A DNA stretch of 64,000 bases from Tetradesmus obliquus (taxonomy: Eukaryota; Chlorophyta; Chlorophyceae; Sphaeropleales; Scenedesmaceae), in assembly GCA_030272155.1 (NCBI GenBank), contig CP126199.1, forward strand, positions 5,382,501 through 5,446,500, given 5' to 3'. The translations under genes were made by a program, and so were the position numbers. Below, in pieces: positions 1-64,000 of the stretch. The notes beneath the pieces are model-generated. The model was given only the letters and a program-made list of their open reading frames with translations. It made no database searches and was not told the DNA's origin. The number at the start of each line of letters is the position of its first letter. Position 1 is the stretch's first letter.

Positions 1-1317
1 CCGACGCACTGTGCATTGTGTCAACGACAATCCTGCACTTCAGAAGGCGTTCCTGGTGTACTCATTGCCGTGTTGCCACCAGCTGCAATTGAGCGACAGT
101 GACAAGCTGCAGGAATAGCACCTGCCGATACCACAGCAGACATTTGCAATGGTCGCCTGATGATGTCCAAGCCTTTTTGCACAAGTACAGCATGCCAGCA
201 GATTCCGCACAGTGCTGCACTGCCATAACAAACACCCGGCCCGATCTTGGGAGTGGCAGAGGGTGGACAACTTGCGCCGACAAAACTTTGCATTTCAGAC
301 AGTGAAACTGGTTAGTGGACTTGTAAACACCCGCGCGCTCATACTCGAACACACTCGACACCAAAGCTGCTCCGCGAGGCCAAGCAAGACGCAAGCAGCC
401 ATCAGAGCAGGCAGCTGGTCAGTGCTACTAGAAACAAGCTAATCTTAGGTTATAAACATCAGGCCTTGCGCGAGGTGCTTGCGATATCATTATGCATCAG
501 GTGGGTCTGGATGTCCTGTGCAGGTCGCTAGCGGCTACTATAATTTCAAGCTTTCATGATGGCAACTATTAAGGAGTTGAGTTCTTCTCTTAGCTACTGC
601 TGGCCAGCACCATCAAACTGTACCACATCAACGCAGGCAGAAGGAATCCGCGACTCAGGCCACTGATACGTTTTACTGACGTATGTTCAGCCGTAACGGG
701 CTCTGTGGCTGGGCCTGACCTCGACAGGTGAGCTTCGACTGGCATGCAGACAGCTGCAGGGCCTGCCCGGCAAGCTACTTTCCTGCTTGCTGTGGAAGCA
801 TGATGCGTGTGTCTGAGCAGGGCATGTGGTGGCAGCATCCAGCAACAGCCCGTTTTGGGGCTGTCGTGGTCACCACCCAGTCTGCCCCGGCACAGAATGC
901 TTGCAGCAAACCGCGGGGCACCCGGCCTGTTGTCGTCGAGCAGTGTTTGTTCTCCGTTGTTTTGACCTGGGGCTTGTCCCCCGGAAGCGACCCTGTGACA
1001 TGCTGAGCAGCAGCAAACTTGCCTCAGGGCAGGTACCCGACCCTGCACCCGACCACCGCACTCACCCTCTCCGCTAACACCCTGATACTGAACACTGGCT
1101 GCAGGTTTAACATATCCAGCGTTAGCAAGGAGCAAGTGCTGCAGTGCTAGACAATCAGTGGCCGCAAGCCACTGCAGCTGCTGACAAGTCAACCGTGGAG
1201 CAGCACGCAGCGCTACTGCTTGGCCCCTGCAGGGGCTGCTGCAGCCTGCAGCAGCAGCTGTAGCTGACTGCAACAAGCAGCAGCAGCGGCAGCTAGGCAC
1301 AGCTGCAGGCGCGCAAC
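1..1317. other. 5' flank, no supported gene
   Basis: No reading frame here shows a recognisable domain or convincing coding character. The last 120 bases become rich in GCAGCAG/CTGCAG just before the ATG of the poly-Gln gene and are likely its 5' UTR or promoter-proximal sequence. A noncoding 5' exon cannot be excluded. Confidence 0.4.
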
Positions 1318-3531
1318 ATGCAGGCAGCAATTGACAGGTCGTGGCTATTCAACCAGGCAGGGGGTGGCGCACAAGACCCTGCCGCGCAAGCTGCGCAGCA
1401 GCAGCTGCAGCTGCAGCAGTTGCAGCTCCTGCAACAGCAACAGCTGCTGCAGCAGCAGGCACCGTTCTTAGCCACATCTAATGGACTCAGCGGCCTGCAG
1501 GGTGCAGGGTTCTCTGACATCCTGCCAACCCTGAACCAGAACCAGCAGCAGCTGCTGCAGCAGCAACAGCAGCAGCAGCGGCAGCAGCAGCAGCAGTTCC
1601 TGCAAGGCCCTGCTGGGATGCCCACAGCAGGCATGCTGGGGCTGGGCGGGCTGGGGATGCAGGGCGGCCTGCAGGGCGGCATTCCTGCAAGTTTGAGCTT
1701 TCCTGCAAGCGTTCCTGCAAGCATGAGCATGAGCATGCCACTGCCATACCCTCCCGCAGAACGGCAGGGCAGTTTAGTAGATCTGCTGCAGGAGATTCTT
1801 ATGGACGAAGACACAGACGGCCTGCTGCTCTCACTCACAAAGGCCGGGCAGCAGCAGCAGGCAGCAGCGCTGCAGCAGCAGCTGCTCGCGCAGCAGCAAC
1901 AACAGCAGCAGCAGGCGGCGCAGCAACAACAGCAGCTGCTGCAGCAGCAGGCGCAGCAGCAAGCTCAGCAGCAGCAGCAGATGGCTGCTTGGTTGTCAGC
2001 AGGCCAAGCAGGGGGCAGTAATGCCAGCATGGACCCTGCAGCTGCTGCTGCCACCATGGTCCCTGCAGCTGCCACTGCCTGGCCAAACTTTGCAAACAGC
2101 TCAGCAGCACGGCAAGCAGCTCAGCAGCAGCAGCAGCAGGCAGCTGATGCGGCGTCCGGGCGGCTGCAGCGGCTGCCAGACCAGCACCAGCAGCAGCAGC
2201 AGCAGCGTGATGCCGCTGGCAGCAGCAAACTGCCCTCACTGCAGCAGCAGCAGCAGCAGGATGAGGATGCTGCCGCAGAAGCAGCAGCAGAAGCGGTGCA
2301 GCGGCAGCTGGAGCAGCAGGAGTCCCAGCAGGCGGCGCGGCTGCAGCTGCTGATGCAGCAGCAGGGCCAGCTGCTGGACCAGCTGGGAGGCACTGCTGCT
2401 GCCGGCAGCAGCGGCGAGCTGGGCGGCGCTGACCTTGATCTTGATTTAGATTTGAACTTCCTGGAGAACATGCTGCAGGTGGGCGGGACTTTGACTAGAA
2501 TGCTAACTACTGCTGGCTGCAGGCCTGTATGCTGGGTGGTACAGACGTGTGGTTACAACGCAGATGGCTTTGTTGCCCCGCACGCCAGTTATTTGTGCTG
2601 CGGGGAAGCAGTGAGCGGCCAGGCCAGGCATGTGCTGCTCCTGCAACTTCCTGCAAGTGTTCCTGCAAGTGTTCTTGCAGCGGCCAGCCTGGTGTGGCAT
2701 GCTGCTGGCCTGCGCCTGCACAAACACCTACCACCAAACTTCATGTGAACCTCTGCCTGGTGTGCTGCCCTGTGCTGCTCTGCTGCTGCAGGGTGACACA
2801 AGCGGCGCCGGCGATACGCGCATGCTGGTGTCAGACATTGCGCGCATGTGCTCTATCTCAGAGCTGCCAGCGCTTCCCTCTGATGTGGGCCCGCTGCTGC
2901 TGGCACAGCAGCAGCTGCAGCAGCAGCAGCAGCAGCCGGACACGAGCCCAGACAACCCTGGCAGCGGCAACGCCAACAATGCAGGCATTGGCAATGCATT
3001 CAATGCAACTGGCGCGCCTGCTGCCGCAAACAACACAGCAGCAGCAGCAGCAAGCGCTGGCCTGGTTGGTGGAATGCGCCAGCAGAGCTTTGGTGGTGAC
3101 CTGTGGTCAGCACTGGCATCAACATCACCTACCAAGGCATCGATCAAACTGGCCGGCCAGGGCACTGCTGCTGCTGGTGAGGCTGCAGCAGGCCAAGCTC
3201 AAGGCCTGCGCAGTCCCAATGCAGCAGCAGACCTTGGCGGGCAGCAGCAGCAGCAGCAGCAGTATGCGGCAGCAGGGATGGTGCCGCTCGGCGACCAGCA
3301 GGACAGCCAGCAGCAGCTGATGGCTCAGTACGAGGCGGCTGCGGCAGCAGCAGCATCTCTGAAGCAGCGCATCAACATGCAGCAGCAGATGCAGATGCAG
3401 CGGACAGGCGCTGACGCATCTGCCAGAGGCAGCCCGACTGGCAACGCAGCAGCAGCAGCAGCAGGTGACACTGCTGGCCGGGGCGCTGACCAGCAGCAGC
3501 AGCTGCAGGGCTCGGCAGCAGCAGCAAGCCC

Positions 3532-3563
<32 letters not shown>

Positions 3564-4516
3564 GGCTGCAGAGCCTCATGCAGATGGAGTCGTTAGGTGG
3601 CAGCAGCGATAAGAGCGGCGGTGATGACAATGATGACGACAATGATGACAGCAACGCAGGCAGCGCGAGTGGTGATGAGCATGGCTCTGATGCTGAGGAA
3701 GTGGAGCAGCACTCAGGGCAGAGCAAGCAGCACAGCAGCCGCCAGCAAAAAGACAAGCCAAAAGGCGCCAAGCGGGGCACTCAACAAAGCCAGGCGAGGC
3801 AGAAGAACGGCCAGTATGCCAAGGGCCGCAGCAGCAGCAGCAGCAGCAGCAAGGGCGAGAGAGATGTCGGCGAGCAGCAGCAGGAGCACGGCAAGCAGAA
3901 GCAGCAGCAGCAGCAGCAGCAGCGCGGCAAGAGTCTGGCCAGCATGCAGGCGCAGCTGCAGCACCTGCAAGCGCAGCTGGCGCAGCAGCAGCGGCTCAAC
4001 AGCATGCCAGACGCGGCTGCTGCTGCTGCTGCCACGCTGCCAGGCACGTCTGGCGCACAGCAGCAGGGTGCGGCGGCTGCTGCTGCTGCTGGCGCAGACT
4101 GCCTGTCATCACCCACATCTGGCATGGCGCCAGGTCAGCAGCAGCAGCAGCCTGGGCAGCCAGTGCAGGCGATCCCCAAGGAGAGAGTACAGGCCATGCT
4201 GGCTCGGCTACAGCCTCAGGCGCTGCAGCAGCTGCTAGAGCTACAGCAGAACCAGCCGCAGCTTGCGCGCATTGTAATGAAGCGAGTGCTGCAGCAGCTG
4301 CAGTCGAATGAGGCGCAGCCGGGCCAGCAGCAGCAGCAGCAGCAGCCGGCGCGCAGCGGGCTGGCGAAGCGAAGTAGCTTCACTGGAGGGAACGGCGGCG
4401 GCGGCGCAGCAGCAGCAGCAGCAGCAGAGAGCGGCATGAGTGGCGGTCAGTATGCGCTGTTCCGCAACCGCAACACGAGCCGCATGCCGGACCTCTCAGC
4501 GCCAGTCAGCGCAAGC

Positions 4517-4547
<31 letters not shown>

Positions 4548-6562
4548 GGCGCAAGCCGCTCGTGTTCTACCGGCACCGCGGGCCGCGCACGCTCAACCCC
4601 GCTGCTAGTGCTCGCATGCTTGCGCTGAACTCCGGTCTCACTGCTCGCACCAGCGGCGGCCTTGACGAGAAGCAGCAGCAGCTGGCGGCGGCAGCAGCAG
4701 CAGCAGCGGGTGGTATGTCTGGCGAGCTGCCTCCGATCTCTGCTGCTGCGCTGGCAGCAGCAGGGCTGGACGGACTCTGCAGTCCTGCGGGGCCTTACAA
4801 AGGAGGCTTTGCTGCTGGACTGTCGCCTGCTGCTGCTGCTGCGGGAGGTAGCGCTATGTCAGGTGCTGGTGTAGGCGGTGTGAGTGGTGCAAGCGGTGCC
4901 GGCATGAGTGCAGCTAGTGGCAGCGAGAGCGGCGCAAGCGGCGGAGATGACACGGGCGGTCACATGCACTGCGACGGCAGCAGCAGCAAGCACGCGCGCG
5001 CGGCGCGGAAGCTTGTCGGCAAGCGCGCAAGGCAGATCACGCAGAATGACCTGTCAGGTGCGGTGGCGGCTGCCGCTGCTGCTCGCGGCATGTGCTCCAC
5101 GCCAAAATGCGACCAGCAGCAGCAGCAGCACGATGCAGCGCTGCTGGATCCTGCGGCGGCAGCAGCAGCAGGCCTGGACCCCGCTGCTGCTGCTGCCATG
5201 CCTGCTGGGCTGGACGCTGCAGCGGCAGCAGCAGCAGCGGGCGGCATGCACCCAACCACGAGCGCCATCACTGCTTCGTGCAGTACTGCGCCTGCGCGCG
5301 GCAGCAGCGATGCAGCAGTGGTGACGCAGCAGGCTCGTGCTTTGGTGCGCATTCTCACAAAGCTCAACACCACGCAGCTCATGCAGACGCGCAACATGCT
5401 GTCAAGTGTGCTGGCTCGATCAGCTCCTGGGCTGATTGACCACATGCCCGCGATCGAGCGCATGGTGACGCAGCTCTTGGCGCTGAAGCAGCAGCAGCAG
5501 GCGCAGCAGCAGGCGGCGCAGCAGGCGGGCCAGGCAGGGCAGACGGCTGGGCAGCAGCAGCAGGCGCAGTACATGATGATGATGAATGAGATGCAGCAGC
5601 TGCAAGGCGTCGGTGCTGCTGCTGCTGCTGGCGGGGGTGCTGGTGGTGCAGCCACGACACCCTCAGCAGCAGCAGCAGCAGCAGCAGCACAGGGTGGCGG
5701 GATGCTAGGTGCTGCAGGGACTCTTGATGCTGCTGCTGCAGCTGCAATGCCATCTCTGCAGCCACTGCAGCAGCAGCAGCAGCAGCAGCAGCCGAATGGC
5801 GCGTACGGTGTCAGCCAAGGCATGCAGATGCCTACCCAGCAGCAGCAGCAGCAGCAGATGCTGAGTGCATTTGGCTACCCCCAAGCTCAGAGCCAGGTGG
5901 CACACCAGCTGCAGTGGCAGATGAGTGACGTCATGCAGGCCGCACAGCAGCAGCAGCAGCTGGGCATGCAGCAGCAGCTGAGCCTGCAGCAGCAAGGCGG
6001 CGCCTGGGGCAATACTGCTGCTGCTGCTGCTGCCATGTCGATGCCGCTGCAGCAGCAGGACTCAATAGCAGATGATCCCGAGCAGAGCCCTTATGGGTTA
6101 GCCACCAGGAGGCAATCAGGCCGCAGAACTAAGTCTAAGAAGGTCCTTGATGCTGCTGACGGAGCCACCGAGGGCTCAGCAGAAGCCATGATGCTACAGC
6201 AGGCCGCATCCGCGCCCACGCCCATGCAGCAGCAGCAGGACATGTACAACCAGCTGCTCCAGCAGCAGCAGCAGCAGCAGCAGGCCGCGGTGCGGATGCT
6301 GCAGCAGCAGCAAGCGCAGCAGCAGCAGCAGCAGCAGATGGCGCTGCAGCAGCAGCTGCGGCAGCTAGGCAGCCCTGGATTTGGCGGTGGGGTGGCTTCC
6401 TCAGGCCCCCCTCCAGCCCCCGGCACTGCTGACAGTGTCATGCTGGACCCTCAGGCCTTAGGGCAGCAGCAGGAGGATGCTCTGCTGTCATGGCTGCAGG
6501 CGGATGATGCTCCGTTTCCTGACCCGCAGGACTGTGCAATGATGGGGCTTGGTGACGTGTAA
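1318..6562 (+). CDS. Giant poly-Gln/poly-Ala protein, possible nuclear regulator
   Basis: Two exons, 1318-2478 and 2792-6562, join in phase 0 across a GT-AG intron whose acceptor follows a CTG run; the product is about 1,643 residues. I do not recognise the family. Most of the protein is Gln, Ala and Ser tracts encoded by CAG/GCA/AGC runs. More complex islands stand out: an acidic patch near residue 160 (LLQEILMDEDTDGLL), a helical stretch beginning IPKERVQAMLARLQPQ, a basic segment RRKPLVFYRHRGPRTL, a second helical stretch with ALVRILTKLNTTQLMQ, an NLS-like RRQSGRRTKSKK, and an acidic C-terminus with DALLSWLQADDAPFPDPQD. Acidic-hydrophobic ends, a basic NLS-like motif and poly-Gln suggest a transcription co-regulator, but that is inference. 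The ATG at 1318 is the first in a frame that stays open to the donor. Upstream exons are possible. The final codons and stop are repeated downstream. Confidence 0.7.
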
Positions 6563-6741
6563 GCGGCTGCCTGATGCAGCATCTATGCTGGTGCAGCCGC
6601 CACAGAAGCGGACACAATGGGACTGTGCAATGATGGGCCTGGGTGACGTGTCAGCTGCCTGATGCAGCATCTATGCTGGTGCAGCCGCCACAGCAGCAGA
6701 CACAATGGGACTGTGCAATGATGGGCCTGGGTGATGTGTGA
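6530..6741 (+). repeat. Tandem copies of the poly-Gln gene's last codons and 3' flank
   Basis: The sequence encoding DCAMMGLGDV plus its stop starts at 6530 and recurs at 6621 and 6709 (periods 91 and 88), with the intervening 3' flank (CTGATGCAGCATCTATGCTG) copied too. Copy 2 ends in TCA instead of a stop; copy 3 ends in TGA. The amino acids are conserved in all three. This is a terminal-exon version of the exon-edge copies seen elsewhere in the window. Confidence 0.9.
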
Positions 6742-9700
6742 TGGTTGAGCTGCCGAGCTGATGTGGCATGGCCTGAGCTTCTGGTGCTGCCGCCAGAGAG
6801 GCAGATGGAATGACGTTATGACGTTACGTTTGACGTTACTTTGGCGTGTGCCAGGGAGGTGTGGCTGGGTGCATCCCGTACAGCGCGCTTTTGAGGATGG
6901 GTGTGGTTGAGGAAGGGTGTGCGCCTGCACATGCACATGCAGTCAGATGTGTATGTGCGGATTGGTTGCATGCATTCTGGCCTCCTGCATCCCTGCTGTG
7001 CTGATCCAATGATGCTTGAAGCAACGACGCCAAATGACAGCGATCACATTGCAGTATGACCATCCACTTGGCTAGCCTTGTTTGCCATACGGCGCAGCAC
7101 TGATTCCAGCCCAACTGACCAGCCGATGTTGGTGCTGTTGATTGCAGCGGCCGCCTGTGCGCTGTTACCGGCTTTCAATGCTGCAGCTCCGTGTTGCGTA
7201 CTACCTTGTTAGCTCCTGCGCACTGTGCTATACAGCTACTGCTGCGCAGCACGCGCTAGTGTGATCGAACGTTCCACAGCACCGCTTGGCGGCTACTGCT
7301 GCTGCTGCTGCTGCAGCAGCAGTACCTTTGTATCGAGCTCTGCAGTCCGGCCGGTGTATGTATGCCGCACTAACCTAGACCAGTCACAGCACTGCATGAA
7401 CCAACTGCGAACGCTACGCACACGCGACTCGGCATGTCGCGAGGCTGGCATACGCACATTGCACTATGAGCAGCATGTGTTGGAAAGGCAGGGCACCTTG
7501 CGAGCCGCAGAGAGACTCCTGTGCAGAAGCTTGTGCTGCTGCTGTGTGCGTGTGCGTGTGCGTGTGTGGTGTGTGTGCATGGCATGGCGTGCGCCTGCTG
7601 AATACTAGCGTCTGCGCGTGCATATCTTGTGTGGCTGTCTTGCCATACGGCACCTGGCCACAACAGCAATGCATCTGATTACACAGCGCGCTGCTGCTGC
7701 TGCTGCTGCCGCAGCAGCTGCCTGTGCTGGCTGGTGTGCAGCAGTGGGGCCAAGCATTGATGTGGCGCAGCAGGGCAGTGCTTCCTGGAATGATGCTGCT
7801 GTGTTTGCAGCTGGTACAGCCACCTTGGTCTGTTGGCAGCTAGACATGCACCATTCAGAAGCATCCATAAGCTGACAACACAGCGCGCATCGCTGCCTGC
7901 CTGTGTTTCGTGCTTCACGCAGCAGTGAAACGCGCAGCTGCTGCAACTGCACTGGCTGCGGTTGCACTGCCTGGCCGCCCTTTGCGGTGCCGCTGCTGCT
8001 GCTGCTCTGCACCAGCCAGCTCAAGACAAATGTCGTGCTGCTGCTGATGTGTCATGTTGTGCGGCCAGCAGCACTGCTGGCACGCGTGCACAGAGCTGGT
8101 GCTGTTGTATGCTCTCAGTTGCGTATGTGCTTGGCTGCTGCAGCCTTCTTGTCTCGGCACTGTACAGGGCTTTTGCATTGTGTGCAAATCTAAGCATCAG
8201 CAGTATGGACAGTGAACAGCATGCTTTGAACACCTGTGACCACTGTTGCTGTGCATATTATAAGGCCGGCGCAAATTGAGGCACTGCAGGCGTCAGGCAG
8301 CACTTGCTGCTGCTGCTATGTCGCATGCATGCTGGCCTGCCTTCCTCTGCTTTTGAGCATAAGCGCCGGCCTGTCATCAGCACGATTGCACATGTGCATG
8401 ACGTGTGTGCCGGCACACATGCTATGCTTATGTGGTGGTTTGCAGCTGGCCTTGTTTTCAACGGCGGCCTGCTATCAGCTGGCGAGCAGGAGCTGCTGCA
8501 TGGTGACTAGTGATTTGCTACATCCTTTGCAGCAGGCTTCACACAGAGCTGTTCAGGGACATACAGCAGCAGTATAACAATGCCCAGGTTGAGTCACACA
8601 TAGGCCTGGCTTGACCAGCTGGCAGAAGCTTCTTCAAATGCTTGTTTGTTGCTTGTTGGCACGGACAAATGCATGTAGCAGGGGCGCTGAAGGAAGCAGC
8701 AGCCTGCTGGGATCGCTGCTTTGCAGCAGCGAGGCAATGAGCAGAGCACGTGTGCTGGTGTGGCTGTGCTTGCAATGCCGTGCTGTTGGCGGCGCGCAGG
8801 CTTGCCTGCTGCTGCTGCTGCAGTGCGGGTAGAACGCCTGCGCATATCGTCATGGCACTTGACTGCATTTGTAGCCTTCTTTGCCTTGTTACTTTATGGG
8901 ATGGCTTCACTCATACCTGACAAAGTATGCGCAGGGCGTATGGAGGGCGTTTGAATGTGCTTTGAATGCTGTCCGGTTTCAGTTGTTTTGATTCCGTTGC
9001 CGTGGGCCATGCACCAATCGTGCTGCAGCAATGGGTGAAATGGCTTAAAACTGAGGAAGTGCACCAGGGGTCAGCTTCATGCCGACACAGTAATGACTGT
9101 TAGTAACGTTATTGTAGCTTGTCAGTTGTATCAGCACTTGTTCTACCTTACGTCCCAATGCACCGACTAATGGGGGCGCTGCTGCTGGTGCACATGTGTG
9201 GCTGGCCTTACATTATGCGTTGGTGTTGCCGAGCTGCAGAGCACTGCTGCTGCTGCTGCTGCCGCTGCCGTGGCGGCACGCTGATCCAGGCACGAGCAGT
9301 TGCTGATGGGATGCATTGTCAGCAGGCAGGCGTAGCACTGTCGCAATGTGCATTGCGCAGTGCGTTGCGCGGTGCATTGTGTCGCATCAGCTTGCCAGTT
9401 CAGAAGAGGCAGCTGGCAAAGGGCAGCACTGCTTTGCAGCACCGGAGGGTTTTGGACTCGTGGGGTTTTGGCTGATCAGCTGTCACAGTTTGTCTGCAGC
9501 TGTTGCTGTGCGTTGCTGTATGCATGTGATGCGTCTGGGGTGTCTGCAGGGGCTGCAATGGGTCTTTTCTGCTGGGTTGAAGTTGGTGCAGAGTTGCCTC
9601 GCATTGCTAGTTGGGTAGAACTCTGTGATCTGGGCACACTGCTGCCTTGTTGGTTTGTTCAAATGTAGCGTTACTATGGCCAGGGGCGTTTGACTGCTGC

Positions 9701-11213
9701 ACGGCAGTGCCCGTCATGTTGCTTTTCAACAGCAAGAAGTTATGCACTGCACTTCCTTGCTACAGTCAAGAAAGCTCACTTGCCTGTTACAGAAATACAT
9801 ACGCTCTGTAAACATCTGCTGTTTGTTACATCAGTTGTGGCACACACGGCACACATCACCTCCCACACAGCACACGTGTGTGCTGCAGTCTGGCCTTTGT
9901 AGTAGCTATGTGCATATAACTATTTTACTGCTTTGACATAGAGCTGGGAGGGGTGCAGCTGCCACCCCCTGCAGCGCGCCAGTGCTGTATGTTGAGGCGG
10001 CAGCGCAGCACTGCTGCTGCTGCAGCTGCTGCCAGCAGCGGTGCGTGTGGGATGAATTGCTAGCAGCAGCGCTTGCCTGGCACATTTGGTTTGCCTGCTT
10101 GTCCAGCTACAGCAGTGCAAAAGTGCGGGCAAGCACTGCGTTGTGCTGGCGCAAACGGTGCAATGCAGTGCTACGTTGCAACCATGTTCAGCCAGCTGTG
10201 GGCATGTTTCCACACAGACAGCCCACGCACATGTCATGTAGCGCTGTTGCCTGGCTAGCGTGTGTATATACACACAGATATGGTTGCCGTTGCCTCGGTC
10301 TTTGTTGCTGCTCCTTTTTGCATGTGGCACTGCAGGCTTGATCTTGGGAGGATGTGGTTATTTCCCTCTGGGGCCGCGTTGACATACGTATGGCCGCTGG
10401 TGCAATGCAGCATGGGGTGCAGGCATAGCAGTGCAAGGGGGCAGTTGCATGCAGTTCTCTGTTGCATGCTGCAAATCTGAGATTTCCGCCAGTGGCGGCA
10501 ATGCGATGCTGGTGGGCCTCACTGCTAGCAGTGGTTGCATCTCTTTCCTTGGCTGCATTGGCATGGCTGCTGTGGTGCAATGCGGCATGGGTGGCGGTGG
10601 AAGGGGCAGCAGCACACACAGCTCTATGTCACGATAATGATGTGTGGTACTGTGACGCAGTGAGGCATGCAGTGCGGCCGGCAGTTGAGCTCTCACTGCC
10701 TGCATCAACTGCGTCTGCTAGATCAGTGTCCCTGCCGTGGCAGGTGGTGTAGCTATTCATGCCAGTCAGCTGCCACTGTGTGCAGCAGCGGGTGTGGTCT
10801 GCACCTGCTGCAGTCCTCTATCTGTATATCTATGCTTGCAGTGTGACAGGCAGTTGGAGCTCTCACTACCTGCAGCATATGCGTCTGTTGCTGCTGTGGC
10901 AGGTGGTACTACCACCAGCTGTAGTATAGCTACATATGCTCCAGCGTGCTGTGTGCAGCAGCGGGTATCTGCACAGCCCTCTATCTATATATCTATGGTT
11001 GAGTGCGGTCTGCGGGCTCAAAGTGTGTGCGAGTTTTGCACAGGGGAGGGATTGATCCCATTGGGGAATCGGGGTAGTGTGCATGGTTTAGTGCATGGTT
11101 TAGTGGCTCTTGCCAAACTACGAGCAGCTGTAGCAGTACTGAGCGGATACGAGTGTACGGGGTAGGGATAAACGCAGCTCGAGTACGAGCTTGCTACGCT
11201 GTCTGTGGATGAC
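6742..11213. other. Gene-poor stretch
   Basis: About 4.5 kb without a supportable gene. Open frames are short, lack domains and are mostly created by CTG/CAG and TG runs, for example (CTG)n near 7300, 7690 and 9246 and a GTGTGC-rich tract at 7540-7580. Part may be 3' UTR of the poly-Gln gene. The composition, rich in TGCTG and GCATG, resembles the introns of neighbouring genes, so an unrecognised intron-rich gene cannot be excluded. Confidence 0.4.
10681..11000. repeat. Imperfect direct repeat of about 150 bp, two copies
   Basis: 10681-10826 and 10850-11000 share the same order of blocks: GCAGTTGAGCTCTCACT, then CTGCCTGCAGCAT-like sequence, a GTGGCAGGTGGT block, GTGTGCAGCAGCGGGT, and CCTCTATCTATATATCTATG. 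The offset is about 170 bp. No coding function is visible. Confidence 0.6.
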
Positions 11214-11666
11214 TCACAGCCGATGCATCATATGATGTGCTGTGCAGCAGCATGCTGGGTCCATGTAGCTAGCTAGGATCCCAGCAAGCGCTGCGCTTGC
11301 TTGACTAGGCCTTACTGGTGTGTCATTTGGTGATCGCCATCGCCACATTGGCCATGCAACATCGGCAATATTCCCCTCGATATGCCTGTTATGCCTTGCG
11401 TCTATAGGGGCTCCTACGTTGTTTGAGCGGTCGAGCTCATGATCCCTATCCCCCTCATTGCGCCCATGTTCAATAGGAACGTTTCCTTGCAACATCTGCC
11501 CAGGCAGCCTTTGCCTTGCACTGTGATTCTGTGATTTGATTTGTTTTTGCCATGACTTGGCCCTGCTTGAACCAACACGGCAAACGAACATGTTCTGCTT
11601 GCCAGGAAACCCTTGTGACCCTCCCTGAACCCTTGGGGTGCAAGTAGACTTCCTCAGTCCACGCAC
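11214..11666 (-). CDS. Uncharacterised ORF with unusual composition
   Basis: A 150-residue open frame without the Gln/Ala/Ser tracts seen in the neighbouring genes. It is basic at the N-terminus and mixed-charge in the middle (HGRNEGDRDHELDRSNN), with Trp/Arg-rich WPMWRWRS. I recognise no domain. Its composition is closer to protein than the flanks are, but no splice context or homology supports it. If real, it would be divergent with the amine oxidase gene and share a 130-bp upstream region. It could equally be a transposon remnant. Confidence 0.22.
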   Translation of the reverse strand: MRGLRKSTCTPRVQGGSQGFPGKQNMFVCRVGSSRAKSWQKQIKSQNHSARQRLPGQMLQGNVPIEHGRNEGDRDHELDRSNNVGAPIDARHNRHIEGNIADVAWPMWRWRSPNDTPVRPSQASAALAGILASYMDPACCCTAHHMMHRL

Positions 11667-11795
11667 GCCACTCGCATGCTTCAGTAACGAGACGACAGAT
11701 GTGAAAAACAGCTTAATAGTGCCCCACAGCCCTGTGGCAGTTCAGGCAGTGCTTGTGGCTGTGATGGCTTTGCTGGCCAACTAGGGTTGATGCAA

Positions 11796-14700
11796 ATGCT
11801 GGTGCGCCGAGCAATTGCATCCAGACGACGCTGTATCGCAATGTCGCAACGTGAAACCGTAGCAATGAAGAAGGTGGCAGTGATTGGAGGTGGTTTCGCA
11901 GGTGAGCGGTTCCCTTGGTTGTCGAACCTGTGAATGTGTGCTGCTGGCCTGTTTATGCGAAAGAAACGCGGCAGCTATCATGAAAGCCTGAAACGCTGAT
12001 TGATACGCAAAAGGTCACGTAACCGACACTGCTAGCACCAGGTGCTGCTGCTACTGTTGCTACTGCTGCTACTGCTCTGCGACGCTAATGAACCTTCACG
12101 AATCTTACAGTCTGATCACCATACTTTGAAGCAGTCAATGCGCAGTTTCTCAAACTCCCACACATGCCGCAAAACTACCCTGCAGGCATTGCGGCAGCAT
12201 GCACGCTGGCCCAGCAGGGCAATGGTGCAGTTGCAGTGCAGGTGTTTGAGGCCGGCCCAGTGCTAGGCGGCAGGGCCAGCAGAGGCACGGTGAGGGTTTT
12301 GTGCATACATGAGGGTTGCGGTTTTGAGGTTTGAGGTTTGGAGCAGTTGTTTGAGGCCGGCCCTGTGCTGGGAGGCAGGGCCAGCAGAGGCACGGTGAGG
12401 GTGAAATACGAATCTAAGGGTTTTTGGGTTGGGGGGGTTGGGGTTATGAGCAGCTGCTTGGGGCCGGCCCTGTGCTGGGTGGCAGGGCCAGCAGAGGCAC
12501 GGTGGGGGTTTGGTTCAGCTGTAGTTGTAAGGGTTCAGGTCCTGGTTTGATTTGTCGTTGAGCTGTGTGCTACTCTGCTGAGTTTCCTGCGGTGCTGTGT
12601 GCTGCTGCAAGTGCTGGTGCTCTGCTTGCCGAATGAGCTGCGTGCCACCTGGTTCCACGGCAGCCTCTCTTGTACAGGTGCTGTACTTATCGAAACTGTT
12701 GCTTTCTGCGCAATGTTCTGCTTGCAGCTGCCTGTGTCAGGCCTGCCAGTGAAGCTTTGTGCCATCTGCTTCACGGCACCCCCTCATGTACACATGCTGT
12801 ACTCATCCATTTCATTGCTTTCTGATACTCTTCTGCTTGCAGCTGCCGGTGTCAGGCCTGCCAGTGGAGCTGGGTGCCATCTGGTTCATGGCACCCCCTC
12901 AAGTACACATGCTGTACTCATCCACTTCATTGCTCTCTGCGCAATCTGCTGCTGCAGCTGCCGGTGTCAGGCCTGCCAGTGGAGCTTGGTGCCACCTGGT
13001 TCCACGGCACATACTCATGCTTTGTACAGTGTACACATGCTGTACTTACCCAGTCTGTTGCTTTCTAATTAGTTCCGTTTGCAGCTGCCTGTGTCAGGCC
13101 TGTTTGTTAGGCTTTGTGCCATCTGCTTCATGGCACTCTTGTACACAAGCTGTATTTGTCCAAACAGTGGTTTTCTGTGCAACCTGCTGCTACAGCTGCC
13201 GGTGTCAGGCCTGCCAGTGGAGCTTGGTGCCACCTGGTTCTACAGCACATACTCATGCCTTGTACAGTGCACACATGCTGTACTGTACTTACCCAGTGTG
13301 TTGCTTTTTCAAATTGTTGCGTTTGCAGCTGCCGGTGTCAGGCCTGCCAGTGGAGCTGGGTGCCACCTGGTTCCACGGCACCCCCTCATGTACACATGCT
13401 GTAATTAACACGTTACTCGTTACGGTGTTTTCTGCATGTTTCGCTGCTGCAGCTGCCTGTGTCAGGCCTGCCAGTGGAGCTTGGTGCCACCTGGTTCCAT
13501 GGCACCCCCTCATGTACACATGCTGTAATCAATAAGTTACTCGTTACGGTGTTTTCTGCATGTTTTGCTGCTGCAGCTGCCTGTGTCAGGCCTGCCAGTG
13601 GAGCTTGGTGCCACCTGGTTCCATGGCACGCAGCACAACCCCGTGTATGACCTGGCGGTTCAGCACGGCCTCGTAAAACCCAGCCGCAAAACTCCACAGC
13701 AGCAGCAGCAGCAGGATGGCACTGCATCGCCGGCAGCAGCAGCAGCAGCAGCGTCCACAGAAGCTGCAGACCCGAGTGTAACTGCGGCAGCAGCAGCGGC
13801 GGCAGCAGCAGATAGCACTGCTAACGCTGCCGGTGGTGGTTGTAGTGGTGATGGTGATGATGAAGATGATGGTGCACAGTGGCAGCTGCTGCTGTGTGCT
13901 CCTGGCTGTGAGGAGCCACTGTCAGGCCCCTGCAAAGCAGCTGCACTGGCAGCATTCCAGCAGTACAGTGAGGTGTTTGCAGGTGTAGAGGAGGCAGCAG
14001 CAGCAGCAGAGAATAGCATAGGCACAGTTGCTGAAGATGCGCAGCAGCAGCAGCAGCAGCAGCAGTGCTGTGAGGGTGTTGCAGGTGCAGCCTGCCGCAG
14101 CAGCAGTAGCAGCACTTTGGGGTGGCATTTGAGGGGCAGGTATGACCAGATCATGCAACAGCAGCAGCAGCACCAGACGGAGCACAGCAATGAGGCAAGT
14201 GAAGCTGCAGGTGCAGCAGTGCAGACAGCGCAGCAGGTGTCAGCCTGGCTGGCATCTGATACAGCTGGCGGCGGTTTAAGGAGCGCATTTGTGCAGGGCT
14301 GGGCTTGCAGGTGAGGTTTAGGGCTTTACGGTGGTAGGGTTTTGCTGATCTATAAGTGGAGCACTTGATGCTTGATTGTTCATTGCCTGTGCTGTCGCCT
14401 TGCATATGCTGCTGCTTGTTGAATGGTGTCAGGCCACCTTCAGCAGCTGGAGAGGCGTCTGTTACAAGCACACCTGCAATACTGCATGTTGGTTTGGGAA
14501 GTCGCTCCACTGTCACAGTCATGCGCTTGGCACATCTTTGACTCCACTGGCTACCTGACACGCTTTTGTTACACTTCACATGCAATGCATTGCATAGGGA
14601 GCACCTGCAGTGTGCATATGACGGCTCCTGCACAGCAGCTCACCTGTGTATTTCTTGTGATCAAACGCCTGCTCCATCAGTAGCATGCTGTGCTGCATCG

Positions 14701-15347
14701 TGTTACATTCCTGTTACAGTTCTGTTACAATTTTATTACAATGCAGGGAGCGCCTGCAGCGTGCATACGACGGCTTTCACTCAACAGATGCAGCAGGCAC
14801 CACGCATGCAATTGAGTACGAAGACCTAGAAGGCCCCAACATGCCAGTTCCAGGCGGCTACCAGCACCTGGCGGAACTTCTCGCCGCAGAGGCTGAAGTT
14901 CAGGGTGTGAAGTTTGCCCTGAACTGCGCTGTGAAGAAGATCCAGTGGCGGCGGCTGGATGGGAGGGTGGCGATCCAGCTAGCAGCAGCAGCAGCAACGG
15001 GATCAACACCTGCTTTTAAATCCCCAGATGCTCACAGCTCACCACCAGCAGCAGCAGCAGGAGCAGCAGCAGCAGCAGAGAGTGAGGAGGGTAATGTAAA
15101 GCTGTTTGATGCTGTGGTGTTCACAGGGTCCCTGGGTGTGCTGAAGGCGCAGGCTGGGCAGCTGTTTGACCCGCAGCTGCCACCTGCCAAGGTTGCTGCC
15201 ATACAGCAGCTGCACATTGGCCAGGTGGAGAAGCTGTTTGTGGAGTGGCCAGCAGCAGCAGGAACAGCAGCAGCAGCCGCAGCAGCAGCAGCAGCAGCAG
15301 GACCAGCAGCAGGGACAGCAGTTGGACATGGCCAAGCAAATATCAAC

Positions 15348-15385
<38 letters not shown>

Positions 15386-15688
15386 CCAAGCAGTGCCCAG
15401 CAGCGCGGGGAGCAATGCATCTGCCACTCAGGGCGGTCGTCCTGCTGCTGCTAATACTGCTGCAGCCGCTCCTGCAGTGGTGGGTCCCAGGAAGCCTAAA
15501 ACCCAGCTGCATGACTTCTCCATTGAAGTGCCAGCAGTGGGACCTGCAGCAGTGACAGAGGGCGGCCCTGCTGCTGCTGCTGCTGCTGCCAAGCAGCAGG
15601 AGGATGAGGCAAGCAGCAGCAACAGCTTCACTACGTACTGCTTGCTGTGGCCCAGCCATGAGGAACTGTGGGGCCGGCAGTGGCTAGC

Positions 15689-15721
<33 letters not shown>

Positions 15722-15849
15722 GCAGCAGCAGCAGGGCCCACAGCCGCATGCTCCTGCACCAGATGTGCCAGTGCACGACCCTGTCTACGTCGACTGCTTC
15801 AGCACCAGTACCAGCACCAGCAGCACTGGTGCTTCTTCCGAGGCTGAGC

Positions 15850-15890
<41 letters not shown>

Positions 15891-15988
15891 GGTGCATTGC
15901 CCAGCTGGCTGCTGGGCCTGCACTCCTGGCGCTACGGCGATGGCCCAGAGTGGATCAAGCCACCCCACAGCAGCAGCAGCAGTGTCTC

Positions 15989-16023
<35 letters not shown>

Positions 16024-16576
16024 GTTTACCTGAGCGCTGTGCAGTGGTGTGGGTGACTGGCAGGGCTGCTGGGCAGCTGCAGCAGCTGAGTGATGGCCAG
16101 GTGCTGCAGCACCTGCAGCAGCTGCTGCAGCTGTTCCCTGCCATACCACTGCCGCAAAGGCCTGAGGGGCATCAGGCTAGGGGTCCTGACAGCCTGAAAA
16201 TCAGTCCTGATGGTGTTGCTGCTGCTGGCACTGCTCAGGCTGGCAGTGACAGGGGTCCTGGCAGCCTGACAACACCTGTTGCTGCTCAGGCTGTGCCTGA
16301 CAGTGCTGGCAGTGCTGGCAGTGCTCAGGCTGGGCCTGACAGGGGTCCTGAGGGGGCTCAGGCTGGGCCTGGCAGGGGTCCTGAAAGGCCTCAGGCTGGC
16401 GCCAGCCTGGCAGGCGTCAGGCTGCTACGCAGCACCTGGACCACTGACCCTCGCTATCTTGGTTCCTACTCATACCCAGGGCCAGATGCAAACGGCGACA
16501 CAGCAGATGTGCTGGCGCAGCCGCTAACAGCAGCAGGGGATTTGCTCGATCTAGACTGTCAAGACACAGCAGCAGG

Positions 16577-16620
<44 letters not shown>

Positions 16621-16745
16621 CTGCGCTGGTGTGCTTTGCCGGGGAGGCCACCAGCAGGGGCCACATGGGCACGGTGCATGGCGCTCACCTGTCGGGCGTG
16701 AGGGAGGCGCGGCGGCTGCTGGCACAGTGGCATCTGCAAGGCTGA
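11796..16745 (+). CDS. FAD-dependent amine oxidase, polyamine oxidase/LSD type
   Basis: Four exons (11796-11901, 12186-12289, 13577-14310, 14747-16745) join in frame to 980 residues. Family members oxidise polyamines or methyl-lysine with FAD and release H2O2. The Rossmann motif AVIGGGFAG (residues 28-36) is split by intron 1; FEAGPVLGGRASRGT (56-70) ends exon 2; LPVELGATWFHGT, the family's substrate-side motif, opens exon 3. Exon 4 has EGPNMPVPGGYQHLAE and the C-terminal FAD signature CFAGEATSRGHMGTVHGAH. The protein is about twice the usual 500 residues because Gln/Ala/Ser tracts and a coding minisatellite (16240-16420, units like AQAGPDRGPEG) are inserted between core blocks. In-frame starts at 11790 and 11796 precede the catalytic fold by about 25 residues (MLVRRAIASRRRC...), an Arg-rich, acid-free leader that could target an organelle; the ATG at 11865 would give a leaderless form. 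SWIRM and SET partner domains are absent, which favours a polyamine oxidase over a histone demethylase. Confidence 0.92.
12347..12501 (+). repeat. Two 3'-edge copies of amine oxidase exon 2
   Basis: 12347-12394 and about 12456-12501 repeat the last 45-48 bases of exon 2, encoding EAGPVLGGRASRGT. The first is followed by the same GTGAGG donor as the real exon and the second by GTGGGG. They lack the upstream half of the exon and its acceptor. The spacing from the real exon end is about 105 bp each. Confidence 0.92.
12615..13516 (+). repeat. Array of 5'-edge copies of amine oxidase exon 3
   Basis: Seven clear copies start at 12728, 12843, 12958, 13085, 13196, 13329 and 13453, with a weaker one near 12620. 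The full exon follows at 13577. Periods are 111-133 bp. Most copies keep the CAG acceptor context and the first ~53 bases encoding LPVSGLPVELGATWFHGT, then break off at the same place into shared intron sequence (CCCCTCATGTACACATGCTG or related). None has a donor at the break. Substitutions differ between copies, so they are not an assembly echo of one sequence. Confidence 0.94.
14597..14636 (+). repeat. 5'-edge copy of amine oxidase exon 4
   Basis: GGAGCACCTGCAGTGTGCAT follows an AG and matches the start of exon 4 at 14747, encoding (R)ERLQRAYDG, with a few substitutions. It lies 150 bp upstream of the real acceptor. Confidence 0.8.
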
Positions 16746-16825
16746 TCACGTATCAAGCCACGCAGTTTGATGGCCCCAACGAAGTTGTTGGCGCAGTGGA
16801 GCCTGAGTTGCTAGCTACAGAGGCC

Positions 16826-16970
16826 GCCGGCTGCCAGCTGGCACAGTGGGGCCTTGATTAAGCGTCATGAGGCATGAGCCACGCAATCTGATGGTCTGCT
16901 TTTGCTGTCAGGGGCCTGTCGGGCGGTTGCTGGCACAGTGGGGCTGGCGGCTTGAGCCGCGCTGTCTGGT
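16826..16970 (+). repeat. 3'-edge copies of the amine oxidase terminal exon
   Basis: Two blocks after the stop (about 16829-16900 and 16909-16970) resemble the exon end around CTGCTGGCACAGTGGCATCT plus the following 3' flank with GCCACGCAGTTTGATGG. The first encodes QLAQWGLD followed by TAA. They are more diverged than the exon 3 copies. Confidence 0.65.
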
Positions 16971-16973
16971 GAT

Positions 16974-16978
16974 TGTAA
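16974..16978 (+). terminator. Candidate TGTAA poly(A) signal of the amine oxidase gene
   Basis: TGTAA, the usual poly(A) signal in chlorophyte algae, lies about 230 bases after the stop, just beyond the degenerate exon-end copies. Confidence 0.35.
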
Positions 16979-19348
16979 CTGGTGCTGACTCAGCATTTGT
17001 GACAAGTTGCTAGTTACAAGTTCTACAGCATAATAGGCCTCTTCCGGTGTGCGTAATCAAGGAAGAGAGGTGTTGCTGACAGCACTGCAAAGCCTTCCAT
17101 GAACCTTCACATCGCTTTGCTTGAACCTTCCCACTCAACGGGCGTTCAGTTCCGAACACCTCTGCTGCTAGCCAGTAGTACTTGAAGAAAAGCAATCCTG
17201 CAGTCCCGCAATCATCAAGTTACAGCTCAAGCACACGCCAGTCGAACTGAGCCACAACCGCTGCTGCGCCATCATCACCATCATGCAATCGCCTGTCAAT
17301 CAAGCCACAGCCACCCCTGCAAGCACTTCACACATCAACAGCGCAGGCGCGGAAGGGCAGCGTTTGACACACCAACAGGCTGTTGTGAACCACGACACGC
17401 CTTGACTGAGTTGGCAATAGTGAGCAGATATAGCATTAGCATGCAGCTCACTGTCCTTGCAAGGACATTTGCAAGCATGCCAGCAGCAAAAGCACACACA
17501 ATGCCCTATGCCAACACCGCACACAAACAGGGGTGCATGTATCAGCAACCTAGGGGTGTCAGTTACAGTCACACAGAGCACAGGTGCCCCCACCGCACAC
17601 AATATGTCCGTTTGACCAAGGTTTCACCTGAAGTTGGTGTTGGTTTCCCGCCAAAGGCCTCCGGGTGAGATGTGTCATGTCAGCAGCCAAGTACCCCCAA
17701 CGTGCACGACATAAAACATCCTGCAGCTATGATGCTGCAACATAACGTCCTAAACCCATCGACATCATGATCAAGCAATAAGCGGCACACGGCATGCATC
17801 CGATGCAAGCATCTGCTGCTGATTGCCTGCCCACGCCGCAACGCGCAACATGCAAGCCCAACAGCAGCAGCAGCCACCCAGCTACTAGCGTAGTAAGCAA
17901 GCAAAGCACATGCCATGCACCCCACTGGTCCGAGCATCGATGCTGCTAGCAAACGCATGCTGAAGCATGCTGATCAATTCATGCAAGCAAGCAGATGCTG
18001 CGGCGCACAAAGCAGCCATTAAAGCAGCACAGGCTACGCCAGCTAGCACTGCTGCTTGATCCGTTTGCTTGGCATGCTTTGAAAACTCTGCAAATTCCAT
18101 GGTAACTGCAACGCATGCAGGCGCCCTGTGGCATGTGCAATGCCACTGGTAGCGCCTGCTTACATCTGGCCAATCAACACACATAAAACAAGGAACCAAC
18201 AAGGTCTCGCTACCAACGTCAACGCCATCCAATGCTGCTGTGCTAGCACCATACATGCACCTCGAAGTCCCTCATCAAAGACTTCTATCAAAGGCAGTAG
18301 CTACACATGCTGCACAACCCCAACTGTAAACGCAGCACCGCTGCACTGCAACACGAGTCAGCGGTGCTGCAGATTGGGCAGGACAAGTCGCGCGCAGCTC
18401 CAGAATGCAGACGTGCCTCCAAAACCCTAGGGTTCAGGGTTTAAACCCTAACTTGAAACCTTCAGGGTTTAAACCGCTGTTCATAAGGTTCCAGGCACAT
18501 GGATACACCATCTGTACATGCCATCAGGAAGGGCAGACTCATGTACACAGCGCCAGCTGCTGTAGCAGATCAGCTGCTGCTGCTGCTGCTGCTCTTGCTG
18601 CTGCTGTTGCTGCTCTACTTGCCCAAAGAGCGCAGCCAATCACACCATCTACATGACACAACATGTACAGCTACCCAAGCGGTTGCGTTGCTGATCCGGT
18701 AAGAAGGCGTACCGCCAATAACAACAACGTACCACTATCCACACTGCACATCCCATGTGCCGAACCATGCGGAACAAACAGGTGCAACACAACACAGGCC
18801 GGCATGCAACAAGGTTTCCGAGTTTTGCAAACGCCGGGCCCTGCAGCAGCAACCCAACACCTGAACTGCAGCTGGTGCAGCAATCAAGAGGCTGCAAGCG
18901 CAGCACTGACGCACGCCCACCACAAGCATACAGTTGGTGCGGCAATCAAGCTGCGAACCTGTAAGCTCCTAACATGTACTGCAGCTTCAACACCAACATC
19001 AACACACAAGAGTAAGCCGCACGCCACAAAGCCACACTACACAACCAGGCAGGTTGCTTGCAACTACCCTAGTCAGACACTTCACTAACCAGCTGCTGCA
19101 CTCAATTGCTGGCATGTGCAATGTAGGCTAGCTGTCAACGAACCTGCAGCAGCCGACACCCCGATACGCCTAGCTGTGCTGGCAACACGCACTGCGGGCG
19201 AAGTTTCTCGCTCGCTCCTACAGTCAACTCCTGTGCAACATGTTCAAGCATACGTGAGGCTGCTGCTCCCTGGGTTCAGTTTAAGTCCCTAAAACCCTAA
19301 AATCATCAATGTACAGTTGCAGCAGCAGCAGCAGCAGTAGCTGCAGTC
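16979..19348. other. Intergenic, no supported gene
   Basis: Between convergent gene ends. Open frames are short and domain-free. 18420-18480 and 19265-19300 hold several telomere-like words (AACCCTAGGG, GGGTTTAAACCCTAA, CCCTAAAACCCTAA) scattered rather than in array. A (CTG)n run lies at 18570-18612. Confidence 0.4.
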
Positions 19349-21389
19349 TCACTGCTCCTCCTGCACCCATGCAGAGTACATGAAGCCAGTCATGGGGGTA
19401 CGGCAGAAGGGGCAGGCAGGGCACCCCGCACGCCCCAGCTGCTGCAGCTGCCTACTGCTGCTGGCGCCGCTGCCTGCTGCTGCTCTCACCAGCCTCTTAT
19501 AACAGTCAATGCACAGCCTGTGGCTGCAGCTGGTGATGTGCAAGCTATTAGGGGCATCAAAACATACCCCGCACAAGTCTTCACTGCACTCTGAAGACGC
19601 GCTGCTGCTGCTGCTGCCGCAGGCAGGGTTTAGCCCAGACTCAGTGCCGGCCAAAACCCCAGGGTTTAAGCACCAGGTGCTTGGGGCCCCCAGCTCAACC
19701 CTCAGCCCTGGCTGGATCATCTCGAGCCGCTGCAGCTGCATTATGGTTGACCAGTCAAAGGGGTAGCGGTTGTCATCCAATGACAGCTGTTTCAAATGCG
19801 GGCACGCGCCCGATGAGACTGCTGCTGCAAGCGCTGTTGCGCCGGCGTCACAGATGGTGTTGCGGCTGAGATCCAGCACACGCAACACACTTGGGTTGCG
19901 CTGAGTCAGCACTGCCGAGACTGCCGCTGCTGCTGCTGCTGCTGCTGCTGTGCCAGCGCTGCTGCCAGCAGGCCGCTGCTGCTGCGGCGTAAGACTGTCC
20001 ACAGCAGCAGCAGCAGCAGCAGCAGCAGCTGCTGCAGCTGGTTGGCTGCCACTGCTGCTGCTGCTGCTGCCGCGCCTGTCACTACCCTGCTGCTGCTGCT
20101 GCTGCTGCGTGCTGCCCAGCTGCCGGCGGTGGCGCCTGCTGCTGCTGCGGCCATGATCAGGTGCTGTTGCATTGGAGCTGCCGCCACCTCCAGCAGCAGC
20201 AGCAGCAGCAGAAGAGCCTGCTGCTGACCTGGGTCCTGCACTGGCACGCTTGATCAGGCCTGCTGCTAGTGCTACTGCTCCCTCTTCTAGCAGGCAAGTG
20301 TCCTGCAGGAGCAGCTGCTGTAGGCTGGAGGCATCCTGCAGGGCTGACGCGACTGCCTTGACACCCTGCAGGGTTGAGGGTTTGAAGATGTGGGGTTTTG
20401 GGGTTCAGGCAGCAGCAGAATGCGGCAGGTGCGTGAGCAACACATGTGTATGGGACAGTGATAGGTTGCTGCGACCACAAGGCTCTGAGATGCACACCAT
20501 TTCTTGACGCACACGCCCTTTGATAACAAAATTCTGTCATGTTGATGTTGTTATGTAACAGACGCCTTCCCCCGGAGCCAAGCCAGCCACGTCAGCCGCC
20601 ACCACCCCTCAAGCACTTCAGCACACCTGCTGCGCAGCCTCTCACATTAGTTGCTTTTAAATATGTTGCTATGTTATTTTATGTTGTTATGTAACACAAG
20701 AAATTAACACCCACCTTGTTGCCCAGGGGCAGGCCAGCCAGGTCAGCTGTCACCAGCCCTTCCACATTCTTAAGTGCTGCTGCCACACTGTCACATGGAT
20801 CGTTCTGGCTCAAAAAGATCAGCATGAGGCCGCCCCTGAGCTGCTCAACCTTGCTGCTGCTGCTGCTGCTGCCAACTGCTGCTGCTGCAGCAGCAACCGA
20901 CTGAGCTGTGATGCAGTCGGCTGTGCTGCCCATAGGGGTAGGCCCGTCTGGCAGCAGCAGAGAGCGGCAGGGTTCTATGGACAATACGACAGGGCTAAAC
21001 CCTGGGCAGCTGCTGTCTGCGTCAGCTGGCTTGCTGCTGCTGCTGATACTGGCAAAGCTGCTCACGCTAGCAGCCCTGCGGTGGCTGCTGCTGCTGCTGC
21101 TGTTGGGGCTTGGGCTGCGGCTAGGGCTGCTGCTGCCTGTTGCAGCAGCAGCATCGCGCTTGAGGGCAGCAGCAGCAGGCTTGCTGCGCTGGTCGCACCT
21201 GCTGCTGCTGTTGCTGCTGCCAGCGTCCTTGCTTGCATCAACATCAGCATCTGCTGCTGCTGCTGCTGGCACTGCATCGTCCAGCAGGGTGATCACTGTG
21301 TGATCTGCTGCTGCTGCTGCTGCTGCTGTTGTGCTATTGCCCTGCGCGCTGCAATCAGCATCCTGCTGCCGCTCCTCCTGATTGCTGTC

Positions 21390-21423
<34 letters not shown>

Positions 21424-22625
21424 AGCTTAGCCAGCAGCGGTTCTAGCCATGACTCCGACATCAGCAGCTCCTGATCTTCATGAATAACAAACACAACTGG
21501 CAGCTCCACAAGCTGAACCACACACGGCTCCAAAACCCCAGGCCCTGAACCCTCGCCCTGGGCCGCCCCAGGGTTTGGCTGCTGCAAAACCCTGAGGCTC
21601 AGCTTGCCGCTATACCCTGTGTAGCGCCTTAAGCCCTGGACTAAAGCCCTGAGCCCTGCTCCGCCAACCTCCTTGCGCTGCACGATGAGTCGCTGCAGAC
21701 CACTGCCGTTGCTGCTGCTGCTGCTGCTGCTGCCGGCTGCTGCTGCTGCGCGTGCATGTGCTGACGCGATTGCATTTGCCAGAGCGTCACCCCCGCTGGG
21801 GCAGAGCTTGTTGAAGCTGAGGTTTAGGTGCTGCAGGCTGCCAGGGTTTGCCTGCAGTGCGGTTGCAAAGGCGAGTGCGGCTGGCTTCCCGCCCAAGTTT
21901 CCACTAAACTTCACACTCCGCAGGCTGGAGTTCACAGCGACGCCAGCCGCGATCGCCCGCACACTGGTGCTGCTCATCTGGCACTTCACGATGGAAAGTG
22001 ACACCAGCGGGCAGCTGCGGCTGGCGAGAAGTTCCTTGAGAAGTGACGCGCCGTAGCCGGAAACTTCACACCGTGAAAGTGTGAGAGTTTGCAGGCACTT
22101 GCTGGCCAGTAGCAGCTGCGGGGGTAGGCAGTTCATGCCTAAGCAGCACCAGTTGAGGGACACGTTGTGCAGCTGTGGCAGGGACTCCAGGCCGCCACGA
22201 AGCAGCACTGAAAGGTCTTGTGATGCTGCGTGCTCGATTTCCAGGACCTGTGTGGACATGAGCAGGAGGTGCGGAAGAGTGAGGGAGGCAGAGTGAGAGG
22301 ACTTGAGAAGAGTGAGGGAGGCGTTGCAAACGTGATAGTGAAAATGAGGGCAGGGTTGGGGAACAGGGTCGGAGTTGATAAGACACCCTGGAGCTGTCAT
22401 GTTCACGCAGTGACACACGCATTCAACATGCTGTATGCTTCCTGCTGTGTGCAAGTGCTGCCACCGCACCCACTGCTGCTGCTGCTGCCTTACCTGCACA
22501 GTGCTGCTGTTGCCGCTGTTGCCGCTGTTGCCGCTGCTGTCGGCGAGGCTGCTGTAGGCCTGTGCAGCCAGGTGGCACATCTGGCCAGGCACCAGCCAGC
22601 CCCCATCAGGAGGGAACAGGTACCT

Positions 22626-22675
<50 letters not shown>

Positions 22676-25600
22676 TGTTGATAAAGCAAGCCCACCGCCT
22701 GTACACCACAACAAAAAAGTGATGGCATGATAACAGGCTGATACACAAGTGACAGCTGAAACAGCACCTCGCAGCAACCAGCGATAACCTGCGTCTCGCA
22801 GCCATGCTGGTACAACACACATGTTCCATTGAAGCGCAGAACACATGCAGCAGACACATCGCAGTGCCGCTCTACTGCACAGCAGTAGCACAGCATCATA
22901 ACACGCACCTGGAAACCAGCGGCAGCTTGCCGCTGCTGCTGCTGCTGCTGCTGCCCCATCTCACGCCCAGACCTCAAGTTGCAAGTTCAGCAAAATCAGC
23001 ACAGCACCAGAACACGCACCTGGGAACCAGCGGCAGCTTGCCGCTGCTGCTGCTGCTGCCCCATCTCACGCCCAGTGTTATATCACAGTAATGCAAGTTC
23101 AGCAAAATCAGCACAGCACCAGAACACGCACCTGGGAACCAGCGGCAGCTTGCCTCCAGCGCTGCTGCTGCTGCTGCCCCAGTACCACACATTGCTCAGG
23201 TGCAGCCGCCGGCCACCGTCCTTCACCATCTGCGCCAGCGCCTCGTCAGCAACATAATCGGGCAGCCGCAGCCCACCCTTGAGCCGCAGCGTTAAACCCA
23301 GCTGCCGCAAAACCCCGACACGAGCCACTCTGCAGCCCAGCAGCAGCAGCAGCAGCACCAGTACCGCATCTAGCAAGCCAATTATGGCTGCCACGTACAG
23401 TAGCGGTGCCGGCAGCTGCCGCGCAGCGTCGCTGATCGCGTCCCAGCTCGGGACTGTTACAACAATGTTATTACTGTTATATGGCGCCCCGAGGCCCGGC
23501 CCGCGGAGGCCCTGTCTCCTGCTGCCATTTGTACTGCCAAAGCCTCCAAGCCCCAGCAGAGGCAGTCCGGATGCATCAGTGGCTGTACCGCCTGTACTGC
23601 TGCTGCCAGTTGTACTGCCTGATGCAGGCGGTACAGCTCCTGGAACAGGCGGTACAACTACGGTCAGCTGCACATCACCCCCCTGCTTGCCACTGGCTAT
23701 CACTTGCACAGTAGGCAGTACACCCCCAGCACCCAACCCCACTGCATCTGGCCGCCCTGCTGCTGCTGCACTGCTGCTGCTGCTGCTGCTGCTGGGCGTT
23801 GCAGCTGCTGCTGCGGCCGCAGCAGTACTGCGGTTGAATGCAGTCGCCAGGGCTTTGCTTAGGGTTTCGGGCGTCCACTGAACCCTGGTGAGGGCTGGGG
23901 TTGGGGGTTCAGGTCCTGGGGGAGGGGGTGGGGGTGTTGGAGGGGAGGGGGGGCCTGCAGGGGGTGGCGCAGGCGCTGCTGCTGCTGCTGCTGCCGCTGC
24001 TCTCAGCTTGCGCCTTGCTGAGAGCTGAGAATCTGCAGTGAGCTGCTGCTGGCTGCTGCGGGGGTGGACAGCTGCAACTTTGGACAAGTCAGAATGCAAT
24101 TTTATATCATGTGGCAGCACCCGCTGCTGCTGCTCCTGCGCTGCTGTCTCTTCAAGCAGCAGCATTCTACGGCCACCCCTGCTGCCTGCATTGCTATCGC
24201 TGGCATACCTAAACACAGACATCGGGAATGCACGCTGCAACAGGCTCGTGCTGTTGCTGCTGCTGTTGCTGCTGCCGCTGCTGGTGTCAATGCTGCTGCT
24301 GCTACTACTGTTTGTGCTGCGGGCGGCAGCAGCTGGTGTTGCTGCTGCTGTGTGACCGCTGAGTCCGGCTGAGAGCAGCAGCAGCGAGATGGCTGCAAGC
24401 GGCAGTGCCTGCAGCAGCACTGACACGAGCGCGCGCGCCTGCAGCACCAGTAACACACAGCAGCGGCAGCGGCAGCGGTAGCAAAACAGCCGTCGGTCCT
24501 CCCAAATTGTTTGTGCTGTCAACCTGCTAAACTTCAGCAGTCATGGCAGTAAATGAGCAACACAGTGGCTTCGCCCAGCCTGGCAGCTATAACAGCCGCA
24601 ACTTGTTGAGAATACAGCAGCTGTCACAGGAGGCCCAGAACATCTGTGAACACTGAACCCTGCCCAGCAAGGCCTGCAAATTGCTGAAGTCTACGGCCCA
24701 AGCCAAAAATAAAGACCGGCTTGTAGCTCTCCAGGCAGACCAGGTCCTGCGCAGTGCCGCACCCCACCGAACCACGTCTGCTGAACCCTGCCTATGACTA
24801 GGCAGGGTTCTTATATACTACCCTGTATATGTTTATACTTTCGCCTTGCTGCATCAGGATGAATGAATTGTTACATTTGGGAAACGGGGCTCGCCAACCC
24901 AAACCCGAGCCCCCGCTCAACACTGCCCCTAAAAGCAGGGACCCACCTAAAACTCTTAGGCACAACAGCTACACCCACCCAACCGCCCTATTAGCAGTGC
25001 CGGCTAGTATAAACGCCGTAAACGGCTAATATATATATAGTGTAATGATCGTTCATTGAGAGCTCTTCATGATGCTCTACCTACACCCTGCACCCACCGG
25101 CTTGTAGCTCTCCAGGAACACCAGGTCCTGCGCAATGCCGCGCCGCACCAAACCATTTCTGCTGAACCCTGCCTATGACTAGGCAGGGTTCTGCCTATGA
25201 CTAGGCAGGGTTCAGCCTGTGATCCAAAACCTCGGCTGCTGCTGCCTAAACCCTGCACCCACCGGCTTGTAGCTCTCCAGAAAGACCAGGTCCTGCGCGA
25301 TGAAGCGGCGCCGCGGCCACGGCAGCAGCGACACCAGCAGCGCACAGTCCAGCAGCGGCACAGACAGCACCGCAGTGACCTGTTGGCAGCAGCAGCAGCA
25401 GCAGCGGCATGTTGAGGAACAAAAGGGGTTACAACACTGGCGAAACAACAGACAGCAGCATTGCCTGAAGCGTGTGAGACTGACGCCGTGTTGCGTGCTG
25501 CACTGCAGCTGGCAGCCAGCTGAGTAAGGCCAGCGCGCCCTAAAGCATGCGTTACTGCATAGACCCAACTCATCTGATGCTTGCGACATCAAACCTATCA

Positions 25601-26577
25601 ACCAAACTGACAGTCATAGCCTATGACCCGTAGGTGGTCACACCTGCAAGTGCGCATCACACTTGCTAAGATATGACTCATCAATGACTCATGCTGCAGA
25701 GACATGACTCAGCCAGGCCCATGTAACACAGAAACACACACTGAAGTCAGGGGAATGGCACATACAACACATGTTGCAGCTCAGCAAACAAGATAATCAG
25801 CACCCAGGCAGCACGCACACTCCCTACACACTGTCTGCAGCAACAGCAACAGCAAGCAAGAAACAGCAGCAGCAGCCGCCAGCTCACCACGTAGCACGCC
25901 GTGAGGTACAGCGCCACCACCAGGCCCACCATGCTCAGCAGGCAGCTGCTAAGCCCTGACAGCACCAGCCGCAAAACCCTGCTGCGCACGCTGGTAAACC
26001 CTAGCCCGCTGTCGCGCTGCAGGGCCGCCACTGACAGGCAGTAGCGCAGCGCCACCACCAGCCAATGGTTTCGAGCCAGGATCAGCGCCCCAACCACAAC
26101 AGGGGCTGCCACAATAAACCCTAGCAGCAAAACCCCGGCCCAGGCAAGGCTGGTGTGGTTTAGGCACAGCGCACACAGCGCGGCTGATAGTCCGAGGCTG
26201 GCTGTAGTGAGTGCCAGGCTGGCGCCATCTAACGCGTCAAACAGCTGCTGCTGCTTGCTGGGCTTTCTGCTGCTGCCGGCTGCTGCTGCTGCTGCTGCTG
26301 TGTCTGGGTCGTCGCCGCTGCTGCTGCTGCCGCTGCTGGTCATGTCTGCGTTGCTGGTGCTGCTGCGCAGCGTTTGCGGCTGTGGCTGCGATTGCTGCGT
26401 GCTGTCGCCCTGTGGGGCATCAGTACCGCCCTGGCTGAAAGGCAGCTGGCTGCTGCCAGCATCATTGTCATTGCTGCTGCTGCTAGTAGTGGCTGCTGCT
26501 TGGCTGCTGCCAGCTGCAGCAGAGCTGGCAGCATGCTCTCCTGCTGGAGCGCGGGCATGCGCTAGTTGGACGTCCAT
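19349..26577 (-). CDS. Membrane protein with leucine-rich repeats and C-terminal RING finger
   Basis: Six exons on the minus strand (26577-25888, 25379-25263, 24438-23132, 22623-22494, 22247-20715, 20365-19349) join in frame to 1,597 residues. After a low-complexity N-terminus come about four hydrophobic segments (residues 110-215), another at 273-297, a Ser-rich stretch, a proline-rich block near 430-450 (PSPPTPPPPPPGPEPP) like cell-wall-facing algal proteins, and a strong membrane helix near 640 (LLYVAAIIGLLDAVLVLL). Exons 5 and 6 carry ribonuclease-inhibitor-type LRRs (SLQHLNLSFNKLCPSGGDAL; VLRVLDLSRNTICDAGATAL). The last ~76 residues are a RING: CGVC, then CSHRLCIDC, then CPFC. RING domains recruit E2 ubiquitin-conjugating enzymes, so a membrane-anchored LRR E3 ligase is my inference. 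The two halves could be separate genes, but exon phases match at every junction (2 at exon 3/4, otherwise 0). The ATG at 26577 is the first plausible start. Confidence 0.72.
20562..20625 (-). repeat. 3'-edge copy of LRR-RING exon 5
   Basis: On the minus strand this block reads like the end of exon 5 (LVTADLAGLPLGNK) with changes, giving roughly VVAADVAGLAPG. It lies about 130 bp downstream of the real donor and is followed by TTACATAACA-rich sequence like that after the exon. Confidence 0.7.
22907..23075 (-). repeat. Two 3'-edge copies of LRR-RING exon 3
   Basis: The end of exon 3 (SSSSS..GKLPLVPR then GTGCGTGTTC) at 23132-23190 recurs at about 23028-23075 and 22907-22960. Both keep the donor and the following GTGTTCTGGTGCTG-type intron sequence; period about 105-120 bp. 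Confidence 0.88.
24717..25215 (-). repeat. 3'-edge copies of LRR-RING exon 2 with a repeated hairpin
   Basis: The end of exon 2 (IAQDLVFLESYKP, donor at 25262) recurs at about 25091-25150 and 24717-24770. Each intron copy also carries the palindrome AACCCTGCCTA-TGAC-TAGGCAGGGTT (11-bp arms, 4-base loop) at 25165-25190 and 24784-24809. A third copy with a shortened left arm is at 25191-25210. Confidence 0.88.
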
Positions 26578-27289
26578 GTGGGTTGCTGCTGCCTGCTGCT
26601 GCCCACACAGCAGCTTCGAAGCTGCTGCGCTGCTGCTGGTAACGGCAGCAGATGAGGGCTCCCGACAGCGTCTGCACAGCTAGAACGTGCTCATGTTGCT
26701 CTTCACCTGTGAATCATGCAGCAGGCAGGTGTAGGGTGTAGGAGACATTGCAGACCAGGCCGGTACCGTTGTCAGGGACCAAGATCTTCAGTAATATGTG
26801 TTAAGATATTAAGAGTGCGCGAGACTAAGCGATCCAAGGCCAGCAGCGATGCCCGTTGCACGGCAGCTTTAAGTTCTTGCGCTGCAGCAGCTCACCTGAA
26901 CAGAATCAGAACGATAGTAATAATCCGAATTGTTTGCTGCAGCAACCTAGGCTGTAGTGTCAAGATGCAACAAGGAATTCGATGCGAGGTGCTGCCCTAC
27001 AACTATGTGCAGCACTCAGCTACGAACACCTCCAGACAGAGGAAGCCTGCAAGTTAAGGCTGACATATGCTAGGCACTCCCCTATTGTGCCTCGACCTCA
27101 TATGACAAATGCCGGGAGTTCGGGAGTTCAGTTGCGCAGCCATGAAGGTGCAGCCAAGGCGTACTACATTGTGGTAATCAGGTTTATGGAGATTACTTTT
27201 TCTGTCGAAAAGCATGCATCTTTCTGAAATGACCTCAAGCCCTAATCTAATCATCACGATTGACACCGCGAATCTTTGTCCGCGGTAAA
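26578..27289. other. Intergenic, no supported gene
   Basis: Upstream of the minus-strand LRR-RING gene. From about 26750 the sequence loses CAG/CTG richness and becomes AT-richer, which fits the transposon-like segment that follows. No domain is visible. Confidence 0.35.
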
Positions 27290-27560
27290 AGGCCAATTCT
27301 GCTGCATTGCTACATTCTTCCGCAGTGGGCATCGACTATGTTCGCTTGATGGGGTCACAGTCACCAGCAGCAAGTTGTTGAGCAGTTCAACGACCAGTGA
27401 GGGTGCCTGGACCCGCTCAACACAAGAGATTGGCGGCACTCGTTGCCGACTGGCGTGCTGTCTTTCATGAGCGGAGCTGCCCGCGATTGGCTGCAGCAGG
27501 AGCAAGCGGGCCCAGTAGCAGCACAGGGTGGGTTGTTGGCCATTGTGCTTACATACAGTC
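27290..27560 (+). mobile_element. Possible degraded retrotransposon gag fragment
   Basis: Short frames on the plus strand read FMSGAARDWLQQEQAGPV after a stretch near SSKLLEQFNDQ, with stops and frame changes between them. The pattern small-G-A-A-x-x-W resembles the capsid region of Ty3/gypsy-type Gag. The composition differs from the flanking genes and CAG/CTG runs are absent. I see no LTRs, protease or reverse transcriptase. This is a weak call from one short motif. Confidence 0.33.
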
Positions 27561-27753
27561 AGGGGATGCCGGTTGGTGGCATCAGGGCGGTACAGCCTTG
27601 GCTTGCGCTGATAATGCCTTTTTGATGTACCAACAACGGCCGTAACCAACAGCTGCTGCCTTACAGAGCATGTACTGCTGATGTGGCAGAGTTTTACGTG
27701 GAAAGCTCAGTCATTTGTGATAGAATGCCGCCCTGCTCCTGTGCAAGTGGCCA

Positions 27754-28176
27754 ATGCTTGTTCTCGCTTTGCAAGTGCAACCCCAGCCAATCAGCTGCAT
27801 ACTGTCATCAATCGCTGGCACAGAGGCACAGAGGGCACACCCAGTGGGCTGTATGATGCTGCTTGCAGGATGGCCACCGACTCATTGCAACAGACCCTCC
27901 TGCAAGCGACAGCAGCCGCTGCAGCAACACCTTCAGCGGGCGCTGCTGATTCTGCTGCTGCTGATGGCATGCAGCAGCCCTTGCACCCCAAAAAACAGCA
28001 GCAGCAGCAGCAGCAGCAGCTGGAGGGTGCCTGGGCTGCTGATGGCTGTGACTGCGCAGCAGCCGATGCCGTTTGTCGGCAATGGCGACAGCCCGCCCGC
28101 TGTGCCAGTGGAGGTGCATGTGACCACATACCTGGACAGGCTGCTGAACGTGGACGACAAAACATACGAGTTTCAG
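27754..28176 (+). CDS. Duplicate first exon of the ligand-gated channel gene (alternative or dead)
   Basis: An open frame starting with ATG at 27754 encodes a hydrophobic segment (LLILLLLMAC), a Ser run, and the first strand of a channel extracellular domain (QPMPFVGNGDSPP, then VEVHVTTYLDRLLNVDDKTY). It ends at a phase-0 CAG|GTGAGG donor. The same modules recur in the exon ending at 29174, whose donor is also phase 0. Either exon could join exon II at 29461. No other channel exon lies between 28176 and the second copy. It may be a mutually exclusive first exon or a truncated duplicate. Unlike the second copy it has an in-frame ATG. Confidence 0.55.
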
Positions 28177-28617
28177 GTGAGGTTGGCACTCATATCGATA
28201 TCGTTGTTTCTTTCGATATTAGACGGTCCGACATGTCACACTTGTTCAGCTGGCGGTTTCCTGCAAGTGTGGCGCAGCATGGGATGCGCATCCTGCAAGT
28301 GACAAGGTACTTGAGGGAGGCTCTAGCAGCTGAAGAGGTCTGCTGTGGCTGCCATGAGCCGTATGAGCTGCATATGAGCTGCATACTGCAGCAATTTGTT
28401 GTACTTGAGTTGCACTTCTTGGCCTGTGCAGAAGGAGAATACCATGAACCCAAGCTTGTGAGGCATGTGAAAGGTTACTCTTGGTTGCATGATGTTGCAG
28501 GAGTGTTTGTGTGGTTGTGGATGGTGCTGCGCCCTGTTGTTCAGTTACAAGTGAGGCAGCCAGCGTCAGCAGGGCCATGTACAAGACACAATTCCCTAGC
28601 TGTCTGTGCTGTAGCCA

Positions 28618-29675
28618 ATGCAACGTTCACACCAGCAGCAGCAACATGAACAGCAGCAGCAGACGTGTAAACAGTGTGCACGTCAGCTGCTAGGTTGGTG
28701 GCTTGAACTGCAGAGGGGCAGGGGCATGTTGTGCATGGGGGTAACAACCAGTGCCGTTGCTGCCCCTGCCCTCCCTCACATCACACCCCTGCAGGCACGG
28801 GGACTGTAACAGGAGCTGTAAATCACACGCAGAAGCATCGGCCGCAGCTGCTGCAGCAGCAACTAGGCTGCCACAGCTGCATCAACAGCAGCAGCCGCCA
28901 CAGCTTTGTGCAGCAGCAGAAGCAGCAGCAGCGACATGCGCCAACTATAGCGCCGCACCGGCAGCGCAGGGTGTCGCCTGTGCAGCTGTCGCGCCTCGTG
29001 CTGCAGCTGCTGCTGGCACTGCTGCTGCTGCTGCTGCCGGCACCAAGCTTTGCGCAGCAGCCGATGCCCTTTCAGGGCCAGGGTGATGCAGCGCCAGCTG
29101 TTCCCACAGAGGTGCATGTGTCTATGTTTGTAGACCGGCTGCTGGGTGTTGATGACAGGGACTACTCGTTCCAGGTGTGCAGGGTTTTGATGCGTTCTGC
29201 TGTGCTAGTCTGGTTGTTGGCTTTTTAATGCTCGCGAAACGGCTAACTGTAGTCCTGCCGACAGCCCCTCCCGCGTGTGCCGTCGCTGCTGGCCGCAGAC
29301 TTGCAGCTGCACACACCCTTCCCTGTGCTCTGCAGCGCTGGCTACGCCCCACAGAACCTGTAAGCGTACAACTCATCCTGCGCCACACATGGTCGCGCAA
29401 CCGCTTTCTGCTGACAAGCAACGGCACCGCTGCCTGCTGCTGCTGCTGCTGCTGCTGCAGGCTGTGGTGTGGTTCTACCTCTCCTGGAGGGACCCGAGGG
29501 TGCGAGGGCAGGTGAGGCGCTGCACCCAGCATCATTCATGTGCCTCAGACGATGCATTGCATAGCTTTGCTGTGTGGCAGCTGCTGATGCACCAGCATCA
29601 TGTCAGCTGCCTGGAAGGCAGCAGCACCGTCACCAAACACATTGCGCATGCGAGATGATGATGATGATGATGATG

Positions 29676-29735
<60 letters not shown>

Positions 29736-31375
29736 CGGCGCTGCCGCTAGATCGCTGAAAATACTGCAAAGCTGACGGAGCCCAACAGCACCTACAGCTG
29801 CGAGCTGCCCTGCCAGAGCAACCAGAAGGCGATATCCGGGGGCTGCTGTGACGGTGCGCACGCCTTGGCAGCAGCAGCCGCCACCGCAGCAGCAGCAGCG
29901 GGCATGGCACAATGGATGTGTGGATTATATTCCCTCTGAGCTGCGCAGCAAACTTGTGCATGCAGAAGCGGCTGTGCTTGCAGGAACGCCAGTGCTGCTA
30001 CTGTTTGGCACATGTCTGCTTGCGGAATTGCACAAGTGGCGCTGCTCAGTTATTAATGCTTGCATGTTGCTTTTGCTCAATTGCTGGTGCTGCTGGCCGT
30101 GGCATGTGTGTGCTGTGTGTGCAGGTGTGTGGATGCCCTACATCGCCTTCAGCAATCTCAAGTGGCTGCCACAGGTGAGCCTCTTTGCTATCAGCACTGT
30201 CGCAGCTATCGTCCATCTAGGCTACATACGCACTTATCTATGCTGTCCTATGCTACCCTCGGGTGCCTGCCACATGCGAGCCTCTATGCTAGCGGCATAT
30301 GCATGTGCTGCGCATTTGCAGGGGAGCCTCTGCAGTGTGCTTCAAGCGATAGGATAGATCGTAAGGATGAAGTGCTGCTGTCAACGCCGGCCTTTGCAAG
30401 ATTCATAACACTTCACCCATGTTGCTGTACCCATGCCCATCATCTGCCTGCACTGCTTTTCGTGGTTGCCTGCATGACCGCGTGCTGCGCTACGGCTTTG
30501 CCGCCATCCTTTCCACTGCCCTTCTGGCATGCTGCCTATCCACCTATCATATGCCTGCACTGCTTGGTATGTGTGTGTGTAAGTGTGTGTGTGTGTGTGT
30601 GTCTGCGCAGGACCGCGTGCTGCGCTACGGCTTTGGCGCCATCCCCGGCAGCGACGCTGTGTTCCAGTGGCGTAGTGTGCACGCCACCTTCTACACGCCC
30701 ATGGACCTGCGCGCCTTCCCCTTTGACCGGCAGCAGCTGCTGATCCAGGTGCGGTGGGTTTTGGATTTTCTTTATATTGCTGGGGCGCCAACACTTGATC
30801 TGATTGCTTTTTTTACATTTGAGCTATCTGGTGGTGCCTCGTGTATGTTTGTGTTCAGTGCTGGCAGCTGCGTGCCTTCCCCTTCGACCGGCAGCAGCTG
30901 CTGATCCAGGTGCGGGGATGCCCCCTGTGAGTCTGTGCATATGCAGGAAGTCAACATGCCCCCTGTGAGTCTGTGCATATGCAGGAAGTCAACATGCCCC
31001 CTGTGAGTCTGTGCATATGCAGGAAGTCAACATGCGCTGCAGCCCAGCAGCATCCACTTTCACTGGTGGGGAAAAGCTGACAACTGCAGCCTCATCGTAG
31101 TCAGCCGAGTTGGGTCCAACATGCAGCTCACTGGGCATGCTGCTGCTCCTACCAACAAGGAAAACGCAACCCTGCAGTGAGCTGCTGCAATCTAGCAGCC
31201 TCGCAGCTGTCTACTACTACTAGACACTAAATCGCAGGTGCTGCTGCTGCTGCTGCTGCTGCTGCAGATGGAGGTGCCTCAGGCACGCTCAGGCTGGTCT
31301 GGCGGGCTGGTCACGCTGCTGCCGTCCACCACAGGCAAGGCGCTCTTCACAGCCAAAACACGTGAGTGACAGCTG

Positions 31376-31411
<36 letters not shown>

Positions 31412-32799
31412 ATGCATGCATCGCACTGGGGCGCGGTTGATATGTCGCTGCTGCCCCTTGCCTCATGCTTTGTATCCAGCCAATGTGATGCCCATATTTG
31501 TATCCTGTGCCGTAGGGGGTGAATGATGTGTCTGGCTGGGGCGTGGTGGACGTGCGGCTGCTGCCCTTTGCCTCAAGGTCTTGCTTTACACCCTCAATAG
31601 TTTCTACCCATATCATGTGCTGCAGGCGGCGACGACGTGTCTGGCTGGGGCGTGGTTGATGTGCGGCTGCTGCCCTTTGAGTACCCGCTGTGCCATGTAT
31701 TGGTATTTACATCTTCCTTACATTCTCTGCCGCAGGCGGCGACGATGTGTCTGGCTGGGGCGTGGTGGACGTGCGGCTGCTACCTTTTGAGTACCCGCTG
31801 TGCCAGGCCACCATGGCTGGCGCGCTGGGGCCATCAGCGGGGGCCGACCCCGCCCCTGTGGTGCCGCAGTACATGTGGCAGAGCCAGGTGGGTGAGGTGG
31901 GTGGCATGTGTTTTACGGGTCTATTGCATTGAGCAAGCAGGCAAGCCTAATCGAGCCTATGCAATCTGTTCATTAATATTATCATCACAGGCCTGGCATA
32001 GAGCCAGGTGGGTCAGGTGGGGCTGCTGCTGCTGCTGCCAGGCCACCATGGCTGGCGCGCTGGGGCCCTCAGCGGGCAGTGACCCCGCCCCCGTGGTGCC
32101 GCAGTACATGTGGCAGAGCCAGGTGGGTGAGGTGGGTGGCATGTGTTACAACTCCTACGCATTATGTGCATCCTTGGGCGGGGGGTCTCCTGGTCCAGCA
32201 ATGCTTGAAGGTGCGCAGATTTGCATTTTTCATGCTAGACTGTCCATCTTTGCAATGCACAGCAACTGCACTCAGCTGGTAGTGCGACTGGGATCAGGCA
32301 GGCCACGCTGCGCAGCTTGGCAGCAGAGCCGCACAATGGCAGCCAGCTCGCATCCTAGTGACGGCTGCACATCACCAGGTGGGCTGCTGCTGCTGCTGCT
32401 GCTGCCATGCTGCGTTACGCGCTGTGCTTGAACTGATCCGGCTATCAAAAGCAAGATTGCTCACATGTTGTGTTGTGCTGTGCTGCTTGCAGGCGCGCGG
32501 CAACGCGGAGGAGTGCTTGGCCGTGCTGATGTCGGACGAGCAGCGCGGGAGGGCCTCGCCCTTCTGGCGCCACCCGCTGGCCAACGCAGCCAACGTGCCG
32601 GAGATGCCTGTGCCGGTGAGACGCGTTGTTTGTGCTCCATTCGTCGTTTTCTTTTGCCTGATAAGGTCTGATAAGGAATCCTAGTGATTGGCTTCAGCTG
32701 CTCTTGTTGGTTGTTCCCACAGGGGGCTTGGCGGTACTACGTGCTCGTACTTCGTGTAATCAATGTTGCGCAAGTGCAGAAACCCACCACCTGCCGTGC

Positions 32800-32843
<44 letters not shown>

Positions 32844-33418
32844 GGTTTTATGTATCCGCACTGCCGCTTGCAGGTATCTGGGCTCAACTGCGTGATCGTG
32901 GTGCAGCGCTTCACCACTCGCTGGGTGCTGTCTGCGGTGTTCCCCATCATGGCCACCACCTGGCTGGGCTTCCTGGTCTTCTTCCTGCCTAAAGATGACA
33001 TGAACGGCCGCGCAGGTGGGTGCGGCTGCTGCTGCTGCTGCTGGTATGGTGGGTTGCTGCATTGCCTGGTGGTGCTGGTGGTGGTGGTGGTGGCTGTGGT
33101 CCCGATCATGGCTGGGCTTCCTGGCGTTGTTCCTGCCCAAGGACGACATGAACGGGCGCGCAGGTGGGTGCTGCTGCTGTTGTTTGGTTATGTATGTTAT
33201 TGTTTAGTGTGTTATGCGGTGCTGCTGCGTCTCCTCCTTTTGTGGTTGGGGTCTCACCTGGTGCTTTTCCTGCCCAAGGACGACCTGAACGGGCGCGCAG
33301 GTGGGTGGGGCCAGGAAACCAATGCTGCTGCTGCTGATGCTGATGCTGCTGCTGTGCTGGTGTTGGCTGATTGCTCCTGGCACTGGCTGCCATCCAGTCT
33401 GCACTCGTAACCTCAGCA

Positions 33419-33464
<46 letters not shown>

Positions 33465-35963
33465 CACCCTGCTGCTGCTGCTGCCGCCCCAGGCTCCATC
33501 GTGGCACTGTTCCTGGCGCTTGCTGCCATCCAGTTTGTGGTGGACAGCGACGTGCCCAGCAGCAGCTACGTGACGCCGCTGCAGCAGCTGACGCTGGCCA
33601 GCTACCTCAGCCTCATCCTGGTGGGGCTGGAGTGCGTAGGCATCTGGTGGTGAGCCGAGTTTGGTGTTTGCACAGGAGGGTTGGATTTTCGATATTGAGG
33701 GTTCCATAGGAAAGCAGAGTTTCTGGTTCACGTGGCTGCTGCCGCTGCAGATGACAGACAGTGGGTCTGGAGTGTGTGGGCATCTGGTGGTGAGTGTGCT
33801 GGCGGGTTTCGGGGGTTTGAGGGATGGGGGTTGAACGGAGCGCCAACCATGCTCGCTGCCATGACAAGTCAGACGCCGCCACGCTGCAATCAACGAGCGT
33901 ATTGCAACATGCGCAGCGCAGGGTACCACGTGGAGAAGCTGCGCCACGATCGCCACTGCAAGACGTCTATGCAGCCTGCCCTAGCATGGCATGGTGCTGT
34001 CAACCTAGTTGTGGCTGTTACAGTGGCTGCAGTGCATGCTGCACACCAATAACCGCCTGTGCTGCACACATATCATGCGCCGTGCAGGGTCACCACGTAC
34101 CATGCAGAGAAGCTGCGCCGCAACCGCCATGTGCAGGCGCAGCAGCAGTACCAGGAGAAGCTCACAGCAGTGCGCGAGGCACTCGACGCATGGCTGGCCA
34201 AAGCACAGGCAGGCTACCGCCGCATCAGCGCGCCCAGCGGCAGCAGCAGCAGCAACCTGCAGCGCGGCGCCAGCCGCAGCGGCAGCAGCAGCCTGCGCAA
34301 GGCTGTGTCGAGGACTGCGAGTAAGGCGGCAAGGGGCCTGGGGCTAGTTGGGGTGGGGCAGGCGCACAGCAAGCGCAGCAGCAGCAGCATGAGCGGGGAG
34401 GTGTATGGGGAACGGCTGAGTGCTGGCGGCGGTGTGGAGCGGCTGGGCAGCAGGGACCATAGTGTTGCTGCTGCTGCTGCGGGTCCTGTTGCTGAAGGGA
34501 ATGAGGCGGGAGAGCGACCGCCTGCAGCAGCAGCAGCAAGCAGTGGTGAGGTTGCTGTGCGCAGCGGCAGTGGCGCAGCAGGTGACAGCAGCAGCAGGCC
34601 CTGGGGCTCGGGTGCCCTGCGTGCAGCGCAGGCATCAGCGAGCAACAGAGACGGCAGCAGCAGTGCGGCAGAGGCAGCTGCTGCTAATGCCGGTACTGCC
34701 AGTGGTGCTGCTGCTGCTGCTGCTGGTGTGGCTGCAGCCGAGGATGCTGCTGCAGGGGAGGTGCGGCTGCTGGTTGCTCCTGATGCTGCTGTTGCTGCTA
34801 CAGCTGCTGGTCATGCAAGCAGCTCACCAGATAAGCAGCTGCCGCAGCAGCAGCTGGCAGGCCTGCCCATGCAGTCTGCTGAGAGCCGCGCGCTGTCAGA
34901 GGCAGCAGCAGCAGCCGCCCTGGCAGCTGCTGCGCTTGCTGAGTCGCAGGTGGCCGCGGCAGCAGCAGCAGGGCCCCCGCAGCACAGAATAGGCCCGCTG
35001 CGCTTCATGGTGCAGCCAAGCAGCCGCCGCGCCAGCGAGCCCGGGCCTGTGCCACTGCAGCAGCAGCAAACTACAGCAGCAGCAGGGGGAGGAGATGTGT
35101 CAGGCAACAGGGGGCCTGACAGCAACCCGGGCCTGCACAAGCGCCGCCAGCAGCAGCAGCAGCAGCAGCAGCAGGCGGACATGTCAGATGTGCTGCCGTA
35201 TGAGGTCAGGCAGCCGAGCACAGCTGGTGGTGTGGGCCAGGTGGTGCAGGACCTGATGAATGCTGCGCAGGGCAGCCGGCAGGCTGGTGCAGCTGCAACG
35301 GCGGGCGCAGCAGCAGCAGCAGGCGGTGCAGCAGAGGGAGAGGCAGCGGGCCAGCCGCCACCTACCAGGTAAGGGTGCTGCTGCTGCTGCTGCTGCTGCT
35401 GCTGTGTAGGTGTATTTGGGTCTGTGCAGCTGGATGGCATTTTGTTGATGGAGGCTGAGTTGCTGAGCTCAACATAGTGCGGCAGAGGCTGCAGCACCAG
35501 CTTGCGCATGAGCCTGGTACCTGTATTATGACAGTTTCAGGCATGGTAAATGCACAACCGTTCACCTGCACGCAATGCTGGTCCAGAAGCCTCCCTGCCC
35601 TGAGGCTCCTGTGCGCAGCAAGTCTTGTGTCCTGCTGCAAACCTTGTCTTGGCCTGCGCACTTGGCAGACTAGGCGCCTGCTTGGAATCAGCAACACATC
35701 CTGCCAGCAGCATCTTCTGACATCTACCGCCTTGCTGCTGCACTGCTGTTTGCTGCGCTGTGCCGTGTGTGTTGTGCATGTGGCTGTGCAGCTGGCTGCG
35801 CAAGTGGCACGTGTTCCTGTCATCGGTGGCGAACGATGATGCCTTTGCTGACCGCGTGGCGCACCTGGCCAACAAGTGGTGCGCCATCAGCCAGCTGCTC
35901 ATGTACAACGTGGCGGCCATCCTCATCTTTGCGATCAACAGCTGGGTGTACAGGATTGAGTGA
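28618..35963 (+). CDS. Pentameric ligand-gated ion channel subunit lacking the Cys-loop cysteines
   Basis: Exons: 28795-29174, 29461-29511, 29751-29853, 30125-30174, 30611-30748, 31268-31361, 31736-31887, 32493-32615, 32874-33015, 33493-33649, 34088-35368, 35792-35963, all in frame. A tentative first exon, 28618-28693, supplies an ATG (phase 1) and gives about 972 residues; the true start is unresolved. The extracellular domain shows EVHVSMFVDRLLGVDD, VWFYLSWRDPRVRG, VWMPYIAFSNLKWLPQ and the loop TPMDLRAFPFDRQQLL. The loop keeps the FPFD core, but both cysteine positions are Thr and Leu, as in prokaryotic Pro-loop channels. M1 ends GFLVFFLP, M2 follows NGRAGGSIVALFLALAAIQF, M3 includes YVTPLQQLTLASYLSLIL, and M4 is at the C-terminus (AAILIFAINSWVY). 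A hydrophobic signal-like stretch (LLLALLLLLLPAPSFA) precedes the receptor domain. The M3-M4 loop is about 430 residues of Ser/Ala/Gln tracts. Subunits form a ligand-gated pore; ligand and ion selectivity cannot be read here. Confidence 0.9.
29654..29736 (+). repeat. (GAT)n and (CCTG)n microsatellites against an acceptor
   Basis: A GAT/ATG run (29654-29675) passes directly into about fifteen CCTG units (29676-29736), ending 14 bases before the acceptor of channel exon III. The pyrimidine-rich CCTG run sits where the polypyrimidine tract should be. Confidence 0.93.
30473..30908 (+). repeat. Edge copies flanking channel exon V on both sides
   Basis: About 30473-30512 repeats the 5' edge of exon V (DRVLRYGFAAI) upstream of it. 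About 30866-30908 repeats its 3' edge (LRAFPFDRQQLLIQ then GTGCGG) downstream. The complete exon at 30611-30748 lies between the two. Confidence 0.92.
30918..31031 (+). repeat. 38-bp tandem repeat, three copies
   Basis: Units start at 30918, 30956 and 30994. Each holds ATGCCCCCTGTGAGTCTGTG and GCATATGCAGGAAGTCAAC, so every unit has a donor-like TGTGAGT and an acceptor-like TGCAG. The copies are almost identical, which suggests a recent expansion inside the channel intron. Confidence 0.93.
31527..31694 (+). repeat. 5'-edge copies of channel exon VII
   Basis: About 31527-31575 and 31622-31694 repeat the start of exon VII (GDDVSGWGVVDVRLLPFEYP). The second retains the GCAG|GCGGCGACGA acceptor and 69 bases before breaking off. 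A weaker third copy is near 31425-31465. The complete exon starts at 31736. Confidence 0.92.
32040..32122 (+). repeat. 3'-edge copy of channel exon VII
   Basis: This block repeats the last 83 bases of exon VII (ATMAGALGPSAG..APVVPQYMWQSQ) with the same CAG|GTGGGTGAGG donor. It joins upstream to a CTG run instead of the exon's first half. Confidence 0.93.
32172..32256. repeat. Dispersed repeat, copy A
   Basis: CCTTGGGCGGGGGGTCTCCT, GGTCCAGC, then TTGCATTTTTCATGCTAGAC and TGTCCATCTTTGCAAT. It matches 52441-52505 in the same orientation. Copy A has 21 extra bases between the two halves. It lies in a channel intron. Confidence 0.88.
33105..33300 (+). repeat. Two 3'-edge copies of channel exon IX
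   Basis: Ends of exon IX (FLPKDDMNGRAG) recur at about 33105-33164 and 33245-33300, each followed by GTGGGTG as at the real donor (33016). The second changes DDM to DDL. Confidence 0.92.
33372..33965 (+). repeat. Edge copies around channel exons X and XI
   Basis: About 33372-33405 resembles the start of exon X (LALAAIQ). 33764-33790 repeats its end (GLECVGIW followed by GTGAGT). 33918-33965 repeats the start of exon XI (CAGGGTACCACGTGGAGAAG versus the real CAGGGTCACCACGTACCATG at 34085). Confidence 0.8.
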
Positions 35964-36021
35964 GGCCAGCAAGCTGGTGCGTGCTGGTGCGTGCTGGGAT
36001 GCGGCGGCTGCGATAGGTGTG

Positions 36022-36083
36022 GTGTGCAACGTGGCGGCGGTGCTCATCTTTGCGATCAACAGCTGGGTGTACAGGATCGAGTG
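36022..36083 (+). repeat. 3'-edge copy of the channel's terminal exon
   Basis: After the stop at 35963, 36022-36083 repeats the sequence encoding NVAAVLIFAINSWVYRIE plus TGA, with synonymous or conservative changes (GTGCTC for ATCCTC; ATC for ATT). Confidence 0.93.
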
Positions 36084-37946
36084 AGGCGAGCCGAGCAGGG
36101 TCAGGTGTGGAGGTAGATTTGCGGCGGTGTTGTTATGAGGCTTGTACTCACTGCGGGCGGAACTGAGAGGTGTGTGTGCCAGTATTGGCATGCGCAACCG
36201 CCTCTCCAATATGAGCCTGCATATGGTCGGGGAACGGTGAGAAAAGGTTGCAGTGACAGCAATTGAATGTGCTTCCAAGTAGCAGCAGCTGACGCGGCGA
36301 AGAGGGCCGCCAGTGCAGCTGGTGTGCACGCTTGCGGGAAAAGGACGGAGGCAGGGTAGATTCGTACCAATCATCAGTTGGTTTCATCAGTTGGTTTCAT
36401 CAACGCAAGAATTTGCTGTTGCAACAGGACAAGGTCGTGCCCTGGCAGTGCTGAACACCAGTCATACAAGGATTGCTTTGAACGCTCAATGCCGCTGTTA
36501 GTACGGTCAATGAGCTTTGTTTGGTTGGTTGCGCTGGCTGTCATGCTGCGGGCCTTTGTGTTATTGGGCTGTTCTAGAGCAGCTGGCCACCGCAGCTGAA
36601 TATGTGTGGCGTTGCATCGGTCTGTGAGGTGCAAGCTGGGCCGCAGCTCACAGGGCCTGTGCTGTTACTAACAGCATGTTAGTAACATGGAGTGCTGTGG
36701 CATACAGTCTGCATGAAGCTGACGCAGCTGCCAGCAGGTAGAGGTGTGGACTCGTTCAAAGCAGCTGTTCACATGGTGGATTGCCGTACATCCCGTTTTG
36801 GGTCTGCATCGACATGCTGCGCCCTTGCGTGCACTTGATGCAGTTGGACTGCGTCTTGCAACCTGACATGAGCAACCAGCACTGGATAGCGCTGGGATTG
36901 TGCTTGCCATCAACTTTCAATGGCCAGGTTCTTAACAGAGGTATTGTGCCAATGCATGCAGTCAGATAACAGGGTTCGCCCGAGCCATCAGACCTGCAGG
37001 GCGCTTGCTGCCGTGTTTGCTCATGTGCTGTGTCGTGCAGGGCGCTGCTTGCCCTGATTGGAGCAGCAGCTACCCCGCAGGCCTAGGGCTAGCACGTGTT
37101 TACTGTGTGCTTGTAAACCCATCATGCTGATGCATGCGGATGGTGCGATATGCTGCAAAGCAGCGGCGCCTTGGAGCAGACAAACATGGTTGTTTCGTGC
37201 TGTGTTCACATTCAGTGAGTGCATCGTGCTGGGTAACAACCTAGCTGGTGACTTGGGGTGCTGACTTTTCAAGATCGGGTGCACATAGTGAAAATGGGTT
37301 ACGAACACAACAGCTTATGCTGCTCGGATCCCTCACAGGCTCGTGATGAGACTCTCAAGTCGGACTTTCAAATAGCCTGGTTGCAGACCGGCCAGTACCG
37401 TCTGACGCTGAGCCATGTTCAAACATAGTGCTGGAAGCACAACAGCAGGGTGCTGCCCTAAACCAGCAAGACTATGTGATACATCAGGGTGGAGACGTTG
37501 CGCCCTATAATCCAGGGTCGCTTGCCACACACAGCTTCAGAAACAATGACGCAGAGGGCTCAGGTTCCAACACGTTATGGCAGTTGTTAGGGATACCCAA
37601 GATGACAGCTGCTTGCTTGCTTGCACAGCTAAGCACGCCTGCAAGCCAACGGGAAGTAGCTTGGGGGCCAAACGCGCATGTGCAGGCTGCGAGACGTGTC
37701 TGCTGCGGATGACTGTTGGAGGACCCTACTGTTGCTGCTGCCAGATCATCACCATGCGAGGTGCTAGCCAACAGTGTTACTGTTATACCCATCACAATTG
37801 AAGTCTGTTTTCACGCACGGTGGCTAGCTGCGTGTGCTCAGACCAGCTGATTGCCAGTGCAAACAACTGAACTCTCCATTTCTTGGTGCAGCCACTGGCT
37901 GAGCGAGCAGGAACAGTCGTCATTCAGCCGATTTCGGGAGCTTTCA
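36084..37946. other. Intergenic, no supported gene
   Basis: About 1.9 kb between the channel and Miro genes. Frames up to 96 residues show no domain. 36374-36405 holds a short duplication (CATCAGTTGGTTT twice). The middle is poor in CAG/CTG and could contain old transposon sequence, but nothing identifiable. Confidence 0.35.
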
Positions 37947-39399
37947 ATGAACGGCCGGCGTAGAATAAACGTGGCAGTAGTGGGAGATCGAGGAGTTGGG
38001 AAGACCTCGTTGATAACATCAGCAGCGCAGGAGGTGTTCAGCGAGCGCCCTGTGCCGGTGTTGCCTCCTACGCGCTTTCCAGCAGACTTTGCCGTGGTGT
38101 CTGAGCCCGTGGACGTGATCGCATTTGACACATCCTCCAGGCCCGAGGACGCACAGGCAGTGGACGAGACCATAAGGGCAGCGGACGTAGTGATTGTCTG
38201 CTTCGATGCTCAACGTAAAAGCACGCTGCAGCGCCTGCGCAGTGACTGGCTGCCTCGCATCACGCACCTCAGGCCAGCTGCCCCAGTCATCATTGCTTGC
38301 TGCAAAGATGATACAGAGGACACGCTGCCCACGGACCAAATACGCGAGGTGGGAGGCTGCAGCACTCATCAGCAGCTTGCATGCATGACTGGCAGCTCAG
38401 TGAGGCTTGGCTCAGGGTGCAGCAGCACACACCTTGGCAGCAGTACTGCTTGTACTGCAGCTGGCAGTTTGCTTGCTTGCAGGACTGGGGCATGCCTGCA
38501 TGTGTGCTTCAATATGTTCATTCTTGGCACAGGATGTGCGCAATGCTTTTTGTAGCATGATAAACCGCAATAGCAAGTGCGCTGAGCGCCAGCTAGGACT
38601 GATAATGTGCAATTAAGGGCTGCTGTGGGGGCTTGCTCTGTCGCAGCATCAGCATTGTGCTGGGTGTCAGCAACATGCGTTCACAGCATACTGACGAGAA
38701 CCTGCATTTTTTGCAGTTGCTGTCAGCAAGTCTCTGTGATGCACGCATGCTGCTTGCTGTGCTGCATTGCACACAGCAACTGCCGGCACGCCTCCACTTC
38801 TTGTGTGGTCAAATTTCATGTGCCAGATCCACATTGCGCATCCCCCTCCAGAGCTGCTGCCGACCGAGCTTGTCACTAACTCTACCTGCTATGAACTTCT
38901 CGATCCAAACTTCACACTCAACTTCCCGCCGTGAAATTGAAGTTCATGGAGGGGCTCATCCGGGAGTTCCCGGTCATCGAGGTGTCCATCCGCACCAGCA
39001 GCCGCAAGCTGCGCAGCGTGCTGGACGTGTTCTACCAGGTGGGGTTAGGATGAGCTGCTGCTGCTGCTGCTGCTGTTTTGGCAAGCAGCCACAGCTGACA
39101 GTTCAGGTCTTGCAGCGTGCTGGACGTGTTCTGCCAGGCGGGGGGCGGGGGCCGGGGGGCTGCTGCTGTATGCATTGGGCAGCAGCAGTGGCAATGGCAG
39201 TCCAAACCTCCTCTGTCGGTGTTGGCAAGCGGCCTCGACAGCTCACCAAATGTACTTGGCTCAGCAACGACAGCAACGGCAGCAGCAGCAGCAGCAGCAG
39301 CAGCGCCTAGTGTGGTTGGCCAGGCGTGCATAGTATAACCAGGCTGATGCAAGCTGCACACAGCGTCTCCCTGCAGGACAGCACAACAGGCACCATGCA

Positions 39400-39459
<60 letters not shown>

Positions 39460-39559
39460 TTGAGCTTGTGGGCCGTCTTCCACGGACACAGCCGTCTTTC
39501 ATGGAGGCAGCCGCTTGGGTCATGGGTTACACAGGCGCCGAATCCAAGGCCACTATCTG

Positions 39560-39596
<37 letters not shown>

Positions 39597-42500
39597 CCCC
39601 CAGGCCATCAAGACGGTGCTGTACCCCAAGGCGCCGCTGCTGGACGCCACCACTGGCCGGCTAACCACGCCCTGCGTGAAGGCGCTGCTGCGCATCTTCC
39701 TCATGTGCGACAGCGACGGGGTGAGCACGGCTGTACCGGTATCTTACATTAACCGAAGAGCTCTGCTGCTGCTGCTGCTGCTGTAGCTGTGTGTGTGCAT
39801 CTGCCTTGCCTTGTTGCAGCGACGGGGTGAGCACTGCGCTACTGACTCAGCATCTGGGGGCTGCTGCTGCTGCTGCAACACAATTGTGACTGCATTATAA
39901 AACGGCGCGCTGAACAACGAGGAGCGCAACAGCTTCTAATACTTGTGCTGAGCCCATGTATGTCTGAAACCTAAACCTAAAATCTGCTTGCAAATACCAA
40001 CACCACAGTTGCTGTGTGCAACAGCGACGGGGTGAGTGAGTGCTGCACTCTTGCGTCTACCGTGCTGGATGATGCACAGGGCTCTGCTGCTGTAGACGCA
40101 TGGGGCCTTGATCGCCACACCAATTGACTGTCGCACATATCCTGCATAAGGCAGCCGCGCCATCCGTTAATTCAATTGCAGATGCACCGCACGTGTGCAC
40201 CTGCACCCCAAGACCGATCAACCCTGCTTGCTTGCAAGACACAAAGCACAAACATCATGAACACCTGAACCTCAAGAACCATTTCAAACGCAGGATGGCG
40301 CGCTAAGCAATCAAGGGCTCAGCAACTTTGTAAACCCTAACTCCGCTGCGTTGCGCATCCTTTTGCACCACCAACCTGAAACCTGCCTGCAAAACCAAAC
40401 CCAAACCACATCTGACCAACCGCAGGATGGCGCGCTGAACGATGAGGAGCTCAACACCTTCCAGTTCCTGTGCTTTGGGCAGCCCTTAACGCCCGATGAG
40501 CTGGCCAGCGTGCGCCAGATGGTGGCGGAGCGCATGGCTGACGGGCTGTCTGATGCTGGGCTGCTGTTCCCTGGCTTCATGTACCTGCACACACTGTTCC
40601 TGACACGGGGGCGGCTGGAGAGCACCTGGACGGTGCTGCGGCTGTTTGGTGAGTGGGTGGGTAGCAGCAGCAATGGTGGTAGCTCTCTACATTGCTGTAC
40701 AGCAGTGGACATGTGCAGCAGCAGCAGCAGCAGTGTGGACTCAAGTGGTGCACCCGTTGTGCTAATCAATGCACTCTGCTGCACTGCTGCTCTGCCTTTG
40801 CTGTCCACCTGCAGGATACAACGAGCAGCTGCGGATATCAGACTCCGTGCTAGACCGCCTGCCGCGGCCGCCCGGCAGCAGCAGCAGCAGCAGCAGCGAC
40901 CCCAGCAGCAGCAGCGATGGCAGCAGCAGCAGCAGCAGCAGCAGCAGTGTGCTGGAGCTGTCGGAGCAGGCGCTGCTGTACCTGGGCCATGTGTTTGACA
41001 TCTATGACAGCAGCCGCAGCGGCGTGCTGTCGCCTATGGACCTGGAGCACATGTTCAACAGAGCACCAGTGCCCATCTACCAGGTGCGTAGTTGTGTGCA
41101 TCTGATGTGGCGATGTATTGCTGATACCTGGAGCACATGTGTGACTGGCCAGTGCCGTCCACCAGGTGGGTGATGCATGCAGTTGTGTGGCTTCAAGTGT
41201 GCATTTGACGTGGTGATAAACTGCTAATGGACCTGGAGCATGTTCAACAGAGCACCAGTGCCCATCTACCAGGTGGGTGGGATGAGGCGCCTGTGGACAT
41301 ATGTGTGTTGAGCCTGCCTGTGTATAGCAAACAGCACACAGTGTGGCTACAAGACCGCCTCAAGTGTTTGCGTATGGCTGCTGCTGCTGCTGCTGCCTCT
41401 TGACTGCTGCTGCTGCTGCAGGTGGAGGCCTGGAACCGTGTGATTGTGGCTGGCGCCGGCAGCAGCAGCAGCAGCGGCAGCAGCAGCGGCGGGCTCACCA
41501 AGGAGGGCTTCCTCACGCGCTGGAAGGTCATCACGCTGCAGGACCCCCGCACCGCGTTCGAGCAGGCAAGCACGCAGCATTGCAGCATTGGGTAGAACTT
41601 GACCATATGTCAGTCGCAGGCGTGCTGGGGTGTGCAGTGTGTGCATGCTTGTGGCGGTCAAGTGCTGCAGTTGACAGCAAACATCCACCTTGTACTGTGT
41701 AACCCACAGCAATTGCTGCACTAATGTGGCGTTACCACACTGTTTTCCACGCTGTTTTCCTTGGAGGGCTGAGGGCACTCGCAGAAGATGCTGTAGGCTT
41801 TGCCGCCAGCACACACAGCCATCTCGCTACTGCTGCGCCTCATCACTTTGCTGCTGCTGCTGCTGCTGACATCTGCAGATGCTGTACCTGGGCATGGGCG
41901 GGCGCTGCGGTGAAGACGCTGGCCGGCTGTTTGTGGTCAAGCCGCGCCGGCGCAAGCCTGAGCGGCGCAAGGGCGCCCTTGGGCTGGGTGACAGGGGCAC
42001 GCTGGTGGCTGGGCTGTTTGGCGGGCTGGGGGTGGGCAAGAGCAGCCTGGTCAAGGTATGGTCAAACGGCTGGCGCTTGTGTTCTTTGATCATTCGTGTA
42101 GTGGTGCTTGGAAGTGCGCTGTTTGGCGGGCTGGGGTTGGGCAAGAGCAGCCTGGTCAAGGTGGGTGCGGCAAGACAGCTGGCTGCTGCTGCCCCTTGTT
42201 GCGGATTGTGTGTGATATCTGTGCACGCTGGTGGCTGGGCTGTTTGGCGGGCTGTGGGTGGGCAAGAGCAGCCTGGTCAAGGTGCGGCTGGTGCTGATGA
42301 CATAGCGATTTCCTTTGTATGTAAGCATTCAAGCGAAGTACTTGACAAACAAATGCAATTTGAATTGGGCAGTGGACACGAAGGCTGGCTGTTGGGTCAT
42401 CAGGTCACTGAAGTCAACCAGGTCACTCAAAACACCTAAGCTGTTTCGCTTGCTGGGCATGGGCAAGAGCAGCCTGCTTGTCCAAGGTGCGCGCAGCGCA

Positions 42501-42675
42501 ATGAGAAGCAATTGTAATGCTGGTGGACTGCTGTAGTACCAGCGTGCTTGGCTGTTGGGGCGTGTCACGCTAGCTGTACACTAGCCATAAACAGCATCTC
42601 GGCGTGTGTGCCAACTCGTCATCAACTCTGTGACTGTGCGCTGCACTGTGCAGAACCTGTGCTGCGTGTGGGTGA

Positions 42676-42712
<37 letters not shown>

Positions 42713-42781
42713 GCAGGCGCTGGCTGGGCGGCACTACAACGAGCCGCTGCACTGTGCTGAACCTGCGCTGCGTGTGGGTGA

Positions 42782-42824
<43 letters not shown>

Positions 42825-45223
42825 GCAGGCGCTGGCTGGGCGGCACTACAACGAGCCGCTGCATGGGCTGCTCACTGCTGCGGGCAGCACCAGCAGCCTG
42901 GTGGAAGGCGCTCCCAGGACACTCGTCATCCACGAGGTGGGTTACTGCTGGCAGCTAGTTACACCAGGTTACATTGGGTGACAAGTATGAGTGACGGACT
43001 GCTGCCTGCAGCACCAGCAGCCTGGTGGAAGGCGCTCCCAGGACACTTGTCATCCATGAGGTGGGTTACGGCTGGCAGCTACTAGCTGTAACTAGTAGTT
43101 ACACCAGGCCGCGGTGCTGTTTGACAGTGACTGAACCACCTGCTGCTGCTTGCTGCCACAAATATATTGTTCCCTGCAACTCGCAGGCCAGCAGCGCGGC
43201 AACAGCAGACGACCCCACAGTTGACCTGTCGCAGCTGGACGTAGCCGCGGTGCTGTTTGACAGTGCTGAGCCTGCCAGCTTCAGGCAGGCCGCCAGCTGC
43301 TGCCTCAACCCTAAGCCCAGCCACCCGCTAAACCCTTCTCACACTCTCCAATACTTTGCAAGCCATGATCCCTATAGGTAGTCCTTGCAGGCACGTGCTC
43401 AGCGACCCTGCTGCTGCCTGCTGTATCACTCCTTCCATACCGCAGGCCAGCAGCGCGGCAACAGCAGACGACCCCACAGTCGACCTGTCGCAGCTGGATG
43501 TAGCCGCTGTGCTGTTTGACAGTGCGGAGCCGGCCAGCTTCAGGCAGGCCGCCTGCTGCTCCCTCAACCCTAAACCCAGCAACCCACTGACCTCCCACAC
43601 ACTCTTCAGAACCTCTGCAAACCCTGACCCCTACATGTAGCAATCGCACGCACCTGCTCACTGACCCTGCTGTATCACTTTCTGAACCTTGATTGCAGGC
43701 CAGCAGCGCGGCAACAGCAGACGACCCCACAGTCGATTTATCCCAGCTGGATGTAGCCGCGGTGCTGTTTGGCACTGACTGAGCCGGCCAGCTGCAGGCA
43801 GGCCGCCTGCTGTTGCCTCAACCCTCAGCCCAGCCACCCACTTACCTCCCACACACTCTTCAGAACCTCTGCAAACCCTGACCCATACATGTAGCAATCG
43901 CACGCACCTGCTCACTGACCCTGCTGTATCACTTTCTGAATCATAATTGCAGGCCAGCAGTGCGGCAACAGCAGACGACCCCACAGTCGACTTGTCGCGG
44001 CTGGACGTTGCGGCCGTCCTGTTTGACAGTGCGGAGCCGGCCAGCTGCAGGCAGGCCGTCTGCTGCTGCCCCAGCCCGGGCCCGAGCCACCCATTCACCT
44101 CTCACGCATCATCCAAAACCCTACAAACCTTGACCCCCTACATGTGATGCTTCCACACACCTGCTCACCCACCGCTCCCTGAATCCTGGTTGCAGGCCAG
44201 CAGCGCGGCAACAGCAGACGACCCCACAGTCGACCTGTCGCAGCTGGACGTAGCCGCGGTGCTGTTTGACAGTGCTGAGCCTGCCAGCTTCAGGCAGGCG
44301 GTGGCGCTGGTCACGGGGCTGAGCGGGCGCGCCGGCGACAGCCTGCCTTTTGTGCTGATCGCAGCAAAGGACGACCTGGGCATGTCAAACGTGAGTGGTC
44401 TGCTTTTGTTGTTGGATGTGTTGCAGCGTGCACCAGGGTGGTTGTATGGGTTCGTGACAGCCTGCCCGTTTGTGCTCATTGCCGCAAAGGATTAAGTTGG
44501 CACACATGTCAAACATGAGTGCTGTTCCTTTGGGTCAAGTTCATGCTGTGTTTTGTGATGTCTCAGTTGCTTCAGCTGCTGCCGTTCCACTGCGTAGTAC
44601 ATTTAGGGGCATATATTCAACACGGGTATTCATGATGCTGGTGACAATGGTGATGACGGTGTTTCCATGCATGCCTGAACCCTGCAGGAGCTTGAGGCAG
44701 AGGTGCATGCATTCTGTTACCTGGCACTGTGTATGTTCTACATGATCTGAATATGTTAACCAGCAACACACTGCATGGATGTGTCTGTGTCCTGCAGGAG
44801 CTTGAGGCAGAGGTGCATGCACGTATTCTGTTACCTGGTATTCTGCATGTGAAATCATGATATGAATGTTAAAAATCAACCAGCAACACACTGCTTGGTT
44901 GTCTCTGTGTCCTGCAGGAGCTTGAGGCAGAGGTGCATGCAGCCTGCAAAGACCTGGCACTGCCGCTACCAATCCCAGTGTCAGTGCTTCTGGGCAGCCT
45001 CGGCCATCATCCAGTGCCAGACGCGGCAGCAGCAGCGGCAGCAGCAGCAGCAGCAGCCGGCGGCGGCCCTGCGGCAGCAGCTGCCGGCGGCGGCAGGAGC
45101 GCCGCGGCAGCGGCAGCAGCAGCAGCAAGGGCTGGCGGCAGCAATGTGTTTGTGGCGCTGCTGCTGGCTGCGATGCACCCGGAGGGAAATGTTCCTGACA
45201 CGCCTGCACGCAAGGTGCGCTGC

Positions 45224-45264
<41 letters not shown>

Positions 45265-45532
45265 CTGTCTCATGTCATTTTAGCACAATGGTTTGCGCCC
45301 GGGCACATTGTTTGCTTATGCGCTGCTGAAACTGCCTGCAAACTGAGACGGCATGGTCGCACCACTTGCACCAGATGGCACATGGCATTGCAACACGCAA
45401 AAACTGTTTTTTTGCAGGCGCGGCGGCAGACCATCCGGCGGCTGCTGCTGGCCGGCGGCGTGGCAGTCACCAGCGCTGCCAGCCTGTATGCTGGCTACAG
45501 GCTGTACAGGTCGCTGCAAGAAACGACGCGGC

Positions 45533-45569
<37 letters not shown>

Positions 45570-45588
45570 GTTACTGAGTGGGAAGTAG
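37947..45588 (+). CDS. MIRO: Miro, mitochondrial Rho GTPase
   Basis: Eleven exons (37947-38348, 38943-39038, 39604-39720, 40426-40648, 40815-41083, 41422-41565, 41879-42055, 42829-42936, 44196-44390, 44918-45214, 45418-45588) join in frame to 732 residues; family members are about 620-650. Miro is an outer-membrane GTPase that links mitochondria to motors and sets their shape. Order: GTPase 1 with P-loop GDRGVGKT (13-20); EF-hand loop DSDGDGALNDEE (202-213), a perfect 12-residue loop split by intron 3; Miro motif LHTLFLTRGRLESTWTVL; a second, degenerate EF-hand (DIYDSSRSGVLSPMD); GTPase 2 with P-loop GGLGVGKS (465-472); a C-terminal membrane anchor (LLLAGGVAVTSAASLYAGY, about 685-703) in the last exon. 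GTPase 1 has FDTSS where DTAG is usual and CKDD for NKxD, so its activity may differ. Extra length is Ser and Ala tracts. Intron 6 uses a GC-AG pair (GAGCAG|GCAAGC). Exon 2's acceptor (GAAG|TTCATGG) is the least certain junction. Confidence 0.93.
39105..40310 (+). repeat. Edge copies of Miro exons 2, 3 and 4
   Basis: 39113-39145 repeats the end of exon 2 (SVLDVFYQ as SVLDVFCQ). 39818-39833 and 40021-40036 repeat the end of exon 3 (CAGCGACGGG|GTGAG). 39902-39937 and 40292-40306 repeat the start of exon 4 (GGCGCGCTGAACAACGAGGA; CGCAGGATGGCGCGCT). All lie between the corresponding full exons in the expected order. Confidence 0.82.
41129..41276 (+). repeat. Two 3'-edge copies of Miro exon 5
   Basis: 41129-41168 and 41225-41273 repeat the end of exon 5 (MDLEHMFNRAPVPIYQ) and its donor. 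The second is nearly perfect apart from a 3-bp loss. Confidence 0.9.
42116..42490 (+). repeat. Three 3'-edge copies of the Miro P-loop exon 7
   Basis: 42116-42160, 42236-42282 and 42437-42487 repeat the end of exon 7, which encodes LFGGLGVGKSSLVK (second P-loop). The first two keep AAG|GTGGG or AAG|GTGCG donors; the third is diverged (LLGMGKSSLL). Only the real exon at 41879-42055 has the upstream half. Confidence 0.92.
42655..43070 (+). repeat. Edge copies on both sides of Miro exon 8
   Basis: A direct duplication of about 105-115 bp (about 42650-42755 and 42756-42870) copies the acceptor and first 36 bases of exon 8 (ALAGRHYNEPLH) together with its upstream CTG run. 43013-43060 repeats the end of exon 8 (STSSLVEGAPRTLVIHE) with its GTGGGTTA donor. 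Confidence 0.92.
43184..44195 (+). repeat. Four 5'-edge copies of Miro exon 9, ~250 bp period
   Basis: Copies start at about 43187, 43446, 43699 and 43953, and the full exon at 44196 (intervals about 260, 253, 254, 243). Each holds CAG|GCCAGCAGCGCGGCAACAG and about 110 exon bases encoding ASSAATADDPTVDLSQLDVA and what follows, then breaks off after the codons for FRQA or CRQA into shared intron sequence (AACCCTAAACCC, CTCCCACACACTCT, ACATGTAGCAATCGCACGC). Confidence 0.96.
44454..44845 (+). repeat. Edge copies of Miro exons 9 and 10
   Basis: 44454-44490 repeats the end region of exon 9 (DSLPFVLIAAKD). 44686-44715 and 44799-44825 repeat the start of exon 10 (CTGCAG|GAGCTTGAGGCAGAGG), each followed by ATTCTGTTACCTGG. 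The full exon is at 44918; period about 113-119 bp. Confidence 0.92.
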
Positions 45589-45589
45589 C

Positions 45590-45695
45590 ATGCTGCCAGC
45601 TTGTACGCTGGCTGGCTGATGACTGTGCACAGGTCGCTGCAGGGGTTTGGCGGCAGCAGCAGCAGCAGCAGCAAGCTGCTGGGCGGGAAGTAGAG
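45590..45695 (+). repeat. 3'-edge copy of the Miro terminal exon
   Basis: Right after the stop, this block repeats the tail anchor and C-terminus region (CCAGCTTGTACGCTGGCTGG, GTACAGGTCGCTGCA-like, an AGC run, then GGGAAGTAG). Confidence 0.88.
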
Positions 45696-46783
45696 GGCGG
45701 CTCTGCTCGCTACAGCAGCAGCAGTAGCCGGCGGGTGCTGTAGATGATGAACAATGCAACTGCTACGCATGCGGTGGGCGCGCCTGGTGTGTGCTGGCAT
45801 GTGCGCAGCTGTGAATGGTGTTCACAGGTGCATTGGTGCGGACGTGCGGACAGCAAAGCCACAGTGTGGCATCCTAGATGTGCTGACATGTGTTTCACTG
45901 CGCCGTGTGCATTGGGTGCATCAGCAGCAAGCCAGTAAATGTGCTGCTGCTGGCGCCTCGCTGAGGGTTGTCTCTGTGTTGCAGCGCATATGCATGTTGG
46001 CCATACTTCCGTTGTGTTCTGTTGGTGTTTTTGTTGTAGCGCACGCTGGCCTTGCTGGCAGCTGCGTTGTTTTTTGCATTCTGTTGTAGCGCATGCTGGG
46101 TTCAGTGCCACTGCAGTTGCCGCATGTTCTTCTGCACTGCCGCGCAGCAGTTTCACCTACACAGCATGTATGTCACTGCATACGCATGTACCCAGTTTGC
46201 GGTGGGGTGATCCACGGTCAATATGCTCATGTGTCGTTGGTCATTCCTGCTTGTCCCCAAACGTGCTTGTAACCAGCCTCGACTTGCATCATTTGTTCTG
46301 CCCACTGGTCACTTGCAAGGCAAGCAGCAGGCCTGGCGGCACTGCTTTGACACGCACCATCAAGCAAAAGCATTCAGCAGCAGAAGGTATACACCGCTGA
46401 CTTCATAGCTGATGCCGCTGCCCCTTCTGAGTCAGCAGCCTGTCGCGCTGCACTCACGGCAAAGCACACTACGCCACCGCGTGCATATGCGCATAGCGGT
46501 AACAGGCCAGCAAGTTGCCATAGATAGCGACGCTAACATATGTTGCTGCCGCTGCTGGAACCCCGACCTCTCAGCAGCACCACGCCAGCTGCAGCAGTTG
46601 CGGCGCCTGGCCATTCCACAAGGGTGTGCGGCTGAAGCACAGCTGCGGCTGTAGTCGTCCATCACCGCCGCCATCATAACCACCATTGTCATTGCCACCA
46701 TTAACAATGCATCATCAACATGGCATCATTGCCTCCGCAATTGCATGGCCTAAGAACACTATCCTAATGTGATTGCACCGTCG
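45696..46783. other. Intergenic between convergent genes
   Basis: Nothing codes convincingly. 46021-46110 contains a short duplication around TGTTGTAGCGCACGCTGG/TGTTGTAGCGCATGCTGG. A TGTAA at 46265 is a distant candidate poly(A) signal for Miro. Confidence 0.35.
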
Positions 46784-47374
46784 TCAGCGCCGCGCCCTGC
46801 CTGCGCTTATGCCAGCCTGCTGCAGCATCGCCGCAGAGCGCTGCAGCCGCCCACCGCCCAGCAGCTGCTGCCGCAGGCTGGCCCCGCCCGCTGCTGCTGC
46901 TGCTGCTGCTGCTGGCACTGCTGGCAGCACAGCCACCTTGACCGGGCCCTTCTGGAGCTCCACAATGCGCTGCTTTTGCCGCCGCCGCTGCTGCTGCTGC
47001 TGCTGCTGTGTTAAATTTGCAAGCTGCTGATGGGTTGTGTTGCCCTGGGGCCGCTGCGTGCGTTTCTGTGCCAGCTGCAGCAGCAAGTCCATGGGCAGAA
47101 GGTCTGCCGCTGCTGCTGCTGCTGGTGCTGCTGCTGCTGGTGCTTGTGCTTGGTCTGCCTCCTCAGGTACTGCTGGGACTGCAGAGTCGCCTTGATGCTG
47201 CGCTTTTGGCTTTGTCGCTGACTTTTGGCGCTTGCTGCTGCTCTTGGCTTGGTGCTGTTGCTCATCATCCTGCTGCTGCTGCTCTTCATGCAGCTGCTGG
47301 GCGGGTGCTGCAGCCTCAGCTGCGCTCGTGTCAGCTGGGACCGACTCCTGACTTCTTTTACGAGTGCTGACCAT
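46784..47374 (-). CDS. Small basic protein, possibly nucleolar
   Basis: A single-exon frame of 196 residues from the ATG at 47374 (MVSTRKRSQE). The first half is charged with Gln and Ala tracts and a basic KRQKSATKPKAQ stretch. The conserved-looking half is C-terminal: RRRQKQRIVELQKGPVKVAV, an Ala run, then ASLRQQLLGGGRLQRSAAML. The order helix, KGPV-x-V strand, then L-x-G-x-R-x-x-R-S is faintly like the C-terminus of NOL7/UTP16-type U3 snoRNP proteins; that is a guess from memory. A longer frame continues upstream to 47476 without an ATG. It is convergent with Miro and divergent from the SEC-C gene, with about 525 bp between the starts. Confidence 0.5.
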   Translation of the reverse strand: MVSTRKRSQESVPADTSAAEAAAPAQQLHEEQQQQDDEQQHQAKSSSKRQKSATKPKAQHQGDSAVPAVPEEADQAQAPAAAAPAAAAAADLLPMDLLLQLAQKRTQRPQGNTTHQQLANLTQQQQQQQRRRQKQRIVELQKGPVKVAVLPAVPAAAAAAAAGGASLRQQLLGGGRLQRSAAMLQQAGISAGRARR

Positions 47375-47899
47375 CTTGAAGAGACGGCAGCCGAACAAAA
47401 CACTTAGTGCAAGTGCTGTGGCTGCTGGTGCTGCTGCTGTGCTTGTGCTTTTCCGGATAGTAGATGCAGTAAGCAATTTGCGACAATCAAACGGGTTAAG
47501 GAAGTTTAAACATTGTAGCCAGGGCTCCTGCAGGAAGTTATAGGCAGCGTGGAGCTAACGGCAAAAACTTGTCACCCCGCCCTCAAACAACCCCAGGGTA
47601 CGCCGTAAGTGTCGGTGAGGGTCTGTATGCCATAGATAGCAGCGTATGTTGTATTAGCGTTGCTACGTGCTTCTTGTAGCCTGTGCCGAACAGCATATTT
47701 CTCGCAACTTCAAAGTTTCGGCGATTACTCTGTCTCTTGAACGCTGCGCACTGGCGTATACCGTTCCGGGCGCAAACTTCGTTTAAACTGAAGTTTCTGC
47801 TTGAGTTAAACAGTGCAGCAGCGGCCGCTTTAGCCGTGGCAGCAGCTGGTGTGGGCGACTGCTGCTGCAGCACCCTACCAGACCAGCTCACCCTGCAAC

Positions 47900-48057
47900 A
47901 TGCTTTACAGGGCAGGAGCACTTGCACCGCACCCAGGTGATTCTTGCAACAGTTACTTGCACTACGCATGGCCGCACACATACAGTGCTTGACTACGATC
48001 GCAGCTGCTGGCAGCCACGGCATTTGCTGTCATGCCGATATGTCCCTCTCATGCTGC

Positions 48058-48090
<33 letters not shown>

Positions 48091-48260
48091 AGGGAGCATC
48101 TGTCGTGTCAGGCTGCATGCGCCATGCTTGCCAACAGCTGCTGCATCCAGCAGGCTGCCTGCGCTGCTGCCCTGGCATGCACCCAGCATCAGCAGCAGCA
48201 GCAGCAGCAGCAGGCGCTGCACGTGTCGCACAGCCACCATGGATAAAGCAAGCGTCAACG

Positions 48261-48314
<54 letters not shown>

Positions 48315-48591
48315 CAGGCTTGCAGCTGAGGCGAGCTCTGCTGATGCAGCAGCTACTAGAAGGCACCCCTCAACAGCAGCAGCAGCAGCAGCAAGGGTTC
48401 TTTCTGCCCGGAGTCACTGCAGATGACATAGACGACGAGCAAGACAGCGCAGCTAGTCAAAGCAGCAGCAAGCGCGGGGGTTTTGGTGGCAAGCAGCAGG
48501 CAAAGCGGCAGCAGCAGCAGCGGCTCGAAGTGAGGCCGGAGGCTGCTTGCCCTTGCAAGTCTGGGCTGCAGTATAAGGTATGTGGAGGGCT

Positions 48592-48629
<38 letters not shown>

Positions 48630-49181
48630 TGCTGCTGCTGCTTGCGGAGCAGGGGGTGCTTTCATCAGGGGTGCTTTCATCAGGGGTGCTTTCATCAGGG
48701 GTGCCTCCAAAGCGTTCCACAGCTGCTGGTGCCTTAAAAATATTGATGTTGAGAGGGGCCAACAGTGCACATTCTTCGTCCATCAGCTGCAGCAAAGTGC
48801 AACGTTTGTTGACCATACGAATGCACTCGATTGCACACTCAACAGCTGCTGGTGCTCCTAATGTTGCTGCAGGCCTGCTGTCAGCTGTTTGTAGCTGGCG
48901 TCTCGTACCCCAAGTCTGCCCCTGAGCTTGTACGGGCACGCATCACAGCAGCGCTGGCAGGTGAGCTGCTGCTGCTGCTGCTGCGCTGGGCACTTAACCA
49001 TAGCAGCAAATGAGGGCCTGCCACGCGTGATTCTGTTTGCTTGCTGCCTGGCTCTGGTCAATCCCAGATGACAAGCATCTCTCCTGACTGCATCTTGTTA
49101 AGAAGGGTGTCAATCTCAGCAGCGTGTCTAACCAAAAACCACCCAACATGCACAGCCACTTGAGTTTTACATTCTCCTGTC

Positions 49182-49246
<65 letters not shown>

Positions 49247-50037
49247 AGGCAAGCACGAGTTCCTGGTTGCCAGCACGCACCCTGACAGCTTCCTGGCACT
49301 GGGCGGCAGCCGCAGCCTCAGCAGCAGGGCCAAGCGCCAGTGCAGGGCCTTCAGGCGCATACAGGTGGGGATGCTGACCGGCAGCAGCAGCAGCAGTGTG
49401 ATGAGATGGACTTATGATCAATCTGCATGCCATGCAGCATGCTTGTTTGGAGCGTTTGGTTGAGTGTTACAACTGGCCTGCAGCTGCTGCTGGCGCTGCC
49501 CTGCTGCAAGCTGCTGTGTTTGGATGTGGGGTGTGCGTGCTCTCCACATCACCGCTCTCATCGCTCTCCTCCAAACCAACAGCTGCAAGGAGCATCCCAG
49601 CATGCCCATGGTATCTGCCTCTGGTTTAAGCTGCCGCCACGGACCCTGCTGCTGCTGCTGCTGCTGCTGCATTGTGAGGTAGTCGGCATGCCGCATTGCC
49701 AGGGTGATGAAGACAGCACCTGGCTGGTGCTGGCCACCCTGCTTTGTAACACACCAGCTGCAAACAGCACAACTGCTGGCGGTGTGCTTGTCATCTATCT
49801 GTCTGCTGCTGCTGCTGCTGCTGCAGTGTGAGGTTGTGGGCATGGCGCACTGCCCTGGTGATGATGCCGGCACCTGGCTGGTGCTGGCCATCCTGCAAGG
49901 CACAGCTGAAGGTGACTTCAAAGGCGTGAAAACTCCTTACATGGAGCTCATTGCACGCAAGAGCTGGCGCGAGCAGCAGCAGCAGCAGCAGCAGCAGCCG
50001 GGGTTTATGGAGGCTGCAGCACCTGACAGAGGTGATG

Positions 50038-50069
<32 letters not shown>

Positions 50070-50282
50070 GCAGGTGGGGATGATCGCTGGATGTTCTACA
50101 AGCAGACGAACCAGCTGCCGCAGGATGGAGACGGTGATGCGCTGTTAGCACTGCTGCAGCAGCATGTGCCGGAGTTGCTGACTGATGCAGAGGGGAATGG
50201 GGCAGAGGGGGCAGCAGCAGGGCAGGCGGGTGTGATGGGGCGGCAGGTGCTCTTCAACTGGGTGACTCCCTGCTTTAGGGTT

Positions 50283-50314
<32 letters not shown>

Positions 50315-50492
50315 AAATGGCGGCGGCTGGTATGTGGATCTACTGACGCCAGCTGTGGAGCGGCTAGGAGCTGGTGCTGCTGCTGGCAGCAGCAGCAGCA
50401 GCAGTGCGCAGCAGCAGCTGTTGCTGCTGCCGCCTGGTGTGTTCCGGATGGATGACTACCTAGAGCAGCGGCGACAGCAGCAGCAGCAGTAG
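47900..50492 (+). CDS. SEC-C motif protein of the YchJ/UPF0225 type, possibly organelle-targeted
   Basis: Exons 47900-47936 (tentative), 48093-48577, 48873-48960, 49249-49364 and 49827-50492 join in frame to 463 residues. The SEC-C zinc motif CPCKSGLQYKACC (165-177) is completed across intron 2. It is followed by LFVAGVSYPKSAPELVRARI and EFLVASTHPDS, matching the YchJ order (zinc motif, then an NTF2-like fold). The C-terminal exon has CEVVGMAHCPGDDAGTWLVL and DRWMFYKQTN, which fit the outer strands of that fold. Function of the family is not settled. Bacterial YchJ proteins are about 130-160 residues; this one is longer because of Ser, Gln and Ala tracts. Exon 1 plus the start of exon 2 encode MLYRAGALAPHPGSICRVRL..., Arg/Ser/Ala-rich without acids, like a chloroplast or mitochondrial transit peptide. 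Alternative starts are the ATGs at 48032 and 48239 (MDKASVNDSS). Confidence 0.72.
48655..48703 (+). repeat. 15-bp minisatellite, three copies
   Basis: GGGGTGCTTTCATCA repeated three times in intron 2 of the SEC-C gene, followed by a partial fourth (GGGGTGCCTCC). The copies are perfect. Confidence 0.95.
49668..49745 (+). repeat. 5'-edge copy of SEC-C gene exon 5
   Basis: After a CTG run, TGTGAGGTAGTCGGCATGCC and the following bases repeat the first ~70 bases of exon 5 (CEVVGMAHC..GTWLVLA), including its CTG-rich approach, then break off. Confidence 0.92.
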
Positions 50493-52440
50493 CGGCGGCA
50501 GCAGTAGTGTGCTGGCTGGCAGGGGAGTGGCGCACTGGGCATGTGTTGCTTTGATGTGGGTCCTGCATGGAGGACTATCGGAACAGTGGTTGTATGTGCT
50601 GCACATGATGTTATGTCACACTGGTGATGCCTACATCCTGCAGCCAGCGTGTAGCAGCTGGTTGGTGCTGCCACACTGTTGCTAACCCAATGTAACACAT
50701 TGTGCTATCGCAAGTGTGTCTCTCTGCCTCTTTTTCCTGCAGCTTGTACTGAGAGCTGGGCTCCAGGAGTAAGATATCTTTATATTGCCAGTGAAGTCCA
50801 GCTTGACAGGTCAGGGTGTGGGTACACCCAGGGCAGGAAGCAGTGCAGCATTCCTTCTGAGCACGGCCTTCTAGGGCTGGTAGCCATGATAAAAAGGAGC
50901 TTACCAAAAACGTCATGTTTGCCATTGTTCACCGCAGCCTGCTGCCACCGGTGCAACTCAGCAGACAGAGCTGCTCAACCCAGCCGGTCACGCAGCTCAC
51001 AGCGGCTAGCAGCCGCCGACACACGCGCAGCACTGACTATGCAACCCTTCAGTGTGTTAGCAGTGCCGACAGCAGGCCACCGGTACCCGCCCGGGCGCTG
51101 CAGACTAATGAAGTGGGCGCATCAACCGTTGATGCTACAGTGACTGTAGCTGCAGCAGCATTGCGCTTGGCTAGTCGGCATCGCTGAGCCAGCAGCAGCA
51201 GCAGCATGCAGCAGCAGCAGTGAAGCCATGTTGCCGCACAACCAGAAGGCTCAGGCTGGCCACTGCCTGGCAGGCAAGCTTCGCACGGCGCTGCTGCCAT
51301 ACACAACGCATGTACACGCATGCAACTGCCCTATCAGCAGGAACAAGCGCTGCCAGCGCGCCCACCACCACCACGGCGCCACCAACAGCAGCACTGCAAC
51401 AGGATTCAACAACTCAACACCAACGCCGAGTGTGCAATGCTGCCGGAAAGGCTGATAAACAGCGCGTGCATCTACATTATGCTACGCTACAACTTCCTGC
51501 AATAATGCGTCTTGCTGTAGTGAGTTGGTAAGCGGTATCCTGCTGTAGCTGCCTACTTGTGGAATGTGGCAAGGATGCAACACACGGTTAAGGGAACAAC
51601 CAAAGAAGACCACAACCCTGCGTGACAGCAATTTGCCTGTATGCCAGGCAGTGAAAACTGATACATCACAATCACCCTGCGCTGCTATCATGCCCTTATG
51701 CAGCCCCAGCACTACAGGAGCTGTCACATGCATTTTAAAGAGGTGAAAAAAGGCACTGCTCTACAATGTCTTGCCAAGTGCTTGAAACCTCGCAGTAATC
51801 TGTGCCATGCGTCTCAATGTATGTCAGCAGCTCATCTACAGCTTCCAGCCTGCTGAAATAACAAGACAGAAGCCCACTGCAGCTTGCTGAACACCATGGT
51901 CACCCATCACCTGCCTGCCTGCATGCCTGCCTGCTGTTTCCTGCCTGATCACCGAACATAAGCAACAAGTAAGAGGCCTGCCTGCCTGCCTGCCCGCCTG
52001 CCTTCATGTACTGTCTAGCCTATCAGGATTGGAGCTGGGCCCAACAGATGTGTGTCCGTGCATATGCACGGAGAGAACTGCTTGAGGTAAAGCCAAGGAT
52101 GCCTGTAGCGCTACAGCTGTGACTGCTACTCAGCTTCCCTGCCTGCCTACCTGCCTGCCTGCCTGCCTGCCTGTCGCCTGACCATTGACCATACCCCAAA
52201 ATGCATGCAATGGATGTGCTCCTGAAACTGAGCACCCACATGCTTACCCTGCCTGCCTGCCTACTCTGGCGCAGCAACTGGTGAGCTCCAACAGTCTCTA
52301 ATGCCCTGATACACCCATAGCGCTGCGTGTGCAGCAGTAGGTGAACGACCAAATCTTTGCGCTCGGCAGCCGCTGCACAATAGGCCTAACCCCAAGCTGC
52401 ATTGCACCCATCATCACACTCACAGACAATCGCTGGGGGA
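50493..52440. other. Intergenic, with one weak ORF and CCTG repeats
   Basis: The only frame worth noting is 50915-51187 (+), 90 residues starting MFAIVHRSLLPPVQLSRQ, Arg/Ser-rich like a targeting leader, but nothing follows it and I cannot support it as a gene. 51905-52260 contains several short CCTG/CTGC tetranucleotide runs (51907-51930, 51978-52000, 52137-52172, 52247-52262). Confidence 0.35.
50691..50695 (+). terminator. Candidate TGTAA poly(A) signal of the SEC-C gene
   Basis: TGTAA lies about 200 bases after the stop at 50492, a usual distance for chlorophyte 3' UTRs. Confidence 0.35.
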
Positions 52441-52505
52441 CCTTGGGCGGGGGGGTTTCCTGGTCCAGCTTGCATTTTTCATGCTAGACTGTCCATCTTT
52501 ACAAT
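52441..52505. repeat. Dispersed repeat, copy B
   Basis: Matches 32172-32256 in the same orientation but lacks its 21-base middle insert. It ends at the stop codon of the minus-strand RS-CCCH gene, so it forms the first part of that gene's 3' flank. Confidence 0.88.
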
Positions 52506-53504
52506 CACTGCTGCAGGGCGTGATCCAGCAGCCGCTGCAGCGCCTTCTGGGCCTGCTGCGCCCGCCCCCGCGACGCCCAAATGCGCAGCTGCGCATAGTC
52601 GCCAGCAAACCGCTCCAGCTTCGTCTCACCCTGCTGCCCTGCTGCTGCTGCTGCTGCTGCTGCTGGCTCCTGCTGCATTCTGCCCAGCGCCTCCAGCGCT
52701 GCTGCTAGCTGCTCACACAACTCATCAGGCAGGCCAAAGTGGTCCAGCAGGCCGTACAGGCACGGCTCCACAACACTGAGGCGCATGCCAGCTTTGAAGT
52801 CAGGCATGGCATAGGCGCTGGCAGCAGCAGCAGCAGCAGCGATGCCTTCACTGCAGTTGGGTGACACTTGGGCTGCTGCTGCTGCCTCTGCTGCTGCTTC
52901 GCCTGTGGGTGCTTGCTGGGGACGCGCACTGCTAGCAGCGCCAGTTTTTGCTGGTGCCGCTGCTGCTGCTGCTGCTGCTGTGCTTTGGTCAGCTGCAAGA
53001 GTGGCAGCATCTGCTTGGCCACTTGCAGCTGCTGGTGCGGCTGGTGACGCTGCTGCTGCTGCTGCTGCAGCAGCAGGTGGGGGTGGGCCTGCAGGGGGCC
53101 TGGGGGGTGGCACACCCTTGGGGGGTGCAGGCGGCGGTACACCTGGCGGTGGCGCTGCTGCTGGAACAGCAGCGGCAGCAGCAGCAGCAGCATGGCCTAG
53201 TGTAGGGGGTGCAGCTGGAGGTGGCACTGCATACATCATCTGCTGAGTCAGCGGCAGCGGCAGTGGCATGGCAGGGTGGTGGGGGTGGGGCCAGGCTGCA
53301 AGTGGGCTGTGCAGCAGCGGCTGGTGGGGGTGCCATGGTGCTGGCTGTAGTGCTGCTGCTGGGTGGTGGGGGTGCAGGTAGATCAGGCCCCCTGCTGCTG
53401 CTGCTGCTGCTGCTGGGTCTGGCAGTAGCCACGGCTGCTGCATTGCATGCTGGTGGGGTGCGACAGCTGGCAGCAGTGCTGGTGCTGCATTGTGCAGCCC
53501 AAAC

Positions 53505-53541
<37 letters not shown>

Positions 53542-54171
53542 CATACCCAACAGGACCATACACTGCCTGCTGCTCCAATGCTGCTGCTGCTGCTGCCGCC
53601 GCCAGTTCGCTGCAATGCACCATGTGCAGCTGCTTGCAGCGCGGTCCTCGTACACAGCCCGGGAACATCCTGCAGGGGCGGTTGCGGCCACTGATCACGC
53701 TGCTCTCAATCAGCCGCCGCTGCTCTGCTTTGAACTCGTCTGTGAGGCTGCTGCTGCTGCTGCCAAACAGCGCCAGGTGCTTCTCAAAGGCCTGCTGCAC
53801 CTCCTGCTGCCAGGCTGCCTGCTGGCCAGGGTCCTGCTGCCAGCCCGCATCTGAGATAGGTGCGGCTGCATCAGCCACGCCCTGCTGCTGCTGCTGCTGC
53901 TGCCGCAGGTGCAGCGGTGTCTGCTCCCAGGCAGCTGCTGCTGCTGGGTTGGCTGGATAGGGTGCTGCAGGCAACTGGGACACACTGCCTGCTGCTGCTG
54001 CTACTGCTGCTGCTACTGCTGGGGGTGCTGCTGGGGGTGCTGGAGGTGTCGGACTTGCCATGGCTGCGCTGTTGGCTGTTGTACCTGCTGGCGGCTGCAG
54101 CGTTGCAGTGCCACTGCTGGCAACACAGCCGCCTGCATTGTCAGGAGCAGCATTACGATCTGCTGCCACCT

Positions 54172-54208
<37 letters not shown>

Positions 54209-54389
54209 CTGCGGCTTCGAGTGCTGCTTGCGGCCCAGGAGGCTAGCAGATGTGATGGTGAAACACATCTTGGGCGTCTTCGCACCCTGCTGCTGCTGCT
54301 GCTGCTCCTTGCATGCATTTGAAGCTGGCTGCATTCCAGCCTCCTTCCCTGATGCATCAGCTGCTGTCTGCTGCCGACCAGCCGGCTGT

Positions 54390-54420
<31 letters not shown>

Positions 54421-55349
54421 GTAGCGGTAATGGGCTCGGGCTGCTGCTGCCACGCTGCTTCAAGCTTACAGTATCGCTGCTTTTCTGCAGCAGCTCACTG
54501 CTGCCCCTCTTACCCAGCTGCGCCTGGCCATGTCTGCTGTTGCTGCTGCTGCTGCTGCTCCTGCCGCTGCCATGCTTGCCTCCGCTGCGCTCCTTGCTGC
54601 CCCTGCTCCTGCTGGGGCGCTGCTGCCTACTGCCCTTGCCTGCTGCTGCTGCAGCAGCAGCATCATGCCGATCTGCGTGCCTACTGCTGCCTCTGGTTCT
54701 GCTGCGGCTCCTGCTGCGGCTACGGGGCCTGCTGCTGCTGCCTCTACCAGGCGAGCTGCTGCCCCGGCAGAGCTGCACACACACTGGCGGTGGCTGCGGG
54801 TAGCTCACAGCAGCACCAGCAGCTGCAGTTGCAGCTGCACGCTCCCTGATGCCGCCGCTGCTGCTGCTGCTGCTGTGCCGCCTTGGGTCCTGCAGGCAGT
54901 CGGGGGGAGACCTGGCTACCCTCTGTGAGCTGTCTGCTGCTGCCTTGCTCTTGCTGCTGCTGCGCCGCTCCCTGCTCCTGCTCCTGTCTCTGCTGCTCCT
55001 CTGGTGTGCCCCATGCTTGCCAATTGCTGCTGTCTCACGCGGCTGGTGATGCTTCTGGTGCTCTGGGGTAATGCCGGTGCGCCTGAAAGCAGTGCTGTGC
55101 ACGCCTGCAGGGCTGCTGCTGCGCCGCAGTGCTGCTGCTGCAGGTGATGGTGGCGATGCAGTGCCAGGGTGCACCACGCCAGACAGTGACCAGCCTTGTG
55201 CGGCTAATGCAACTGGCTCTGCATCAGCCTGATACTTGTATGCATCCGCTGCTGCTGCTCCTCTGCTTGTCACTGCAGTGTGCTGCTGTTGTTGCTGCTG
55301 GTGGTGGCTGGCATGCGCTGCTGTTGGCAGTGGCGATGCATCTGCTGGG

Positions 55350-55391
<42 letters not shown>

Positions 55392-56256
55392 GCATCGTCC
55401 CAGGCTTGCTGCTGCTGCAGCAGCAGCTGCACGACCAATCGAGGTGGGTCAGCACTGCTGCTGCTGCTGCTGCTGCTGCCAGGCAGTGCTGCTGCTCCCA
55501 CCACGCTCCATCCCAGGCACTGCTCGCGCAGCGTGGCAGCAAAGGCGTCCCCACAGAGGCTGGGCAGGGCGGTGAACGTGTGCAGCAGCAGCAGCAGCAG
55601 GGTCAGACTGGCAGCTAAGGCCAAGCTAGCCAGGTTGTATGTGTATCATTGCAGAGCTGCGGGGCTGCAGGGACCGATGGCTGAGTGGAAGGCTGCAGCA
55701 CAGCCAGCCGTACGTTGGGGGTTTGCAGGAAGCATGCATACCTGCAGTGAGCTTACCAAATACAGCACATGCTGCACTGTCACTGCCACAAGCATACACT
55801 GGCACACACACACACACGCAAATCAAATACACATGCACACCGCAAGCACACGGCCTCACCTGTAGCCGCATGGCTCCGCCTGCAGCAGCGCCGCGCCCCT
55901 CAGCACGTTGCTCAGCCGCAGCAGCAGCCCCACCCTACCCCACCCCGCCCCACCCAGAGGGTGCTGCTGCACAGCCACTGCCACTAGCTGCAAATCCACA
56001 GCCATAGAGCTCCCCTGGCCTGGTAGCAGCTGCTGCGCGGCAGCATTAGGCTGCACGTCCTGCTGCTGCTGCTGCTGCTTGCAGGAAAGTGATGCTAGTG
56101 TTGAGGCGAGTGCTGACAGCAGGTATGGGCCTGGCAGGGCAAGACGGGTGAAGCTGTGCTGTATTAGGCAAGGTGGGAAGCTTGGCAGGGCCACCAGCAG
56201 GCCGGCAGCATCCTGCGGCATGTCCAGCGGCACAAACGGCACCACATGCGCTGCTA

Positions 56257-56299
<43 letters not shown>

Positions 56300-56713
56300 A
56301 TCCTCATCCTCATCGCTGTCGAGCTGGAGGTCGTCGATGATGACAGCTGGCGGCGGCATCTGCTGCTGCTGTTGCTGCTGCCCAGCCAGCTGCAGTTGCT
56401 GCCTGTACTGCCAGCCTGGCCCGCCAGAATGCTGCTGCTGGATGCTGTGCTGCGGCTGCAGCAGCTCGCTGACAGGCCTGGCGTCTTCATAGCTGTCCTG
56501 CAAGCTATCATTAAAAGGATGGCCCGCCAATGCTGCCGGCGCGTTGCCTGCTGCTGCTACTGCTGCAGCCAGTGGGGTCCTAGGCCCGCTGGGCGAACAC
56601 CGCTGCCGCTGTAACTGCATGTGCTGGTCTTCTCGACCTAAAGTATTCTTTTCGTGCCGAGTTTGGTCGGTTCTGTCGCGGCAGTCCCCAGCGTGGGAGT
56701 AGAGTGCCGTCAT
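52505..56713 (-). CDS. RS-rich protein with a single CCCH zinc finger
   Basis: Two exons, 56713-55860 and 55559-52505, join in phase 2 (GGCTACAG|CCTC gives CGYSLCGD) to 1,302 residues. Exon 1 has a short acidic block (DDLQLDSDEDEDE) and a globular-looking end (LLLRLSNVLRGAALLQAEP) that continues into exon 2 as DAFAATLREQCLGWSVVGAA. The middle is Arg/Ser-rich (RDRSRSRERRSSSKSK; RPRSRSRSRSRTRG), typical of splicing or mRNA-processing factors. Near 53625-53680 is CRMFPGCVRGPRCKQLH, a C-x5-C-x5-C-x3-H finger of the RNA-binding kind. Then follow Ala/Pro-rich tracts and a helical C-terminus (YGLLDHFGLPDELCEQLA; QAQKALQRLLDHALQQ). A nuclear RNA-binding role is inferred from RS plus CCCH. The N-terminal domain is unknown to me. 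A frame beginning inside the CTG tract upstream of exon 2 is intronic. Confidence 0.75.
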
Positions 56714-57057
56714 GACGGCTCGATGGCGGCACGAAGCAAGCGAGAACTTCTGGATCTGCAGCTAAAAAAACAATGTCGTGCCAAATGCGCAGACTGGTGC
56801 TTGAAACAGCATGATGGGGTCTGATATTAGGGCGTGGAAGGTGCAGAAAGCTTGCAGCACGGCATGAACAATCAAATCCATTATGTTGACAGCACACAAG
56901 TTTTTCAAGCATCACGAATCGGAGCCCCCTGCCAATTGCTGGTGGGCGCTGTGTAACAGGCGAAGCAGCCTTTTGGCGCGCACAGTTTGAACTTCCCTTC
57001 CGTACCGCGTAAACCTCAAGCAGACATGCTTGAATTATCTTCACGACGGAAAACTAT
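56714..57057. other. Intergenic spacer
   Basis: 344 bp between the start of the RS-CCCH gene and the stop of the next minus-strand gene. It is free of CAG/CTG runs and likely holds the RS-CCCH promoter. No motif stands out. Confidence 0.4.
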
Positions 57058-59957
57058 CTACAGTGGGCCATTCACGGCGGCAGCCCCCAAGGAGAAGGTG
57101 GCTCCAGCGAGCACGTTGCTGCTACTAGCAGTAGTACTGCCTAGCCAGCACCCAGCTACTGCCCAGCCCCCTCTTTCTCCTTCTTCCACTTCTTGCAGTC
57201 TGCTCTGTGCTGCTTCCAGTGGTCCTCCTGGCAGCTCCTGCTGCAATCCACAGCCTTGGAGCAGCTGCTGCACTTGCTGAGCGACACCCCTGAGCCTTAA
57301 CCAGCACCGCAGCTCCAGCACAGCTGGCCGCGCCTGCTGCTGCTGCTCCTGCTGTTGCCACCAGTGCCGCTGCCTCCTGCAGCTGCTGCCTCCTGCAGCT
57401 GCTGCTGCTGGCAGCTGTGGCTGCTGCACTGCTGCTGCTGATGTGCTTGGCGCACTGGCAGCTTGCGCTGCTGCTGCGGGCTGCTGCTGCTGCTGCGCTG
57501 CTGCCTGGCCCTTCTTCTTGGCTCCCTTGCTGCTGCTGTCGACTGCGCGCACCACGTACTTGTGCAGCTTTGACCAAGGCGAGCCAGGGCCAGCATGCCT
57601 GGCAGCGTCTGCGGCAGCGCCATGCAGCATGGCAGGGCAGCACACAGTACTGTGAGAATATAAGTTCATAGTTTCTTTGACACCTGTCCACACCTGCCAA
57701 TGTGCCTCCTTGTCAATGCCTGTCACTGTTCTGTACATATTGTTGTACATCAACATGTTTGCACAGCCCGTCGCATCCTCCATGGCCCTAATAACATGGT
57801 CTTGCTCAGCTTGGTGATGCCCGCCTTTTGCCAGCAGCAACCCACCATCATGACATCACCATCGTGTTATTTTGCATTGGATTGCCTGTGACAGCTGTCC
57901 TAACCTTCCATCACCTCCAGCACGGTTCTGCTGAGCTTGGTGGTGCCTGCCTCTGCCAGCAGCACATCCACAATCATGTCACTTTTCATGTTATTTTGCG
58001 TTTCTTGTGACAGCTGTCCTCACTTTCCATCACCTCCAGCACGGTCCTGCTGAGCTAAGTAATGCCTGCCTCGCCAGCAGCACATCAACAGACTTGTTGT
58101 TTCCTATGTTACTTTTGTGTTTGAAATGTGCGCAGCTGTCCTCACCTTCCAGCACCTCCAGCACGGTCCTGCTGAGCTTGGTGAGCCCCGCCTCTGCCAG
58201 CAGCATATCAACAAACTTGTTACTTCCAATGGTACTTTTGTGTTTGAAATTTGCACAGCTGCCCTCACCTTCCATCACCTAGAGATTGTGTGGCAGTTGG
58301 GGTCAGGTACTCGCCATACCTGCGGGTAATTACCCTCTTATAAGAGCGGCGGTATGCAGGGTGTGTGCAGGTTGTGTGGCAGTTGGGGCCATACTGTAGC
58401 ATCTTGTCGTAGGCAGCAAGTGACTCCTCGTACCTGCGGGGAGGACATGTAGGAAATGCGGGCTAACGCGGGAAATGCGAGAATTGCAAGAACATGGGGG
58501 CACATGCGGGAAATGCGGGAATTGCAGGCAAATGCAGGTATTGCGGGAAACATTAAACGGGGGGAAATGCCAGGCAACGCGGCCAAACACGGGAAAAGCG
58601 GGCAAACGCAGGAAATGCTGGAAACCCCGGAAATAATTGGGAACTCAGGCACACCCGGGCATACCCGGGCATTGGCGAGAATGCTTGCGAATGCGGGCAA
58701 TCGCGGGCGAATGCGGGCAATCGCGGGCGAATACGGGCAACACGGGCAAACGCGGGCAATTGCGGGCAAATGCAGGAAATGCAGGCAACTGCGGGAAATG
58801 TGAGAAATCAAAGAATGCGGGAATTCTTGGGAAGTCAAGCAGACCCAGGCAATCTCGGGCAAGTGCGGGAAATGCGGGAAAATGCGGGAAATGTGGGAAA
58901 TGAAAGAATGCGGGAATATATGTGGACTCAGGCAAACCCAGGCAATCCTCGGCAAGTGCGAAAAATGCGGGCAAATGCGGGCAAATGCGGGCAACACGGG
59001 CAAATGCGGGAAATCAAAGAATGCGGGAATATATGGGGCCTTGGGCAAACCCGGGCAATCCTGGGCAAGTGCGGGAAATGGGGGCAAATGCGGGCAATGC
59101 GGGCAACAAGTGAACAAGCGGGCGATGCGGGCAATTGCGGGCAAATGCAGGAAATGCAGGAAAAATCAAAGAAAATCAAAGAATGTGGGGATATATGGGG
59201 ACTCAGGCAATCCCGGGCAATCCCGGGCAAGTGCGCGCAACGCGGGCAAATGCGGGCAATCGCGGGCAAATGCTGGAAATCCGGGCAAATGCGGCAAATG
59301 CGGCAAATGTGGGAAATCAGAGAATGCGGGAGCATATGGGACTCAGGCAAACCCGGGCAATCCTCGACAAGTGCGCGAAATGCGGGCAAATGCGGGCAAT
59401 CTTGGGCAATGCTGTCAAATGCGGCAATTGCGGGAAATGCGGGAAATCAAAGAATGCGGGAGTATATGGGGACTCGGGCAATCCCGGGACCGTGGGTACA
59501 GCCTGTCACAGGTTATCCGCACATTCAAACTGCTGCACCAATGCCACCAGAGCACAGCGCTGCCGACGCAACACAAGCAGCTGCCTTATCACACCATCTG
59601 CCCACACTCACTCTGCCACTGCCCTGGCGGCTGCTCAAACTTGAGGGGCACCACAGGCGAAGTCGTCGTCAGCACTGCGCCGCCTCCAGCCAAGCTTCCA
59701 AACGGCCCCGATAGCTGCCAACCTGCATCCTCCCGATACTTCCTGCTGCACCCCTGATGCGCGCTGCTGCTGCTGCTGCTGCCGGGGCGTGAGGACGATG
59801 CAGCGGCTCCTGCAAAGTCGCCTGTGCCGGCTACAGGCACGCCTCGAGCCTGCAGGCCTGCCATGAGCTGAGCCATGAGCTCAGGTGATATGCCCATGCC
59901 TCCAAATTGAGGAAGCATGGTAGCTGCTGCTCCTGCTGCTGTACGCTGTTGATGCAC
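57058..59957 (-). CDS. Poorly resolved gene with a TPR-like exon
   Basis: Three candidate coding pieces lie on the minus strand. (1) 59957-59612 starts MHQQRTAAGAAATMLPQFGG, has a Met/Gly/Ser-rich body and ends at a strong GTGAGT donor in phase 1. (2) About 58437-58338 follows CCCGCAG and encodes YEESLAAYDKMLQYGPNCH, which looks like a TPR helix pair. (3) 57840-57058 encodes MEDATGCANMLMYNNMYRTV and, after Ala/Gln tracts, a Leu/Gln-rich helix (VAQQVQQLLQGCGLQQEL), ending at the stop at 57058. I could not connect the pieces in frame; exons hidden in the repeats are likely missing. A ~120-bp tandem array and a 1-kb minisatellite occupy the gaps. They may belong to two genes. Confidence 0.38.
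57780..58285 (-). repeat. ~120-bp tandem array carrying an exon edge
   Basis: Four units with landmarks at 57903, 58021, 58145 and 58268. On the minus strand most units read AAGTTTGTTGATATGCTGCT-like sequence, then CACCAAGCTCAGCAGGACCG and TGCTGGAGGTGCTGGAAG, then GTGAGGACAGCTG. The unit thus has an acceptor-like GCAG, an exon-like stretch (TKLSRTVLEVLEG) and a GTGAGG donor. The lowest-coordinate, diverged copy runs into the open frame ending at 57058. Confidence 0.85.
58447..59495. repeat. GCGGGCAAAT minisatellite, ~1.05 kb
   Basis: About 100 degenerate units of 9-10 bp (GCGGGCAAT, GCGGGAAAT, GCAGGAAAT). A higher-order unit of about 110-150 bp carrying AATCAAAGAATGCGGGAATA, then ATGGGGACTCAGGCAAACCC, occurs about six times. 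The 9-10 bp units leave frames open by chance. Confidence 0.93.
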
Positions 59958-60624
59958 TGGTGCTGCGGGAGGTGGGGGTGTAAGCTACACCGCGGGCAGT
60001 GCTACTCCCACTGCTGAGTCCAGGACGTGGCAATCAACGTGCAGCTAGCTGTGTGCTATGATTTGGCAGCAGGTAAGAGAGGTTGCTTGTGCTGACTGCA
60101 GGTGCAGTTGTACAGCTGGGGCACAAAGCAACAGCAGCAGCTGCTGCGGTGCCCACGGTGGCTAGCTGCTGCTGAATTACCAAATTTGATGATCAGGTTC
60201 AACAGTTGAAATGCGGAGTGTATTATCAGCGGAAACGGGACAGCAGCAGAGCACCGGAAAGCGAAATGACGATTCCAGAGTGGTGTGTGTCTGATCGCAA
60301 CTGTTTTTTACTTGTGAGTGATTTGATCATTAAATCAGTTAATTAATGACGCCCGTCGGCATGTGCTCAGCATGTCAATTACAGGCAGCCCGCCCAAAAC
60401 ACCAGACACCCAGCCTGGTGACAGGCAGGTGACACCTTTGCTGCAGACTCAAGACGAAGCGGGCTTCACTCAACTGCTGCTGATCCGTTCAGTGCCGCAC
60501 AACAAGTAGCTTGCCAGGACGTTGATTACAACACAGCCAGAACATCTGACACTGGGCTGCTACAGAAACCAGGCTGGCAGGCACCTAGCTTTAACACAGA
60601 CAAGGCACACACCGGACCACCCAC
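59958..60624. other. Intergenic, no supported gene
   Basis: Between the start of the TPR-like gene and the stop of the SGNH gene. The middle (60180-60380) is AT-richer, with TTAATTAATGA. No coding or repeat structure was recognised. Confidence 0.4.
60526..60530 (-). terminator. Candidate TGTAA poly(A) signal of the SGNH gene
   Basis: On the minus strand TGTAA lies about 95 bases after the stop at 60625. Position and orientation fit, but the motif is short. Confidence 0.33.
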
Positions 60625-62147
60625 TCACCCTCCACCCAACTGCTGCTGCTGCTGCTGCCCTTCCTGCTGCTGCTGCTGCTGCTTCTGCAGCACCAGATTC
60701 AGCACCACATTGAACACTTCCACGCCTACCATAGCATTGGGATGGATCAAGTCAGTCAAGTGCTGCTGCCCCGTGGCGAAGCGCTGCCCGATCGCAGCGT
60801 AGTCCACCAGCTGCAGCCCCAGCCGCCGCGCTGCTGCTGCCGCTGCTGCATTCAGCTGGTGGATGAAGTAGAGCCGTCCCAGGTAGGGCTTGGTCATGAG
60901 GCCCGTGGCCACGTCGTGGTGAGGCGGCAGCGTGGTGTGCGTCAGCCACAGCTTGGTCTGCAGGAGCGTGCAGCAGCAGCAAACACAGAAAATGAGTTGG
61001 AACTGGTGTGCACAAGCAGCTGTGACACAGCAAACACTTGGTGGGACTGTGCGATGCAAGCAGCTCACTGGCGGCTGTCACTGCAGCACAATACGCATAT
61101 ATAGATTTCATTCAAAGGACATTCTGCTCCATGGTCCCAGACCTGCCCAGCAAATACTACTCGCCCCACACCACAACCAAATTTCCAAGCGCTGGCTCCA
61201 CACCACCAGCACCATCATGCAACCGCTGCTCGCCCGACTCCTGCAGCATACCACTGCAGCATACAACAAACATCAGCCACAGCTGATACAACCTACCATC
61301 CCCACCCACTGCTCAACAGCACTCCCCATCCTCACTGTTGGAAACGCCTGCTGCGCATACCGCACCACCGCCGTGAAGTTCGCCACCCACTCCTGCAGCA
61401 GCTCCCAGCTGACTTCCTGCAAGCCCTCCAGCCGCACTCCAAACTGCCCTCACTACCATCACCACAGCACCCCCAAGCCCTGCATGTATCAACCCAACAC
61501 CAGCACTCCCCCACTCCCACCCTCACCTGCGGAAACGCCTGCTGCGCGTACCGCACCACTTCAGTAAAGTTCGCCACCCACTCCTGCAGTAGCGCCACAT
61601 CCAGCTCCTGCAAGCCCTCCAGCCTGCCCCGCTCATGCATGCTCAGCCGCGCCACGTCCCACAGCAGCGAAGCCACAGACACAGCCTGCGGCGCACTGCC
61701 GGGCCCTTCCCCCGCATACTCGGCCCACATCTGTGCTGCGGAATCGATGCGCTGACGGAAGTCCTGCGCGCTGAACCTGTGGAAGGGGCCAGTGGGGTGC
61801 ACCCCAGGGAAGTAGCTGCTGGCCAGTTTCAATGGAGCAGACGACTCGCAGGTGTGAAATGCATACGCGGTCTTGTTCAGCAGACTGGGAGCGCCTGCGC
61901 CCGCTTCTGCTGCGGTTTGTGGTGGGGGTGTGGCTGCTGTGCTGCCAGCTGCTGCGGCTGCTGCTGCTGCAGCAGCCTCTTCAGCGGCTTCTGCTGCTGG
62001 TGTGGATTTCATCATGTGCGTCTGCTTCACGCCGCCCAGGGCTTCGCACACATGCTGCACAATGTAGCGGTCCACTGAGTCAGACAGCAGCAGCACACGC
62101 ACAGGCGGAGCCTGGGCCTGCGCTGAGGCAGCCGTGCTTTCCTGCAA

Positions 62148-62186
<39 letters not shown>

Positions 62187-62939
62187 ACTGCTGCTGGCAG
62201 CTGCTGGGGCACCAGCAGCAGCATAGCGCTGCGACAGCCTCTCGATGCTGCTGCTGCTGCTGCTGCTGCTGGACTCGCTGCTGCTAGTCTGCTGCAGCCC
62301 AACTCCAACACCGCTACTGCTTCCTATGCTGCTGCTGCTGTTGCTGCTGTGTTGACCTGCAGCAGCCTCATACACTGCCAGCCAGTTGGTGAGCTGGCAG
62401 TCTGCATCCAGCAGCTGCCACCTGCTGCCCGCTGGGGCACTGGACACCCAGGTTCCGGGCAGGGACCCATACGGACAGCGCACAGTCAAGGTGCTGCTGC
62501 TGCTGCTACTGCTACTGCTACTGCTGCTAGTGCTGCTGTCAGTGTTCTGATACAGTAATGTGTCTTCGCCAGTATCTTGTCCAAGCCCTTCTGTGCTGCT
62601 GCTGGTGCCCGGTTCCAGCCATACTGGCTGTGCTGTGTCCTGGCTTCTGCTTGCAAGAATATCAGTACTGCTGGTGCTGCTGCTGACGTTGTGAGTTCCA
62701 TGGCTGTGCCTTCCAAGAAAGTACACCAGGACTAGAACCAGCAGCGCATACAGCACCACAATAGCTGGCTTTGAGCCACTTAACTGCCCTAGCAGCTGCC
62801 GCCTATCATCCAGCAGCTTGAGTTGCTGCTGTTGTGGCCGCTCGTGTATTGGCAGCAGCAGAGCACCCTCCGGGTGTGACTGGCGCTCCTTCTTCTGCTG
62901 CTGAGGCTGCGGGTCATGTTGCTGGCTGAGCGGGTGCAT
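60625..62939 (-). CDS. Type II membrane SGNH/PC-esterase-like protein
   Basis: Two exons, 62939-61527 and 60957-60625, join in phase 0 to about 581 residues. A cytosolic N-terminus rich in Gln and charged residues is followed by one membrane helix (residues 59-75, AIVVLYALLVLVLVYFLG) and a lumenal Ser-rich stem, the layout of Golgi glycan-modifying enzymes. RCPYGSLPGTWVSS and RWQLLDADCQLTNWL resemble the region before the catalytic core of PC-esterase/TBL-type proteins. VRVLLLSDSVDRYIVQHVCE holds the GDSL-like block with the likely nucleophile Ser, and DLIHPNAMVGVEVFN in exon 2 provides the D-x-x-H. An esterase or O-acyltransferase acting on glycans is inferred; the substrate is unknown. Long Ser and Ala tracts enlarge the stem and the region after the nucleophile. 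The ATG at 62939 is the first in frame. Confidence 0.82.
61335..61445 (-). repeat. 3'-edge copy of SGNH gene exon 1
   Basis: About 105 bases repeat the end of exon 1 (LEGLQELDVALLQEWVANFT...YAQQAFPQ) with substitutions and end in TTTCCAACA|GTGAGG, equivalent to the real CAG|GTGAGG at 61526. It lies about 190 bp downstream in the intron. Confidence 0.92.
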
Positions 62940-64000
62940 GGGGGTCTGCTGCGGCTGCTGAACTGCCGTCAGGGCAAAACCAGACACATGTCAGACTCCC
63001 CAAGCGCTGTGTGCAGCTTCCTGCAGCTCAGCCTGTCGGTTCACTGGTCGCTGCTGCTGGGAGCTGCAGCTGCTGCCGGTGTGTTGCCCGGATTGCCGCC
63101 CAGCAGTAGCTAGTTCTCTGGTGCTGTTGTAATACTGACACTGATGGTAATTGACGGAAGGCCTGGAGCAGAGGCTGTCCCGGCGAATTGGCTCACACCG
63201 GACGCGGGTACGAAGGTGGCAACCGAGCCACTAATGTGGTGACTGTAACGTAGTTTTGTAAGATAAACCAAGAGCAACTTGCATCAAAGTCTGATTGATT
63301 GCACAGGTTCACTCGGCTGCAAGAAGTAATCACTCAGAACTGCTGCGGTTTGTGACGAGTGATAACCAACGAGTTTACTTCAAAACGTTTGTCTGCAAGC
63401 GTATGAAAGGTGCACCAGTGTAACAGCGTGAGCTTACTCACATTTTGAACCCCAACCACCTATCACAAGTTCTGTTACTTGCTGTGTGCACCTCTGCTCA
63501 AGTACAGGCTGGTATCAGGCAGAATCCTGATGTTACGACCTGGTACAAGCGCTTTTGGTGTTTGCACACAACATGCCTGGTGCAGCCTGAATAGATGCGC
63601 CAATCTCACCACTCAGGCCAGCTGTCTCCCACTGCTGACGTGCCACACAGCTTGCTGCCCTGCAAGCCACGGTACCTTCTGCTGCTGGGCCTTCCAGCAC
63701 TGATCCTGCTGCTGCTGAGCAACCCACCGCTGCTGTTCGCTGCGTCAAGGTGACACAAATACTCGTGCTGCTGTACTGCGCTGTAGCATGCACTGTGCCA
63801 CAGCATCTAGCCTGCACCCGCTGAAAGGCAGAGCAGCAAGCCATCAATCAACAGCCAGCCTATACAGGTAGCTGTGAAGCACATGTCATGGCTGTCATGT
63901 TTATGATGCAGCTGAAGCAGCCACAGGGTAGAACTGAAGCCATGCAGGATTTGTTTCATCAAGGCACAGCATATGTTGTGTGTACTGCTTCTGCCTACAT
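62940..64000. other. 3' edge of window, no supported gene
   Basis: Upstream of the minus-strand SGNH gene. The first 100 bases are probably its 5' UTR. Beyond that no frame has a recognisable domain, and 63180-63480 is AT-richer and repeat-free. A gene starting past the window cannot be judged. Confidence 0.4.

Follow-up and report, generated by a model that had tools for sequence, protein, structure and literature searches.

The question raised by this locus is why introns of a green alga hold repeated pieces of the exons beside them. The window, a stretch of 64,000 nt of Tetradesmus (Scenedesmus) obliquus DNA, was described in the initial annotation as holding about 50 partial exon copies in at least eight genes, always direct and always beside the parent edge, in introns built from such copies by repeated short tandem duplication.

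The main count was made on 26 gene models of our own over 264 kb (the window and four blind blocks), and the test was repeated on one later blind block, counted separately. The gene finder was home-made, simple and trained on the same DNA. Its first version was retrained on sites that it had itself predicted, strayed into CTGCAG repeats with 1070 introns and was discarded; the second kept its splice tables fixed and had CAG runs masked. Models scoring below 60 were left out, and 9 of 35 were dropped for overlap with a better model. Exon matches of at least 20 exon bases were counted in DNA up to 2 kb from the exon, with exons shorter than 40 nt left out, and 438 of 835 matches were removed for being at least 30% repeat. 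The 78 copies used for rates exclude wrong-side and middle matches. A donor array in a ClpP-like gene of block B1 (unit 118, four extra copies) is uncounted, its copies having been predicted as exons. The models are partly backed by Pfam, PDB and one deposited T. obliquus protein; when 20 single open frames were scanned against Pfam, five of them, from three genes, had a family above its cut-off, and the channel-like gene has a weak likeness to Cys-loop channels, below the Pfam cut-offs.

Table 1. Exon-edge copies and parent exons in the window, in order of position ("the 78" are the copies used for rates)
Feature	Position	Strand	Basis
Two donor-edge copies, Gln-rich gene, exon ending 6558	6620..6805	+	exon-match count
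Amine-oxidase exon, parent of donor-edge copies	12135..12289 (start uncertain)	+	Pfam PF01593/PF13450, gene model
Two donor-edge copies (12343-12402, 12450-12517) of exon 12135-12289	12343..12517	+	exon-match count
Eight acceptor-edge copies of exon 13577-14310, successive spacing 111-133	12600..13505	+	count, alignment
Parent exon of the eight-copy acceptor array	13577..14310	+	Pfam PF01593, gene model
Acceptor-edge copy of exon 14747-16745	14596..14626	+	exon-match count
Donor-edge repeats of exon 23132-23827; outside the 78	22887..23063	-	self-match/eye
Donor-edge copies (25073-25146, 24715-24752) of exon 25263-25379	24715..25146	-	exon-match count
Acceptor-edge copy, channel-like gene, exon 30611-30748	30472..30509	+	exon-match count
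Donor-edge copy of exon 30611-30748, differing at two third positions	30868..30915	+	exon-match count
Two acceptor-edge copies of exon 31736-31896	31502..31695	+	exon-match count
Donor-edge copy of exon 31736-31896	32031..32147	+	exon-match count
Two donor-edge copies of exon 32874-33015	33109..33339	+	exon-match count
Stop-codon edge copy, last exon 35792-35963	36023..36091	+	exon-match count
Miro donor-edge copy of exon 38946-39038	39112..39143	+	exon-match count
Miro acceptor-edge copy of exon 40426-40648; second match 39904-39949	40285..40328	+	exon-match count
Miro donor-edge copy of exon 40815-41083; 2-base deletion	41227..41278	+	exon-match count
Two Miro donor-edge copies of exon 41879-42055	42115..42283	+	exon-match count
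Miro acceptor-edge copy of exon 42829-42936	42663..42759	+	exon-match count
Miro donor-edge copy of exon 42829-42936	42998..43081	+	exon-match count
Four Miro acceptor-edge copies of exon 44201-44390, unit ~254	43183..44059	+	count, alignment
Miro donor-edge copy of exon 44201-44390	44456..44532	+	exon-match count
Two Miro acceptor-edge copies of exon 44918-45214	44681..44821	+	exon-match count
Miro last exon 45418-45588, end copies with stop codon; outside the 78	45592..45693	+	self-match/eye
Likely acceptor-edge copy, exon starting near 49827; outside the 78	49649..49742	+	self-match/eye; weak gene model
Exon-like piece in about three head-to-tail copies (unit 119-126); outside the 78	57795..58280	-	self-match/eye; without confident gene model
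Donor-edge copy of exon 61527-62939	61320..61433	-	exon-match count

After removal of 58 of 120 self-matches rich in CAG-type repeats, 60 of the 62 remaining in the window are local (<3 kb), 59 of them direct and 1 inverted, with one distant match in each direction. Nine of the 59 lie in a short-repeat stretch at 58.4-59.6 kb and are unrelated to exons. Local matches over five stretches are direct in 142 cases and inverted in 6. Block B3 holds 22 distant direct matches.

The copies sit at exon edges. In the 26 models 44 intronic direct copies of acceptor edges lie upstream and 2 downstream, and 34 copies of donor edges lie downstream and 3 upstream, so that 78 of the 83 edge matches lie where predicted. 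Exon middles gave 21 intronic direct matches and the inverted control gave 20, so that middle matches are at background; the inverted control gave no edge match. The initial annotation had named exon-middle matches as common as edge matches as a finding that would speak against it, and 21 middle against 78 edge matches were found. A remnant (42440-42476) of Miro exon 41879-42055 was scored as middle. The later blind block gave 17 acceptor-edge matches on the expected side and 3 on the other, 18 and 0 for donor edges (35 of 38 on the predicted side) and 6 middle matches, and its inverted control gave 4 edge and 27 middle matches. The edge copies are thus real. No whole-exon intronic match was found in the 26 models over 264 kb or in the later block, in agreement with the annotated absence of full exons among the copies; on predicted exons there were 15 whole-exon matches, of which 14 belong to a single donor array that had been predicted as exons, and 7 in the later block. 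The word "always" holds for most copies only: 5 of 83 and 3 of 38 lie on the other side, some of them perhaps because of wrong gene models, and the inverted edge matches are confined to the 4 in the later block. The number of copies first given is a fair one, with 40 in six window models and four further loci recognised by self-match or eye only (marked in Table 1 as outside the 78). The copies said to follow last exons were found at two loci, and since stop codons are also copied, the decisive boundary is the one between coding and non-coding sequence and not the splice site.

Of the five blind blocks, all on other contigs, four yielded edge copies; the gene models of block B3 had none. Three window arrays gave 6, 5 and 1 matches in a whole-genome search that skips common words, each in its own array, and neither the eight-copy array nor the four-copy Miro array had a match elsewhere in the genome. 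An artefact of assembly or gene models would draw on the simple finder trained on the same DNA, which first called some copies exons, missed the first exon (37947-38348) of the deposited Miro protein and started one Miro exon too early. The copies differ from one another at scattered bases over a range of divergences, as had been annotated, they recur on other contigs, and the Miro and D1 protease cases are anchored on deposited or known proteins, all of which makes the chance of an artefact practically negligible. The D1 protease is identical to PDB 1fc7 at 236 of 238 residues, and at the intronic acceptor copy of its gene (L023:758-851) the crystallised chain aligns once.

The copies have kept one splice site and lack a partner. 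Their own AG is retained in 39 of 43 and their own GT in 26 of 32, and the copied site is at least as strong as the real one in 16 of 39 (AG) and 13 of 26 (GT), by a score table that is the gene finder's own and biased towards predicted real sites. The best donor near an acceptor copy exceeds the median predicted donor in 0 of 44 cases, against 2% in random intron, and the best acceptor near the start of a donor copy passes in 12% of 34 against a background of 18%. With the partner site missing, the splicing machinery would pass over the half-exon. That the copies are decoys fits the missing opposite site, the D1 protease and the relatives of Miro: the copied Miro peptide occurs only once in the proteins of Scenedesmus sp. 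NREL 46B-D3, P0003 and Raphidocelis.

The reading that we favour, with a probability of about 0.6, is that short tandem duplications straddling coding edges are filtered for an intact full exon and that introns grow in this way. Such duplications would be frequent in T. obliquus, with units mostly of 90-200 bases. Where a unit runs from coding sequence into the adjoining intron or 3' untranslated region, the gene would retain the full exon with its outermost splice site (the last acceptor or the first donor) or its stop codon. The spare half-exon would stay in non-coding DNA with a near-normal splice site and no partner across the exon, and would be skipped, probably by exon definition. Being tolerated, copies would build up in rows and decay, and the intron would become longer. 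The DNA itself shows the copies with their order and direction, the lack of whole exons and of partner sites, and the greater length of introns that carry copies; the chemistry of the duplication, the skipping of copies in RNA, exon definition and the copies as cause of the added length are the parts of the proposal that we infer.

A copy was found in 33 of 222 introns, and the aligned pieces make up 5.1% of intron bases, so that "built from" copies was too strong. The median intron is 533 nt with a copy and 255 nt without (n=189); with 1, 2, 3 and 4 or more copies (n=14, 10, 5, 4) it is 463, 511, 598 and 1275 nt. The annotated growth of introns agrees with these lengths, although long introns also have more room for copies. 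The mean intron length is given as 462 nt in T. obliquus and 230-302 in four other green algae (excerpt of PMC5966456).

The differences between copies and exons spare the amino acid sequence. They fall on the three codon positions as 74/71/219 in the 26 models and 40/32/119 in the later block. The ratio p3/p12 is 3.6 (2.6-5.2) against 1.4-1.9 in neutral simulation, p12/intron is 0.24 (0.17-0.31) against 0.55-0.70, and p3/intron is 0.85, as for neutral sites. Synonymous differences number 177 and the others 89, a share of 0.67 where 0.28 is expected. Exon parts of copies hold 16 gaps and flanks 245, and private changes per site are 0.034-0.061 in copy exon parts and 0.152 in flanks, which are partly force-aligned. 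The synonymous excess, the scarcity of gaps and a deposited protein that includes the copied peptide (UniRef A0A383VCR8) would suit copies that are functional, as small alternative or poison exons or with coding sense kept by selection. We regard this as very improbable, since partner sites do not exceed background, frameshifts and one stop are present, the second peptide is missing from the three related proteins, the distances modulo three (31/22/25 of 78) have no clear excess at multiples of three, and the copy-private changes (29/36/53; ratio 1.6, 0.95-2.7) have no clear codon bias, as in a neutral copy.

Two other causes of the bias were rejected: hypermutable CpG at third positions yields only 1.09 against 1.03-1.04, and the third-position ratio should not, by reasoning, be able to rise through two-way gene conversion of a single copy and its exon. 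Two classes of copies, suggested by a global alignment in which the flank is unlike the parent's in 34 of 78, were dropped when local alignment gave at least 30 alignable intron bases in 62 of 78. The bias may come from haplotype exchange. Copies would be born by unequal exchange between diverged haplotypes, or by exchange between array and exon, and later decay neutrally; copy and exon, both coding for part of the time, would differ at birth in an amino-acid-sparing way, and their intron flanks would be unlike each other. This would yield the observed p3/p12 with the observed p3/intron, and is consistent with private changes that are 18 synonymous to 1 not in exons and 46 to 66 in copies, and with the Miro copy at 43183, the most distant one and differently flanked, which nevertheless is 99% like the exon. 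For the relative NREL 46B-D3 a probable diploid state, with haplotypes on separate contigs, has been reported (excerpt of PMC7955037). Allelic synonymous divergence would, however, have to be of the order of 10% by our own estimate, and exchange within arrays is less likely at single-copy edges, which carry the bias too (13/11/55 and 6/5/25). As the origin of the copies we consider such exchange rather unlikely.

The units are short and centred on the edge. The nearest copy lies 91-191 bases away in 39 of 45 cases, and most of the 59 primary periods are 90-200 with none below 60, matches shorter than 40 bases being undetectable. Of 29 young clusters 21 are at edges, 3 intron-only and 5 other, with about 24% expected at edges; for the 45 clusters of all ages the numbers are 28, 6 and 11, with about 35% expected. 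The exon share of the unit reaches 0.64 at 21 acceptor edges and 0.55 at 22 donor edges where about 0.9 is allowed (0.72, 80/111, in the later block), and for acceptors and donors each 0 of 20000 draws were as extreme in centring. By eye, one 7-base word is repeated at the breakpoints of Miro 42639-42870, a single case. The annotated model of tandem duplication accounts for direct, local copies with one breakpoint in coding sequence, one outside and the full exon intact; random duplication and survival is incomplete, leaving the edge excess, the centring and the amino-acid-sparing bias. The ratio of edge to intron-only clusters and the centring, alike for acceptors and donors, together with the narrow range of units, would be expected if duplication were drawn to the coding/non-coding boundary itself as a mutational hot spot, for instance through breaks, nicks or replication problems where exons end, and the copies were not survivors of random events. 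Splicing signals are unnecessary for it, stop-codon edges being copied too; a filter sparing branch point and pyrimidine tract could partly centre acceptor units, intron-only copies fade faster and are under-counted, and the gene models are home-made. We find the hot spot distinctly unlikely. A wider version, in which boundary-centred duplication targets edges, copies exchange with the exon and, by extrapolation, tens of thousands of half-exons have near-perfect splice sites among which splicing picks the outermost by exon definition, is rather unlikely.

The half-copies suggest how introns can lengthen, offer a test of how correct sites are found and are a candidate source of the long introns of T. 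obliquus. They are splice-site duplications of various ages that occur naturally and in replicate. Real and decoy sites have similar motif strength and near-identical exon bases and differ in the partner across the exon, which would let exon against intron definition in an alga be tested directly with RNA. Decoys may also be taken into predicted proteins by gene callers, A0A383VCR8 being an example, and the edge excess and amino-acid-sparing bias may point to how such duplications arise.

Tandem exon duplication, as in mutually exclusive exons, copies whole exons with both splice sites. It resembles the present case in that exon sequence is repeated in tandem within a gene and differs from it in that the T. 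obliquus blocks have no whole-exon intronic match. Introners are alike across unrelated introns; they too make up intron DNA from repeated sequence with splice signals, whereas the three T. obliquus arrays match only their own place in the genome. Tandem duplications from the repair of breaks or nicks (excerpt of PMC8355091, which cites Vaughn and Bennetzen 2014 and Schiml 2016) are short, local, direct and head to tail, as are those found here (142:6 and the unit lengths), and the raw events probably come from such repair; the excerpt says nothing of clustering at exon edges. In AGGT tandem genomic duplication an exonic unit makes a new intron (excerpt of PMC3443670). As in T. obliquus, the duplication is tandem and local, and splicing keeps it out of the protein. 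There, an exonic segment supplies both new sites; here, the units contain intron sequence along with an existing splice site, straddle an existing edge and, judging from the DNA, make no new intron. Among the literature titles and abstract openings listed, with sparse coverage of subscription literature, none describes half-exon copies arranged in rows. The annotated view that no such system is described is qualified by one precedent in a single gene, the potato RdRp gene (excerpt of PMC4974935), where a tandem duplication crosses one intron-exon boundary, the parental structure supplies the branch site, the pyrimidine tract and the 3' splice site, and a cryptic donor made a new intron. Units spanning one boundary head to tail are found here as well (78/83 and 35/38), and judged from sequence the copies are not bounded by a new intron (donors 0/44, acceptors 12% of 34 against 18%). 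Unlike in potato, many genes and both types of edge are involved in T. obliquus, the partner site is absent and it is the old intron that appears to grow.

The intronic copies of exon edges described in the initial annotation are present both in the window and in blind 50-kb blocks, placed elsewhere in the genome (104.66 Mb, 17 contigs) at round coordinates without prior inspection. Gene models were the output of our own small gene finder, partly checked with Pfam, human Miro1 in the PDB (the query having its copied peptides taken out beforehand) and the deposited Tetradesmus obliquus Miro protein. The 26 models (248 exons) of the window and four blocks, B1-B4, gave 83 intronic direct matches to exon edges, 78 of them on the predicted side, i.e. 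upstream for an exon start (acceptor edge) and downstream for an exon end (donor edge). In the comparison of exon ends with exon middles that had been proposed, 21 direct matches were to middles and none to a whole exon, and the inverted control gave no edge match and 20 middle matches. With all classes taken together, 15 of the models and 50 of the exons had one or more intronic direct matches, and copies of the edge with the stop codon were among the edge copies. Local direct and inverted matches stood at 59:1 in a self-comparison of the window (nine of the 59 falling among short repeats that have nothing to do with exons) and at 142:6 with the four blocks included. A fifth blind block, C5 (4 models, 39 exons), was added once the first counts were known, with frozen gene-finder settings and identical thresholds. 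Of its 38 edge matches 35 were on the predicted side, with 6 middle matches and 4 edge and 27 middle matches in the inverted control. No intronic whole-exon match was found here either.

Edge copies numbered 40 in the window, 24, 3, 0 and 11 in B1 to B4, and 35 in C5. The 73 copies in the 250 kb of blind blocks would extrapolate to about 30,000 genome-wide, a figure of very large uncertainty, since single blocks ranged from 0 to 35 copies. A genome-wide search with three of the window's arrays gave matches at their own place only. Other repeats are included in the table. No sign of exon origin was seen for the degenerate short repeats of the window, and the likeness within the channel-like gene is perhaps an older duplication of the start of that gene. 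The window (G000:C9:5382501-5446500, G+C about 59%) also has a very high density of CAG/CTG-type runs, both in introns and, as poly-Gln, Ala, Ser and Leu, in exons; these confuse gene finding and self-alignment.

Edge copies and other repeats (positions without a prefix are in the window; L023 is the sequence bearing the D1 protease gene)
Feature	Position	Location	Description
D1 protease acceptor copy	L023:758-851	intronic, upstream of exon starting near L023:895	80% alike
Miro-like gene, exon	44201-44390		preceded by four acceptor copies
ClpP-like gene (by eye), donor array	G000:C1, about 1,019,320-1,019,859	block B1	four copies, about 97-98% alike, in addition to the first 118-base unit; exon and first copy set apart from remaining copies by two third-position differences
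Short tandem repeat	30918-31035	intronic	38-base unit, 3.1 times, no differences; GTGAGT and GCAG in every unit
Degenerate short repeats	58690-59488		about 0.8 kb around GCGGGCAAATGCGGG; higher-order units of 93-162 bases
Channel-like gene, exon-sized stretches	28053-28159 and 29051-29157		71.6% alike
Distant direct matches	G000:C3:5.00-5.05 Mb	block B3	22 within 50 kb, zero edge copies counted; different repeat make-up

Two genes were compared with known proteins. The D1 protease gene, which lies on another contig than the window, encodes a stretch of 238 residues, 236 of them identical to PDB chain 1fc7, the photosystem II D1 protease from Scenedesmus obliquus. Copy and exon differ by four amino-acid-changing and three silent substitutions, read from the printed sequence, and the copied stretch is present once in the crystallised chain. 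The Miro-like gene gives a near residue-for-residue match across exons to UniRef A0A383VCR8 from T. obliquus, which confirms the predicted exons except that the first was missed and one start was placed too early. The two protein matches place the DNA in T. obliquus or a strain very close to it. The deposited protein contains an extra piece of the copied peptide, part of which therefore occurs twice in succession; the peptide is single in Scenedesmus sp. NREL 46B-D3, in Raphidocelis and in one further related algal protein (P0003). The extra peptide is probably a decoy picked up by the gene caller, and with such a partial doubling more errors of this kind may sit in the annotation of the species.

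The nearest copy is found one unit away from the exon, at 91-191 bases for 39 of 45 edges. The median unit is 125 bases for acceptor and donor edges alike (43 nearest copies within 300 bases), with a median exon part of 46 and intron part of 74 bases at acceptors, and 50.5 and 91 at donors. At least 40 (acceptor) or 48 (donor) intron bases separate copy and exon, apart from one donor case of 31 in C5. Most decoy sites have kept their own signal (AG in 39 of 43 cases, GT in 26 of 32) and come close to real sites in strength, as scored with the table used by the gene finder, which favours the real-site yardstick and leaves the comparison with random introns unaffected. In this scoring neither a donor near the end of acceptor copies nor an acceptor near the start of donor copies was found beyond the random-intron level. 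If the models are right, the site in use would then be the outermost one, beside the complete exon, and exon definition would choose this site. Introns with copies are longer than those without (medians 533 and 255 nt); by published means, T. obliquus has long introns for a green alga (462 versus 230-302 nt; PMC5966456).

Clusters with a likeness of 84% or more numbered 29; of these, 21 straddled an exon edge (three stopping 2-4 bases beyond the donor), 3 were intron-only and 5 of other kinds, against expectations from random placement of 0.165 for edges and 0.535 for introns. The 45 clusters of all ages comprised 28 edge, 6 intron-only and 11 other. Faster fading of intron-only pairs was judged to be worth a factor of about 2, not ten. 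The duplication units are also centred on the exon edge. The simple model put forward initially, in which introns grow by short tandem duplications that straddle a coding edge and leave the exon intact, agrees with the direct copies, their side and the lack of whole exons; it leaves over the edge excess, the centring and a third-position bias.

Copy-exon differences numbered 74, 71 and 219 by codon position, and in C5 40/725, 32/722 and 119/720 differences per sites. Over 45 edges the ratio of third to other positions was 3.6 (2.6-5.2), and first and second positions differed at 0.24 (0.17-0.31) times the rate seen in introns, compared with 1.4-1.9 and 0.55-0.70 for simulated neutral copies under the same detection. 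CpG context was tested and does not account for the bias. Plain neutral decay is disfavoured because the exon parts of copies change less than the flanks (0.034-0.061 versus 0.152 per site, some flanks being force-aligned) and carry fewer gaps (16 versus 245, detection likewise favouring gap-free exon parts). Changes polarised within 20 arrays of at least two copies were 18 silent and 1 non-silent when private to the exon, and 46 silent and 66 non-silent when private to copies, the latter distributed 29/36/53 by codon position (ratio 1.6, 0.95-2.7). Our reading is that the copies, once formed, decay roughly neutrally by codon position, and that their common ancestor with the present exon predates their life as copies. 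Exchange between diverged haplotypes would produce such an older ancestor, and in the available text of PMC7955037 the relative NREL 46B-D3 is likely diploid with separate haplotype contigs. Some exchange of sequence between copies and exon has perhaps also occurred. Selection may instead act on the copies themselves, but splice sites and spacing lend this no support.

The view that no system of this form had been described needs to be narrowed. Short tandem duplications by break repair are already described (PMC8355091, available text), and the available text of PMC4974935 reports, for one gene in potato, a tandem duplication across one intron-exon boundary that formed a new intron. The T. 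obliquus copies differ from the potato case in their larger scale, in involving both edge types and in having no partner sites. Judging from the literature searched, what seems to be new is this scale, together with the strict ordering of copies at acceptor and donor edges alike, the absent partner sites and the three regularities of edge excess, centring and codon bias.
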